Of a stretch of DNA of 64,000 nt, positions 1 through 64,000 are shown in pieces (positions within the stretch are counted from its first letter, which is position 1; the number at the start of each line of letters is the position of its first letter). The translations under genes were made by a program, and so were the position numbers. The notes beneath the pieces are model-generated. The model made no database searches. It was not told where the DNA came from and worked only from the letters and a program-made list of their open reading frames with translations. Source of the stretch: Bryum argenteum (lineage: Eukaryota > Streptophyta > Bryopsida > Bryales > Bryaceae); the NCBI GenBank assembly GCA_037043015.1, contig CM073323.1, positions 10,103,758 to 10,167,757 of the forward strand, written 5' to 3'.

Positions 1-322
1 AACTGCTAAAGAAAAAAATGCTCATTCCAGAGCTGCTTCCAGTTACACAATGAAATTTTCTTGCAAATTTCTCACTCTGTAATGAAATGGTAGGAGAGCA
101 ATTGAGCTTTAATTTCCAATGCAAGAGTGTCCAAGAAAGAACGTACACGGATCTGGAAGGCTTGCGGGTAAGAACTGCGCCATTGCCTTGAGAAGATTTC
201 TTCTGGCCAGTAGAGGGAGCAGTGGTAGTACCGGAACGGACACTCTTTTGCGACGACATCGAAGTACGCTTGGCAGTATCAGCCGCTCCACCTCCACCTT
301 CCGAACCAGCTCTGCTACTCAT
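1..322 (-). CDS. Partial gene, unrecognised; Ser/Gly/Thr-rich N-terminus
   Basis: I do not recognise this gene. From the ATG at 322 the minus strand stays open to the window edge. The first ~58 residues start MSSRAGSEGGGGAADTAKR and are rich in Ser, Gly, Thr and Lys, as in a disordered N-terminal tail. A good splice donor (GTACGT, starting at 146) follows codon 58, and a pyrimidine-rich stretch ending in CATTACAG lies near 78-70. The real exon 1 is therefore probably 147-322, with the rest of the reading frame being intron. A TATA box sits about 235 nt upstream of the ATG, at a plausible distance for a ~200-nt leader. The product continues outside the window, so function cannot be judged. The start is supported by composition and promoter spacing only. 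Confidence 0.45.
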   Translation of the reverse strand, partial: MSSRAGSEGGGGAADTAKRTSMSSQKSVRSGTTTAPSTGQKKSSQGNGAVLTRKPSRSVYVLSWTLLHWKLKLNCSPTISLQSEKFARKFHCVTGSSSGMSIFFFSS

Positions 323-555
323 CGTTTCAGTCTCCAGCTTTCCCTTTCTTTCCTTGCTAACCAGCTAAGACTCCAGCATCTAACGAACCCTACCAGCAGC
401 AGCAGCTGACCAATTACTCAACACAAAAACAATGCCCCGTCCTCCCTCGCACGTAATTCACTCCCTTTCCTTTCTTGGCTCCCACGCACAAGAAAGGACC
501 TCGAATTTGAAACCGATCCAAACGAAATTTTCCAAAGAAAAACGGCCTTCCGTAA

Positions 556-563
556 TTTATATA
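556..563 (-). promoter_or_regulatory. TATA box of the left-edge gene
   Basis: TATATAAA on the minus strand in a GC-richer patch (420-850), with the candidate ATG at 322. It would place transcription start near 530. The patch between 420 and 850 has open frames on the minus strand, but they look like promoter and leader. Confidence 0.4.
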
Positions 564-1777
564 CCGGGTTTAAACCTGCAACAACTACGATAGCAACTAT
601 GGGATGAGTCCCTGGGTAACCGGCAGTCGACCGGGCGCAACTGCCACCAAGAAAACGCGAGTCAGCAGCGAATTTTCCCGTGAATGGCTCGAATTGAAGA
701 AGAAAACGAGCGCGAGGAAATGACGAGGCTACAATTGCGTCGGCAAGAACGAGGCAATCGTTATTGGCGATTGACGCCGAAGAATCCGAATCTGCTTGCA
801 ATGGCACCCGGAGGAGAAGCACCAGGATACCTGCCTCAGCCTCGCGCACAATAGGGAACGTAATGGGAGCGTCGTTCCCTTGACGGTTGCGCCCATTTCA
901 AATCCTGTTCCCTGGACAGAGTGGATTACTTTATAATTGGAACTTTTGTACCGGTAATGCACATGCAGATACGTGAATGTGGAATTTTGGGTCTGTGGCG
1001 GTGGGTAGGAAGCAAATTCCATTTTGCTGAATGCCTCCAATGATCCAAAATGACTTTGATTATCCAAGACATGCAGGGATCTGCAGGGCACCCATTTCTT
1101 TAGGACCCAGATGTGAAGAATGATTCGCAGGACCACGAATGGAGTTGGAGTAACCAGCAAGTGGAACAAGGTCACTTATAAATGACATGTGGAGTAAATA
1201 TTCTTCAGGACCACCAGGACCGACTCAACACTGGGTACAGAATGTACTTAAGACATGCACAAGATTGAAAACGTGCACATAAGAATGAACTCTCATACAA
1301 CGTTAAAAGTAAAATGATTCGTTTACTAAGAATATGGTGGTCAATGAATCGATTCAAGACTACCAACTTAAGCGTTGGTAGGGGATGAGAACTTTGTGGA
1401 TGTTATACATCCAGAAGCTCAAAGGTGCACTGTGCTCATTATCAGGAATCCAGGAAAGCGACACTGATTTTGAGATATTCGTTGTCTTGTACTACATGAC
1501 AGCAGAAGGATGCACAAGCAGACGGAACTCATCAATGAGTGATGGGCGATAAGCTGTAAGAACATCATTTCGGAATAACATTTGAGGCGTTTCTGGCCTC
1601 AAGCATCGTCATGATAAGATAAGAATGACATAGGATTCCTTATATAAAAGGGAACATGTGTCTCGTGAGAGTAATAGTGGGATGATGAATGGAACTACGA
1701 AAAGTATTGAGAAAAAGCTAATCAAATGATCTACAAAAAGTATTTAAGAAGCTATTCAAATGGAACCCCGCTCATGC
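564..1777. other. Intergenic: promoter of left gene and 3' flank of PPR gene
   Basis: No coding region is supported. The stretch holds the upstream region of the left-edge gene and, towards 1777, the 3' untranslated and flanking DNA of the PPR gene. A plus-strand TATAAAA at 1640-1646 has no reading frame downstream of it. Confidence 0.5.
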
Positions 1778-3822
1778 TCACAGCAAGAGCATGTGCTCAA
1801 CATGCGGCTGATGAAGCCAATTGGAGAGGGGTTTACCATGACTAACAAAGCATCCCACATTGGAGTTTTCGACATAGAAGGGAGAGCCGAGGGCGTTCAA
1901 TAGATTCTGCACGGCTTGCCGAACTAACGAAGACCCAGTGACTCGACTGTGCTTACCCCATCCGGTGATGATCTCGATTCGCTCAGGAGCAACGCCGGTG
2001 TAAAGCATCGTTTGTCTGAAGCCAGAGAGAGTTCGAGAGAGCGCCACCAGTGCTGTCCCCATGGACATGACGTGCAGGTTGATGGAGTACTGATTCTTGC
2101 CCTTCTCCCTCACTGCTTGTGGGTACAAGTCGTGCTGCCGGCCCACTTCCCACACCAAACCTGCTTCAGGTCTCCTGCCGAGGTTGTGAAGAAACTCAAT
2201 CAACGAATCCGTAAAGCCTCGCTTACAATCGTGCTCTTCCCCATGTAACCCGTCAAAAAATTGCTGAACAATGTGTTTCAGCTCCTGGGGTGGAACTTCC
2301 CGGGATAATAATGTACACACAAAGCCGTAGACCGGATGCAAGGTGCTTGCCATGAGGCTGACTACTTGCTGGTGCTGTGCACTCGCCGTGCAGGAACTCA
2401 AAAGAATCGTCTGCGTCTGTAACGTTGGGATCAATCCCCATGCGTTCATGGTCTCCAGCACGCCTCGTGCCGACTCGAACTGATGCATCCGAAGATACGT
2501 TCCTAATAAAGAGTTGCTGGTTTGAACATTCGGTGTTAAACCTGAATCTAACATTCTCTGATACCAGTCCCGCGCCCGATCTGCATTCCCTGCCTTCCCC
2601 CACATGGCCACCATCACGCCGTAGATCGGCGCATCGGGTACAAATCCAGCTAGTTCCATTTCCTCGAACACGTTCTCCGCTTCTTCTATATGTCCCGTGT
2701 GACCTAAAACTTCCATCATTATACTGTATGTAACTATGTCGGGGTGAAACCCTGCTTCTTGCATGTCGTTGTATAGTTTCATCGCTGTAACGTGGTTCCC
2801 TGATTTCGCTTGCATGTCAATGATTATGTTGTACGTGACTAAGCTTGGTTGACATCCACGCTCCACCATCTCTTCGAACAGCTTCAGCGCTGCATTCACT
2901 TTTCCGGCTTTGCCTAGGCAATGGATTATGACACTGCGCAATAGAAGGGACGTGATCAGCTGTGAACGAAGAAGCAAAAATGAATGATTCCAAAAGTGAT
3001 GTGTTTCGTACCTGTAAGTGAAAGTGTCTGGTTGAAATCCGGCTTGCTGCATTTGCTGATACATTTCCATGGCAACGTCGTGGAAGCCAGCTTTGGAATG
3101 AAGATCTACAAGGGTGCAGTATGTGACACGATCAGGAGCACAACCTTCTTCCCGCATCTGATGAAAAATGCGCATTGCTTCACCCAAGTAATTGGCTCGA
3201 CCATAAGCATGAATAAGTCGATTGTAGGTGACAACGCAGGGCTCGCAGCCTTCTCTCCGCATCTCCTGAAGCAACTGAGTGCATGCATCGAAATTTCGGG
3301 CGCGGCCTAGGATGCCAATCATGGTGGTGTACGTGCACACATCATGCTTGTAGCCATCTTGCCCCCTCGCCCAGTCAAAGAACTTCAACGCCAAGCCTGA
3401 CTCTTTCTGATGCTTGAGAACTTCGTTGATGTGGAATGCACTGAGTGTCCTGTTCACATGAGATAGAGCCACCAATGTGTCTGGTCGCCAATTTAGCTGT
3501 CGCAAAATGTTGCACACGTGGTCTACGACCTCACCATTCGCAGCAGCCTTGTGCGACTGTCGCCGACTACCAGTAAAAGGTCGCCCGCCCCCGTTCCCGT
3601 TTCGTCCAGAGTTATAGCGCTCCTTGCTATTTGAGCGAGGTGCTGGCAACTCATCATCTGTGCCGACTGATAGATGCCTCGGCGAGGGAGAGCCATTGTG
3701 CTGTGTCCACGGCTGCACTGGGGAAGGAGGCGGAAAGGCTGACGACTTCGACTGAGCACCTGACCGTGGCTGCCAACCTGCTTTGAAACGACCAGCAGCT
3801 GCCTGATCAGTCGTCCCAGTCC

Positions 3823-3860
<38 letters not shown>

Positions 3861-4414
3861 GATGCACCTACAGGAACTGGTTTAGCTGCAGTGACCGCTC
3901 TCTCCGAAGTAACATCTCTAGTTTCTCTCTCAACTGCTGCAGATGAGTTGCTTCTCGACGATGAGTTCGTCGACTGCTGGCGCGGCAACCGGTAACTGTT
4001 ATTTCCCGCTCCGCGACCGCTTGTTACCACGTCCTCGTCAGTAGATAAGCTTGGAACGGCTGCAAAGCCGACTTTCGGTGTGACCTGGGGATCAATGGTG
4101 ACATGAGCTGCCGTTTTCCCAACATCGGAGACTTCCACACTGGTGTCCCTGACGTAGATTCCTGGAATGGAAACGTTGTGTAAGGGTGGCCTTCCCGCAG
4201 GAAACCCAGTCGGGTGAAGAGGAGAATGCCCCAACACCTCGTGCCCCACATGTGGTACATGAGGAGTTCTCTTGGCGTGCTCGTCTCGGTCATCTGCATT
4301 AGACAAGCCATGGGGGTTGCACGTGCCATCACCAGTGCGTGACCCCGCAGAAGTGCCAGCCAATATCCATGACCTTGCCTTGATGACAGGCAGTAACTGC
4401 TTCGCACGAAGCAT
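1778..4414 (-). CDS. P-class PPR protein with C-terminal SMR domain
   Basis: Organelle RNA-binding protein of the PPR-SMR type. The layout and C-terminus match, from memory, the Arabidopsis At1g18900/At1g74750 group. Residues 1-~290 are low-complexity, with a run of 12 Gln at ~186-197. From ~355 there are about ten 35-residue PPR motifs (for example TYTTMIGILGRARN and VTYNRLIHAYGRANY). The last ~105 residues form an SMR domain, from INLHVMSMG through ITGWGKHSR to the end. One 78-nt intron (3011-2934; donor CAG/GTACGA, acceptor TGCGCAG/TG) is a multiple of three and stop-free. Unspliced the frame is 878 residues; spliced it is 852 and restores a continuous repeat (TFTYSVIIHCLGKAG). An acceptor AG at 4420-4419 lies just before the ATG, supporting this start. 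Transit-peptide targeting to plastid or mitochondrion is likely from the family but was not shown here. Confidence 0.93.
2934..3011 (-). other. In-frame 78-nt intron of the PPR-SMR gene
   Basis: Reading through these bases adds 26 residues that break the PPR spacing (YETHHFWNHSF and onwards). Removing them joins AG with T to give Ser and a normal PPR motif. Donor GTACGA and acceptor GCGCAG are acceptable plant sites. Retention would not cause a frameshift or a stop. Confidence 0.85.
3824..3859 (-). repeat. CAG trinucleotide run (12 Gln codons)
   Basis: Twelve uninterrupted CAG codons in the disordered N-terminal part of the PPR-SMR protein, seen as CTG on the plus strand. It is likely to vary in length between strains. 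Confidence 0.9.
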
Positions 4415-5560
4415 TTGGCTGCAATTGTATCAACCACACAAAAAGTTCTCATTTGATGCTTCAACTCAGCCCACTTTCAAGACACAGAACCAAGTATAAA
4501 ACATTCCTCCTAGTCAAATATCAATTTTTCGATTTGTAAAATCTGCTCCTTCTACGTGAATCGGTTCTACTCCTAAACATAGGGAAGATATGAAAGCTGA
4601 TCATAGTGCAAATAAATTATGACAATGGAGCTATGGACTGATGCAAAGAAACACCCGATTAAATGCCAAACAGCAATCTTACCTGTCGACGAATCGAATT
4701 TATCTTGTAAAAGCTGAAATCTGAGAAGGACCTTCAGCTAAGTCATCCACGAACTGAAACACAACAAAAACCACAAACATTACAAAAAGAGTCATTCCTC
4801 GAGTTATCTTCATCAAGAAAACGAATGAGAGGATAACGTGTACACGTGCAGGGCTACTTACCTCGGATCAAGGAAGGAAGAAAGACAGGGTAGGGAGCTC
4901 AACCCTGCCCCTCCCCCCTGAACCCTGCATCTTAAAATGATCAACATCATCAGATTTCAAGTCCTGCCCTTACATACCACTAGAATACAAACCTCTCGAA
5001 GTTCTTAATAAACCGCGTCGACCAACAGATACTCGCTCGATCCTGTGATTGCTAACTGACCTTAAAGGGGGAGAAAGATTTTAAAAAACATTCCCGATTT
5101 CTAGCAGGAAAAAACTATGGCACAGCCACCAAATAAAAATATGAAAACAACAGTAAACCAAGTGCTAGAAGAACACCGCGCGCTCGAACCTCATAAATAA
5201 AAATTTAGAATTTTTTTAGATTAGGAACCTCCTTACACCATATCACAAAAATCCGCGCAAAAACCAAAACGATGACCGTGTGAAGCAAGTCGAGTGTGCT
5301 GAATTTTAAAGGTGAAGAGGAGGGCGAAGATTGCTGACCTTAAGAGCATGGCGGAGAGCGGCAGAGCGGCAAAGTCCATTCACGGGGATGAGAGAACGAA
5401 TTTCTTCGAGGGAATGAACTAGTAGAGCTGGGCCGCGGAGGCCGCCATGGCTTGCAAACAGGCGGAGAAAATACGAAATGTCAATGAATTCCAAGCGAGT
5501 GAGAAGCAATTCCATCATTGCGGCCTCGGAAGCTTAGGGTGGACGACGACGACGACAACA
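4415..5560 (-). other. PPR gene 5' leader with introns, and promoter
   Basis: Splice signals on the minus strand indicate a multi-exon untranslated leader. A donor CAG/GTAAG at 4682 and an acceptor TTTCAG ending at 4754 define a ~71-nt exon (4683-4753). A donor GAG/GTAAGT at 4861 marks the exon upstream of it, and a possible donor AAG/GTCAGC lies near 5340. The last acceptor is at 4420-4419, five bases before the start codon. A 70-codon upstream frame (5518-5306) could be an uORF in the first exon but has no other support. Transcription probably begins near 5500. Confidence 0.5.
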
Positions 5561-5951
5561 GGGATGAATGCGTTCTGTGGATGATATATCATTTTCTGTT
5601 CATCTGTTTGGAGCTGCGTATGGGCTCTTTCGGAATGTAGCGGTGGTGATTCGTCCACCAGTCTCCATCTCCGACACGATTCATAACTCCCTTTCCGGCG
5701 CGGTTATACGTCCTTCTTCTTGACTGGGATTTCTTCCCGTGGGCGGTCTTGGGGCTTGCCTTGGCAAGCAAGGCATATGTTACTGTACGGTAACTTACTA
5801 ACCCCTAAAGTCGACAGAGGACAGAATCTGTCCGTTTCGGCTTTGGTCAGATTTTTCATCGGAACAAAAATATGTTTAATGTAAAAATTGTTTAGTCTAG
5901 TTATGTTTGCTTTCAACAAAAATCTGTTTAGTGAGAAAATAGTCTAGTTGT
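5561..5951. other. Intergenic, nothing recognised
   Basis: No gene is supported. At 5798-5808 a CTAACCCCTAAA sequence resembles the end of the TTAA MITE family and may mark an older or alternative left boundary of the element that follows. Confidence 0.3.
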
Positions 5952-5955
5952 TTAA

Positions 5956-6751
5956 CCCCTAAATGGTATGACTCATTGGTAGAAAAAAGAAACGCATTCT
6001 TTTGAAAGTGAAAATGCTACCCAAATACTTACTGCAATCAAAAAATCACCAACTACAAAGATGTTTACCTTCATCTCAATAACACCCTTGATCAAAAAAA
6101 AATCTTGAGAAAAATTCTTTGTGCAAATAATGAAGTTGCAATGGTGAAGATTGCCAAAAATTCACAAAGTAAAATTAGTCCAAATCTCAACCCTTTACCC
6201 TCAAATCTATGCCTCATATTCATTACATCTTTGCTTTTGTCAAGGTTTTTACCACTAAAACTAGACTCTAATAGGAATACATCCCAAAAAAATAAAGTCA
6301 AAATCCAACGATGGATGTAGGAGATATAGCTCCTCAAAAATCATCCATTCTTCACTTTTTTTCATTGAAGAATCATCATTGTAAATCCAATACCAAACTT
6401 ATTTGGATCAAAAATCTTCCAACTAAGAAAATGTTAGCCTTCAACTTAAGATCATGTCTCCACAAAAAAAATTCCAAAAACATCTTTTTGATTTCTCATA
6501 ATTGTCTCATCATGGTAAAACATGCCCCATGTCTGAAAACTCAAAAATAAGAACTGTCTTCACCAAATTCATGCCATTTATTCATAGTTCATTGAACGAC
6601 TCTGCAATTAAATTCACCACTCAAGCTAGACTTGATTTGGGATCCAAATCAAGTGAATCCATCCTAATCGAACTCCTAATGAAGAAGTTATGGCTCTTCA
6701 AAGTTGTTGCAATCATTCAAAATGTCGTTCTCCGTCGGCCCAGTTAAGGGG
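5956..6751. mobile_element. TTAA-flanked MITE, copy 1 (degenerate)
   Basis: The left end reads TTAA/CCCCTAAATGG; the right end reads AGTTAAGGGG/TTAG, the inverse of the family end CCCYTAA with one decayed target base. Internal blocks match the copy at 17880-18849 in inverse orientation, for example the block around TCCAACGATGGATGTAGGAG (6304-6323) and ACGACATTTTG just inside one end. No transposase frame is present. The family looks piggyBac-like because of TTAA target sites and CCC-starting ends. Confidence 0.6.
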
Positions 6752-6755
6752 TTAG

Positions 6756-7104
6756 TGAGACAATGTTCTATATAATGAAGGTATGTTTAAGGGAAAACAA
6801 AAAATCATAAATTTTTCAATTAAATATGAGAATGGTTGTTGGACTAACTTTTAAATTAATTAAGAAGAAAAGTTTCAATGTATACAATAATATGATCAAT
6901 GAGATAATTGTCCTTTCAACAAAAGTTTGGTTTATTGTGCTTTATTACATGATAACCAAGTAATTGAATTGACTTGACCTAACAACTCTATACTTGATAG
7001 TTGAGAAATATGGGTTAATTCATGTCCAAAATCTACAAAATTAAAGTTAAATATGCATTCAATGTTGCATTTAATATAAGAATCGGTCAATGTTGAATTT
7101 CCAT
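6756..7104. other. AT-rich intergenic, nothing recognised
   Basis: No gene, repeat or regulatory element can be supported here. Confidence 0.4.
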
Positions 7105-8550
7105 ATTTTATGAGACAATAGTGATTTTAGAAGACAACGGTGTTGTCCCAACAATGTTGTCCACAACGATGATTTATGTGAGAGCGAGGTTTTATGGCAC
7201 AACGGTGTTTTATGTAATATTAGTGTTTTATGAGACAATGGTGATCTAAGTGATAAATGTGATTTATGAAACAAACATGTTTATGTGACAACTTGTTTCA
7301 TAGGTCAACAATGGTTTATGGAATAAATGTGGTTCATGGGCAACAATGTTTTGATTTATGAGATGTGTTTTAGGGACAAAATTATTTCATAAATCAGTTA
7401 TGGTCTATGGGATAAATGTAGTTTATGGGTCAACTGTGTTTTATAGGACAACGATGTCTTGTAAAACAATGATGATTTATGAGACAAACATGCTTTTTGA
7501 AACAACAATGTTTCATAGGTTAACATGGTTTATGGGCAACGGTGTCTTAGGGGATAACAATGTTATATAGGATAATGATAAATTATGGGGCAAATATGTT
7601 TTATAGGACAACAATGTCATAGCTAATTGTGGTTTCATGATAGTTGTATTTTATGGGACAACTGTAGTTATAGGCCAAATATATTCAATGAGACAACAAT
7701 GTTTCATGGAACAATTGTATTTTAAAAGGAGAAGGACATTTTACAAGGCAAATGTGTTTCATGAACTAAGTGTGTACAATAGGACATTCAACAGTATTTT
7801 ATATGACAATTGTGTTTTACGGAAATATGGTGTGGTAGGGGACAACGGTAATTTATAGGACAATGGTGATTGATAGGACATTCAACGGTGATTTATGGAC
7901 AACTTTGTCTTATAGATTTTGTGTGTATAGGTCATCTTTGTTTTATAAACCAACTACCTTTTATGAAAGAACTGTATTTAATAGGATATTCAATAGTATT
8001 TTATGTGACAAGTGTTTTATTTTGCAAAATGGTGTATTATGGAATAACGGTGATTTATGGGACAATTTTGTTTTATGGGTCACATATGGGTTACGGAACA
8101 AGTGTATTTTATGGGCCAACCGTATTTCATGGACAATAATGTTATATGAGAGAACTGCATTTTACGGGACAACGGTGGTTTATGGGACACCCGTGGTTTA
8201 TCGGCCAATTGTATTCCATGGGACAATGATAGTGTATGGGACAACCCTGTTTATTGGGACAACAAAGTTTCATAGGTGAATTGTACTTTATGGAACAACG
8301 TAATTTATGGGCTAATCATACTGAATTATACAATTCTAATGATCTATGAAACAATGGTGTTTTGTAGGATAATCATGGATTGTGAGAAAATTGTGGTTTT
8401 CGGTCCAATCGTATTCTATGGGAGAGAAACGTTTTATGAGACTATGTTGTTTTGTAAGTGATCCATATTCCATGGAACAACAATGTTTTATAGGCGATGT
8501 TGTTTTGTAGGACAACTATGATTTATAGAACAACCGTGTGGTTTAGATGA
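7105..8550 (+). repeat. Degenerate 18-bp tandem array (~80 units)
   Basis: About 1.4 kb is made of diverged copies of an 18-bp unit close to TTTATGGGACAACGGTGG. The unit is clearest at 8150-8300, where successive copies lie end to end with only point changes and 1-2 nt indels. Because 18 is six codons, plus-strand frames read as a repeated hexapeptide like VYGTTV, giving several false open frames of 60-138 codons. Indels shift the frame repeatedly, so I treat this as an old minisatellite, not a gene. Confidence 0.8.
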
Positions 8551-8859
8551 CAAATACATGCTTGATAAGATAAAAACTTAGTTGCAATATTGTAAGGTAA
8601 CTTCCGATGATACTTCAAGTCTATTATGTATTTCAATATGAGGTAATTCTTCCTAAATGTTCGATCAAAGAGAATAAAATGTATGAATCCTACATATAGC
8701 ACCTTTCTATGATACACTTGTGCAATTATTTCATTGTGAAGCATTAAGGCAATACTTTCCTCGTACAACATTCGTCAACTATTTTCTTTTACGAACATTT
8801 GCAAGTTAGTTTTGTTATTGATCATATGCAAAATAAAGTTCTCTGTTTAAATAAGGTTT
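8551..8859. other. AT-rich intergenic, nothing recognised
   Basis: No supported feature. Confidence 0.4.
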
Positions 8860-9240
8860 TTTGTTTAACGTTCCGTGAATATTTTCTTTGTTGAACGGTA
8901 CTACATGTAAGATTCCAATTTCATGTACAAGTCAAGTGCTAAATTCTACTTTTATAATCTTATCAAATTTGTCATGGAATAGAAAAGTTCACAATACATT
9001 CTTATGAATCATAGAATTTAGGTCTAGGATAGTTCTATGGGGTTAAAACAATTTGGTATCACATTGTTGAAGGTAAACAAGTAGCATCAAATGAAGAAGG
9101 TATACCGTCAAAATACAACTAAGCTATTGCACGATCGAACTCAATCAAAACCACAAAGCAATTGGTTTCGTCATGTAATTATAATATCAAAGATGGAGTC
9201 TTTTGAAGGTTGGGTTTGAACTTACCTAGTCCCGCGTAGT
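8860..9240. repeat. Dispersed repeat, copy also at 59830-60240
   Basis: Long stretches match 59830-60240 in the same orientation, including the blocks CTTTTATAATCTT, AATTTAGGTCTAG, GTAAACAAGTAGCA and the ATTCAATCAAAA region. A weaker third match is at 60290-60460. No coding potential; possibly remains of a retroelement. Confidence 0.65.
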
Positions 9241-9640
9241 CACCTTCTTACTTTTAAGAACATTACAAAGAACATAAATGAACACCTTTGAAAAACTAGC
9301 TTACGAGTTAAATCATCCAAAGACAGAAAGGTGAGATAGTTGTTGACATTGTTATCATTGTCATCGAGATTGTAATGCAAAGACTCTATGGCCTCAAGGA
9401 CTTGAAGCATTGGCTTCATGGGTTCCATGCTCCATTGGCTCTTTTGAAGGTTGGGTTTAAACTTACCTAGTCCCGCGAGAACTCCGAGTTGTAGAGGCAA
9501 CTACACAAGAAACAACGCGTCCAATTACCTTCTTCTTTTTGAGAACATTACAAAGAACATAAATGAACACCTTTAAAAAACTAGCTTACGAGTTGAATCA
9601 TCTAGAGACAGAAAAGTGAGATACTTGTTGACGGTACCCT
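9190..9640. repeat. Two tandem copies of a ~250-bp repeat; third piece at 10568-10745
   Basis: The block from TTTTGAAGGTTGGGTTT through AACTAGCTTACGAGTT and TTGTTGACATTG occurs at 9190-9345 and again at 9441-9635. The latter half recurs at 10568-10745 with the tail CCTCAAGGACTTGAAGCATT. On the minus strand the tail reads MEPMKPMLQVLEA, so it may be a fragment of a lost exon, but I do not recognise it. Confidence 0.6.
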
Positions 9641-10567
9641 TCGAATTGGAAACTAATCGTGCGCTTGCACCTTGGAATGAGACATTTACGTGGACGATTG
9701 GCCTTCTTATTGTAAGGTCTCGGTTTTCCAAGGGAAAGCCACTTTGCAATAGAACTCCATCTAGGAAGATGATGGTTGATGTTTGGATGGAAGGCTTTCT
9801 CGTAACTGTGGAAAGCCCTTCGAGTGGTTGGGCGTATACCACTACTCAAACAACTGGGAAAAAGACAATAAAATCCAAGTTCCCATTGACACCCTCAATC
9901 ACATCAAACTCACACTATCTAGTAGCTCGTACTAGTGTTTTGTGATATTGAGCTGATACGAGTGTAGCTTGCTGTCGAGTGCCACTGGTTGCTCATTTTA
10001 GTGTTGCTTGATGTGTTGCGAGGAATGTTGCCGATTGTTGATGTTTTCCTCTCATACTTGCCATCGTTGTTGTCGTTGAAGTTAATTTTTGTGGGCGTTG
10101 TTCAAGATCGTGTGGGTGTACCACAACTTTTGGATACATGTTTGAAGCATGTGTTCACAAATATGATAAGATTTAGAAAAGTTAAAATTCACATTCTATC
10201 CTCCCAAACATAAAGCTAGAACCAACTAGAATATATCCGCAAGTGACAAGAATTACATAAAAAAAGATGTCTGTGTATGATAAATATACCTTGTGGATAA
10301 TTCGGGTGTGAAGATCCTAAAGGAGTTTTTATGTCATCATCTTTTTCCAAAATTGGAGGGTACTTGTGTATAATGTTGTTTGGCAATATCAAACAAAGGA
10401 TTTAAAACTCCCAAAGGAACCATTCTTCCCGCTTTGAAAACTGGCACACTGAAACTGGTTCTAAAGACATTGTCCCTATCGAATTTTTTCGTGTGCCATG
10501 TGAAGACTTTATTTCACCAATGCGTGGATTGGTGATCATCAAACAAAAAGATTTGTTCCTAGTCAAC
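9641..10567. other. Intergenic, nothing recognised
   Basis: Open frames at 9616-9945 (+) and 9573-9849 (-) run into the flanking repeat and show no family I know. No splice structure or promoter can be supported. Confidence 0.35.
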
Positions 10568-10844
10568 CTTTGACATTACAAAGAACATAAATCAAAACAC
10601 CTTTGACAAACTAGCTTACCAGTAGAATCATCTTGAAAGGGAAAACTGAGATACTTGTTGACATTGTTATCATTGTTGTCAGGATTGTAATGCAAAGATC
10701 CCATGGCCTCAAGGACTTGAAGCATTGGCTTCATGGGCTCCATGCGGTGGGATTCATTTGGTTTCTACTTCTATTACCTCTCTACTTCTAGCTCTTTTAC
10801 TTGCACTTGTCTCCTAGGGATTGGAAGGAAGTGATTGTGGCGCC

Positions 10845-11068
10845 GTATTGGAGTTCCACCTTTTGTTCAAATTGTCAATTGTACATTGCACTTTCTATAT
10901 AAATATTTTGAGCGGCCTTACCGTCCGTCATAATTCTCAATTTAGTTAATATGACTCTATTGCAAGTACTATATTGTAACACCAAAATTTGTATTTATGT
11001 ATTTGAATAAAATTTTACTATATATTACCATAGTGTTTTTGTAATGTCACTCTTATTTACATGATATC

Positions 11069-11138
<70 letters not shown>

Positions 11139-11800
11139 ACATTACCGTAGTATTTTTTGTAATGTCACTCTTATCATATATATAATCTAAAATATGCTCT
11201 ATAATATGACCTCCAAATAGTGTAATGTCTTGTGGGTTTTGGACAGTCGTTTAGAAAGTTGAAGTATGTCATTTTAGTGAAATAGGACTATTTTAGCTTA
11301 ATTGGGGGTTTTATAGCAATACCAACACCTACTGCAAAGATAGTCCGTCAAGTTAGTATTTAATTGAAGTTATTATTTCTTTCTTCTTTGTGTTGTGAAA
11401 CTGAAGTATGTATTGAGGTTCTTTCATTCATAACTATTGCTAGAGCGGTAAAAAGATTTGACATGAGAGGCACTTCCACCTTTTTGTCGTGATTGTTGAT
11501 AGTACATTGCACTTCTCGTATACATGTTTTTATCGCTCAACCGACTGTCATAGTTCTCAATCACGTTAAAATGGCACTATTGCAAATGCCATTTTGTTAC
11601 GAGAACTTGTATGTGAGTACTTACACATGGTATACACTCTAATATCATATTTTTTCTATGAATATTGCTTTTATTTACGTTATAGCATTTGTACTCAATA
11701 TCATGACCTCCAAATTTTGTAATGTCATGTGGTTTTTGAACGACGGTTGAAAAAGTTGAGGCATGCCATTTCAACAAAATAACACCATTTTAACGGAACT
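10845..11800. repeat. AT-rich ~630-bp tandem duplication with TA microsatellite
   Basis: Bases 10845-11290 and 11475-11800 share blocks such as TACATTGCACTT, TCTCAATTTAGTTAA/TCTCAATCACGTTAA, ATGACCTCCAAAT and GGAAGTTGAAG-type ends. Related pieces lie at 12140-12240, 12345-12440 (inverse) and 56110-56280, so the unit is also dispersed. A pure TA run occupies 11071-11132. Confidence 0.6.
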
Positions 11801-14105
11801 GATGTTCAGGCCAAGAGCAGCACCTGCAACACACTGTGCAATCTGCAAGGACATAGCTAAGCAAGTCCTATCCGGTCAAGAATCTATTAAAGCTATTATT
11901 CACTATTCTCTATGCCCTATGAAATTGAAGAACAAATATTTGTAATGAGAATTTTTCATCATAATATGACCCTACTATTTCGCTAGTAACTAGCTTGAGA
12001 ATCTAGCTACTACGTTCATTTCTTATACAAATCATATCCTTACATTGAAAACGTCTCCTAGTTGGTCACCTTCATCTCAATAATACTTTTGCATCAAATT
12101 AATTCTTTAAAAACATTATTGCTTGTAGTATCACTCTTATTGATGGTATTTGTAATATCTCACTTGAATTTTGTAATTTCACGTAGTTTCCCTACAACCG
12201 TTTAGGAAGTTGAAGCGATATTTTTATGTAACGATGCTATATGCCATAAACCCCACACAATGCTATGAACTCCACACAGTGCTATAAACCCCACACGAGT
12301 TGCTACTGCCACAAACTCCTGTTTCCTAGAAATGGCGTTATTCCATTAAAATGGCTCGCCTCAACTTTCTTAAAGGTAGTTCAAAAATGATATCACATTA
12401 CAGATTTTGGAGGTCAAAATATAAAGTATGAACGGGAGTATGAATGATATAATGTAAACAAGAGTGATATTTATATAATTTTTTTATTTTTTTTATATAT
12501 AATACAATCTTTGTTTTGATTCCATTCCTTATCTTCTAAAAGAGTACCAAGGTTGTATTAAGAGATTCCTTGAGCATAATAGTTTGAATTTGGGTCACGA
12601 TATAGCGGAAAGGGTGCGAACATAATATAGCGGCTTGCGCGTGAGGAGCTTAAATGCGTGAAACTTGTTAAAAGGCCGCTTTGTGAAAACAACCATAAGC
12701 AATCCTCTCTCCACCCGTACGTAATGATAAGATTGCCATGACATGATCTTCGCTCCTTATTTATTGCGGTTTGTCTATTGGTGCTTACGTCACCTTCGAC
12801 TACTTTTCGTATAAGTATCACATTTCTTTATGAAATCTTGTTTGTTGTCTTTGTTTTAGTAGCCCCTACAAATTGTCTTTTAAGAGAATTACATGTACTA
12901 GGTAGGCAAATGGATAGGTGAGAAAAATCTTGTATTTTGCCTCTAGAGAGTGTTCGCACCCTATGCCCTTATAAAACTTTTGAAGAAATTTATCTTCTTG
13001 TTTCTTTGCATAATTAAGCCAAGAGGGTTGTCTTTTGGAAAGCTAACAACTCTCTTATAAGTGAAAAGATACTCAACGCATCAAGAAAAAAAGTTTCAAG
13101 TTCTTGTTCTTTTGCATTGGCGTTATTGCATTTGTTCCTTGTCAAGTTGTTGTATATTCCTTTTGTGTGGTCTTACCTCTATGTCTTCATTTTTTCCTCT
13201 AATTTATGTATGCTTAATGTAAATCGTATGCTAGATTTTTAGATTCCTTTTCAAATCCTTCCCAAGGTCATGGTAGGTGAACCATTCATTCGTCTGGAAC
13301 TCAAGGACAAGGAGTCAATGGAGATTGTTGAGTATGGTTTTCAACAACACCATCTTCTCGGTCATCAAACCCTGCACTTTCCACAATAGACGACAAGCAT
13401 ATCTCTCTAATTTTTTGATGTGCTATGAACCGATGGTTGTATCGTTTTAATTGAATTGGATTCTCAAATCTTTTCAATATTATCCTGATGGTTCATCTCC
13501 TTCATTTGATGATGTCTATTTACCTTTAATGACTTATCATTGTTTACTTCCAAAAATGTGATAACAATTTTTTTTTTACCCCTATAGTTTCTTGAAGCTA
13601 AATTATATGGTTTATCTCAATGTGATATGAATTTTTTTATTCTATGACAAGTTCTTATGAAATTATAAGAGTAGGATTTAGCACCTTTCTTGTGCATATA
13701 AACAAAATGATAGATTCCGTACCATCTTGTTCGCAAATAAGCTCATCAGTGACCATTTGAGAAAGAAACTATCTGGTGAACGTTCTACGAAAAAACTATG
13801 TGGCAAATGTTTGACAAAGGAAATAGTCCCAGAACATTTGTGGAAAATAATAATAGGCAATTTGTTTGATCGAGAGAATAATCTATAGGTAAAGAAAGTA
13901 TTGCTTGGAAGATTCAACTGTAGAAAAGGAATTGCACAATTCTTTAATAAAGACAACGATAACCTTGAAACCTCTTCTATGGGAATTTATTAGCTCTAGA
14001 CACAATTATCCCTTACTTTATTCAATCGTATTCATATTAATTAGATGGTACTATGCTTAAAGAACTCTTGGATAATTGTACATTCTCACATGTAGTAAAA
14101 TTTTG

Positions 14106-14106
<1 letters not shown>
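11801..14106. other. Intergenic, no gene seen
   Basis: Contains a short tandem run of CTATAAACCCCACACA-like units at 12236-12297 and fragments of the repeat described just upstream. A plus-strand stretch at 13708-13990 is open for about 60 codons (ISDHLRKKLSGERSTKKL) before a stop, but I do not recognise it. Confidence 0.35.

Positions 14107-14193
<87 letters not shown>
14107..14193. repeat. TA dinucleotide microsatellite
   Basis: About 87 bp of perfect alternating TA. The IYIYIY reading frame over it is meaningless. Confidence 0.95.
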
Positions 14194-14195
<2 letters not shown>

Positions 14196-15220
14196 TGTTG
14201 AGTTATTCACTATATCAAAGAAGTATCTAACTATATATATAAGTTCATCTTGATCTCCTATTGTGGAATATCAAATAGAAGTAAATATTACATTATCATA
14301 ATTATAACACAAACAAGCATGAAAGCCACCTCCCAAATAAGAGTGCCAACGTTTCTTGATAAAAATCTAGGAGCCCCGCAATGTTGACTAGAAATCGAAC
14401 GTTTCAAGTAATTAAGACTCCGATTCTATCTTAAGTTGAGGATTTTGATACGAGATTATGATTATAATGATACGAAGCTCAAAGAAGATATGAAGCCTTT
14501 CTGATCCAAAAATGACTTTCCCAATGTGGAAATCCCAACCAATGAAAACAATAAGGATAACCAACAACCGGATGATTGGAATTCATTTATTACAAGTATG
14601 TCTACGTTGTGTCAGTACTTGTAAATGTATAAACCGAATCCCTAACAAAATTGATTATAAACCTACTTATAAACAATTAGCATAAAAACTAGGAAATTCA
14701 TCCAAATACACACTTTATAGTATTTTTACCCATCATGTAAATTACACTCAATACTTAACATCATTGATGTGAAACCCTTATCTCCCAACCAAATTATTGT
14801 TACTATCCTTCAAGCAATTAAACGATAATTATAATTAAACGGGGGCAGGGTAGGCCTGAAGTTGCTCCGCACCCGCTGCCCACAGCATGCATGCCCGGCC
14901 CCATGCCTTTCCCGAGTTTCCCGAACCAAGGACCGGGGATGACCGTGGATGACAACCTAGGATCGGATAATGGATGAAACCCGATGATCGTCGGTGCAGA
15001 AACCATCGAATCCCGCATGATCGAGAATGAAGGGGATGAGAATCATCGAATCTCAGATGATCGTAAGTCATGGGGATGATGAATGTACAATTGGAGGTAT
15101 TGGGGGAGGATGAGATGGTGCCTCATCCATCCGCCATGGCCGTGGACCACTGCCCCACACGTTTCTGGTAAGTGGCAGTTAACTATAGTAGCCAAAGTAA
15201 AGTAAAAGAGTAGGCCCTCG
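14194..15220. other. AT-rich intergenic then GC-richer upstream region
   Basis: 14194-14835 shows nothing. From 14838 the composition becomes GC-richer, with an imperfect ~40-bp duplication around CATCGAATCCCGCATGATCG (15005-15024), and leads into the promoter of the next gene. The block GGCAGTTAACTATAGT (15173-15188) and AAAGTAAAAG (15199-15208) are shared with promoters of related genes. Confidence 0.45.
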
Positions 15221-15228
15221 TATATAAG
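15221..15228 (+). promoter_or_regulatory. TATA box, LPTI/LERLG gene A
   Basis: TATATAAG is followed by CTCTCGCAA and CATTTCAACTCT. The 52.8-kb paralog has the same order: a GTTAACTAT block, an AAAGTAAAAG block, TATATAAG, then CCTCGCAA and CATTTCAACTCT. This marks a conserved core promoter 168 nt upstream of the ATG. Confidence 0.7.
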
Positions 15229-15396
15229 GAGACTCTCGCAACGTCATTTGCCCATTTCAACTCTCTCCGCTCAAGCTCATCTTGCTCTTTGCTCTCCGCT
15301 CTCCCCTCAGAGCGAAAAGGATCAAGTGCAGCGCATTGCACAATCGGATTCAATCACTGTTGCTTCCATATATCACACGAAAAATACCCTGTAAAA

Positions 15397-15951
15397 ATGG
15401 ATTTGGTTGATCAACAGCACCAACCTCGCAGGACACTAAAACGTGTGTCCCGAGTCCCGGACTTGCCTACCATCTCTGAACTATGCATCGAGTCTCATCC
15501 GAGGCCCAACATGAAAGCTGCAATTGTAGAGAAACTACAGCGACTGGGAGGCATCCAGTTGACTCTCGCGACAACTGAACGTGGCATGTCAAGCAAATTG
15601 GAGCGGCTCGGACACACTCACTTGCTAAGAGTAGCAAACACAAATGAAACGAGCCCTTCTCTTGTAATTGGAAACACCGATGATGGGAAAAAGCTGGAGA
15701 GGCTGGGTCGAACGAGTTTGCCCAGAGTAGCAAACACGAATGAAACGAGCCCTGCTTTTGTAATTGAAAACACCGATGATGGTAAAAAACTGGAGAGGCT
15801 GGGTCGAACTAGTTTGCCCAGAGTGGCAACGACAACTGAAACTAGCCCTTCGTTTGTAACTGGAAGTACTACTGAGAAGAGAAAATTGAAGAGAATGAAA
15901 GTGGCTCACTTCTCTAGAGCTTCAATCTTGGGCTCAATTGCAACGTACTAA
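15397..15951 (+). CDS. LPTI/LERLG family protein A (184 aa, four repeats)
   Basis: Unrecognised small basic protein and the longest member of the family. It starts MDLVDQQHQPRRTLKR, followed by the family block DLPTISELCIESHPR (~residues 27-41). A degenerate LQRLGG unit precedes four repeats beginning KLERLGHTHLLRVA, KLERLGRTSLPRVA (twice) and KLKRMKVAHFSRAS. Repeat starts at 15595, 15691, 15787 and 15883 are spaced exactly 96 nt (32 codons). Spacers are polar and acidic (NTNETSP, NTDDGK). There is no signal peptide, membrane segment or known domain. The frame is open further upstream, but the first in-frame ATG after the TATA box is at 15397, and paralogs at 25.9 and 52.8 kb start at the same point (MDxNQHQ). 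It is single-exon. Conservation of coding, promoter and 3' sequence among copies argues for a real gene; cellular role unknown. Confidence 0.75.
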   Translation: MDLVDQQHQPRRTLKRVSRVPDLPTISELCIESHPRPNMKAAIVEKLQRLGGIQLTLATTERGMSSKLERLGHTHLLRVANTNETSPSLVIGNTDDGKKLERLGRTSLPRVANTNETSPAFVIENTDDGKKLERLGRTSLPRVATTTETSPSFVTGSTTEKRKLKRMKVAHFSRASILGSIATY

Positions 15952-17875
15952 GATGCTAGAATTCTCATGCACCTGAGATGATGAACTCGAGTTCCATGGG
16001 GGCGGCTGATACTTTAATCTAGAATAGTAATCACAGTCAGGCTAATTGAAAATTTCGAGGCTTTTCAAGCAACTACAAATGCTTGAATTCTCTTGAGAAA
16101 CTTACACTTGAAGTGGATCGGGGAACTAGTATGACATCCAAAAGCTTGTCGAAGATTTGAGACCTCTGAAGCAAAGGCTAATGCTTGAAGAAACTGAGAC
16201 AAACTCGCTAAAGGAAATGAGATGACAAAATCTGATAGTTTAGTCATGTTTGGTAGTCTCAGAATCTCAAATAGATGGCAAAAGGTAGCTTCTTAGTTCA
16301 CACAAGCACATTGCAAAATGGCACCTAAAATATCATATTCAAATTTTTCTTTTTAAGAAAACTTGTCATCATATTTTGAGTTCCAAATTTAGGAAGAAAT
16401 TTTCAATATCACTCTTGATATCATGAATTATATGTTCCTAAACCTTACAAATCATTGTTGTACCATAAAAACCTTAGTTTGTAAATATACCACGGTTGAC
16501 CCGTAAAGTTAATTGAAGTTTCTTGTAAGTACAACTTATTTTGATGAGTGACTTTGGAACTACTTGATGTTCATTAGTCAATCATGATAATAGTTTCAAG
16601 TCTTGTTATCGAATCCAATTTTGTAGAAGGGTTGGTGATATTATTGGATTTGGTTCAAAGCTTTTGAGAATGAAGTTAGTTACTTTGTATTTGTGTGCTC
16701 ATTCTTGGGAAAGTATTGCTTTGATATTTTACTTCATTTGACCATAATTGTGGCAAAGTAATCACGTTCATAATGAACCTAGTCAATTAGTCTTCCATGA
16801 GATCAAAAAATAAAAGTCATATTTTCTCAAATGAGGTACTATGGATTTACTTTCATCAAATAATCAATATTTACGTCTCAGACAAATTCTCAATAGTTTT
16901 TTAGAGCTTCGGACAATTTGAAGGTAAACATAACATTTAGTTCTAATAACAATTTGTTATGTATAACTTCAAAGTTATGATTCATTAATGTAAGGTGAAC
17001 ATGTTTTCTTATTACAAAGTTTCAAAGATTATAACAATAAGCTTAAATATTTGTACATGTACATCAATTTATATTTAAATCCCTTAGAGAATTAATCAAA
17101 CATATGCTTACAAGCAATTAGCATAGACACCAAGAAACACATCTAAGCACACGCTTTGTTTCTACCCATCATGTGACTTACACTCATTACCTAACCCCTA
17201 ACTATCCTTGCAGTCTGATATGGTCTTTTGCCATTTTGGGCAGCCTAGGTTTTTGGATTAGAATTAATATTTTTGACCGAGATATTTACTGGGTGTTGAT
17301 AATACTACAAGGTGTGTGCGCAAAAAATTTGCAAAGTCAAATTCCAGTTTCTGAGTTTTTAATGTTTTTACACCCTAGGCCGACAGAAAAAAACTTCTAT
17401 GTTCCGAGATTTTTTTGAAGTTTTTTTAGAATTTTGTTCATATCTAAATCACTTTTTTGAATTCCAAAGGGTCCTAAGTCAAAAATCTACCAATTCTAAA
17501 CTTTATATGAGAAAGCTTTAAAGTTTATGGAAATTTTAGTAAAAACTTTTGTAAGAACTTTGGATGTTATGATCTTGCAAATGATTAACTTCAATAGTCT
17601 ATTGTTGGACCAATGACTAGAAATAGATTTTTTTTATAAGACCAAATGGTTGGAAAACTTAAAAATAGTTGAGAAACTTGCTTCACACTCTGGAGATTGT
17701 ATAGTGGTAGAAATTGCAGTCTTGAGGTTTGAAGCTCCAAAAACACACAAGAAAATTTAGGAGATAACATCATTGATGTGGAACTCTTATAGTCTTATCT
17801 CTAACCAAGTTTATGATACTATCTTTCAAAGGCAAAATTTCTTAAGAAAGTTCCATTTGGGGGATGAGATGATTG
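15952..17875. other. 3' flank of gene A; arm 1 of inverted duplication
   Basis: The first ~350 nt (around ATCTAGAATAGT and TTTGAGACCTCTGAAG) are recognisably related to the 3' flanks of the other family copies, including inverse matches at 54.3-54.5 kb. At 17191-17205 a CTAACCCCTAACTATC sequence resembles a TTAA MITE end without a clear partner. No gene is seen. Confidence 0.5.
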
Positions 17876-17879
17876 TTAA

Positions 17880-18849
17880 CCCTTAAACGCCCACAATGTC
17901 AAAAAACGACATTTTGGATGTACATTAGAAACTTTGAAGAGCCATATCTTCTTCATCTAAGGTCCGTTTTGGATGAAATCACTTGGATTAGGTTCCAAAT
18001 TAAGTCTAGTTTGTGTTGTAAAACTATCAAGCCCATACAATAAATTATGAATTAATGGAATGCACTGTAGTGAAGACAACTCTTGTTTTTGGGTTTCCAA
18101 GCATGGGGCATGTATTACCATTGCAAGCCAATTATGTGAAATTAAAAATAGTTTTTCATGATTTTTTTCATGGTCATGATCTTAAGGTGATTCTTAAAAA
18201 CTTTGTAGTGAGAAGTTTTTTGATCCAAATGATTTTGCTATTGGATTTGCAATGATGTTTTGTCAACATAAAAAGTGAGAAAATGGATGATATTTGAGGA
18301 GCTATATCTCCCTCATCCACCGTTGGATTTCAACTTAATTTTTTGGGATGGCCTCCAATTAGAGTCTAGTCTAAGTGGTAGAAACCTTAACAAGATCGAA
18401 GATTTTTTGAAGATAAGGCATGAAATTGAATGCAAAGGGTCTAGTTTTGGAGTATTTTTCCTTTGTAAAATGTTCGGTAGTTTTTACCATTGCATGGCTT
18501 TTATTTGAGCCAAGAAATTTTTTTGATGAATTTTTGTTGGGTAAAGGACTTATTAAGATGAAGGTGATCATCTTTCTAGTTGGTGATTTTTTCATTGCAA
18601 TAGGTATATTGGTAGCATTTCCACCGCAAAGTGAAAATGATGAAATTTCGCAGTTTGTTTTTGATATTAATATGTTATGATCTCCCGATCTATAAGGCCT
18701 CATGACTCAAATTTTGGTCCACATGATCTTGGATAAGTCTATTACAAGTTTGTACGGTTGAGATTTAAATAACTTCTCTTGATTTTCATCTATGACAATT
18801 TCTATGGAAATGTGCTTTTCTGCTAAAAATAGGCTGGGGTGTTTAGGGG
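17880..18849. mobile_element. TTAA-flanked MITE, copy 2 (970 bp)
   Basis: Left TTAA (17876-17879) is followed by CCCTTAAACGCCCACAATG; the right end reads GGGGTGTTTAGGGG and then TTAA (18850-18853). The ends are imperfect inverted repeats of ~14 bp. Internal sequence shares several blocks with the 5956-6751 copy. The matching place in arm 2 (near 54510) lacks the element: the flanks GGGGGATGAGATGA and TATTCATT are nearly adjacent there, which supports insertion after the duplication. No transposase is encoded. Confidence 0.75.
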
Positions 18850-18996
18850 TTAATATTCATTCTCAATTTCAAGAATGATAAAGAGATTCCTATACTAATT
18901 TTACTATCATAGGTGATATTGTAAGTTACATTCTAGTTAAGATATTTCAAATGTAATAATTTTAAGTTTAAGATGATTAATACTTATCTCACGTGA

Positions 18997-19101
18997 TTGA
19001 TGAGGTAATTGTCAATGTGACACGTTGGACATTGATGAGGTAATTGTCAATGTGACACGTTGGACATTGATGAGGTAATTGTCAATGTGACACGTTGGAC
19101 A
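18997..19101 (+). repeat. Three 35-bp tandem copies
   Basis: The unit starting ATTGATGAGGTAATTGTCAA is present three times without visible mismatch. The homologous place in arm 2 (~54.1 kb) lacks the array, so it expanded recently in arm 1. Confidence 0.9.
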
Positions 19102-19289
19102 TTTTCACTGACTCATCATGCTCATATACTCAGTTGTAGCGCCAAACAAGTCTCATGTATAACCATTAGTCCCAACACCAATACCAGCTTGAAGCACATA
19201 TTGTGTATAAATTCAAGTATAGCCTTCAGCCATCTTCACCTTTTGAAAGCCACCTTCATCCATAGCCCAGTGGTATAGGATTCACTAGA

Positions 19290-19946
19290 GATGGGATTCG
19301 AAGAAACTTTTTGAATGCTGCAATTACCCTTTGTCCCAACACATGCTGCAACATATTTCCAACCATGACAATTTAGCTCGAGTCGAACCAAAACTAAAAC
19401 TACATACAAATTGGGTACTTCACCGATAGTAGACAAAACTACCAATGATTGACAATTTCAATTGGTTATAACTTACTCAAATTTTATCCAAATTCATTTG
19501 GGCATACGAGGTGTTTTTTTGAAATCTACTCTTTCTGACGAGGACTTTGCTTGAATCATCAACACTTCCTTTAATGAAGCCAGACTTGGTGGATGATAAG
19601 GAAAGCCGGAATTACATGTTTGGAAGGAAGTTGTGAAACTATTGCCCTAAGTGTCACAATTAACTATTGGTTAAGTCTAGAATTAAAAGCTAAAAGTTAA
19701 AAATTAAACATTAAAGTTAAAAAGTTAAAGTAGAAGTTAAAAGTAAAAGTAAAAGTAAAATCAAAGAGCAAAAGCTAAAAGTTAAAGCTAAAAGTAAAAG
19801 CTCATGCCCAAGAGCCCCTACTATATACTGTATTTATATAACCCTCTTTCGACTCTTTTATGCCAACTAACTTATCTCTATGCTCTCTATGCACTCTTAC
19901 CGGTATCTATAAACCCAAGCCTTATTGCTACCAATAAAACCATCGA
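19290..19946 (+). promoter_or_regulatory. Promoter and leader of gene B, separated by copia
   Basis: This stretch aligns with the upstream region of the 52.8-kb gene in inverse orientation: AACTATTGGTTAAG (~19664), an extended AAAGTAAAAG-rich tract (19690-19800), a TATTTATATAACC TATA box (19831-19843), and TTGCTACCAATAAAACC just before the copia element. The matching leader continues beyond the element (25840-25890). Gene B's promoter is thus cut off from its coding sequence by 5.9 kb. Confidence 0.65.
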
Positions 19947-19951
19947 AATCA

Positions 19952-20203
19952 TGAAGAATTATAAGGTCTGATTGACCAAGAGAAGAGATGAATTGCACAA
20001 AAAGCTTACATATCTTTATACTGACTACCGAGACTCTCAATGCTTGCTACCCTTACAAATCTGGATCTACAATCCCAATTTAGAGGATGGAAGTAGCACT
20101 ACTACTGTATGCTCCTTTCGTGATCAGAATAGGAGAAACTGCTGAGTGGCAGGCTGGCAGCTTCGTCAGCTAGGTGCCATCTGGCGAGTTGACTTTTCCA
20201 ACA
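19952..20203 (-). repeat. 3' LTR of the copia element
   Basis: 252 bp, on the downstream side relative to the element's coding strand. It matches the other LTR with about nine substitutions and no visible indel. Confidence 0.95.
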
Positions 20204-20904
20204 CCCTCCCTCGCTTATGTAACCCTAGAGCTGAGGTTTCAGAGCGCATTTTGGATATGGAGCTTCTCCGAGAGTTGTCGGTGATCAATCAGATCGCTTT
20301 GTTAGGCGTTGAGAGACTGAAATGGCAAGTAGTATGATTTAGCTTCTACCTCCTTGAATACTTGTTGTGGAAGATCAAGAGGTTTGCCGATGGTGCCTTG
20401 CTATGGTTTATTCATTCTTCCTTGAGCAGTCAAAGTACCCTAGGGAGGATACAGACAGAGGTTGCTACACCGAGTTGCCCACTGGGACAATTGATTTCGC
20501 CTTTGCCTGATGAAGTAGTTGAGAGTTGCATATGGCCGAAGACAATTGAGTCTCCTTTAGTGTTACAGCTGCTTGTGCTCCGGAGCTTGAATTCTCCATG
20601 GAGACGTTTCATTGAGCGATCGCTACAGTGGAAGGTGCTTACTTTCTTGTGGACGCCTGATATCGGATTGAAGGGATACCTGTTCAGGAACAGATGTAGG
20701 GAAGGCATGACTCCTGATGAGCGATTAGCCTATGAGATGAGAATTTATGAGCTTTTGATGCCCATGGGAAAGAAAGAGACTGAAGGTATGGGAGAAGAGC
20801 AGATTAGGGATTGGTACATAGAAAAGGAATCCTATCCACCTCTCATATTGGATAGTGAATTGTACTACTACCAGCGCCTCAGTGATCAGTACGCCAGTGT
20901 CTGA
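20146..20904 (+). pseudogene. Antisense reading frame inside the copia 3' region, one stop
   Basis: The ~675 bp between the RNase H end and the 3' LTR carry a plus-strand frame, opposite to the element's genes. It is open from 20146 to 20904 with a single in-frame stop at 20335-20337. The second part alone is 180 codons and contains SPWRRFIERSLQWKVLTFLW and TPDERLAYEMRIYELL. I do not recognise it. It could be captured host sequence or an antisense ORF of the element. It overlaps the RNase H frame by ~25 nt. Confidence 0.4.
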
Positions 20905-21613
20905 GGTCCATAATCTCAATAAACTGCTTAATTTCAAAATTGCTTCTGTCTATATGTGGTTCTGTGGGCACTAGTCCCAGTTGGTTACGAATTCTGATGA
21001 AGCTAGTTTTCCCTAGCGCCTTAGTCAGAATATCCGCCAATTGATTAGCAGTTGGTACATATTCTAATTTGATTTCTCCTGAAGCTATTTTCTCTCTGAC
21101 AAAGTGGTGGCGTACTTCAATGTGTTTAGTACGACCGTGGAATACCGGATTGTGGGAGAGATTTAGACTTCCCTGATCATCACCAACAATCGTTGTTGGT
21201 TGTTGTAGACTTTGCATTCGAATTTCTCCAAGCAACCTCCTTAACCAAGTGGCTTCTTTCGCACCTTCTGTTAACGCCATGTACTCACTTTCTGTAAATG
21301 AGAGAGCAACAGTCGGCTGCTTACGAATGTTCCAGGTGATTGGAGTAGTTCTAAGTAAGAAGACAAATCCAGTAGTGGATTTTCGATCATAGGTATTTGA
21401 GGCCCAGTCTGCATCAGTGTAACCAAGTAACGTGCTAATCTCCCCCTGGCGGTACAGAAGTGCAAGGTCAATAGTTCCTTGCAAGTAACGGTAGATGTGT
21501 TTAACTGCATGTAGATGCGGAGTTTGGGGTTTGGCCATAAATCTGCTCACCATGCTTACTGCAAAACAGATGTCTGGGCGAGTGTGGGTGAGAAAGATGA
21601 GTTTCCCCACCAT
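20879..21613 (-). pseudogene. Copia RNase H domain (same frame as RT, after a stop)
   Basis: Contains VGKLIFLTHTRPDICFAVS, TDADWASNTYDRKSTTGFV and SLTESEYMAL-like FTESEYMALTEGAKEATWLR, the usual copia RNase H landmarks, and ends with the ADILTKAL motif. It is in the same frame as the integrase/RT frame and separated from it by one TAG at 21625-21623. It is the last part of the element's polyprotein and is broken here. Confidence 0.9.
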
Positions 21614-21622
21614 CCGTTGGTA

Positions 21623-24079
21623 CTAATGGCAATCAACTACTGGAGCTTCCATGTTTGGAATCAACTTCAGCTTCTCGGTCATTGGAGTAGACACAGGTTT
21701 GCTCTCAGCTAATCCAAATTCTTCCAATAACTGTCTGATGTATTGCCTTTGAGTAACCAGTATGCCTTGTGGTTGGAATAAAAATTCCAAGCCCAAACTG
21801 TATGAAAGAAGGCCTAAGTCATACATGTCAAATTCCTGCTGGATGTCTGCACGGATGAGAGCTATGCGATCTGTGTCATTCCCGGTGAGATACACATCAT
21901 CTACATAGAGAAGCAAAAGAGTGATTTTGCCATTGGTTTCGTGAAAGTAAAGATTGAAGTCTGCCTGAGATTTCTCCAGTCCTTGACTGAGAAGGTAGGT
22001 GTCCATTCTTGTGTACCAGGCTTGCGGGGCTTGCTTTAGCCCATAAAGCGCCTTTTTCAACTTACACACAAGAGAGGACAAAGAAGAAGAGAATCCAGGT
22101 GGTTGGGAAACATAGATGTCCTCATGAATGTCACTATTAAGGAAAGCGGTTTTGACATCAAGATGAATTATAGGCCACCTATTGTGCCCGGCTAGAGCAA
22201 CAACGCTACGGAGGGCATTCCATTTTACAACACGTGCGAAAGTTTCAAAATAGTCATGATCTGGCTTTTGTTGAAATCCTCTGGCAACAAGTCGAGCCTT
22301 GAGCTTGGCAGGTGATCCATCTGCATTTGTCTTAACTCGAAACACCCACTTTGTGGATAATGCTTTTCGATCATGTGGCAGGGAGACAATCTCCCAAGTG
22401 CCATTTTTATAGATTGATGAAATTTCATCCTCCATCGCATGTTTCCAACCAGGATGCATCATGGCAGCTTCAACTGAGGAGGGAAGACAGATGGAAGACA
22501 CCACATTCACCGCACCGTGCTCACCAAGGGACTCTGTGAGATGAAGGTGAAAGTCTTCGAGTCTTGCAGGAGTTTTTAAGAGACGGCCGGTGCGGGAAGT
22601 ATGCAGGAACGGATTAGGAGCAGGTGAGTCCGAATTTGCAACTGATTGTGATAAACTTGCACTGGAGCCTGAGGTGAAGGCTCGAGTTGAAGGTGCACGG
22701 CGCTGATAGACATGTAAGGGAAGTTGAGCCTTGGCGGATACATCAGGTTGCAGTTGAATAGCCACCTCAAAATTGCTTGTTGGGGAAGTAGACAGAACAG
22801 TTGCTTTGACCAAACCTGTATTTGGGCTTTGAGAGAGTGATGCCGGTTGATGTGGAAGTGGCAGTGGTGAGCTAATAGTCTCACTGGGAGTCCCACAGTT
22901 GTCCCCAACATGGTCACCAGCATGTTCAAATTTGAAGTGTGTCGGCTGTGGAGTCTTTTGACTCAGTCTAGTGCCAGCTAAACAGCTAGAAGAAAGATCA
23001 GGAGTGAAACCGGCATCTCCACCAGTTTCCGGCATGGTCACTGAATCGGTGCTTGGACCTGTGTAGTAATGGGAAGCCTGAGAGTTAGAATCAGATGGGT
23101 TGGAGACCTTTGAAGTACTGGGAGTGCTTTGAGAGGACACTGGAAGAAGTAACTGCCAGTCAGAGACAGGAAATGAATCGGAACTGAGAGTGGGATTGAG
23201 TAAAAAAAGAAAAGACTGTTCGTCAAACTGTACGTCTTTTGGAACAAAAATCCTCCGGCTGGCCTTGTGGAAGTTTCGAAATCCCTTCGAAGTAGAGTCG
23301 TACCAAATAAAAATGCACTCCTTAGAGCGAAAATCCCATTTCTTCAATGCTGGAGAAGTGTCAAGCACAAAGCTTTTGCACCCAAAGCTTTTGAGGTAAG
23401 AAACAGAGGGCACTCGTCCATACAACTTCTCGTAAGGTGTAATACCTGCGTTTGCTCTTGTTGACGTTCTGTTCGTGATGTAGTTTGAAGTAGCTACAGC
23501 TTCCGTCCATAAGTAGGCCGGAATGCCACTTGAGAATGCCATACATCGAGCTTTGCTTAAAAGAGTTCGATTCTTCCTTTCCGCCACCCCATTTTGGTGG
23601 GGTGTATAGGTTTGAGTCAGTTGACGTTGAATCCTTGAATCATTGCAGAAGTTTATGAAATTGTTGGAAACATACTCCCCACCATTATCTGATCGAATGG
23701 CCTTGACGCAATGAAAGCTTTGGAGCTCAACCATCATCTTGAATTTTTGAAACTTGACAAGAGTTTCTGATTTGCGTTTTAGGAAATAAATCCAACAGTA
23801 CCGACTAAAGTCATCGGTAAAGGTCAAGATGTACCTTGATCCTGAAAGTGAGTTTGTTGCCATTGGCCCACAGATGTCGCCATGGATAAGTTCCATGGGC
23901 AGTTTGAATCGAGTGGCGCTACTATAGAGATCTTGAGTTCCTGATGGACGAAGAGGTTGTGTTCGAGGCTTGACAGAGCGGGACTGCTTTCCTTGTGAAC
24001 AGGCAGAGCAAAAGGTACTCATCAACGGCAGTGAAGGTAAGCCTTTGACTATTCCCTTGGTAGCCATGAAGGTCATCAC
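21623..24079 (-). pseudogene. Copia integrase and reverse transcriptase
   Basis: The start carries a Cys-containing pre-integrase remnant (FCSACSQGKQ), then the integrase core with the acidic positions in HGDICGPM, SDNGGEYVSNNF and HQNGVAERKNRTLL. The reverse transcriptase follows, from WKHAMEDEISSIYKNGTWEI, with HLDVKTAFLNSDIHEDIY and the catalytic YVDD box (LLLLYVDDVYLTG). The frame ends at a stop near 21623. It lies in a different frame from the protease piece upstream, so a frameshift separates them. Confidence 0.95.
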
Positions 24080-24227
24080 TCTGGTGCCAAAGTCAAATGA
24101 CAGAGTCTTGTCAGGAGCTTTCGATGCTGTTAATGTTCATAAATGTAGACTGAAACCTGTAGAGACCATTTCTCTGATCACGAGTGCCCATAGATATGAT
24201 CTGGTGAGCTGCAGGTAGAGGAGCATC

Positions 24228-24790
24228 TTAAAGAATCCAGCAGTGTTTAGAATCGAAGAGAATTTTGGGTTTCCCTTTTTCATCTGCTATAGAACCTACT
24301 GAAAGCAAGTTTTTCGAAATGCCAGGGACGTAGAGAACATCAGATAATTGTATTTCACCCGAGGAAGTATAAACATCCACTTTGCCTCTTCCAGCGACGC
24401 TGAGGACATCCCCTCCAACAATGCTTATTTTTGATCGTCTGCTATCTTCTAGCTCACTAAAAATGTGCCGTTTACCAGTCACATGTTTGGATGCGCCATT
24501 GTCCAGGTACCAATTGCTGGAGTTTCTATTTTCGGCCAAATTAATTTCGGAGATGTTAACGGCCATTTCCGTCTCCGTTTCGGTGAAGACGTCTTCGTCG
24601 CTGCTTTCTATGATCTTGAAGTTATCCACCAGATTCACAGACACTGTGGAAGATGCCTTTTCGAGCCACTTTGATTTCCGAACCTTGAGTTCGGCTGAGA
24701 GCGATGGACAGTTACGGACCCAATGCTCCTTGGATCCGCAATAGTAACAGAAGCTTGATTCGCTCTTCTTCGCTTTTTGACGAGCGTCAT
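24228..24790 (-). pseudogene. Copia gag zinc knuckle and protease
   Basis: The frame enters with a CX2CX4HX4C zinc knuckle (CYYCGSKEHWVRNC, ~24751-24710), then the aspartic protease with DNGASKHVTG and the VLYVPGISKNLLSVG block of the pre-integrase region. It is out of frame with both the main gag part upstream and the integrase downstream. Confidence 0.9.
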
Positions 24791-24795
24791 CGGAG

Positions 24796-25467
24796 CTAGC
24801 TGGAGCTTGATCTGCGCCCTCCAGTATTCTTCCTCCCCTTCACGAGCAGTACCTCATGAGTGCTCCGTTTGTCTCTGAGCTCCCTGCGAGTTCCATCCTG
24901 CAGGAGAATAACGGTTAGATTTGCTAATGTTGGAGACTGTGACTGGTACGAGATGGAGTTTACGAGTCTCTCGTAGCTCGACGGTAAGGCCATCAGCACA
25001 TACTCCACTATTTCTGGATCTTTGATAGTTTCGCCTATGCAGGCGAATTCGTTCATTAACTCCTTGACTTGTTGTAGAAAAACAGAGATCGAAGATCCCT
25101 CCTCCATTTGCAGGTTCGCCAGCTTTCTTCGAAGTAGAAGCTTCCTAGAGTGGTTGCCGCTAGCGTACAGATCCTTTAGTACCTGCCAACACTTATCGCG
25201 TTCCTTGATGTTAGCAATATACGGGATGACATTGTCTTTCACAGACAATGCTGTCATGGTTAGTGCTCTATTTTTCAAAACTTGCAGAGCATCAATGTCA
25301 CCTGCAGCAGTAGGAGCTACAGTACCCGCATGTGGGTTCACTATCCGCCAAAGGTCATCTCTGTTCATCATATTTTGCAATTTGAAGCTCCAAACTGAAT
25401 AGTTTGGGATGCCTTCAAGTTTGCTTGCTTCACTGATGGAAGAGTCCTTTGAGGCCATTTCTACCAC
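24796..25467 (-). pseudogene. Copia gag (UBN2-type), 223 aa
   Basis: Starts MVEMASKDSSISEASKLEG, followed by NYSVWSFKLQNMM and later LYASGNHSRKLLLRRKLANL, the usual plant copia gag pattern, with the coat-protein-like region to the end. It begins ~105 nt downstream of the primer-binding site. The frame closes before the zinc knuckle, which lies in another frame. Confidence 0.9.
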
Positions 25468-25570
25468 ACCTAGCTGATCTACAACTACTTGTCAATAGGT
25501 AGCTCTGTTTCTTACTTAGAGATGCACAAGGGAAAACTCTCAAGCATAGACTAATAGCTACCCGTGGCCT

Positions 25571-25582
25571 GCTCTGATACCA
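25571..25582 (-). other. Primer-binding site of the copia element
   Basis: TGGTATCAGAGC directly abuts the 5' LTR. It is complementary to the 3' end of initiator tRNA-Met, the classic primer for plant copia elements. Confidence 0.9.
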
Positions 25583-25834
25583 TGAAGAATCATACGGTCT
25601 GATTGACCAAGAGAAGAGATGAATTGCACAAAAAGCTTACAGATCTTTATACTGACTACCAAGACTCTCAATGCTTGCTACCCTTACAGATCTGGATCTA
25701 CAATCCCAATTTAGAGGATGGAAGTAGCACTACTACTGTATGCTCCTTTCGTGATCAGAATAGGAGAAACTACTGAGTGGCAGGTTGGCAGCTTCGTCAG
25801 CTAGGTGCCACCTGGCGAGTTGACTTGTCCAACA
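25583..25834 (-). repeat. 5' LTR of the copia element
   Basis: 252 bp. It drives the element's minus-strand transcription and ends next to the target duplication 25835-25839. Its outer edge lies only 56 bp from the ATG of the family gene that follows. Confidence 0.95.
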
Positions 25835-25890
25835 AATCAATCACTAATACTTGCATAATTTGGTATATTACACTCAGCTAAGATACAGAA

Positions 25891-26304
25891 ATGGATTCAA
25901 ACCAACACCAAACTAGGAGACATCGGACTGCGGACTTGCCTACCATTTCGAAGCTTTGCATGGAGTTCCATTCTATGCGCAATTCTATTGCAAACAAACT
26001 GGGTGGGGGCATTTCATTGCCCTCGACAACAAATGAAAATGGCTTGGTTCCAAAACTGGAGCAACTAGGACATACTCATTTGCTCAGAGTAGCAACTGCA
26101 ACTAAAACGGACCATTCTCTGCTTGTGACTACTGGAAGTAGTGACAACAGAAAACTAGAGAGACTGGGACAGACTCGTCTACCGAGATTTGCAACTACAA
26201 CTAGACATGAGGCTTCACATGCGAATGGATCTAAATTGGAGAGGATGGGACAAACACAGTTCTCTAGTGTTGCAGTTATAAGTGCACTAATTGCAAAGTA
26301 CTAG
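25891..26304 (+). CDS. LPTI/LERLG family protein B (137 aa)
   Basis: Second family member: MDSNQHQTRRHRTADLPTIS start, the block KLCMEFHS, then KLEQLGHTHLLRVA, KLERLGQTRLPRFA and KLERMGQTQFSSVA, and a C-terminus ending IAKY. It is an intact single-exon frame, closest to the 52.8-kb copy (same start, same repeat number, same end). Its leader and promoter are interrupted by the copia element, so normal expression is doubtful unless the LTR or a cryptic site provides a start. Function unknown. Confidence 0.7.
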   Translation: MDSNQHQTRRHRTADLPTISKLCMEFHSMRNSIANKLGGGISLPSTTNENGLVPKLEQLGHTHLLRVATATKTDHSLLVTTGSSDNRKLERLGQTRLPRFATTTRHEASHANGSKLERMGQTQFSSVAVISALIAKY

Positions 26305-26881
26305 GATGGGTACATGCAAGTATATGAGACGCATAATTCGAATTGCATGGGGCTGATATATACCCAAATCTAGGAAAATGCATTTCTGTACAGCTAAGCT
26401 AGTTGATAACTTCAAACTTTGGAAGCGAATGCAAATGCTTGAACTCTCTTGAGGAAGTTCGCTCCATCTGAAATCTGTGAAGAATTGGGAGCTTTAATCA
26501 TTTTGAATTGCCCATTGAGACTTTGGAACCAAATGTATGCAACTGCTCGAAGTAACTCACATTAAAAGTCGATGAAGGAACTGAGATGGCAATATCTAGA
26601 TAATTAGTCCTATTTGAAGGCTCAGATTCTCAAGTAGATAGATTGAGATGGCAAGAGGTGTCGCACATGTCAAAATGTCACCTAAGACATGTATTTGTGA
26701 AATTGCACACTGAATCATGTTGAGAGCGGAGTTAAATTTCTAGTTCCATTTCGGACAAGGCTGATATATTATTCCCTTCCAGACCATCGCTAGTTGCCAT
26801 TTCTGTTTATCTGGTGCAATTGGCTTTGAGTTCATCATGAATATGGTGCAACTACCTATCAAGGGTGCGTTCCTTTGAACA

Positions 26882-27091
26882 GAAAAACCTATGCATGAAC
26901 AAGGATTCATTTGACTTCCTCATTTAGCTACTTTAGGATGGGGAGTAGGTCCTAGTGGGGAAGTTATAGATTCTTTTTTGTACTTTGTATCTGGCGTACT
27001 TCATTTAATTTCTTCCACTGTTTTAGGTTTCGGAGGAATTTATTATGCACTTAATGGGCCAAAAACTCTAGAAGAATCTTTTCTTTTTTCT
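26882..27091 (+). pseudogene. psbC: Plastid psbC fragment (nuclear copy)
   Basis: Reads EKPMHEQGFI, a stop, then [20 protein letters not shown] and [20 protein letters not shown], matching the C-terminal part of the photosystem II CP43 protein. One internal stop and several substitutions show it is a decayed nuclear insertion. It ends abruptly at the junction with psaB sequence. Confidence 0.9.
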
Positions 27092-27095
27092 TGAA

Positions 27096-27205
27096 GGATT
27101 TCATCCACAAACACAAAGTTTATGGTTGACTGATATGGCTCACCATCATTTAGCTATTGCAGTTCTTTTTACTATAGCTGGTCACATGTATAGAACTAAT
27201 TTTGG
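27096..27205 (+). pseudogene. psaB: Plastid psaB fragment (nuclear copy)
   Basis: Reads [20 protein letters not shown] and [10 protein letters not shown], an internal piece of photosystem I protein PsaB. It is bounded by psbC sequence on one side and ndhK on the other; these are not neighbours in moss plastid genomes as I know them. Confidence 0.9.
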
Positions 27206-27530
27206 TACTGTAACAATGAGAATGGCACCATCTTTGGTAAGTTTGTATGAGCAAACGCCCTAACCTAAGTATGTAATTGCTATGGGAGCATGTACTATTA
27301 CTGGAGGTATGTTTGGTACAGATTCTTATAGCATTCTACGTGGAGTAGATCAATTAATTCCTGTAGATATTTATTTACCTGATTGTCCAGCAAAACCAGA
27401 AACCATTATAGTTGCTATAATAAAACTTCTTAAAAAGGTAGCTTGAGAAACATACGGAGATAAATATAAATTCAATCAAGGAGAAAGACATTTAACATTA
27501 AATCAAAATCTAATTTTATATCGACTATTA
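27206..27530 (+). pseudogene. ndhK: Plastid ndhK fragment (nuclear copy)
   Basis: Reads [19 protein letters not shown], a stop, then [19 protein letters not shown] and [20 protein letters not shown], matching plastid NAD(P)H dehydrogenase subunit K to near its C-terminus. Two or more stops are present. The join to psaB falls at a shared GGT, suggesting end-joining with microhomology. Confidence 0.9.
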
Positions 27531-27552
27531 CTGCTGGACAATTTAATACCAA

Positions 27553-27893
27553 CTAAAGTCTCAGATTCCTAAGTCTCAGTTCGAATCAACTTTAAATTTC
27601 TTTGCGTCATCTGAGAGAGAGAGAGAGAAAAAAAAAAAAAAAAAAAAAAAAAAACGATTTTTTTATGAAATCAAGTTTGTATTTAATATATATGTTTTAC
27701 CAAATATTACTTCTTAATTAGTAAAAATATTAAATTACAAAAATTATTCATATAATAAAAAAGGTTATAAATACTTTTATTTTTGTATCATTAATACAAT
27801 TAATTAAAGTATAATTTAAATTTCTATAAAAAAATTGTGATAAAATTAGTGAAATCTACTACTATAAAAAAAGCATTGAAGAAACTCACGTAA
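27553..27893. repeat. AT-rich repeat copy 1, with GA/poly-A tract
   Basis: From CTAAGTCTCAGTTCGAATCA to GCATTGAAGAAACTCAC, closely matching 28758-29118. A GA run and a long A run lie at 27609-27653. No coding potential. The shared ends suggest a small mobile or frequently copied sequence. Confidence 0.65.
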
Positions 27894-27915
27894 GTGCGTT
27901 CTTCTGAACAAAATT

Positions 27916-28404
27916 ACCCCAAACCATGTTTCCAATGTGAGACTCAAATCATGGTTACAATTAGAACACGGGCTACATTGAAATTAGGATATACCAAATA
28001 TGGTTCCATTGAATCCATATTCATCTTGTCTTCTGCTCACTTTGGAATCGACTGAAAAACAAATGTCGGCAAGTTCATGATCCAAGGTCTCGAAAGCTTT
28101 TGCTTTAATCATCAATGGTTCTTTATATCAAGCCTTGGTGGTTAATTGGGAAAGATCCTCGGAAGAAAGTTGTGAAACAAGTGTCAATAGTGTTCATAGC
28201 CTCTCATCACATAAACGGGATAGAGCTTTCCCTTGCAATCACTTCAACTCATCCATGTTCAATCTTCTGCAGCTTTTCAACCATCTCCTACCTTCGATCG
28301 TTCTTTTCATAACTTGATGCCATCTCTCTCTTGAATGTTCATAAACTCTTATTTGGAAAGAGAGTGGTCCGTTGCACATTCCAATCAGTACTACAATCGC
28401 AGCA
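27916..28404 (+). promoter_or_regulatory. Upstream region of family copy C
   Basis: Matches 51.36-51.75 kb in inverse orientation base for base over long stretches (for example CCCCAAACCATGTTTCCAAT and GGTTAATTGGGAAAGATCCT). The core promoter reads CATCACATAAACGGGATAGAG followed by CTTTCCCTTGCAA, resembling the TATATAAACGAGAG and CTTTTCCTTGCAA of the 61-kb copy. Confidence 0.5.
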
Positions 28405-28590
28405 ATGGACGGGATGTCACAAGAATGTGAGCGCTGGACACCGGAGCTACCAACCATTCGCGAGGATTGGGTCGAACTGCATTCCAAACACGTTTACAGC
28501 CATGGATTGGACATGTCGATTGCAGCGTTAGTGAGAAAGAATCGGGAGCGATTGGAATGCATGCAATGGCCCCTGGTACCGTCGTGCTAG
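28405..28590 (+). pseudogene. LPTI/LERLG family copy C, truncated by deletion (61 aa)
   Basis: Starts MDGMSQECERWTPELPTIRE and keeps the N-terminal block and the VRKNRERLECMQ helix-like segment. Compared with the copies at 29.3 and 51.3 kb it lacks ~100 bp covering the TSES and LERMG part, then hits a stop after VPSC. A shortened protein could still be made; otherwise a decaying duplicate. Confidence 0.55.
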
Positions 28591-28757
28591 AATAAAGGGA
28601 TTGATCATGGTAGAGAACTGAAGAAGCGACTTGGACGAGTGCTTTGATTGACTTGAACGATTGCTAGGCCAAGTGCACCTGATTCCAATCTCTAAATTCC
28701 ATGTAATATGTTACGGTATGCTTGAAACCTTAGAAGAAATGTTGTTGAAAATTTCTA

Positions 28758-29118
28758 AGTCTCAATTTGAATCAACTTTATAAATTTTTGCTTCATCTAA
28801 AAAAAGAAAAAAATCAACTTTTTTATTAAAAATTGAAGATAAAAAAACACAAAAATTAAATTAAAAACAATAAACAAATTTTTTATTAAATCAAGTTTGT
28901 ATTTAATATATTTGATTCATCAAATAATTACTTTTTAAATAGTAAAAATTTTAATTACTAAAAACTTTATATAATAAAATACAAATATAATTAAATTAAT
29001 TTGCTCATGATTAATATAATTAATTAAATTTTAACTGAAATTTTTATTTAAAAAAAGAAGTAAAATTGTGATAAAATTAGTAAAATCTACTACTATAAAA
29101 GAAGCATTGAAGAAACTC
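28758..29118. repeat. AT-rich repeat copy 2
   Basis: Same ends as 27553-27893 and ~70-80 % similar inside by eye. It is followed by a segment (29119-29240) that matches the 3' flank of gene B (26563-26700), so this interval is part of a local tandem rearrangement. Confidence 0.6.
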
Positions 29119-29326
29119 ACATTCAAAGTCGATAGTGGAACTGAGATGGCAATATATAAATAATTGGTCCTGTTTGTAGGCTCAGATTCTCAAATAGATA
29201 TTATTCAATGGCAAATGACACCTAAGGTATTATGCAAAGTTGGAGTTTTGATGTTTCATAAACTCTTTTTTGGAAATACAGTGGTGTGGTCCGTTGCACA
29301 TTCCAATCAGTGCTACAATTGCAGCA

Positions 29327-29647
29327 ATGTACGGGATGTTGCAGGCACGAGAGCGCTGGAGACCTGAGCTACCGACCATTCGCGAGGATTGGGTCGAACT
29401 ACATCCCAGACACGCTTACAGTTATGCATTGCGCACATCGATTGCAGCGTTAGTGAGAAAGAATGGGGAGCGATTGGAATGCATGCAATCGCCCCTGGTA
29501 CCGACAAGTGAGTCCGAGTGTGATTCTGGCGCGATGCGGCTTCAGCAAGATGGTAGAAGACTGGAGCGGATGGGACAATCTCGTCTACCTCGAGCAGCAA
29601 CAACTGACGATATCCCGTCGTGCAAGAGAAGGGATCGATCATGGTAG
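29327..29647 (+). CDS. LPTI/LERLG family protein D (106 aa)
   Basis: Starts MYGMLQARERW, then ELPTIREDWVELHPRHAYS, a basic segment IAALVRKNGERLECMQSPL, a TSESE linker, and one repeat RRLERMGQSRLPRAATT. An earlier in-frame codon is only TTG, and the paralogs place the ATG at this same point. Compared with the 51.3-kb copy, a 1-nt indel changes the last ~30 residues (CKRRDRSW, stop, here). It lies tail to tail with the carboxypeptidase gene. Unknown function. Confidence 0.65.
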   Translation: MYGMLQARERWRPELPTIREDWVELHPRHAYSYALRTSIAALVRKNGERLECMQSPLVPTSESECDSGAMRLQQDGRRLERMGQSRLPRAATTDDIPSCKRRDRSW

Positions 29648-30495
29648 AAAACTGAAGAAGAGATTTGGACGATTGCTTTTCTGTGATCATGAGAAACGAG
29701 GTGACCGGTGTCGTGACGATTCCTAGGCCAACTGGACCGGATTCCAATTTTTGAATTCCATGTAACTTGTTACGGTATGCTTGAAAGCTTTAAAGAAATG
29801 ATCCCTGCTGTTGAAAAGTCAACGTATTGAAAGTGCGTACAGTTCTTTGGGGGATTACCCCTATTTCGAGTCTCAAAATTAAGTATTCAGAACGAAACAA
29901 TTACCAACCAAAGCATATGTTGTGCTAGTTGTTTGGAACAAATCAATTTCCAAAATAAGTAATGTTGTTCTGTCCTTGTTACTTGGAACTAAGCAATCAT
30001 CAAACAAATCATGTGCTGTCCTTGTTACTTAAATCGAAGCACTTATTTATACCGCAAGTCATGTTGGTACTTAAATCAAAGCACTTATCGAAACCGCAAG
30101 TTATGTTATCCATGTTACTCGGAGCAAAGCAAGTATTAAAATCACATTATCAATTACGTTCTTATGTGCATCACGAAGCTAGTTATAAGTAGGAACTCAA
30201 GAGTGACTTCGTTTCACATTCTAAAAGATTATTTTACAGCACTCTCATAAAAAGCAAACGATAGTTTCAGAATACTAGATGAATGAAGCGTATCTCCACT
30301 CCACAAGCCTCTCATGCACAAATGGAATCAAAAGTAATCTGGGTCCCTTGAATTTCTGTGAAGTCGATACAATTGATAGGGCTCCGACGATACCATGCTA
30401 CTCCATATGCATGCTGAGTATTTCTTAAATACAAGGAGACTGAATACAGCTGAACACACTTACAGAAATGTACATCTGGAGTGGGAAGGAATAAT
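29648..30495. other. Convergent 3' flanks of gene D and the SCPL gene
   Basis: Contains short tandem-like motifs with GCACTTAT and AAGCAAGT. The whole stretch has an inverse counterpart at 50.2-50.85 kb. No gene. Confidence 0.5.
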
Positions 30496-33599
<3,104 letters not shown>

Positions 33600-34417
33600 T
33601 GCTGCTGATCGATCGCCAATTCTGTGAACTCAATCAGTGAAGATTGCACTGGCACGTTATGTAAGCCAATTTTGATGTGCGATGCACGCCTTGAGTGGGA
33701 CGGTGCAGAGCACGGTCTCGGATGGCACTTCCACGGTCGTGGGTACCCGACTGTAGCGGCTGTTACCGTTGCCAATCAGCCACTATCGCGGATGAAGTGT
33801 CTTGTTTGGATGAAACTTGTGCCCACGTGTCACGTGTGACAAGTAAAAGTTGCTCTTATGCAATTTGTAATCAATTGATAAAGGATGAAAAGAGTTGCTT
33901 ATAATATTCAGATGATAGTTTTTTTTTATAGTGGAGTGTATGTTTTTGTTTTGGCTCCTACTTCTCTCAATCATCTAGACGTGTTGGCTCCATGTCTGCT
34001 CATGTACCTCTTTTGGCCTCATTTACAATGGGAGACGTGAGAAATACATTGCTACACGTCTCACCAGAAAGTGTGATGTTACATTGCATGTGATACAAGT
34101 AGTCATTTCAGTTGTATAAGTTTCCATCATTCTGACCTACATAACTGTCTATCTCCTACATACAATCTTGATATTGGTATTGACTTAATTTGGCAAACAG
34201 ACAAAAGACACTAAAACCCTGAACCCTAATTTGGAAGTGTACACAACGCTTTGGTGATGTGACGTAGCTTGGAGTCGATGACGGATTCCACCCGGAATTA
34301 GCCACTCAAACCCCATCTCACTTCTTCGTGAGCCCTGTTCAGATTCATGGCCCTCACTCAATTTCAATTACAGTGAAGAATCGAAGGTGCTGTAGGGATC
34401 CGATCGCCATTCTCGCA
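33600..34417. promoter_or_regulatory. Shared upstream region of SCPL and ATG101
   Basis: The two genes start 818 bp apart and diverge. No clear TATA box was chosen for either. The stretch includes CACGTGT-type sequences (33824-33837), which could be G-box-like, and an AT-rich middle. No other gene. Confidence 0.45.
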
Positions 34418-36568
34418 ATGAATTGCGAAGTCTTCTACCTCAACGAGCTTGTAAGTCTTTCTTACGCTATCGATTCTTCTGCTTCCGCTCCATCTCTCTC
34501 GCTTTAATTAACATTTCAAGTCTTTGCAGGAAGTGGAGCACGTTCAGATCCGCGAAGTTCTGCGATGTAAGTTGAAAATTCACCAGAAAATTGTGTTAGG
34601 GTTCAAGAACGCACTTTCTCACGATAGAAGTTACGTGTGGCAGGCATTCTTCACACCATACTATTCAATCGAGCACTTGGATTGGTGCGACCTCACGAAG
34701 TCGATTCTGAGATCTTCCTCGAGACCACTTACGTATGTTTCAAGCCTGTTGCTTCGAAATTGTAAGAAATTGCAGCTTAGATTGGATTTCATCGTTTGAT
34801 CATCGGCTTCGCAGGTACAATGTGGAGATCCGGTGATGGAGAAGAAGGTGGAGGAGAAGATCGATCATTTCTTGGCATCCATTGAAAAGTATCCGAGCAA
34901 AAAAACTCGGGTGAGCACAATCAAGAATCTCTTTCCTCGTCCCTCCTCCTTCGATGTACATTTTTTTTTCTCAATTTCGAGATTTTGACAGGTATGTCTT
35001 TCATTCTATGAAACACGAAGCAAGAATGTGGCGTGGTTCAGTAAGGTCGAACGATATTACTGGGAGCAGTGGTGTATTCAGCTCAACGTCGTCACTCCGG
35101 CTCCTCCTCAGACCAAAAAGTCCTTTCGATCAGGTGATCGGATCGGAGGTAAGGCTCCATTCTATTTGCAACAACCTTGGATTCAATTACAGAAACTTAT
35201 GAATCTTTGCTCAGAATCATATGTATGAAGCAGTTGTTGTAACAAACCTTGCTACTTCGCCACTGAATTGTCATGTTTTGATGAATATTCTGGTTGACTT
35301 AGATATCAACCAGGTGGTTAATAATCTAGGTATATGATTCACGCCAGAGGAAAGGCTCCATCTCTTTGCAATCATCCTTGGATTGAATTACAAATCCATC
35401 AAAAACTTAATTTTGTGGATTTCGGCTTAAATCCACATCTATGAAGCAGTTGATGTAGCCTGTGATTTGAACCTTGTTGTTTCACCACCGAAGCGTCATT
35501 TCCGAATGAGTATTATAGCACGATCTTGTGTTAACCATGATTCCATATCTGCACCTCTGATTAGAGTTGAGATTGATTGTCACGAGCAGAGGCCACGACA
35601 GAAGAGCGACAAAGACGACATGCAGCATTGGAGGCGGCTCTGCGAGAAGTCATCACGCAAGTGTTGTTGATTGTGAACGAGAAGAAGGATCACATTCCTC
35701 CGGTGAACCAGCCCGATCAAGTTGTCTCCTTCCCCTTCGAGATCTCCATTCCCAGGTGTGCTTACCATTCTCATTATCTCATCACACCAACATTCATCAG
35801 ATACAAAAAGTTCTAGTATCACTTTACCCCGTAGTCTCGCTTTCTCCAAAATGTGGTAATGGCGGTTTCGTCTGCTTCGTATGCTAATGGAGAGTGTTTT
35901 ATGTGCTTCTCTTACCTTCTCACTTCACCAACTAGAGCAACTGATAATCATAAGAAGCTGTAGCGTTATCCAATCCAGTATCTCTTCACACCGTATTTAT
36001 TGCATCTTATCTGCTTTCTATTTTATGTAATAATGGAGGGTTACGTACCATTGTTATTGTACCCTGTCCTTTTGGGAAGGGTCCATTGGATGGATGCTGA
36101 AAATGGGGTTAAGGGCATTGCTATCTAACCCCCTTTCACGAAGCTTAGTTTAAAATACACTCCAAATTTCCTATCATGTACCATTCCTGACATTGATATT
36201 TTTGTGGAGTGTGTTGCTTGCGCAACCTCAGACTTCGCGTTAACTAATTAATTGAGTCATTCGTATTTACTGCTACTGTTTTGTGCGTTATGCGGTAATG
36301 GAGGATGTTGTATGAGCGTTATTAATGGAGGGTGATCTTAACAATTTTATCTTCTCCCCACACCAGCTACAGTATACAATCATCAAAGCTGGAGCATCAT
36401 CTAATCGAGCACCACTTGACACCATATTTATCGTACCTTCTTCTCCGCTTTCTTTTTTTTGTGTGGTAATGTTGTATGTGGTTTGTTTGCAGCTCTGGTG
36501 ACTCGTCATTCGGAATGGACATGTTCAAGCGAATGTTGCAAAGTGGACCTCCGACCATGCTGAACTGA
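34418..36568 (+). CDS. ATG101: Autophagy protein ATG101 (HORMA), 7 exons, 217 aa
   Basis: HORMA-domain subunit of the ATG1/ULK kinase complex that starts autophagosome formation, binding ATG13. Exons: 34418-34450, 34530-34566, 34644-34732, 34815-34910, 34992-35148, 35590-35755, 36493-36568; total 654 nt, all GT-AG. The spliced protein starts MNCEVFYLNELEVEHVQIRE, continues VLRCILHTILFNRALGLVRP, and ends GMDMFKRMLQSGPPTMLN. The Trp-Phe pair at residues 100-101 (VAWFSKVERYYWEQW) corresponds in position to the WF finger of animal ATG101. The conserved C-terminal region has RRHAALEAALREV and NEKKDHIPP. Length matches the family (human 218). Intron 6 is long (737 nt) and empty. Diverges from the SCPL gene. 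Confidence 0.96.
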
Positions 36569-37782
36569 TTCGTTCCGTGTACATTACTGGATCCATCCTT
36601 GGCTCCTGGGTACAAAGACAGTAAGGAGATCTGTCAATAGATAACATCTCATGTAGATTTTCTTTAGCTTGCTAGGTGATGTTTCCCTGTTTGGGTATTG
36701 TACATGTGCTTTTGACACTGGACTGCAGTTATGTACTTCTTGGTAATGACCATTCATCGTATTAGGTACTGCCCCTTTTAAAATGAACAAGGCTGGGCTG
36801 ATCATGTGAGACATCGTGGGGTGATCACGTTTGTGAATATGTGAATATATATTTGAGTAAATCTGAATAGGGGGGTCATTCTTTTTTTAGGTGGACCGTA
36901 CAAAATTTTCTAGGTCCAGAAGTACCTCAGAGAGCTACAGGGAAGTTTTTACATTACAGGAAAGTTTTTACATTGTCAGTTAGTTACTATAATCCTTAGG
37001 TCATAGTTTCATTATACTTTTCATCACCGTTTCGTTGTTTTATGATGATTTCTTCTTTTTCTTGTGTTTTAGTGTATTACTTTTTTATTGTTATTCTCAC
37101 GATGAGATTTTCCACTTCGAAGCTAAGATAGCATAAGATGTTGATTAGAGCATTTATAGGACATTGAAGTGGAGTGAAGTAAAAAGGGTATGAAAGTTAC
37201 ACTAGTTTTGTTGGAATTATCATTCTGGGGTACTTTATGAATCTAAGTAACAGCACGCGTGAAATAATGTCAGGTTCTTACATTACATATGTTCCTATTT
37301 GACTTGAAACCAACTTTGACTAACCAACTTTTACTCTATAATTTCCTTACGAACAAAAATTCATTCTTTTGAACTCAAAAAAGTCACATATGTACTATGC
37401 TCTTATGTATACATTGTGCTCTTAGCTTAATTCTAGTCATCTTATCTTTAAACATCTACCTCCAATGTGTAATCATAAGGAAAAAAGGTACTCTCAAGTT
37501 GCATCGGAAGCTTTATCTTGGTTTCAAGGTTGGCACATATATGTACTCACCATTGAGGCACCACAGGCCTTGGCTTGGTGGGTGGTTGAGGCTCATAACC
37601 CCCAATGAGGAGGCCATGGATTCTATTCCCCATGTTGGTGGGGTGCTCACTACCATAGTCTACTCAACTATGGTGAGGGTCCTTGGGGCCTTGTTGTATG
37701 GGTACCTCGAGACCTTTTGGGAATACTATGTTAAGTATCTGCAAGGCATTAGTAACTAGTTGGGAACTAGCTCCCCTTGTCC
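36569..37782. other. 3' flank of ATG101 and intergenic DNA
   Basis: No gene is supported. An open frame at 37397-37759 has no family resemblance, and its 3' half is the GC-richer repeat-like DNA that continues to 38 kb. Confidence 0.4.
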
Positions 37783-38058
37783 GGTGGTAGTTACAGTGTC
37801 CACCTTTAAAAGGGGAAGTGGTATTGTCCAAATTTCCCCTTCCACCTTTAAATGGAGAAGTAGTATTGTCCAAATTTCCTCCTGTCCGGTGGGCATCGGG
37901 TTATTTGGATTACGAACAGAGACTTCATTCATGCGAGACTTCATTCATGCCCGCGCCTTAGAAAGGGACATTTAAGAATAGGTCAAATAGACATTCTATT
38001 TATGCCCGCCCCTTAGAAAGGGACATTTAAGAATAGGTCAAATAGACATTCTATTTCT
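37783..38058 (+). repeat. Cluster of short tandem duplications (~45, 16 and 55 bp)
   Basis: Three adjoining duplications: a ~45-bp unit with CACCTTTAAA and GTATTGTCCAAATTTC (37800-37880), a 16-bp unit GACTTCATTCATGC (37921-37950), and a nearly perfect 55-bp unit from GCCCGCGCCTTAGAAAGGGA at 37949 and 38004. Confidence 0.8.
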
Positions 38059-38832
38059 ACCGACACCTATGGGTGTGGAGTTCTTTTAATTTTGTTCAAA
38101 CATCACTTAAAATTATCGAGATAGTTCACTCATTTGAATATAGATAAATACATTATCTCACCATTCTACTATACATTATTTGTAGGTTTATTTATATTTA
38201 AATACCAAAAACTATCAAGATTGGGCATTAACCCCTAAGAGCCTAATTTGTAGGCGATGTAGAAAAAAGACTAATTTTTAATTATTCTTTACTTTCAATT
38301 TAAGTTTTGTTTTCCACAAGTTTGGTAAGTTGAGAACCACAAGTTTGGTAAATTGAGAACCACATCTAATCTAGAAGACCTCATTTGGAATCATAAATTG
38401 TTGAGAACCACTTTTAATTTAGAGAACCTCGTTTGGAATCATAGATTGTTCACACCAAGCCGTCAAACACAAATAGGGCAAGATTTTTGTAGTGTTCTAA
38501 AACTTATTATTTTTAGAAACTAATATTAATCTAGTTAAGTTATTCTTGGCTTCTTTCTATTTTATCATATATTATAAAGTTTTAGCCAACCAAATCAAAC
38601 ATCAAATACTAAAGATAAAATGTGTAATTTCTATTGATTTTCAAAGTTTTAGTCCCTTAGTTCATTAAAAATTATATAGTTACTATTTCAAGTAATTAAA
38701 CCATACCAATTTATTCTAAGTATCAAGGTCTTCATATTGGTTTCCAAACAAAGCTTCATAAAAGTCAAGAAATACATAGATAGATAGAAACGCCGGTCCA
38801 TTTCATCAAGAAATACACAATTTATAACATAT
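38059..38832. other. AT-rich intergenic with small tandem repeats
   Basis: A TTAACCCCTAAGAGCC sequence at 38228 resembles a TTAA MITE end; a possible partner is CTTTTTGGGGTTAA at 39227-39240, which would enclose the next element. At 38315-38450 units with CCACAAGTTTGGTAA and TTTGGAATCATA are each duplicated. No gene. Confidence 0.4.
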
Positions 38833-38836
38833 TTAA

Positions 38837-39199
38837 CCCTTAAACGTCAATGCTATACGGATTTGGGAAGCCCAGTATTGGATCAGAGCATCTCTTGGAC
38901 TTGGGCATCATGAATAGTGCACTTTTTGAACTTGGGCATCATGAATGATCCAATCAATGATGAGCTTGCAACCTCCTACAAGGTTATGTACAACCCCAAC
39001 CTACCTACCACAATCCTTTCAAAGCACAAAATCACTCATACAAATTGTGATTTGAATTCTAGAATTTCACTTTGTGAATGCATGAGAAGAAGGTGACTAG
39101 TTTGACATCAAAATATAAGTGAAAAGTTGAGTACATTGAGAGCTACAAAGGAGATTCTGTTGGAATATGACCCCTCGGGTCACCTTCGGCATTTAAGGG
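38837..39199. mobile_element. TTAA-flanked MITE, copy 3 (363 bp)
   Basis: TTAA (38833-38836) then CCCTTAAACGTC; the right end GGCATTTAAGGG precedes TTAA (39200-39203). The inside matches both elements at 41.2-41.9 kb (TGGACTTGGGCATCATGAAT, TTGCAACCTCCTACAAGGTT and CAACCTACCTACCACAATCC). Non-coding. Confidence 0.85.
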
Positions 39200-39203
39200 T
39201 TAA

Positions 39204-40114
39204 GTTTCTTTCCTTAACCTCTCAAGCTTTTTGGGGTTAAGTTCAAGTAGAAATGTCTCAAGACTCGTCGATGAGAATGATACACAAATTCCCAAATGTG
39301 AAGTCCTCTCTTTATTCAAAAGAGCCACTTGCTACAAGTCACATCATGTCACAAAGTCCAAAATCCTATAAATAATTATGTTATCTATACACACCACTTT
39401 TTTATATATTTTATTCTATTAAATTTCCAAAGTCATGAAAAAGTACAAAAAACTTATCACGTGCTCCACCCTTCATCATTACCTTACACAACAAGTTACA
39501 ACTTATGAAGAAAAGATGCAATTTTGATTCTCTTGAGAAAAAGGAACCTTGAATTCTTCCCTTTTGTTTTCTCTCTTTTTTTTGCTTTTTGCACTTTAAT
39601 ATTGACAAACTAAAAGTTTTACAAAAAGCTTGTTATGACTTATATACACTTTTTGAGTTCGTGATTACATGCAAACCATTTCTTTAAACTTTTGTAGATT
39701 GTTTTCTAAATCTCATGCCACATGCATAGTGTGCACGATTGGTTTAAATTTAGCCCACTTCTTCAATGCACATTTTCCTCGTGTTATCATAAAAAGCTCA
39801 AAATCAGCACTTGTGGGTCACAAAATAATTCATTATTATTTATTAGGTTTTTCCTCTGGGCAGACAGAATATGGGATGTAAGAACTTGGGCATGATGAAT
39901 AGTGCACATTCTGCACTTGGACATGTTGATAGTGCATCAATGATAAGCAACACTAAATGTTGTTTGCACTAATTGATATATAACTGCGACAATTTTTTAC
40001 TTTTGATCAAAGAATTTACTACTTGTGTTCACAAGTTTGTCCCCTTTTTGAGTATTGTAGGTAGTTTTCAGCTTAGTGTAAATTTTTTTTATACCGACCA
40101 TGTTTTCTCTAAAT
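39204..40114. other. AT-rich intergenic, nothing recognised
   Basis: No supported gene. Parts resemble the dispersed element family found at 40.1, 42 and 47.4 kb. Confidence 0.35.
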
Positions 40115-40514
40115 CACAAGAGTTGTTAATTAGTGTTACATGGACCGAGATTCGTGTAACAAGTCACTTTTGGTAAAATAACACTATTTCTCAACTCTCA
40201 ACCATTGCAATCAAAGTCCCTTGTCTTTTCCTCAAGCCACCAGTTGCACCAGTTTCCACTTGCAAGAAAGTGCGCAGGCTCTCACATTCAATGTTATGGT
40301 TTGACGATTAGTGTTGTAACACTTTGAATAGATAGATAGATAGATAGATAAGAACTCCAATCTTCAATTTTAAAGATTGGCGTGAATACAGTGTCTGTTC
40401 ATAATGTCTTTACCTCGATGGCCACATGACAAAGAGGTAAAAGAGCTAACACTTTGAAATTTAGTATTAAGGCTTGCAATTAACGTTTGTAACACTAATC
40501 AACAACTCTTTGTG
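40115..40514. mobile_element. Inverted-repeat element (~400 bp) with 25-bp ends
   Basis: The left end CACAAGAGTTGTTAATTAGT, continuing GTTAC, is the near-exact inverse of the right end GTAACACTAATCAACAACTC followed by TTTGTG. Inside is a GATA microsatellite (40329-40351). Related sequences at 41936-42170 and 47380-47640 share GTGTTACAACAG, GAGCATTGATTGCAA-like and GTAACACTAATCAA blocks. No clear target duplication is seen, so the class is uncertain. No reading frame. Confidence 0.65.
40329..40351. repeat. GATA microsatellite
   Basis: Five perfect GATA units within the inverted-repeat element. Confidence 0.9.
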
Positions 40515-41198
40515 TAATGATTTTAGCTTCTAGTGTAACAGAATTTGAGATATGCTCAAATTGAAGCGAAGCAAGTATTAGTTCATGTTTGGCAATTTGT
40601 TGGGTCCTTTGAATAGTCGGTATTTCATGTCAGAAGAATAATAATACAAAAGCCTGCTATCAAATGATGACAGTAACTTACAGGGTCCTGAAAAGCAGGG
40701 AGGCTATCTCAATTGCAACTTTCTAACTTTGTGATTGAAATACTCTCACCAACTTGCCAACCAGCTGTTATTTTTATTGTTTTTTATCATCAATTTTGTC
40801 AACTATGCAGAATATTTGTGAGGTTTTCAGAAGAACCAGTTTTTTTAAAAAATTGGTTCAAAATCAACAGTATATTCAATGTCCTAAGGTTGAGTGTCCT
40901 ATAAGCACCAACTTAAGGGATCTGACCTATTTTTAGCACTAGTAAACTCAAAATAAAATTATGACCACATTTGAAATAGGTTTTCAGGAGGATTGCAAAA
41001 ATTTGCAACATGTAATTCGCATTTGTGAATTTTATACAAAATTCCAAAGTGCTAAGTAAGATTTGACCCCATTGCGTTATATACAAATGAGGTACATCTA
41101 TATTTTCACAATCTACAAATGAGGTACAGCGCCATTTTAGGTCCCCTGGCGCTTTTTAGTAGTCCAACCGTATTCGTGTTCATCCATTGTGTATAACG
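40515..41198. other. AT-rich intergenic, nothing recognised
   Basis: No supported feature. Open frames of ~60 codons here carry no recognisable similarity. Confidence 0.35.
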
Positions 41199-41202
41199 TT
41201 AA

Positions 41203-41563
41203 CCCTTAAAGGCGCCTGTCAGCCCCTCGGGCTGTTTTCCAACAGAATATTGCATGTAGCTATTTTTATTCTGAAATTTTCACTTATTTTTTTATATCAT
41301 TCTGGTCACCTTTTTGTGATGCATCTACAAAGTGAAATCCTACAATTCAATTTGCAATTTGTATGAGTGATTTGTGCTTTGAAAGGATTGTGGTAGGTAG
41401 GTTGGGATTACACAAAACCTTGTAGGAGGTTGCAAACTCATCATTGATTGGTTCATTTATGTTGCCCAAGTTCAAAAAGTGCACTATTCATGTTGCCCAA
41501 GTCCAAAAAATGTTGAGATACAATTTCAGGCTGCTTATTGAGGAGTGGTAGGACCTTTAAGGG
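41203..41563. mobile_element. TTAA-flanked MITE, copy 4 (361 bp)
   Basis: TTAA (41199-41202) then CCCTTAAAGGCGCC; right end AGGACCTTTAAGGG then TTAA (41564-41567). The interior matches the next element and the 38.8-kb copy in opposite orientation. It shares its right TTAA with the neighbouring copy. Confidence 0.85.
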
Positions 41564-41567
41564 TTAA

Positions 41568-41926
41568 AGGTCCTTGGGGTCTGAAACGGGCAGCCCAAAA
41601 TTGGATCACATCATCTTTTGGACTTGGGCATCATAAATTGTGCACTTTTAAAACTTGGGCATCATGAATGGACCAATCAATGATGAGTTTGCAACCTCCT
41701 ACAAGGTTATGTACAACCCCAACCTACCTACCACAATCCTTTCATTTGAACCACAAAATCACTCATACAAATTGTGATTTGAATTGTAAAATTTCACTTC
41801 TTGAATGCATCATAAGAAGGTAGCCAATTTGACATCAAAGTATACGTGAAAAGTTAAGTACAATGAGAGCTACTAGGCATATTTTGTTGGAAAAAAGCCC
41901 CTCTTGCTTACAAGGACCTTTAAGGG
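41568..41926. mobile_element. TTAA-flanked MITE, copy 5, inverted next to copy 4
   Basis: Begins AGGTCCTTGG directly after the shared TTAA, lacking the usual CCCTTAA start. Ends CAAGGACCTTTAAGGG followed by TTAA (41927-41930). Interior blocks match copy 4 as reverse complement, making a ~700-bp imperfect palindrome. Confidence 0.75.
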
Positions 41927-41935
41927 TTAATTGTG

Positions 41936-42170
41936 AACAATAATACTAAGTGTTACGTGTTACAACAGTAATTTTCACTAGAATAGAACACTAGATGTGA
42001 GAGAATGTAAAGTTTTTTGCAGGTACAATTGGTGGCTTGAAGAAGAGACAAGGAGCATCGATTGTAAAGGCAACCCAAAGTGAACACTAAGAGTTGACAA
42101 ATAGTGTAATGGGTAAGTTTTGGTAAAGGATGATGATTTTCATGTAACACTAATCAACAACTCTTGTGTA
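41936..42170. repeat. Relative of the 40.1-kb inverted-repeat element
   Basis: Shares GTGTTACAACAGTA, ACTAGATGTGAGAG, GGTGGCTTGA-like and CATGTAACACTAATCAACAA with 40115-40514 (inverse) and 47380-47640 (same direction). Confidence 0.55.
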
Positions 42171-43054
42171 CTTCCTATGAATCTCATGTCAAGAACAACT
42201 TTGAAGCATATGTTAACTACATGATTCCAATAAATTTATGAAGATGCCAAGTGAAAACATATTCATTTGAATTCAATACTAGGATAATGTGGAATTAGAA
42301 ATTTGTTTCAAGAGAAGAAGTATTTTGAATGCAAATTAATACCAAACCTACAATCCACAAGTAAATTTTACATACCCATATTCAAGAACTATCATGATCC
42401 CAATTGTTAAAAAAAATAAAATACTAGAACTGAGCAATTTATATAAATATTGACCAATAGCAGTGCATGTTGTATAGTCAAAGGCATTCACTTGAGGGTG
42501 TTTTAGACTCTAAGGTCCCTACCATGAGGGTGAGATAGAGGTGTGCCCCTGCGCTTGACTTTAAAACGAGAGAGCCCATGAATGTGGAGGATGAGGAAGT
42601 TGGGAAGATGATTTTGGATGAAGAAACGTTGGCTACCATCTAGTATCATATTTCAAATTCATTCATAAGACGCTTTGTGTCTGCTTCGACAGTTTAGAAT
42701 TAACAATGTGCAAATGACGTGTTAGTTATCAAGATGTGTGACGGCAATTTTGTTGCGGGAACATATTCTTTCAATAGTGAAAGTTGGTGGCTTAGTGCTT
42801 GACGAGGGTAAATATTTCTCCTAAATTTCTATACCCGCTTCCTGTAAGTACCTACGTAAGATTCTAATCTCTCTCTCTCTCCAAAAAATACCTAAACTTA
42901 GTTTTGAACATCACGCTTCCATTACCACTATGACATGTAGTACCTCCAAAGTACCCCAACTCCACCTGTAAGTTATCCACATGCAAGCAATAAAAACAAA
43001 CACTTTATTGTAAGCTTATGGATTACAAAGTCAAAGCTAGCGTGCATCTTACTC
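42171..43054. other. Intergenic, nothing recognised
   Basis: A short CT run at 42870-42884; no gene or structured repeat. Confidence 0.35.
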
Positions 43055-43575
43055 CAAACTACAAAGTGGGGTCTCAAACAAAGATAACAAAACCATTTGA
43101 AGTCGTGATACCATACTACAATTGATAACAAAGTCAAAGCAAAGGAATTAGTTCATCAACAACTTACTTCAACCTTGATCTTGAACAAATAAAATAAGAC
43201 TAACAACGCACTAGAAACAAACTAGACCAACAACACACAAAAGAATAAATTTGGGAGAGTGAACGCACCTATCTTAACTGAAAGCATAGAAATTAGTTAT
43301 AGCCTACAATTTCCTCCATATTTTTCAAAGTGGGGTCTCAAACAAAGATAACAAAACCAAAGTCCTGATACCATAGAACAAATTGACAACAAAGTCAAAG
43401 CAAAGGAATTAGTTCATCAACAACTTACTACAACCTTTAATCTTGAAAACTAAGACCAACAATACACAAAAGAATAAATTTGGGGAAGTGAACATACCTA
43501 TCCAAACTGAAAGCATAAAAATTAGTTATAGCCCGCAAATTCTTCCATATTTTTCAAAGTGGGGTCTCAAACAAG
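43055..43575. repeat. Three tandem copies of a ~230-265-bp unit
   Basis: CAAAGTGGGGTCTCAAACAA starts units at 43062, 43326 and 43555. Units share GATAACAAAACCA, ACAAAGTCAAAGCAAAGGAA and CAACAACTTACT. The second interval is shorter by a ~35-bp deletion. GATACCATA in the units resembles the inverse of a copia primer site, so this might derive from LTR-adjacent DNA, but no LTR is evident. Confidence 0.75.
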
Positions 43576-43793
43576 AGGAATTGGTAAGAGGAAGTGAAGG
43601 CCTATGGTTGCCAAAAACACGGCCGCGGATACGACTCGGGAGCGCGGTAAGCGTGGTCCCGGCGAATCGCGTGTTTGACCCACCACGGTGGTGACCGCGC
43701 TCTAACCCCCATTTCCAGGGCACCCTCGCCCGCATCACTCTCCCATCACACCCTCGTCACCGACGACCCAGGCAGGGCTCCAAACTCCCCGAC

Positions 43794-43801
43794 TTTATAT
43801 A
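43794..43801 (+). promoter_or_regulatory. TATA box of the 44.4-kb gene
   Basis: TTTATATA follows a GC-rich patch (43600-43790) and precedes a ~550-nt leader. Transcription would start near 43825. Confidence 0.55.
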
Positions 43802-43824
43802 CCGAACCTCCACCCCCATATCTC

Positions 43825-44379
43825 CACTCGGTCTCTATAAGGTACCAGCATCCCAACCTCAAGCATGCTCCGTCTTTGATCCGAGGTTCTGCAAACGTGG
43901 AGTCTATCCGTAGAAGTGTTAGAGCGTGTTGCAAGCTATTAATCTCCAGCAGTAGAAGTGTCAGAGAACACAGTTGCAGTAAGAATATTGAACTAGCTAG
44001 ACTCGAGCAGGCGAAGTGTCAGATAGAGTTGCAGAAGCCAGAGTACTAAGGTTTCGATTGCCAGAAGTGTCAGTTGCAGTAAGGTTTTGCAATCGAGCAG
44101 GGGGAGTTGAGGGACCACGGTTTCTGCAAGTTGGTAGACTCGAGTGCCTGTAGAAGGGTTCGTATTGTGTCGAAAAGATCGTAGCAAGGTTTTGCAATCT
44201 AGTACACTCGAAGGATTGTAGCAACCATTTGCAAGCTAGTCGACCCGATTCGAGCAGGGGCAGTTGTCGAGCGAGCGATCAATGTGACAGTCTGGGTCCG
44301 GAGAAAGTTCGAGCAGGGGCAGTCGTCGATACATGTGACTGTGGCTGGGTCCGGAGAGGTTCGATCAGAGCTAGCAAGC
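43825..44379 (+). other. Long repetitive 5' leader of the 44.4-kb gene
   Basis: Several overlapping degenerate repeats: GTAGAAGTGTTAGAG/GTAGAAGTGTCAGAG/CAGAAGTGTCAGTTG, GGTTTTGCAATC (twice), and a ~60-bp unit with CGAGCAGGGGCAGT and CTGGGTCCGGAGA (twice, 44245-44365). Several short upstream frames exist. A spliced leader is possible but not resolved. Confidence 0.45.
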
Positions 44380-44736
44380 ATGGCGGGGGCGGTGAGGAAG
44401 TGTCAACTTCGGCAACAGAAGTGTTATCCTCTGGAGCCAGTGCAAGAAGACAGTGTTTCGAAACTAGACGAGGCTCCACGGAAACCAAGCAAGGAATGTA
44501 ACAATCAGCGGAGATTCAAGCGCAAGGGCTTGTTGACGCGCCTGCGGGACGGATACGTTAGACTGATGAACGACATGGCGCTCGGTGCCGACATGACGGG
44601 CGTGTCGGCCGTCTACGGCTGCTCCACTGGCCAAGTAGACTACCCCAGCATGGCCACCTTGGCCTCCATGCGATCTGCTAGAGATGATGAGGAGATTGAG
44701 CAAGCCCAAATGGCCGCTTGCCACCGAAAGCTCTGA
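44380..44736 (+). CDS. Small basic protein, unrecognised (118 aa)
   Basis: Starts MAGAVRKCQLRQQKCYPLEP. A central basic stretch RRFKRKGLLTRLRDGYVRLM is followed by NDMALGADMTGVSAVYGCS and a tail ending AQMAACHRKL. The RLRDGYVRLMN segment reminds me of small plant proteins with an RLRDxYV motif, but I cannot name a family. GC content is higher than the surroundings, as for the other real genes here. A longer in-frame start at 44284 would begin in leader repeats and is less likely. No signal peptide or membrane segment. Confidence 0.6.
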   Translation: MAGAVRKCQLRQQKCYPLEPVQEDSVSKLDEAPRKPSKECNNQRRFKRKGLLTRLRDGYVRLMNDMALGADMTGVSAVYGCSTGQVDYPSMATLASMRSARDDEEIEQAQMAACHRKL

Positions 44737-44994
44737 TCGCTCGCACACTGAAAGCTTCGATCAATTAGTCACGCTGGGCTCCATTAGAATTTGGTTGCCA
44801 TTGTTGAGCTTTGGAGCGAAAGTGCCGACTCTGGTGTGGCCATGTACAACAATTTTTAGTGTAATGTATGTATATTAAACAAAGATCAATGTTACGAAAC
44901 GGGTTTTTTTCCACATTTCTTGCTCCTGAGCTGATTATGGATAATTATTATGTTAACTTAATATCTCTCTTGACCAGTGTGCGATGTGATTTGT

Positions 44995-45240
44995 TTCGTG
45001 CTGGTTTGCAATGCTCTCAACTTGTTACCATTACTTTTGTGCTGGTTTGCAAAATTGTGCTACTTTTGTCAGTGCTGGTTTTCCATGCTTTCAACTTGTG
45101 CTACTTTTGAGTGTGCAATGCTTTCAACTTGTGCTACTTTTGAGTGAGCAATGCTGTCAACTTGTGCTACTTTTGTACTGCTTTGCCATGCTTCCATATT
45201 GGGCTACTTTTGTGCTGATGTGCGATGCATTCATTTCGTG
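44995..45240 (+). repeat. Short tandem repeats downstream of the 44.4-kb gene
   Basis: Units of ~36 bp built on GCAATGCTTTCAACTTGTGC followed by TACTTTTG, five to six diverged copies. It may lie in the 3' untranslated region. Confidence 0.75.
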
Positions 45241-46296
45241 CTTTTTTCGCGCTTTTATTTTATTTTATTTGGTTTTTCTATAAGCAATCAATGTATCATC
45301 AGTTGAAAAACAATTACATTTGTTCCATAACAGAACCTCTGCCTGGAAAATCAACTGCAGGAATCTCTGTGCAGTGAAAAACGGAAAGGAAGAACTCGAT
45401 GCTTTCCAAGTTTTAGTCAAATATAAACTTTGCCTTTCTTTTCTCGAGGGATTGGGACGTGATTTACTTTGTGAAAGGAGCAAGTGACATAGAGGAAATG
45501 AAGAAGAATATGATGTATAATTTGGTTGTCAAGTTTAGGTAAAGTTTATTAAGAGCTCTAGCTAACATGAATAATTTACCGTAGAATATTTACATTGTTG
45601 GTGATTTTTAACTGGTTTCCATTATGTCAATCAAGACATAATGATTTCAATGATGTTGTGATGTATTAATTAATACATTGTAAATTCTTTGTTTTACTAT
45701 GTTCACTAGAATATTATGTACTTACAATTCAATTGTTTTCGGTATTGGTAAGGTCAAAGACTTCAATGAAACAATCTTTCATGTACACCATAATTGGAGT
45801 TTTTCAACTTTAATAAGGTTTTACAACAACAATAATTATTATTTGGCTAATTCAAAATCTCCAGCTATATTTGTATATATACTACATTCTTATATTCATC
45901 CTTACACAACTCAAAAACTTAAGTGGGATCATTAACAATCAAGAAAAGGCTTTGTTGGCACTTCAAAGTTTTTGTAATGCCTAGCACTTGTCAACGCATG
46001 CACATGGTCCAGTGGCCCAAGCTGATAGATTGCTCAAAATCGACTCAATATCAATAATTGGCTTACTAGACCTTTTAACCCAACGGTACATATACCCTCA
46101 AAATCGGATTCTCTCTCTAATGAAATCGGCACTAAGGACTTTACGCATGGGGGAATCGGTCCCCACTTTCTTAATTGTTCTAATGTGTTCTCCAAGTGGC
46201 CCATGGAGCCAACTGGGCTCAAAATGTGAACGAATTGGCTCGAAAATTTGTTGGCCTTGACTCCCCAGGTAAAGCGTCCCTTAAATCCTTTGGTGC
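45241..46296. other. AT-rich intergenic, nothing recognised
   Basis: No supported gene or structured repeat. Confidence 0.35.
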
Positions 46297-46299
46297 TTA

Positions 46300-46722
46300 G
46301 AGCATGCCCAATCGAAACGGTAACGGCTCCCTGTAACGGCAACTCACGGGCCCGGGAGTCTCGGCAAGCTCCAACGCGCACTGCGTGGCTCCCTCCAATC
46401 TCCCGTGTCTCTCTATAACTCTCCCGGTCTTGGCAATTTTTTCCTCTTTGCCGTGAGCGCTTGCTCCTCCTTGCAACATTTGATTCGAGAGCAGCAATGT
46501 CTGTTTCGTTCCTCCCAGACCCAGCCACTGCATCCGTGGCAGCATTTTTGTGCTTGATGTGGCTGCCCACAAAGCCCTGGAAGAGGATCGCGTGGAACGT
46601 TTGACGGGCGTGGGTTGGATCAGGAGCTAGTCAATTTCGAAATGCACCGCATGTTCCGTCAGCGTGAGTCCCGTTACAGCACGTTTGGAGGGCGCTTTAC
46701 AGGGAGCTGATTGGGCATGCTC
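46300..46722. mobile_element. Tourist/PIF-Harbinger-like MITE (423 bp)
   Basis: Ends GAGCATGCCCAATC and GATTGGGCATGCTC are exact inverses; just inside, CTCCCTGTAA and TTACAGGGAG also pair. A 3-bp TTA duplication flanks the element (46297-46299 and 46723-46725), as for PIF/Harbinger elements. GC-rich interior; the minus-strand frames inside are incidental. Confidence 0.85.
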
Positions 46723-46725
46723 TTA

Positions 46726-47870
46726 TATAGAATCTAGCATAGCTTCAAAAGAACTGTTTTCTAAATCTGAAGTCAGTCAACGCACATGATGTTGACATTC
46801 TCCAAAGAATAACCAAAGCAATGGAATTTGAGAGAATTTTTAGACAGTGACAGAGAGATGAGGTAATCAGGGCCCAGAAAACATTGAACGTTGTGCAAGC
46901 ACTCTGATATGAATCATTCAAGAGTTCAGATAGTTCGGCAACTTGTCAATAAGAGCTTGCACAAGTCTTGTGGCCTACATTTTTCTTTTTAGCAATTTTC
47001 ATGGGACTCAGTCAATAGCCTCTTGGGATCGGGGTTGTCATATGCTCCTATTCATTGTTAAACATAATGTACATCTAAGACGTTTTCAGTGTATCCAATG
47101 TACATCTCATCTAAATTGTGTTTGACGAATGAATAGGAATTTGTTGTGATAAGACAATGCTGCTTGGGATTTGATGATTGCATGAAGCTTGTGTTTGAGG
47201 AGGTTGTGAAGCCCAATCTCTATGCTGGCATGATGTTCATCACCTTGGTTCACCCAATCATGATGAGGGTTCGTGAAACTCATGGTATGGGTACCTCAAA
47301 GTCCTTGAGGGGGTGATGTATAGGTTCACTTTTTAGGCACTACACAATGGTAGTTGATTGGGGTTACGTACATTATTTGCGTTATTTTGCGAAACAAAAT
47401 ACTAAATTGCACGTCAACTTAGTGTTACAACAGTAGAATGTAAAACAAAACACTAAATGTGAGAGCATGGGAAATTCCTTGGTAAGGCCCGGAAGATTTT
47501 ATTGGAATTGGTGCAGTTAGTGTTCATTAATGGAAAAACAAAGAGCATTGATTGCAATGGTGGTCCAAATTCAAGATTAATTTGAAAATGTAATGCTTGA
47601 TTCTTAGTAAATAACACTAATCAAAATCTTCTGTAGTAACTTTTGTATGAGGTATTGACTTAGAGTTAGCAATTTTGAGCAACCTCTACAACTTGGTATT
47701 TTTCAATTCCATTTAAATTTTGAACTTGCTTTGATAGTTAAAATCAATTCCTTTTAATACTTGTAGCTTACAAGGAGCTTGCAACGACTATTGCGTTGAT
47801 AGTCAAAGCTACTTGCTTGCTTCAATACGCCTATGTCTCACCTGAATGCTCACATAAGCCGCTATATGTG
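46726..47870. other. Intergenic with dispersed repeat (47380-47640)
   Basis: 47380-47640 is a relative of the 40.1-kb inverted-repeat element. 46840-46910 has a relative at 48690-48760. No gene. Confidence 0.45.
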
Positions 47871-47874
47871 TTAA

Positions 47875-48133
47875 CCCCTAACTCTCCTTAAAACCCGAAT
47901 CGGGTTTGGAGGTTCCCGCAGGAGAAAAAATCAGCCAACTTTGACCATTATAATCTTACAAATGAGGAAGAATGAACGGTTCAAATTTGGTATGTGAGAA
48001 GAATGTCAAGTGAACTTTGAGATCTTACGGTTGAATCTTTTGAAGAATGCTTGGATTGAGATTTTTTGAGCTTAATCCAAAGGAAGGTCACATTTTGTGA
48101 CTTAGACCGTTTTGCAACAAGGAGAGTTAGGGG
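47875..48133. mobile_element. TTAA-flanked MITE, copy 6 (259 bp, perfect ends)
   Basis: Perfect 15-bp inverted ends, CCCCTAACTCTCCTT at 47875-47889 and AAGGAGAGTTAGGGG at 48119-48133, each bordered by TTAA (47871-47874 and 48134-48137). No coding capacity. The interior differs from copies 3-5, so it is a distinct subfamily with the same end type. Confidence 0.92.
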
Positions 48134-48137
48134 TTAA

Positions 48138-49017
48138 CTTTCAGTGCGACATGCTTGCTCCCCAACACTTTGTTTGCATCAACCTAGTGTGCTCCCCAAC
48201 ATTCTGTTTGCATCAACCTAGTGCGACTTAGTGCGACACTCTATTTGCATCAACTACTTGTTTGCATCATCTTCAAATGAGTTGGACTTAAGCTTCATAT
48301 CTATCTATCTTCCTTCTTTGGCTATGTTCTTACTTCAGTTTCTCCTTCAAAGTTTTACAAAAAATCTCATCTAACACTAAATGCGCTTATACATGAGTAT
48401 TAAAAGTCACTACTTGTTACAATTGGTGTTAGAGTTGACATTTAGAGTTCTAATATTGTGTAAACAATTGACAATTAGCATTTTTGTCGGCTACTAGTGT
48501 TTACAACACTAAATCTACCTATTTAGTGAAGTACCATTGATAGTATGACCTCAATATAATCATATAATCACAATACGAACCCACTCAATAACTCTGATTA
48601 ATAAAATAAAATAAAATAAAAATAGAAATAAAATAAATTTACATAATTTTTTTTTTAAAAAAAAAAAAAAAGCACGACGAACATCACTCAGAATGTGACA
48701 TGGAGATGAGGTAACCAGAGTCCCAAAACATGGACTGTTGTGCAATTACAAGTCACCATGGAGCCTGGTGGGCACTCTTTACAGTTGATTATTAGTTGGT
48801 TACTTGTCACCCAAAAACTACACATGTATTTTAATCATTCTTTCTTTTTTTGAGCAATTTTTTATTATTAGAATATAGTACAATGATGTTATTGAGATGA
48901 AGGTGAACAACTTCATAGTTTATGATTTTTATTGCAACACGGTAGCGAATAGAATAATTATTCACTTTGCACTAAAACTGATACATTCTCACAATCTTTT
49001 TCAAGCACATATTTCAA
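48138..49017. other. Intergenic with AAAAT and A/T-run microsatellites
   Basis: An AAAAT/ATAAA run at 48600-48635 and T/A homopolymers at 48649-48672. A small tandem with CTCCCCAACA and TTTGCATCAACCTAGTG at 48158-48250. No gene. Confidence 0.5.
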
Positions 49018-50192
49018 CTTAAAGCTTCGGCTGCGAACGACTTATCATACTGCAAATACTGTAAGCTGGTGAATTCAAACTCTCTTCGGAGTACACTTTT
49101 TCAGTTAGTGATTTCTGAGGGTGTGTTTTGTTTGTGGTTGCAGGGTACCATCAACATCTACGACAGATATGTAGAAATCTGTGTGGCTGTATCTGCTCAA
49201 TTTCAGACACGCTATTTCGCTTAAGCAGGTGAAGCAGAAGCTTTTGTTTACTGATTGAGCTTAGCTTCAATTGCAAAAAGATTTTCAATTGTGCAGCTAT
49301 GGCGTACTCGACATGGTGGCCTGTCCACTCGACCTTTGTTGAAGGAGGAAAAAACGTTGCATGCCAACACCACGAACCTACCTTTGGCTGTGGACTAATT
49401 GCAGGTTTGATTTAATGTTATTTCCGGTAGTTTCATCAGGAGATTCCTAGTTTGAATCAGCAGCTATTCCGTTCATTGGATACGTACATCTGCTATGCCG
49501 TAGTATGGTTTAACAGAAAAGCCTAGAATACTTATGAACCTACCAGATTTAATACTTTTTCGTAGTATGGATGCACTTAGTAGTAGTATCTATCGGTTTC
49601 ACAGTCTTAGTACTCATCATGTTGTCGTTTTCTTCTTCTGCAGCGACGTCCTGGCCTGTTCGAGGATCTATTGTCGAGCGTGCTTCCTCTCTACCCCACT
49701 TTGTTACACTCCGGCATCAAAATTCTCATATTCAGGTACTGCAATCCAGCCCTTCCGTAGGTAACTGTTATGCTGTTTGCTTTCTGTCATCAAGTATTCT
49801 GACGACGTTTTATCATTATATACAGTGGCGACATCGATGCCATCGTACCTGTGACTGGAACCCGTGCATGGCTGAGCTTGTTGCCATTGAACATCACCGA
49901 GCCCTGGAGGCCGTGGACTATCGATAATCAGGTACATATCCTTCATCGATTAGCCATTCAGAAAGTACGCAACTTCATCAGGTACACATAGTTTCTACTT
50001 CAGTGTGCCATAATTGACGAGATTACTGATTATTTGAATGCGTGTGTGGATGTTCAGGTGGGAGGGTACGTGACGGTGTACGACAAACTGACGTTCACAA
50101 CGGTGCGAGGCGCGGGCCACATGGTGCCCTACACTCAGCCCGCCCGTGCTCTTCACTTGTTCGAGTCTTTCATTTACAACAAGCCCTTCTAG
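49018..50192 (+). pseudogene. Serine carboxypeptidase-like pseudogene (exons 8-14)
   Basis: Inverse, partial duplicate of the 30.5-33.6-kb gene. Exon 8 is a decayed remnant (49018-49063, CTTAAAGCTTCGGC). Exon 9 (49144-49228) has a premature TAA. Exons 10 and 11 are fused by a deletion (GTTGAAGGAGGA joined to AAAACGTTGCATGC). Exon 12 has changes at its start. Exons 13 and 14, with the DIDAIVP and GAGHMVPY sites, are nearly identical to the parent and end in TAG. Exons 1-7, with the catalytic serine, are absent. Intron sequences are conserved too, so this was copied as DNA. Confidence 0.92.
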
Positions 50193-50885
50193 ATCATTCA
50201 GGCCTTCCCACTCCAGATGTACATTTTTCTGTAAGTGTGTTCAGCTGTATTCAGTCTCCTTGTATTTAAGAAATACTCAGCATGCATATGGAGTAGCATG
50301 GTATCGTCGGAGCCTATCATTGTATCCACTTCACAGAAATTCAAGAGGCCCAGATTACTTTTGATTCCATTTGTGCATGAGAGGCTTGTGGAGTGGAGAT
50401 ACGCTTCATTCATCTCGTATTCTGAAACTATCGTTTGCTTTTTATAAGAGTTTTGTAAAATTAATCTTTTAGAATGTGAAACGAAGTCACTCTTGAGTTC
50501 CAGCCTACTTGTAACTACTTCGTGATGCACATAAGCACGTACTTGAAATGCGATTTTGATACTTGCTTTGCTCAGAGTAACATGGATAACATAACTTGCG
50601 GTTTAGATAAGTGCTTTGTGTCAAGTAACAAGGACAGAACATCATAACTTATTTAGGAAGTTAATTTGTTCCAAGCAACAAGCGCAACATATGCTTTGAT
50701 TGATAAATGCTTCGTTCTCAATACTTAATTTCGAGACTCCAAAAAGGGGCAATCACTCAAAGGACTGTACCCACTTTAAATATGTTCACTTGACTTTTCG
50801 ACAACAGGGTTAATTTCTTTGAAGGTTCCAAGCAAACCTGAACAGGTTACATGGAATTCAGAAATTGGAATCAGGTCCAGTTGGC
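50193..50885. other. Arm 2: counterpart of 29.65-30.5 kb
   Basis: Inverse match to the convergent 3' flanks in arm 1. No gene. Confidence 0.6.
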
Positions 50886-51278
50886 CTAGCGATAGTCACA
50901 ACAATCATCACCTCGTTTCTCATGATCACACAAAAGCATTCGTCCAAGTCGGTTCTTCACTTTTCTACCATGACCGATCCCTCCACTCTGGCACGAGGGG
51001 ATATCGTCAGTTGTTGCTGCTCGAGGTAGACGAGATTGTCCCACCCGCTGCAATTTTCGATTATCTTGCGGAAGCGGCGTCACGCTAGAATCACACTCAG
51101 ACTCACTTGTCGATATCAGGGGCGATTGCTTGCATTCCAGTCGCTCCCGGTTCTTTCTCACTAACGCTGCAATGGATGTGGCCAATCCATGGCTGTAAGC
51201 GTGCCTAGGATGCAGCTCGACCCAGTCCTCGCGAACGGTCGGTAGCTCCGGTCTCCACCGGTCACGTTCCTGCAGCAT
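50886..51278 (-). CDS. LPTI/LERLG family protein E (130 aa)
   Basis: Starts MLQERDRWRPELPTVREDW, then VELHPRHAYSHGLATSIAAL, RKNRERLECKQSPL, a TSESE linker and the repeat RKLQRVGQSRLPRAATT. It extends to DHEKRGDDCCDYR, where the 29.3-kb copy is frameshifted to an earlier stop. The upstream in-frame codon is TTG, so the conserved ATG is used. It is the arm-2 counterpart of copies C and D. Unknown function. Confidence 0.65.
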   Translation of the reverse strand: MLQERDRWRPELPTVREDWVELHPRHAYSHGLATSIAALVRKNRERLECKQSPLISTSESECDSSVTPLPQDNRKLQRVGQSRLPRAATTDDIPSCQSGGIGHGRKVKNRLGRMLLCDHEKRGDDCCDYR

Positions 51279-52386
51279 CCTTTCCAATGATGCGATCGTA
51301 GCACTGATTGGAATGTGCAACGGACCACCCTCTTTCCAAAAAAGAGCCGATGCACATTCAAGAGAGAGATGGCATCAAGTTCTGGAAAGAACGATCGAAG
51401 CTAGGAGATAGTTAAAAAGCTGCAGGAGAGTGAGCATGGAATAGTTGAAGTGATTGCAAGGGAAAGCTCTGTCCTGTTTATGTGATGAGAGGCTGTGGAG
51501 ACCGTCGAGGCTTGTTTCACAACTTACTTCCGAGGATCTTTCCCAATTAACCACCAAGGCTAAAGAACTGTGGATGATTCAAGCAAGGACCCATCCAAGC
51601 TTTCATGAACTTGCGGACATTTGCATTTTCTGTCGATTCCAAAGACAAGATGAATTTGGATTCAATGAACCATATTTTATATATTCTGATTTCAATATAG
51701 CCCTCTAACGATTGTTACCCTGATTTGAATCTCACATTGGAAACATGGTTTGGGGTTATTTTCTTCAAGAGCACGCACCCTTGATAGTTAGTTGCACCAT
51801 ATTCATAAATTCAAAGCCAATTGCACCATATGAAAAGAAATGGCAGCTAGCGATGGTCTAGAAGGGAATAATATATCAGCCTTGTCCGAAATGGCACTGA
51901 AAATAACTCCACTCACAGCATGATTCAGTGTGCAACTTCACAAATACAGAGCTCGACAGTAATCACTCCATGGATGAATGGTTTTTATTTTCTGTATGCA
52001 CCGTGATTTGGGAGGAGTCTCAGAAATATGTGATAAATAGCTGCGTTTGTTTTGTCTAAAAACATGATGTGAATAAAAACACTGACAGAAGTCTGGTGTT
52101 GGAGCTACTCTTTTCAGACTTGTGCTGATGCAAAGAAATGCTAATGTTTGTTTGTAGCAATGTCAAAGCTATTGTTCGGTGCATGAAGTTGTGAAAAAGA
52201 TGGTGATCAGATCGACTTGGTAATTATGATTGAATGTTGACTTTTATGAATTTTTGAGGTAAAGAATGTACAATAAGTTTGAAGTTAACAACTGGCTTGG
52301 CTGTAATTTTTCTAGATTAGGATAACTATCATCCCCATGAAATTCAAATTCTCATTCATGTACGTGCATGTGAGATTTGTAGCATC
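51279..52386. other. Arm 2: promoter of E, empty insert site, 3' flank of F
   Basis: 51360-51750 matches the promoter region of copy C. Near 51750-51790 is the uninterrupted counterpart of the plastid-DNA insertion site. 51800-52386 matches the 3' flank of gene B. No further gene. Confidence 0.6.
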
Positions 52387-52788
52387 CTAGTACGTTGCAG
52401 TTAATGCACTTATAATTGCAACTCTAGAGAAATGAGTTCGTCCCATCCTCTCCAATTTTGGATTCTCATCAGATCCATGGTTCACATGTGAAGCCGCCTG
52501 AGGTGTAGTTGCGAATCTAGGCAAATGAGTCTGTCCAAGTCTCTCGAGTTTTCTGTTGTCAAGACTTCCGGTAGTCAGAAGCAGAGAATGGTCCGTTGTA
52601 CTTGCGGTTGCTACTCTGAGCAAATGAGTATGTCCGAGTCGCTCCAGTTTTGGAAGCAAGCCATTTTCAGTTGTTGTCGAAGGCAATAGAATGCCCCCAC
52701 CCATGGAATGAAAGTCCATGCAAAGCTCCGAAATGGTAGGCAAGTCCAGAGTCCGATGTCTCCTGGCTTGGTGTTGGTTTGGATCCAT
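52387..52788 (-). CDS. LPTI/LERLG family protein F (133 aa)
   Basis: Starts MDPNQHQARRHRTLDLPTIS, then ELCMDFHS, followed by KLERLGHTHLLRVA, KLERLGQTHLPRFA and KLERMGRTHFSRVA, ending LTATY. Intact, single exon, with an uninterrupted leader (158 nt to the TATA box). It is the arm-2 counterpart of gene B and shows what B's promoter looked like before the copia insertion. Unknown function. Confidence 0.72.
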   Translation of the reverse strand: MDPNQHQARRHRTLDLPTISELCMDFHSMGGGILLPSTTTENGLLPKLERLGHTHLLRVATASTTDHSLLLTTGSLDNRKLERLGQTHLPRFATTPQAASHVNHGSDENPKLERMGRTHFSRVAIISALTATY

Positions 52789-52945
52789 TGATTCTGTAAC
52801 TTAGTAACTTCTGTTGTGAATGCAAGTACTAGTGATTGATTTTGATGGTTTAATGGGTAGCAATGAAACAAGTGTCGGTACATGGAGCGCATAGGTATGT
52901 TGGAATGAAAGAGTTGAAATGAGCTAGATAGGATTGCGAGGCTCT

Positions 52946-52953
52946 CTTATATA
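52946..52953 (-). promoter_or_regulatory. TATA box of gene F
   Basis: TATATAAG on the minus strand, followed by AGAGCCTCGCAA and CATTTCAACTCT, and preceded by AAAGTAAAAGCTCAAGCC and GTTAACTATTGGTTAAG. The same order occurs upstream of gene A. Confidence 0.7.
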
Positions 52954-53059
52954 GTGGAGGCTTTCAGGCTTGAGCTTTTACTTTTAGCTTTTACTTTTTT
53001 TCTTAACCAATAGTTAACTGCGGCACTTAGGGCAATAGTCCACATATGATAGACTGTGG

Positions 53060-54656
53060 AGACCGAATTCCTTCCGAGGATCTAATTCAGGTATTATTGA
53101 TGCTGAATGTATACATGGCATTTAACATGAAATGAAGTAGACAGCTATTAAATTCCAATTCCGTGGTGATTTGTTCTTTTAATTGAACATTGAGTGAACC
53201 TTGGGACCTGTGGTAATTTTCTTCTCTAATAGATTTTTTAAGAAGGACTCCTTTTATGGAAGTTTTCCTTCCGGATTTATGGACCTATATCTTGTCAGAA
53301 ATGACGTGGTAGCATTTTTTGATACGATATTTCATGCCCAAGTTGCCTATCGTGCCAATTTTTAGTTTTATCACCTCTTGACTTGGCCGTTCAATAAAAG
53401 AAGAAGCACAATGCAGCTCTCTCATCTCAACCATGATGTGAACATTATGAACAAGGACGCGAAGGCTGAACAAAGATATGGCGCTCGAAGCCTTTCTGAT
53501 GTTACAGATCTCTCTGTAATATTGATACAAGGGGTATGTGCACAAACTAAAACTTCGGTGCTAGTTACATGTTGAGCTGCTGACCACGTGCAATCTTTGT
53601 CATTCTGATATATGATCATTTGAGTACTCTTCTCTTATTGAATTCCAAACTAAGTAACTTCTAGACTACGGTAGGAGACTACAGTAATTACTGCTGCTTT
53701 ACCACCACAGGAAGTGGTGATTACCAGTCTTGTTATGGTAATTGCCATGTTGGTCTTCATCACTTCGTGTTGTTCCAATGAAGTCATGATGCAGCTCAAT
53801 TTCTTCTCTTTTATCTAACGTTAGAAGTGTGTTGGGAGAAAGGGTGATTGCACCACTCGAAAAGCTTCTTCTATTCCCGTCTCTAGTGAACCCTATGCAT
53901 ATAGATAAAGGTGGCTTTCAGAAGGTGAAGATGACTGAAGTTTGTTGTTGAATTTATACACAATATGTGCTTCAAGTTGGTATTGGTGCTGGGAGCCTGG
54001 GACTTCTGGTTATACATGAGATTTGTGTGGTGCGTTATCTGAATTTGAGGCGCTATAAGTGAGTTTAAGAACATGATGAGTGAGTGAAAATGTTCATGGG
54101 GTCACTTGAGGTAAGAATCAATCATCTTGAACTCAAAATTATTACATTTGAAATTTCTTAACCAGAATGTAACATATGTCCAATATTACCATTCTGATGA
54201 TACTAAAATGAATGTAGGAAATGAATCTCTTTATCATTCTTGAAATCCAGACTTGATATTAACAATCATCCGTCGATGACAAAAAGTTTGTGACATAATT
54301 TTATGTGAACTGAGCCAACACCTTTAGCCAATGAAAACTATCTATTTAAAAATCTGAGACTACAAACAGGACTAATCAATTAATTAGTCATCTCAGTTCC
54401 TTCGAATGCTCACGAGTTTCTTCAGGCATTTCCAGTTGGTTCAGAAGTCTCAAATCTTTCAAGGGCTACCAAATGAATATTGTCATCTCAAATCTTTCAA
54501 GGGCTATCAAATGAATATTGTCATCTCGGTCCCCCAAATGGAACTTTAGAAATTTTGCCTTTGTTTGAAAGGCTTAAACTGAATTGGCTGTGATTACTAC
54601 TTTGAATTGATCACAACCTGTTGCTCACATGCATGCAATTCAAAAATGTAGCATAA
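53060..54656. other. Arm 2: non-coding counterpart of 17.8-19.6 kb
   Basis: 53880-54240 matches 18860-19290 inverted (TTGAAGCACATATTGTGTAT and TTCAAGAATGATAAAGAGAT regions). 54340-54560 matches the 3' flank of gene A and DNA next to MITE copy 2, whose insertion site is unoccupied here. A ~45-bp duplication with CTCAAATCTTTCAAGGGCTA is at 54447-54520. Confidence 0.6.
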
Positions 54657-55109
54657 TTATAGTAAGTACGTTGCAATTGATGCACTTATAATTGCAACTC
54701 TAGAGAAATGAGTTTGTCCCATTCTCTCCAGCTTTCGATGCTAAGAATTCCTAGTCACAAGAGAAGTGTTAGTGGTGGTTGCTGCAAGTCGAGGCAAACA
54801 AGTTTGTCCGAGTCTCTCTAGTTTTTTGTTGTCAGTATTTCCTGTTCCAAGACAACCGTGGTCACTTCTATTTGGCATGGATGATACTCTTAGCAGATGA
54901 GTATGTCCCAGCCCCAATTTTGGAGGCAAGCCAATATCACTAGTTGCAGTAGTTGTAAAGTTGTAAGCAATGATCGGATCGAAGCGTCGTTGGAAGCAGA
55001 TATTAGATATTTTTGTAACGGTGTATTTTTGTAGGCAGAATCGGGTTGAGGTGTCGTTGTAAGCCGATATTCTGGTAAAGTTGTGAGCAATGTTTTGATT
55101 GTAGATCAA
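54657..55109 (-). pseudogene. LPTI/LERLG family copy G, broken
   Basis: Retains KLGLGHTHLLRVS (one codon lost from the motif), KKLERLGQTCLPRLAATT, then a TAG at 54743-54741, followed in the same frame by RKLERMGQTHFSRVA and IATY. The N-terminal LPTI block is replaced by unrelated sequence. It is a decayed member, most like F downstream of its N-terminus. Confidence 0.75.
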
Positions 55110-56439
55110 GCATGTGAACTATGAGATATTTTGAAGTATTTATGGTTTCAAAAATTACGGGAAATACTCAAATGACCTATTCTTAAATTGAGCAATACTT
55201 GAAGTATTTATGTTGGCCTGGAAATGCAGCGCACACATACTAAAAATACATGAATCCCAATCCTCATGTTGTCAGCTTTCCTCAGCGTTTTTTTGTTAGG
55301 ATTTCTACATTGCACAACTCGTTCTTTGAGAGGGGGGTTTCGTATTGTATTCCTCCCCTCTCAAATCCATTAATTTGCATGTTCTTCGAGCTTCATTCAT
55401 TTATATTCATATTCTCGCAGTGCTCAACATGATTGATTGTTTTTTGATTGACCAGATTCTTCACCATACACGTCTTCCTTATTACCAGATCTGGCAATAG
55501 ACTTGCAGGTAGGAGGTTGCATTGAATCACATACATGTGGGCTTCCCGACAACCTTCAATGAAACAGGTGTCAATAGATTTGCAGATAGGAGGTTGCATT
55601 CAATTAAATGAATGTGGGCTCCCCGGCAGCCTTAAATGAAACAGTCTCCAGCTGTGACATATACAAAGCATCCAAGTGATTGAATCTTTCCTTGAGAGTC
55701 AGCAGAGGAAACGTATTTGTACCTTTCCATTGGAATTGCTATTTTTATTTCTAGTAGAAGAAAAATAATGCTTCTTGCTATTGCTATTTCTATAATATCA
55801 AATAATAACCTTTCCAAGGATATCAAAAAGGACCATCCAAAAAGGACCATCGTCCATAATCTATTCTTTGAATGATACACTATTTACTTGAAATTGGTCA
55901 AGTTGAGGTTAGATGAGCAGAAGTATTGTTGTCAACAAATCCTTTCTACTCAGAGCAAATAGAGAGGTGATAGATTTAAAATACTTATGCGCACTGTGTG
56001 GAGATTTGATATACAACTTCACAGGAATTTCGTAAGCAAAATTTAATTTCTTGTAAAAAGTCAATACTCCAATACACCTTATCGATGAAACTTCATATTT
56101 TTATAGTGTTATGGCCCACTATTAAATTGACATTATATAATAAGATGATGCTCCTCAACTCTTTGAACGGTTGTTGAGAAATCACATTACATTACAAGAT
56201 TTAAATGCAATATTACAAAATTTGAATGTTATTATATTAAAGAAGAGTGATCATACTACACTAAAAAGTGTGATATTACATAGTATACCATTGTGTAGGC
56301 ATACAAATGACAGTTGGAATAGTGCACTTTTAAAAATTTTACTCTCTTTTATTAAGAAGTACAATTTGGGAGTTTTACAGATGATTGTTCTATTGAGTTT
56401 TGTTCACCAACCTACCAAGAAGTAAATAGTTTAATACAT
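55110..56439. other. Intergenic; one ~75-bp tandem duplication
   Basis: 55494-55640 holds two copies of a unit with GCAGGTAGGAGGTTGCATT/GCAGATAGGAGGTTGCATT and ATGTGGGCTTCCCG/ATGTGGGCTCCCCG. 56110-56280 is related to the dispersed repeat at 11.2-11.8 kb. No gene. Confidence 0.5.
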
Positions 56440-56890
56440 CTTATATTGTGACACCAACCACGGTGTTCATATAATTGACTTGCAGTACGATTTTGTAATG
56501 AGTGATCTATTTCTCAAATAAAGAGCAGCAAATTGATCACATGAGAATCTGAAATTGCAAGGATAAGCTCAAGCTTGACGAGTTCCTTGCAATCATCTCC
56601 TGGGAGGATGCTCTCAATCTGCACTAACTGAATGACTATTAATAATCCTATGTTACAAAATCCCTACAAGATTTCAAGCATCACCGCACAACACCGCATA
56701 ATTTGTAAACAAAATTCAGAGGGTTCATTTGCGTGAAATCATTAAGGATCAAACATCGCAATACGTATTTCACGTCGACTATACGTCAAATATTTACAAT
56801 AAGCGAGGCGATGGCGCATTGGCTTGAGGTCAAAACGTGAACGTACTTCCTATTTAGTATATCAGCAACTCGGGGTGTTCTTATGACCAT
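56440..56890 (+). repeat. Direct duplication, left copy (right copy 58495-59070)
   Basis: Shares GACACCAACCACGGTGTTC, GTGATCTATTTCTCAAATAA, AAGCTCAAGCTTG, GGGTTCATTTGCGTGAAA and GATGGCGCATTGGCTTGAGG with the right copy, ~2.06 kb away. No coding potential. Confidence 0.75.
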
Positions 56891-57979
56891 CATGAATTCT
56901 TGCTTTTTATTCAAACTTATTTTTTTACAGGTAAACGTTTAGAACAAGCTTTGCAAACTCAACAATTTGTAACCTAAACGTTTTGCAAGGTCAACGTTTT
57001 GCAAGCTTTAGCATTCTTTCCATCGCTGCGTAAAAAAAAATGAGATAAACCTCGATAAGTAGACATAATAAGTCATTCATTAAGTTTATTGAGCTCCGCT
57101 CTCAGATTCATTTGCATGTTCTTTGAGCTTTATATTGAAGTTACAATTACAGTCAGAGCGAAATGTTTCCACACGCACAACTGAAAGTGAAGGCTTCGAG
57201 AGAACGAGAATACCACATTGTGCTTTATACTAAATAAGCATGCATCCTTTCCGGATCTGCTTCAATGGAGCAAAATAAAAGTTTAAGATGGACATTACAA
57301 AGCGTTTCAAATTCAGTAACAGTCAGGAGCACTAAATCGAAGATCGAATATGCACAAACAATCAACTCATGTGCAGAGCTAATTATATACAAGCTCCTTA
57401 ACTGTCATCACGAGAGATGGATGAAGTTAGTGTGAAGGCTATTTACATATCAAGTTTTGTTAGTGTATAAAAGTAGGAGAAACCAACTGTGGACCCGTGT
57501 GCTTGAACATTCAGCCATTTTCGCTTTTGTGTAACTGTGGTTGCATAACACTCCTGAATTTTCCACATTGACAACGCTCTATAGTGAAGTCCCTTAGAAA
57601 TGCGTCATTCGTAGAGGTATTGTCATTGTAGAACGAATCACTGTGGAAAGTCAAGGAATGTGAAAATTGGAACTCCATGGCCTCATCAACTAGAATCAAG
57701 CCGGTGAGGTTTAGAAACCATTGATCGACTTGAATAACAAGTAGCCATCTTGTTAATAAATTCTTGGTTTCAGCTTCACATGACAGAAGTGTGAAGCTCA
57801 ACACATTGTCACACCTTCACTATCATAGTTGTAGAAGGTGATGCTCCACATGATCGACAGAACACATCACACAACACAATATTTTTTGATGTGCAATTAC
57901 GTCATTGTAGAACGAATCACTGTAGAACGAGTCGTTGTAGAACAAAATGTGAAGCTCAACACATTGTCAGACCTTCACT
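56891..57979. other. Intergenic, no gene seen
   Basis: 57830-57960 is duplicated at 58355-58430 (GATGCTCCACATGATC and ACACAACACAATATTTT), on either side of the foldback element. Short frames here are not supported. Confidence 0.4.
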
Positions 57980-58350
57980 CACTATTAAAAAAGAGGGAGG
58001 TTGCAACGTTACGAATGATGCTTTTGTGTATATTTTGCTCAAGTTTAGCAACGTTTGGAACTTGCTTGAGCAACGTTCTCAAGAAAATAAGCCACGTTTT
58101 CAACTCGATTATAAATAACGTTGCTTGGTGATGCCGTAACATTGCGTATTTTTTTGAAAACATTGCTCAAAGAAGTTCCAAAGCAAATGTTGCTAAACTT
58201 GAGCAATGCTTGAGAAGAAGGTTGTTGATGATGCGATACGGTTGCTTATTTTCTTGAAAACGTTGTTAAAGAAAGTTCCCAAACATTGCTAAATTTGAGC
58301 AACGTTTGAAAAAAAGAAAACGTTGCAAACCCCCTCAAATTGTAGTAGTG
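57980..58350. mobile_element. CACTA-type MITE with strong internal foldback (371 bp)
   Basis: Left end CACTATTAAAAAAGAGGGAG, right end (inverse) CACTACTACAATTTGAGGGG; both then continue to TTGCAACGTT. A 3-bp ACT duplication flanks it (57977-57979, 58351-58353), as for CACTA/EnSpm elements. Inside, 58038-58093 pairs with 58143-58215 and again with 58243-58305 (GCTCAAGTTTAGCAACGTTT against its inverse), predicting long hairpins. No transposase. Confidence 0.82.
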
Positions 58351-58494
58351 ACTAAGTAACACAGTTGTAGAAGATGATGCTCAACATGATCAAGAGAACA
58401 CATGACACAACACAATATTTTGTAATATGCAGCTGGCATTTACGTCGGACTTCATCTCGTCTCCTTGTTTCAAACACTGGCTCTCTCTCTCCCA

Positions 58495-59070
58495 GACTAT
58501 TTGACACCAACCACGGTGTTCTTATGATTGACTTGCAATACAATTCCGTAATCAGTGATCTATTTCTCAAATAAAAAGCAGCGAATTGATTACGTGAGAA
58601 CTTGAAGTTGCATAAGCTCAAGGTATAAGCTCAAGCTTGGCGAGTTCTTTGGAATCAAATTGTGGAAGGATGCTTTCAATCTGTCTTTGCAATCAAATTG
58701 TGGAGCATCTATCGCACTATTTGAATAACTACCAATTATTATATATTACGAAATTCCTACAATCAACATCACGCCCTTTGTCCTTACACATCACAATCAG
58801 GCCCTACTCATAATTTTAGATATGTGTTCTGCCCATATCTCATTTAGCCCCTGTATAAACGTGAGACTCGACAACCGAGTGGTAAGAAATAGCACTGCAA
58901 AATTGTAAACAAAATACGAAGGGTTCATTCGCGTGAAAGCATTAAGGATGAAACAAAACAATGTAGTATATATTTCACAACGACTAAACGTTAACTACTT
59001 ATGATAAGTGAGCCGATGGCGCATTGGCTTGAGGTCAAAACGTACAACGTGCTTTGTATTTTGTAAATCA
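58495..59070 (+). repeat. Direct duplication, right copy
   Basis: Counterpart of 56440-56890 with an extra ~100 bp inserted around 58700-58850. Confidence 0.75.
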
Positions 59071-59829
59071 ACAACAAGGTTATGAATATATTTCCAAACT
59101 AAAATTTAAAGAAATACTAAATTTAAACTTCTTCCTGGACTTGAAACAAAAAATTTCTAGATGAAGGTTTTTAGAATTGGAATTTGGCCTTGCAAAGTTT
59201 CCCACATACACTTGCAGTATACGGAGCGCCCAACAAAAATCTCATGAAACAATATTGCTTTTAACCCCTTCACTTAAATATCGAATGCCAAATCGGTGGC
59301 TGTGGTCGTTTAGGAGTTGGCCGTGGTTGTTTAGGAGTTCATTCATACAAAAGAAGTATCTTCTTGTAATTTTAAATTTATTTGTGATTCAAGCTTCAAT
59401 CAGTTGTTTGGTAAAGGTTGATAATTTAAACTAGTAATCAATTCCCAAATGGTTGGTCCTTTGAGAGTAAAAATTAAGTACTTAAATTCTCAACTCACAT
59501 AGGAAGAAAAAAACTTATATTAGAGTCTTATGGCAAATTTTTCTCTTAAGTGGTATTCTTGGTCTGTGAAATACTTTTTTTCCTTTTTACAAAACTTTTG
59601 GAGTAACTTTGAACATTATGAGACCACAAACAATAGGGAATTTGAATGGAAGTTTTAGTTCACATGTGCATGTACGATAAACTCTCAAATCGATAGACTC
59701 TCAAATCAACGTACATTTTCAACGTGTTCAACGTTTGTTGATTGTTGTCTTTGTCGTGTTCAATGTTCAGTGTTTGTTGATTTTTGTCTTTGTCAAACAT
59801 GTCCAACGTGTTCAACTTTTGTTGATTAT
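59071..59829. other. Intergenic; small repeats only
   Basis: 59700-59840 contains repeated TTGTTGATT and GTTCAACGTTTG-like words. A frame at 59177-59434 has no recognisable product. Confidence 0.35.
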
Positions 59830-60240
59830 TGTTTTTGTCAAACGGTACGGAATGTAAGATTTAATTATATGTACAAATGAGGTGTTAATTCTTACTTTTA
59901 TAATCTTGAAAGATTTGTCATGGACCTGGAAAGTTCACGATACGTTGAGATAATTTATGAAATTTAGGTCTAGAAAAGTCTTTAGGGGTCACATTTTTTT
60001 TTTTGTCACATTGTTAAAAGTGAAAAATTGTAACTCATCATAGGTAAACAAGTAGCAGCAACTGAAGGAGGTCTACTACCATAATATCGTTGAAGATATT
60101 GCAAAATCCAATTCAATCAAAAGCACAAGGCAATAGGTTTCAATATGTAATTTTAATGTTGAGGATAAAACCTGAGTTTATTATAATGCTCCCGCCGTGT
60201 ATACCTACCTAGTCGCTCGCAAGAACTCCAACCCATAGAA
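59830..60240. repeat. Dispersed repeat, copy of 8860-9240
   Basis: Same block order as the 8.9-kb copy. A degenerate third unit follows at 60290-60460 (TTTAGGTGCTAAAT, CTTTTATGATACT, AATTTAGGTCTGG). Confidence 0.65.
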
Positions 60241-60834
60241 GTAGATAATTAGATGAGAAGTAGGACATCACATGCACTCACCTTCTTCCATTTGAATGTA
60301 GAATGTAGAATTTGGTTTACATGATCACTTTAGGTGCTAAATCCTTCTTTTATGATACTAAAGATATTCATGGAACAAGAAAAGTTTACATCACATAAAA
60401 CATAGAATTTAGGTCTGGTAACTATAGAATACATAACACCAAACAATATAAACATTTATTACTATGAATAATAAGTGGATGACATTGACACCAAGTCATG
60501 CCAACAAATCGAATCATTGGAACATAACTAAGTTATCTTAGCACCAAGTCTTGATGAACAACTTTCCAATTTTAAATTTTAGTTTTTCCATAATTTTAAA
60601 TTTCTATCTCAAATTCCATTTCCTTACTAACACTAATATATCTCTTTTTCAAAAGATCACAATGTCAAAAATCTACTATAATTCTTAATAGATAGTGTTA
60701 GGATTTACATTTAGTGTTTCTACAAAAATAGGTTTATATGATATTTAGAGTGATGTTTGCAAATACAGTGCCTCTCACTAAATACACTATTTAGTGCACC
60801 TTCTTTGCTTGCTCACCCTCAAGCAAAAAAGAAT
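60241..60834. other. AT-rich intergenic, nothing further
   Basis: 3' flank of the next gene and repeat remnants. Confidence 0.35.
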
Positions 60835-61266
60835 TCATCCCAGTTTTCCAGCACGCGGGCGAGCCCATACGAATTGTCGTGATGAGCCCACACGAATTCG
60901 TCGAAATCGCTCCAGCCCTCTACCACATGTGGCTCCAGTTGAAGGAAGTGGAATCGTTGTTGCTGCTGCTCGGGGCAATTGAATGCATCCGAGTAGCTCT
61001 ACTTTTCTGGGTGGCGAGCAAGACTCACTTGTTGGTGGGGGCGATTGAAGAATTCCCAGTCGCTCCATGTTCTTTACAATGTAAGCTTCCGTGCATCCGT
61101 AGGTGTGCCTGGGATGGAATACGACGGCTTCTTCGGGTATAGTCGGCAGGTTTGGGGTCCAGGACCTCTTGAAGACCTTGTGCTGCGTCAACTCCATTGC
61201 CGCTGAAGCAACTCTGGTATGGAATGCATGAACGAAGCTAGAAGATTTGACTGTCGAAAAGCACAT
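60835..61266 (-). CDS. LPTI/LERLG family protein H, diverged (143 aa)
   Basis: Contains NLPTIPEEAVVFHPRHTYG, IVKNMERLGILQSPPPTSES and VELLGCIQLPRAAATT, aligning over the whole length with copies D and E, then a novel C-terminus rich in Arg (CGRGLERFRRIRVGSSRQ). The first ATG downstream of the TATA box is at 61266; the ATG that aligns with the paralogs' start is at 61197 (MELTQHKVFK), and either may be used. Most divergent intact member, outside the duplication arms. Function unknown. Confidence 0.65.
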   Translation of the reverse strand: MCFSTVKSSSFVHAFHTRVASAAMELTQHKVFKRSWTPNLPTIPEEAVVFHPRHTYGCTEAYIVKNMERLGILQSPPPTSESCSPPRKVELLGCIQLPRAAATTIPLPSTGATCGRGLERFRRIRVGSSRQFVWARPRAGKLG

Positions 61267-61308
61267 GACTTAGCAATTTAATCAGGTTTGCAAGGAAAAG
61301 CTCTCTCG

Positions 61309-61316
61309 TTTATATA
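61309..61316 (-). promoter_or_regulatory. TATA box of gene H
   Basis: CTATATAAACGAGAGAGC on the minus strand followed by TTTTCCTTGCAA. The arm copies C and E have CATAAACGGGATAGAGC or CATAAACAGGACAGAGC followed by TTTCCCTTGCAA at the same place, a conserved core promoter. Confidence 0.65.
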
Positions 61317-62302
61317 GCGCTCGAGGAGCTTTCTAACTTTACTGCCGAGGCTTGATAGAAAGGATTCTCCATGGCATCGAGGCCGATCGGACTGCAGAAT
61401 GCTTCGAATTATGGGCTTTGCATCTTGGTAGATATTAAAGTGAGTTCTGAAAACCAGCATTCTTACTCTTAAAATTGGGAACTGAAAAAACAATAACAAA
61501 GCTATTGCGAGGAGCTTTCGACACTGCCGACGGAGTAGCACTGGCAACTTCCTCCTGGGATCCAAGACCACTCGGCTTGAACCGAAGGAAATATCTATGG
61601 ATTTTGCAACTAATTAACAACAGGTTCCTACACAGGCTTTAGGATCGAGTGCACCATGATTCACACGAGTTTTATTGTGGAAAAGTAATAATTTTGTGCT
61701 CGTCATCATGTGATTCAGTTAGCAGTTTTTCATCATAGTGAGGATGCCGATAGTCTCCAAACATCTTATCACATGTGAGAAGTAGAATGAGAATGGTTCT
61801 TCTTTTCTGTATAAAGTCTAAGTCTGCTCACTCTTGCCACGAATCACATACTTTAAAAGTGCTCGTTATCATTCGCTCACATGCCACTCGAATTACATCA
61901 ATTTTCCTTTCTATTAGTGCGTGATGAACCACGAAGATGGTGATGGTATCATCACCATGACTGAGATCCCCAACTCAATAGAAAACCTACGCTCTCCCAC
62001 TTGCAAATTAAACCATCCTGTAATTTGTAATCGACTCAGAATGGCACACTCAGCCCAAGCGAACGCAGCAAACAGGTTGGAAAGGCAAATTTGATATGCT
62101 GGCTGCAGTTGCAGCAATAAAACTAAAAGTAATCAATGTAATTGTACATGTCTCCAGCAGTCCAGCTGCAGCTAGGATTTGCACAGCGGGCAAAAATGGC
62201 CTGGAATTGCAGACACTGCAAATGACCTGGCTGGTAATAATGAATGATTGAGTCCTACACTAGTCATAGAAAGAACATGTGGTGAGCACTAGGTCAGAAT
62301 AT
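61317..62302. other. Intergenic and CHS 3' flank
   Basis: No gene is supported. Minus-strand frames at 61278-61620 lie in the gene H promoter region. The last ~200 bp are probably CHS 3' untranslated sequence. Confidence 0.4.
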
Positions 62303-63499
62303 TTAAGCTGTTGCATTTCCTGCGGCCCGGAGCACAAGAACCTCCAGCGTCAGCCCTGGTCCGAAGCCGATAAAGAACCCGAACTCGCTACCCCCACCCA
62401 AAGTGCTTGCACCTGCCTTGATCGAGTTCTTCCTGATCTGATCAAGCACAAACAACACCGATGAGCTCGACATGTTTCCGTACTCTGATAGAATGTCGCG
62501 GCTGCCCTGCATCTTGTCCTTCGTCAGCTTCAGCTTCGCCTCCACCTGGTCCAGAATGGCCGGGCCTCCCGGGTGCACAGCCCAGAACATCTCGTTCCAC
62601 TCCGGCGACCCCACGCACTTCCGGGCCTCGGTCAGGAATTTCTCGATGTTCTTCGAGATCAGCCCGGGCACGTCCTTCATCAAGTGGAAGATCAGCCCCG
62701 CCTCCGTCAGATGCCCATCTATTGCACCATCACTCTCGGGAAGGATGGTTTCACCAGCCCAGTGAACCTCGAACAGGGGTTTCTCCACCTCCGGTTTAGG
62801 GTCCGATCCCACCACGTACACGCCCGCGCCATCCCCGAAGAGAGCGGACCCAACAAGCCCGTCCAAGTGATTCTCGCTCGGGGCTCGGTATGTCACGGCC
62901 GTGACCTCGCTGCAGACCGCCAGCACGCGCGCGCCCTTGTTATTCTCTGCCAGATCCTTGGCCACTCGCAGCACGGACGCCCCGCCGAAGCATCCCGTCT
63001 GGTACATCATCACGCGCTTCACGCTCGGCTTGAGGCCCAGCAGCTTCGCCAGCGCGTGGTCCGCGCCCGGCATGTTGACGCCGCTCGTGGTGGCGAAAAC
63101 GATGTGGGTGATGTCGGACTTGCGCCCGCCCCACTCCCTGATTGCTTTCACGGCTGCCTCGGCCGCGAGCTTGGGCACCTGGACTACCACAATGTCGTGG
63201 CGCACGTTCAGCGACGGCTCCATGTAGGTGCAGATGCCAGGGTTGGCCTTGAGCACCTCCTCCGTCAGAAACATGTGACGCTTGCGAATCCCCGACTTGT
63301 CACAGATACGCTTGAACTTGGCCTTAAGAGCTTCCTTGTCACCGCAATTGGTGATGTTGAAGAAGAAATCCGGATACTCTGATTGAAGGAACTCGGTGGG
63401 AGGCACAGCAGTGCCGATGCCCAAGACACACGCCGGCCCATCAGCACGCGGCTGGCCCCGGAATACCACAGGGGTGGCAGCAATTTGATCCTGGGCCAT
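62303..63499 (-). CDS. CHS: Chalcone synthase (type III polyketide synthase), 398 aa
   Basis: Condenses p-coumaroyl-CoA with three malonyl-CoA to naringenin chalcone, the entry step of flavonoid synthesis; cytosolic/ER-associated homodimer. The catalytic set is complete: Cys170 (MYQTGCFGG), Phe221, Phe271, His309 and Asn342, each six residues after alfalfa CHS numbering. Active-site shaping residues Thr138, Ser139, Thr200, Thr203, Gly217, Ile260, Gly262 and Ser344 are those of true CHS, not stilbene synthase or other variants, and the GFGPG loop is at 378-382. Single exon: the intron usual at the Cys60-region codon of seed-plant CHS is absent, as in part of the moss family. High GC and strong codon bias distinguish it from the surroundings. 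Intact. Confidence 0.97.
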
Positions 63500-64000
63500 A
63501 GCTAGCGGCTGTGTTTCGGAACTAGAAACTCTTTCAACCGATTTGAGATCCGTGAAAGGAGAGGGTGCTGATCGTGGGAGAGATGAGCAGATTGCTAGTC
63601 TTCTTCCTGGTCGAGAGATGATTTGAAGTCTGAGATGGAGTGGTTGATTGTATGACAGGATTTGTGGTTTGGCTGTTTTATTGTGGAGCCTGCGAGCAGC
63701 ACGGGGTCAGAGTCTTGAGCACAAGCAGCGTTGAACAGACTGTTGATTGGAGTGGTCACCAGGGTGTTGCAATGGAGGTCGGCAGGTCCAAGATTCTATG
63801 CGTGTCATTCTGTTGACACTGTGAAAGTTGAACTGAGTTGACAGAGGCTTTTCAACACAAAAGAAATTGCCTCCCAAGCACTTGAGGACAACTGTATCAT
63901 CCAAACGAATACAACACTTCTATCAGAGTTCGAGTGACATGTTGTGGTTCATCCACGCTTGAAGTAGAGTGGTCTAAAGTGGAGCATGTTCCATAATGGA
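63500..64000 (-). promoter_or_regulatory. CHS leader and promoter
   Basis: The leader up to ~63650 is CT-rich on the minus strand. An AATAAAA sequence at 63682-63676 is a possible TATA box. I see no certain light-response element such as a paired H-box and G-box. Confidence 0.4.

Follow-up and report, generated by a model that had tools for sequence, protein, structure and literature searches.

A set of short open reading frames in Bryum argenteum may well be a real and fast-evolving family of small protein-coding genes, apparently restricted to its lineage, a reading we hold tentatively, in which copies multiply by local tandem and inverted duplication and decay on C3, and whose products could be multivalent linear-motif proteins. 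The eight copies in the window (the whole stretch of 64,000 nucleotides that was analysed) are designated A to H, and their coordinates and translations were as first given in an earlier note on this DNA.

15397..15951, + strand: copy A, 184 aa, intact, with tandem 96-bp (32-aa) repeats
25891..26304, + strand: copy B, 137 aa, frame open, gene parted from its promoter by a Copia element
28405..28590, + strand: copy C, truncated, promoter and N-terminal half present, repeat region gone
29327..29647, + strand: copy D, duplicated segment starting 72 bp 5' of the ATG
50886..51278, - strand: copy E, 130 aa, intact
52387..52788, - strand: copy F, 133 aa, intact
54657..55109, - strand: copy G, broken, with an unrelated N-terminus, no LPTI block and a stop codon ahead of the last repeat
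60835..61197, - strand: copy H, 119-120 aa from its probable start at 61197

Copies, relics and their promoters

The homology among the eight window copies is not due to chance. In whole-genome searches, F as the query matched B (E-value 1.8e-52), G (4.1e-23) and A (2.5e-22), and E as the query matched D (5.9e-47), C (2.0e-21) and H (8.7e-7). The two groups, A/B/F/G and C/D/E/H, are joined more weakly, with 0.002 for E-F genome-wide, and cross-group values of ~2e-6 to 5e-6 for A-H and ~5e-7 to 1.5e-6 for A-E in a search of a 183.5-kb stretch. A tree, from which C and G were left out, supports (A,(B,F)) and (D,E) and has no supported placement for H, J and K; H, which the earlier note put with C, D and E, is not clearly grouped with D and E.

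Eight loci is a valid count for the window and an undercount of the family, as five further copies or relics (X2, X1, I, J and K) lie at most 42 kb beyond it, together with a sixth, weaker candidate (X3), and C7 holds dead relics. The family was searched for in the B. argenteum genome assembly and in prokaryote and viral contigs; no relative of F was confirmed in the prokaryote or viral contigs. Genome-wide match counts are lower bounds, and the copies in these searches were local, with no dispersed high-copy pattern. Weak genome-wide matches on C1, C2 and distant C3 (E-values 0.03-2.4) were dropped, as no DNA match supported them. The copies look single-exon, as had been claimed, and the claim of continuing birth and decay agrees with the intact, shortened and broken copies that adjoin one another and with the relics beyond the window. 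D is missing the ancestral promoter, and its end is frame-shifted, with the last part in another frame (29631-29717). H probably starts at 61197 (MELTQHK) and not at 61266, because relics I and X2 carry stops above the corresponding start.

The elements that surround the copies are as follows.

~15221-15227: TATA-like element of A
near 51482-51477: TATA-like element of E
~52953-52947: TATATAA of F
~61316-61309: TATATAAA, TATA-like element of H
19952..25834: Copia LTR element, in the 5' leader of B
25878..31753: inverted duplication, left arm, with B, C/D and the 3' end of a serine carboxypeptidase gene
49061..52804: inverted duplication, right arm, with E, F and a carboxypeptidase 3' fragment at 49812-50177
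62303..63499, - strand: chalcone synthase (CHS) gene, with which a fourfold tandem array of CHS and phenylalanine ammonia-lyase (PAL) genes begins

Promoters common to the copies had also been proposed, and this stands for A, B and F, which align, and for C, E and H, which have a TATA-like element, but not for D, which lacks one, and the promoter of B now lies beyond the Copia element. Within the window, only A, E, F and H combine a frame that is open with a TATA-like element. The LTRs of the Copia element are ~96% alike, and it entered a pre-existing leader, because there are target-site copies (AATCA at 19947-19951 and 25835-25839) and the empty site is seen in F.

Coding evidence and selection

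The evidence for coding is good for A, B and F, and less strong for D, E, H and K. In DNA alignments of A-F and A-B, no stop interrupted the true frame, omega was 0.49 and 0.42 (2dlnL 8.5 and 12.7) and every indel was a multiple of three (6/6 and 7/7, in pairs that are not independent); the corresponding figure for flanking DNA, from four alignments, was 5/22. A joint codon model of eight members, with the alignment built on protein and kappa scanned over seven values, gave an omega of ~0.54 (2dlnL 28.5 against omega 1). In a simulation of neutral change from four starting sequences, at 0.53-0.55 substitutions per site, the probability that the frame stayed open was 0.005-0.019.

The recent pairs B-F and D-E, as DNA alignments, showed no clear departure from omega 1 (p 0.13 and 0.077), and the B branch was faster than the F branch. 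E-K, E-H, H-K and D-K, also aligned as DNA, had an omega that could not be told apart from 1, and 11/22 of their indels were multiples of three. D was taken without its frame-shifted tail in the omega and DNA-alignment tests. Omega in non-coding frames ranged from 0.39 to 5.9, two of them at p<=0.01, and for A-F, A-B and K-J the omega of the mirroring minus frame was nearly as low as that of the true frame. A codon-usage test with three neighbouring genes as the training set gave no coding support, and it ranked the true frame second to sixth of six in all eight copies. Among the outcomes that the earlier note had named as counting against it, a dN/dS near 1 in all pairs, coupled there with an absence of transcripts and peptides, was not seen: values were below 1 in A-B, A-F and K-J, and indistinguishable from 1 in several pairs.

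Protein features and a proposed mechanism

An LPT[IV] block is present in seven of the eight copies, as had been described, with LPTV in E and none in G. The KLERLG motif had likewise been ascribed to seven, which was too many, as the strict form KLERLGxTxLPRxA is found in four (A, B, F and G), with looser forms in D, E and H and none in C. The view that no known domain fits was upheld by Pfam, in which the best E-value for A, B, D, E, F, H, J and K was 0.19 and all matches were under the curated cut-offs, and by PDB, in which a seven-copy profile gave nothing at E<=1 and the best value with K was 0.082. Rfam had no match to the whole window at gathering scores, a tRNA scan of the window with bacterial settings detected none, and a literature search for the string KLERLG returned no match. 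The proteins are basic (pI 8.8-10.9, net charge +2.4 to +11 at pH 7 and K/R content 11-22%) and hydrophilic (GRAVY -0.39 to -0.96) in all eight examined. By eye, the N-termini of copies A to H are charged or polar.

An RVxF-type phosphatase-1 docking motif occurs in K and J (KRVSW/RVSW), and agrees with the form K/R-K/R-V/I-x-F/W given for phosphatase-1 interactors in PMC12109034. The motif can arise by chance at an appreciable rate (P 0.008 for the two sites of J and for the strict form in K), and the loose count of two in K is a single site counted twice. The motif was found in none of the six window copies examined (A, B, D, E, F and H), nor in the translation of C, and LxRxx[ST] was not enriched over shuffles (P 0.39 for K and 0.10 for J). 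The plant phosphatase-1 interactors with RVxF, Inhibitor-2 and TdRL1/RSS1, are small disordered regulators, which the family resembles in its inferred disorder and small size; the motif likeness to them is of form, in K and J and in none of the window copies examined, and no relation in overall sequence emerged.

Our best guess is that the proteins are largely disordered and carry repeated short binding motifs; we infer their expression, disorder and motif function. Such small basic proteins would act as multivalent linear-motif proteins, in which the N-terminal block, in its fuller form [KR]xxW-x-P-x-L-[PV]-T-I, may dock one partner, and K-L-E-R-L-G-x-x-x-L-P-R-x-A-T, in one to three or more copies, may bind or present sites to a second. 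The RVSW/KRVSW core is kept in K and J and lost or altered in the window copies, and this suggests that a switch of partner followed duplication. It is improbable, to our mind, that these adaptors, as an undescribed family, were at first phosphatase-1 regulators in the CHS/PAL array and that, once duplicated, they lost the docking core and gained KLERLG-LPR repeats in varying numbers; if so, a single locus would show a motif-based regulator in the course of changing partners in one genome.

The CHS/PAL array and rival explanations

The C3 array of flavonoid-pathway genes (4 CHS + 4 PAL) leaves the window and reaches approximately coordinate 97,000, and family copies or relics are interleaved with it, at its outer ends and in all three PAL-to-next-CHS spacers (X2, E-value 0.002; X1, 0.01; X3, 0.025). 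The H, X1, X2, X3 and I intervals match each other as DNA. The protein alignment used in the array scan included H without its first residue. All four CHS proteins are at least 99.5% alike and all four PAL proteins 98-100% alike. All three copies in the spacers are dead, beside CHS and PAL genes that are intact. The C7 array has 7 CHS and 7 PAL, and no family member was found in it by genome-wide searches, or in 30 kb scanned more sensitively. The family is thus not a stable component of the CHS/PAL unit, with copies or relics around 4/4 units on C3 and none found in the seven on C7. Tandem PAL/CHS arrays are known in bryophytes, with 18 cases of PAL and/or CHS genes lying next to each other in Marchantia according to PMC7010833; these are like the C3 and C7 arrays, with CHS and PAL interleaved, but the small-protein family is interleaved with the C3 array only. 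No small-protein partner of such arrays was reported in the parts of the literature searched.

The position of copies and relics at the array ends and in its spacers might suggest a role for the small proteins in regulating or scaffolding PAL/CHS, with the clustering as its outcome. We consider this unlikely, because the spacer copies are dead beside intact CHS and PAL and no member was found in the sevenfold array; moreover, A-G lie outside the array, and since neighbouring genes are already reported in Marchantia, an array requires no such partner. As no member was found on C7 in its array, adjacency to CHS/PAL may be hitchhiking. Binding of nucleic acid or membrane by a basic repeat protein, suggested in the earlier note, would fit the positive charge and K/R content of the eight proteins, but the net charge of F, whose frame is intact, is no more than +2.4 and the Pfam scans found no known binding domain; we hold this too to be unlikely. 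A transposon-encoded or viral protein, which the Copia element adjoining B could bring to mind, is very improbable and was rejected: no match to a transposon protein was found when one was sought, the copies are local and not dispersed at high copy, the element inserted into an existing leader, and the prokaryote and viral contigs yielded no confirmed relative of F.

It is possible, although we think it the less likely case, that the family was once coding, that most of it by now consists of relics brought along as the CHS/PAL and carboxypeptidase neighbourhood was duplicated, and that no copy matters today. C, G, I, X1, X2, X3 and the C7 relics are broken and B and D compromised, the spacer relics are dead within an array of near-identical CHS and PAL copies, the C7 array yielded no member, and the codon-usage signal is absent. 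Against this, the deep A-F and A-B split shows frame-specific constraint with in-frame indels only, the frames of A, E, F, H and K are open where neutral survival per lineage is 0.005-0.019, and A, E, F and H retain TATA-like elements. A fast-evolving coding family is the reading that we prefer. It resembles orphan gene families with birth-and-death evolution in its local duplicates, fast change, lack of a recognised domain and many broken copies; its range was examined in its own genome and in prokaryote and viral contigs.

If it is expressed, this would be a plant protein family that has no name yet, seen while its copies are still arising and decaying: intact copies lie next to others that are promoter-less, transposon-split, truncated or coding-sequence-less. 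It also cautions that neighbours in metabolic gene arrays are not necessarily functional partners. Provided that the genes are expressed, the copies would form a natural series for how short-motif proteins gain and lose partners.

Family members in and around the window

The source genome comprises 258.8 Mb in 25 contigs, and the window spans C3:10103758-10167757. As large genes it carries one for a PPR protein, those of a Copia element and one for chalcone synthase (CHS); together with a serine carboxypeptidase gene, these suggest a land plant. All eight copies of the small-protein family that the earlier note had located (A to H) were confirmed when each locus was read and translated. Eight holds as the count for the window but not as the size of the family, as the flanks (read over C3:10064000 to 10247499) carry further copies or relics past the window end, listed here in continued window coordinates.

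15397-15951, plus strand: copy A
25891-26304, plus strand: copy B
28405-28590, plus strand: copy C
29327-29647, plus strand: copy D
about 30.5-33.5 kb, minus strand: serine carboxypeptidase gene
50886-51278, minus strand: copy E
52387-52788, minus strand: copy F
54657-55109, minus strand: copy G, broken
60835-61197, minus strand: copy H (probable start 61197)
67852-67995: X2, broken
79213-79341: X1, broken
about 87.5 kb: X3, weak relic (E 0.025)
97350-97726: I, broken
98533-98823: J, open frame
104786-105115: K, intact, 110 aa

As a genome-wide query F matched B (1.8e-52), G (4.1e-23) and A (2.5e-22), and E matched D (5.9e-47), C (2.0e-21) and H (8.7e-7). The N-terminal block, LPT[IV], is present in seven of the eight copies as previously described, but the KLERLG motif, thought to be common to seven, occurs in its strict form (KLERLGxTxLPRxA) in only four. 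In a protein tree built from the eight members A, B, D, E, F, H, J and K, (A,(B,F)) and (D,E) were supported and H, J and K received no supported position; the former grouping of H with D and E is not clearly borne out.

F, E, K and J each served as protein query against the whole genome, with member counts that are lower bounds; they gave one other convincing site, near 8.72 Mb on C7. In the ~4.6 kb seen there, a DNA search and local comparison found a promoter and leader that run straight into the 3' flank, no coding sequence lying between them, together with a repeat fragment full of stops, indicating dead family copies.

Duplication and damage of copies

The ongoing birth and decay proposed from the sequence alone is borne out by relics, by an inverted duplication and by the damaged copies of its left arm.

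25878-31753: left arm, with B, C/D and the 3' end of the carboxypeptidase gene
49061-52804: right arm, with E, F and a carboxypeptidase fragment

Every family copy in the left arm is damaged. A Copia element (LTRs ~96% alike, 5-bp target-site copy AATCA) lies 56 bp ahead of the B start codon, at a site that is uninterrupted in F; C has kept its promoter and lost the repeat region; and in D the copied segment starts 72 bp ahead of the start codon, and the counterpart of E's final part runs on in another frame. B has also evolved faster than F (0.33 vs 0.13 substitutions per codon in the codon model; protein-tree branches of 0.22 vs 0.045). Open frame and TATA-like element are both kept in A, E, F and H.

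Within the duplication, 30064-31023 and 49658-50631 share 93% identity across 978 bp, reaching 98-100% in places, and adjoining parts are 82-87% alike; this may reflect patchy gene conversion or constraint. Also inside the left arm, 26915-27569 reads by eye, across frame breaks, like what we take to be chloroplast photosystem and NADH-dehydrogenase proteins, and is probably organelle DNA in the nucleus. Elsewhere, a dispersed palindromic repeat occurs at 38865-39203 and 41199-41930, with more copies near -24,900, 90,200 and 101,400. Past the window, a tandem-repeat block with ~80-bp periodicity (112807-126033, two inverted copies) sits in a larger inverted duplication, ~94% alike over 3.8 kb.

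Evidence for coding

Comparison of dN/dS (omega) among copies, as the earlier note had proposed, gave a divided outcome. In DNA alignments, omega in the true frame is below 1 for A-F (0.49, 2dlnL 8.5) and A-B (0.42, 2dlnL 12.7), and this frame is free of stops, whereas each other frame has 2-13 triplets with a stop. All 13 indels of these two pairs are multiples of three. K-J gave 0.34 (2dlnL 9.6) over 56 codons, another 20 being out of phase. In each of these three pairs, omega of the mirror minus frame comes close to that of the true frame. Of the recent pairs, neither B-F (0.59) nor D-E (0.54) departs clearly from 1, and flanking-sequence controls were widely scattered; protein-guided alignment gave p 0.085 and 0.028, respectively. 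Indels in multiples of three number 4/4 for B-F vs 5/22 in the flanks.

Plain decay of the family is the strongest rival explanation, possible but on the whole unlikely. In its favour, a codon-usage measure derived from three genes lends coding no support, as by it the true frame comes between 2nd and 6th among the six. DNA alignments of E-K, E-H, H-K and D-K gave omega of 0.64-0.93, indistinguishable from 1. Joint codon models gave omega of ~0.54 for the eight members (2dlnL 28.5), ~0.60 for five promoter-bearing or outlying members (2dlnL 14.1) and ~0.45 for A/B/F (2dlnL 15.6), and in neutral simulation at deep divergence an open frame survives with a probability of 0.005-0.019.

Genomic neighbourhood and readings of function

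An array of four CHS and four phenylalanine ammonia-lyase (PAL) genes, alternating, extends on C3 from 62303 to ~97000.

62303-63499, minus strand: CHS1, start of the array
62.3, 69.6, 80.7 and 91.3 kb: CHS genes
65.4, 76.9, 84.5 and 94.9 kb: PAL genes

Protein identity within the array is 99.5% or more for CHS and 98-100% for PAL. H lies ahead of the array, X2, X1 and X3 in its three PAL-to-CHS spacers, and I, J and K past the last PAL; the H, X1, X2, X3 and I intervals match one another in DNA, which supports common descent. The window CHS copy is a single open frame, and the C7 CHS copies examined are split after codon 66. A second array (C7:7139764-7235034) holds seven CHS and seven PAL genes in an inverted layout, the CHS genes to the left lying on the minus strand and those to the right on the plus strand; other CHS groups, on C2 (five) and C4 (three), have no PAL matches beside them. 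That family proteins are partners of PAL/CHS seems very improbable. The four genome-wide protein searches found no family member in the C7 array, and when 30 kb around it were scanned with a profile, no hit had an E below 3. CHS and PAL side by side are already known from Marchantia (PMC7010833), so the family's adjacency to the C3 array may be hitchhiking.

The proteins (97-184 aa) are basic and hydrophilic in all eight examined; binding to nucleic acid seems very improbable. Pfam and PDB searches gave no significant match to a known domain, in line with the earlier note, and a literature search covering sources outside subscription journals found no published description of the family. LxRxx[ST], presumably a kinase-like site, recurs in the repeats with no enrichment over shuffles. 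K and J carry KRVSW/RVSW (shuffle test, P 0.0086 for the strict form in K and 0.008 for two loose sites in J), which fits the RVxF phosphatase-1 docking form given in PMC12109034. The RVxF motif is missing from A, B, D, E, F and H; as remnants of the docking core, A has RVS without W, and C, D, E and H have W without V. Given this motif pattern in basic, hydrophilic proteins with no known domain, we favour the reading that the family would encode disordered, multivalent, linear-motif proteins, in which docking would have changed in the window copies.
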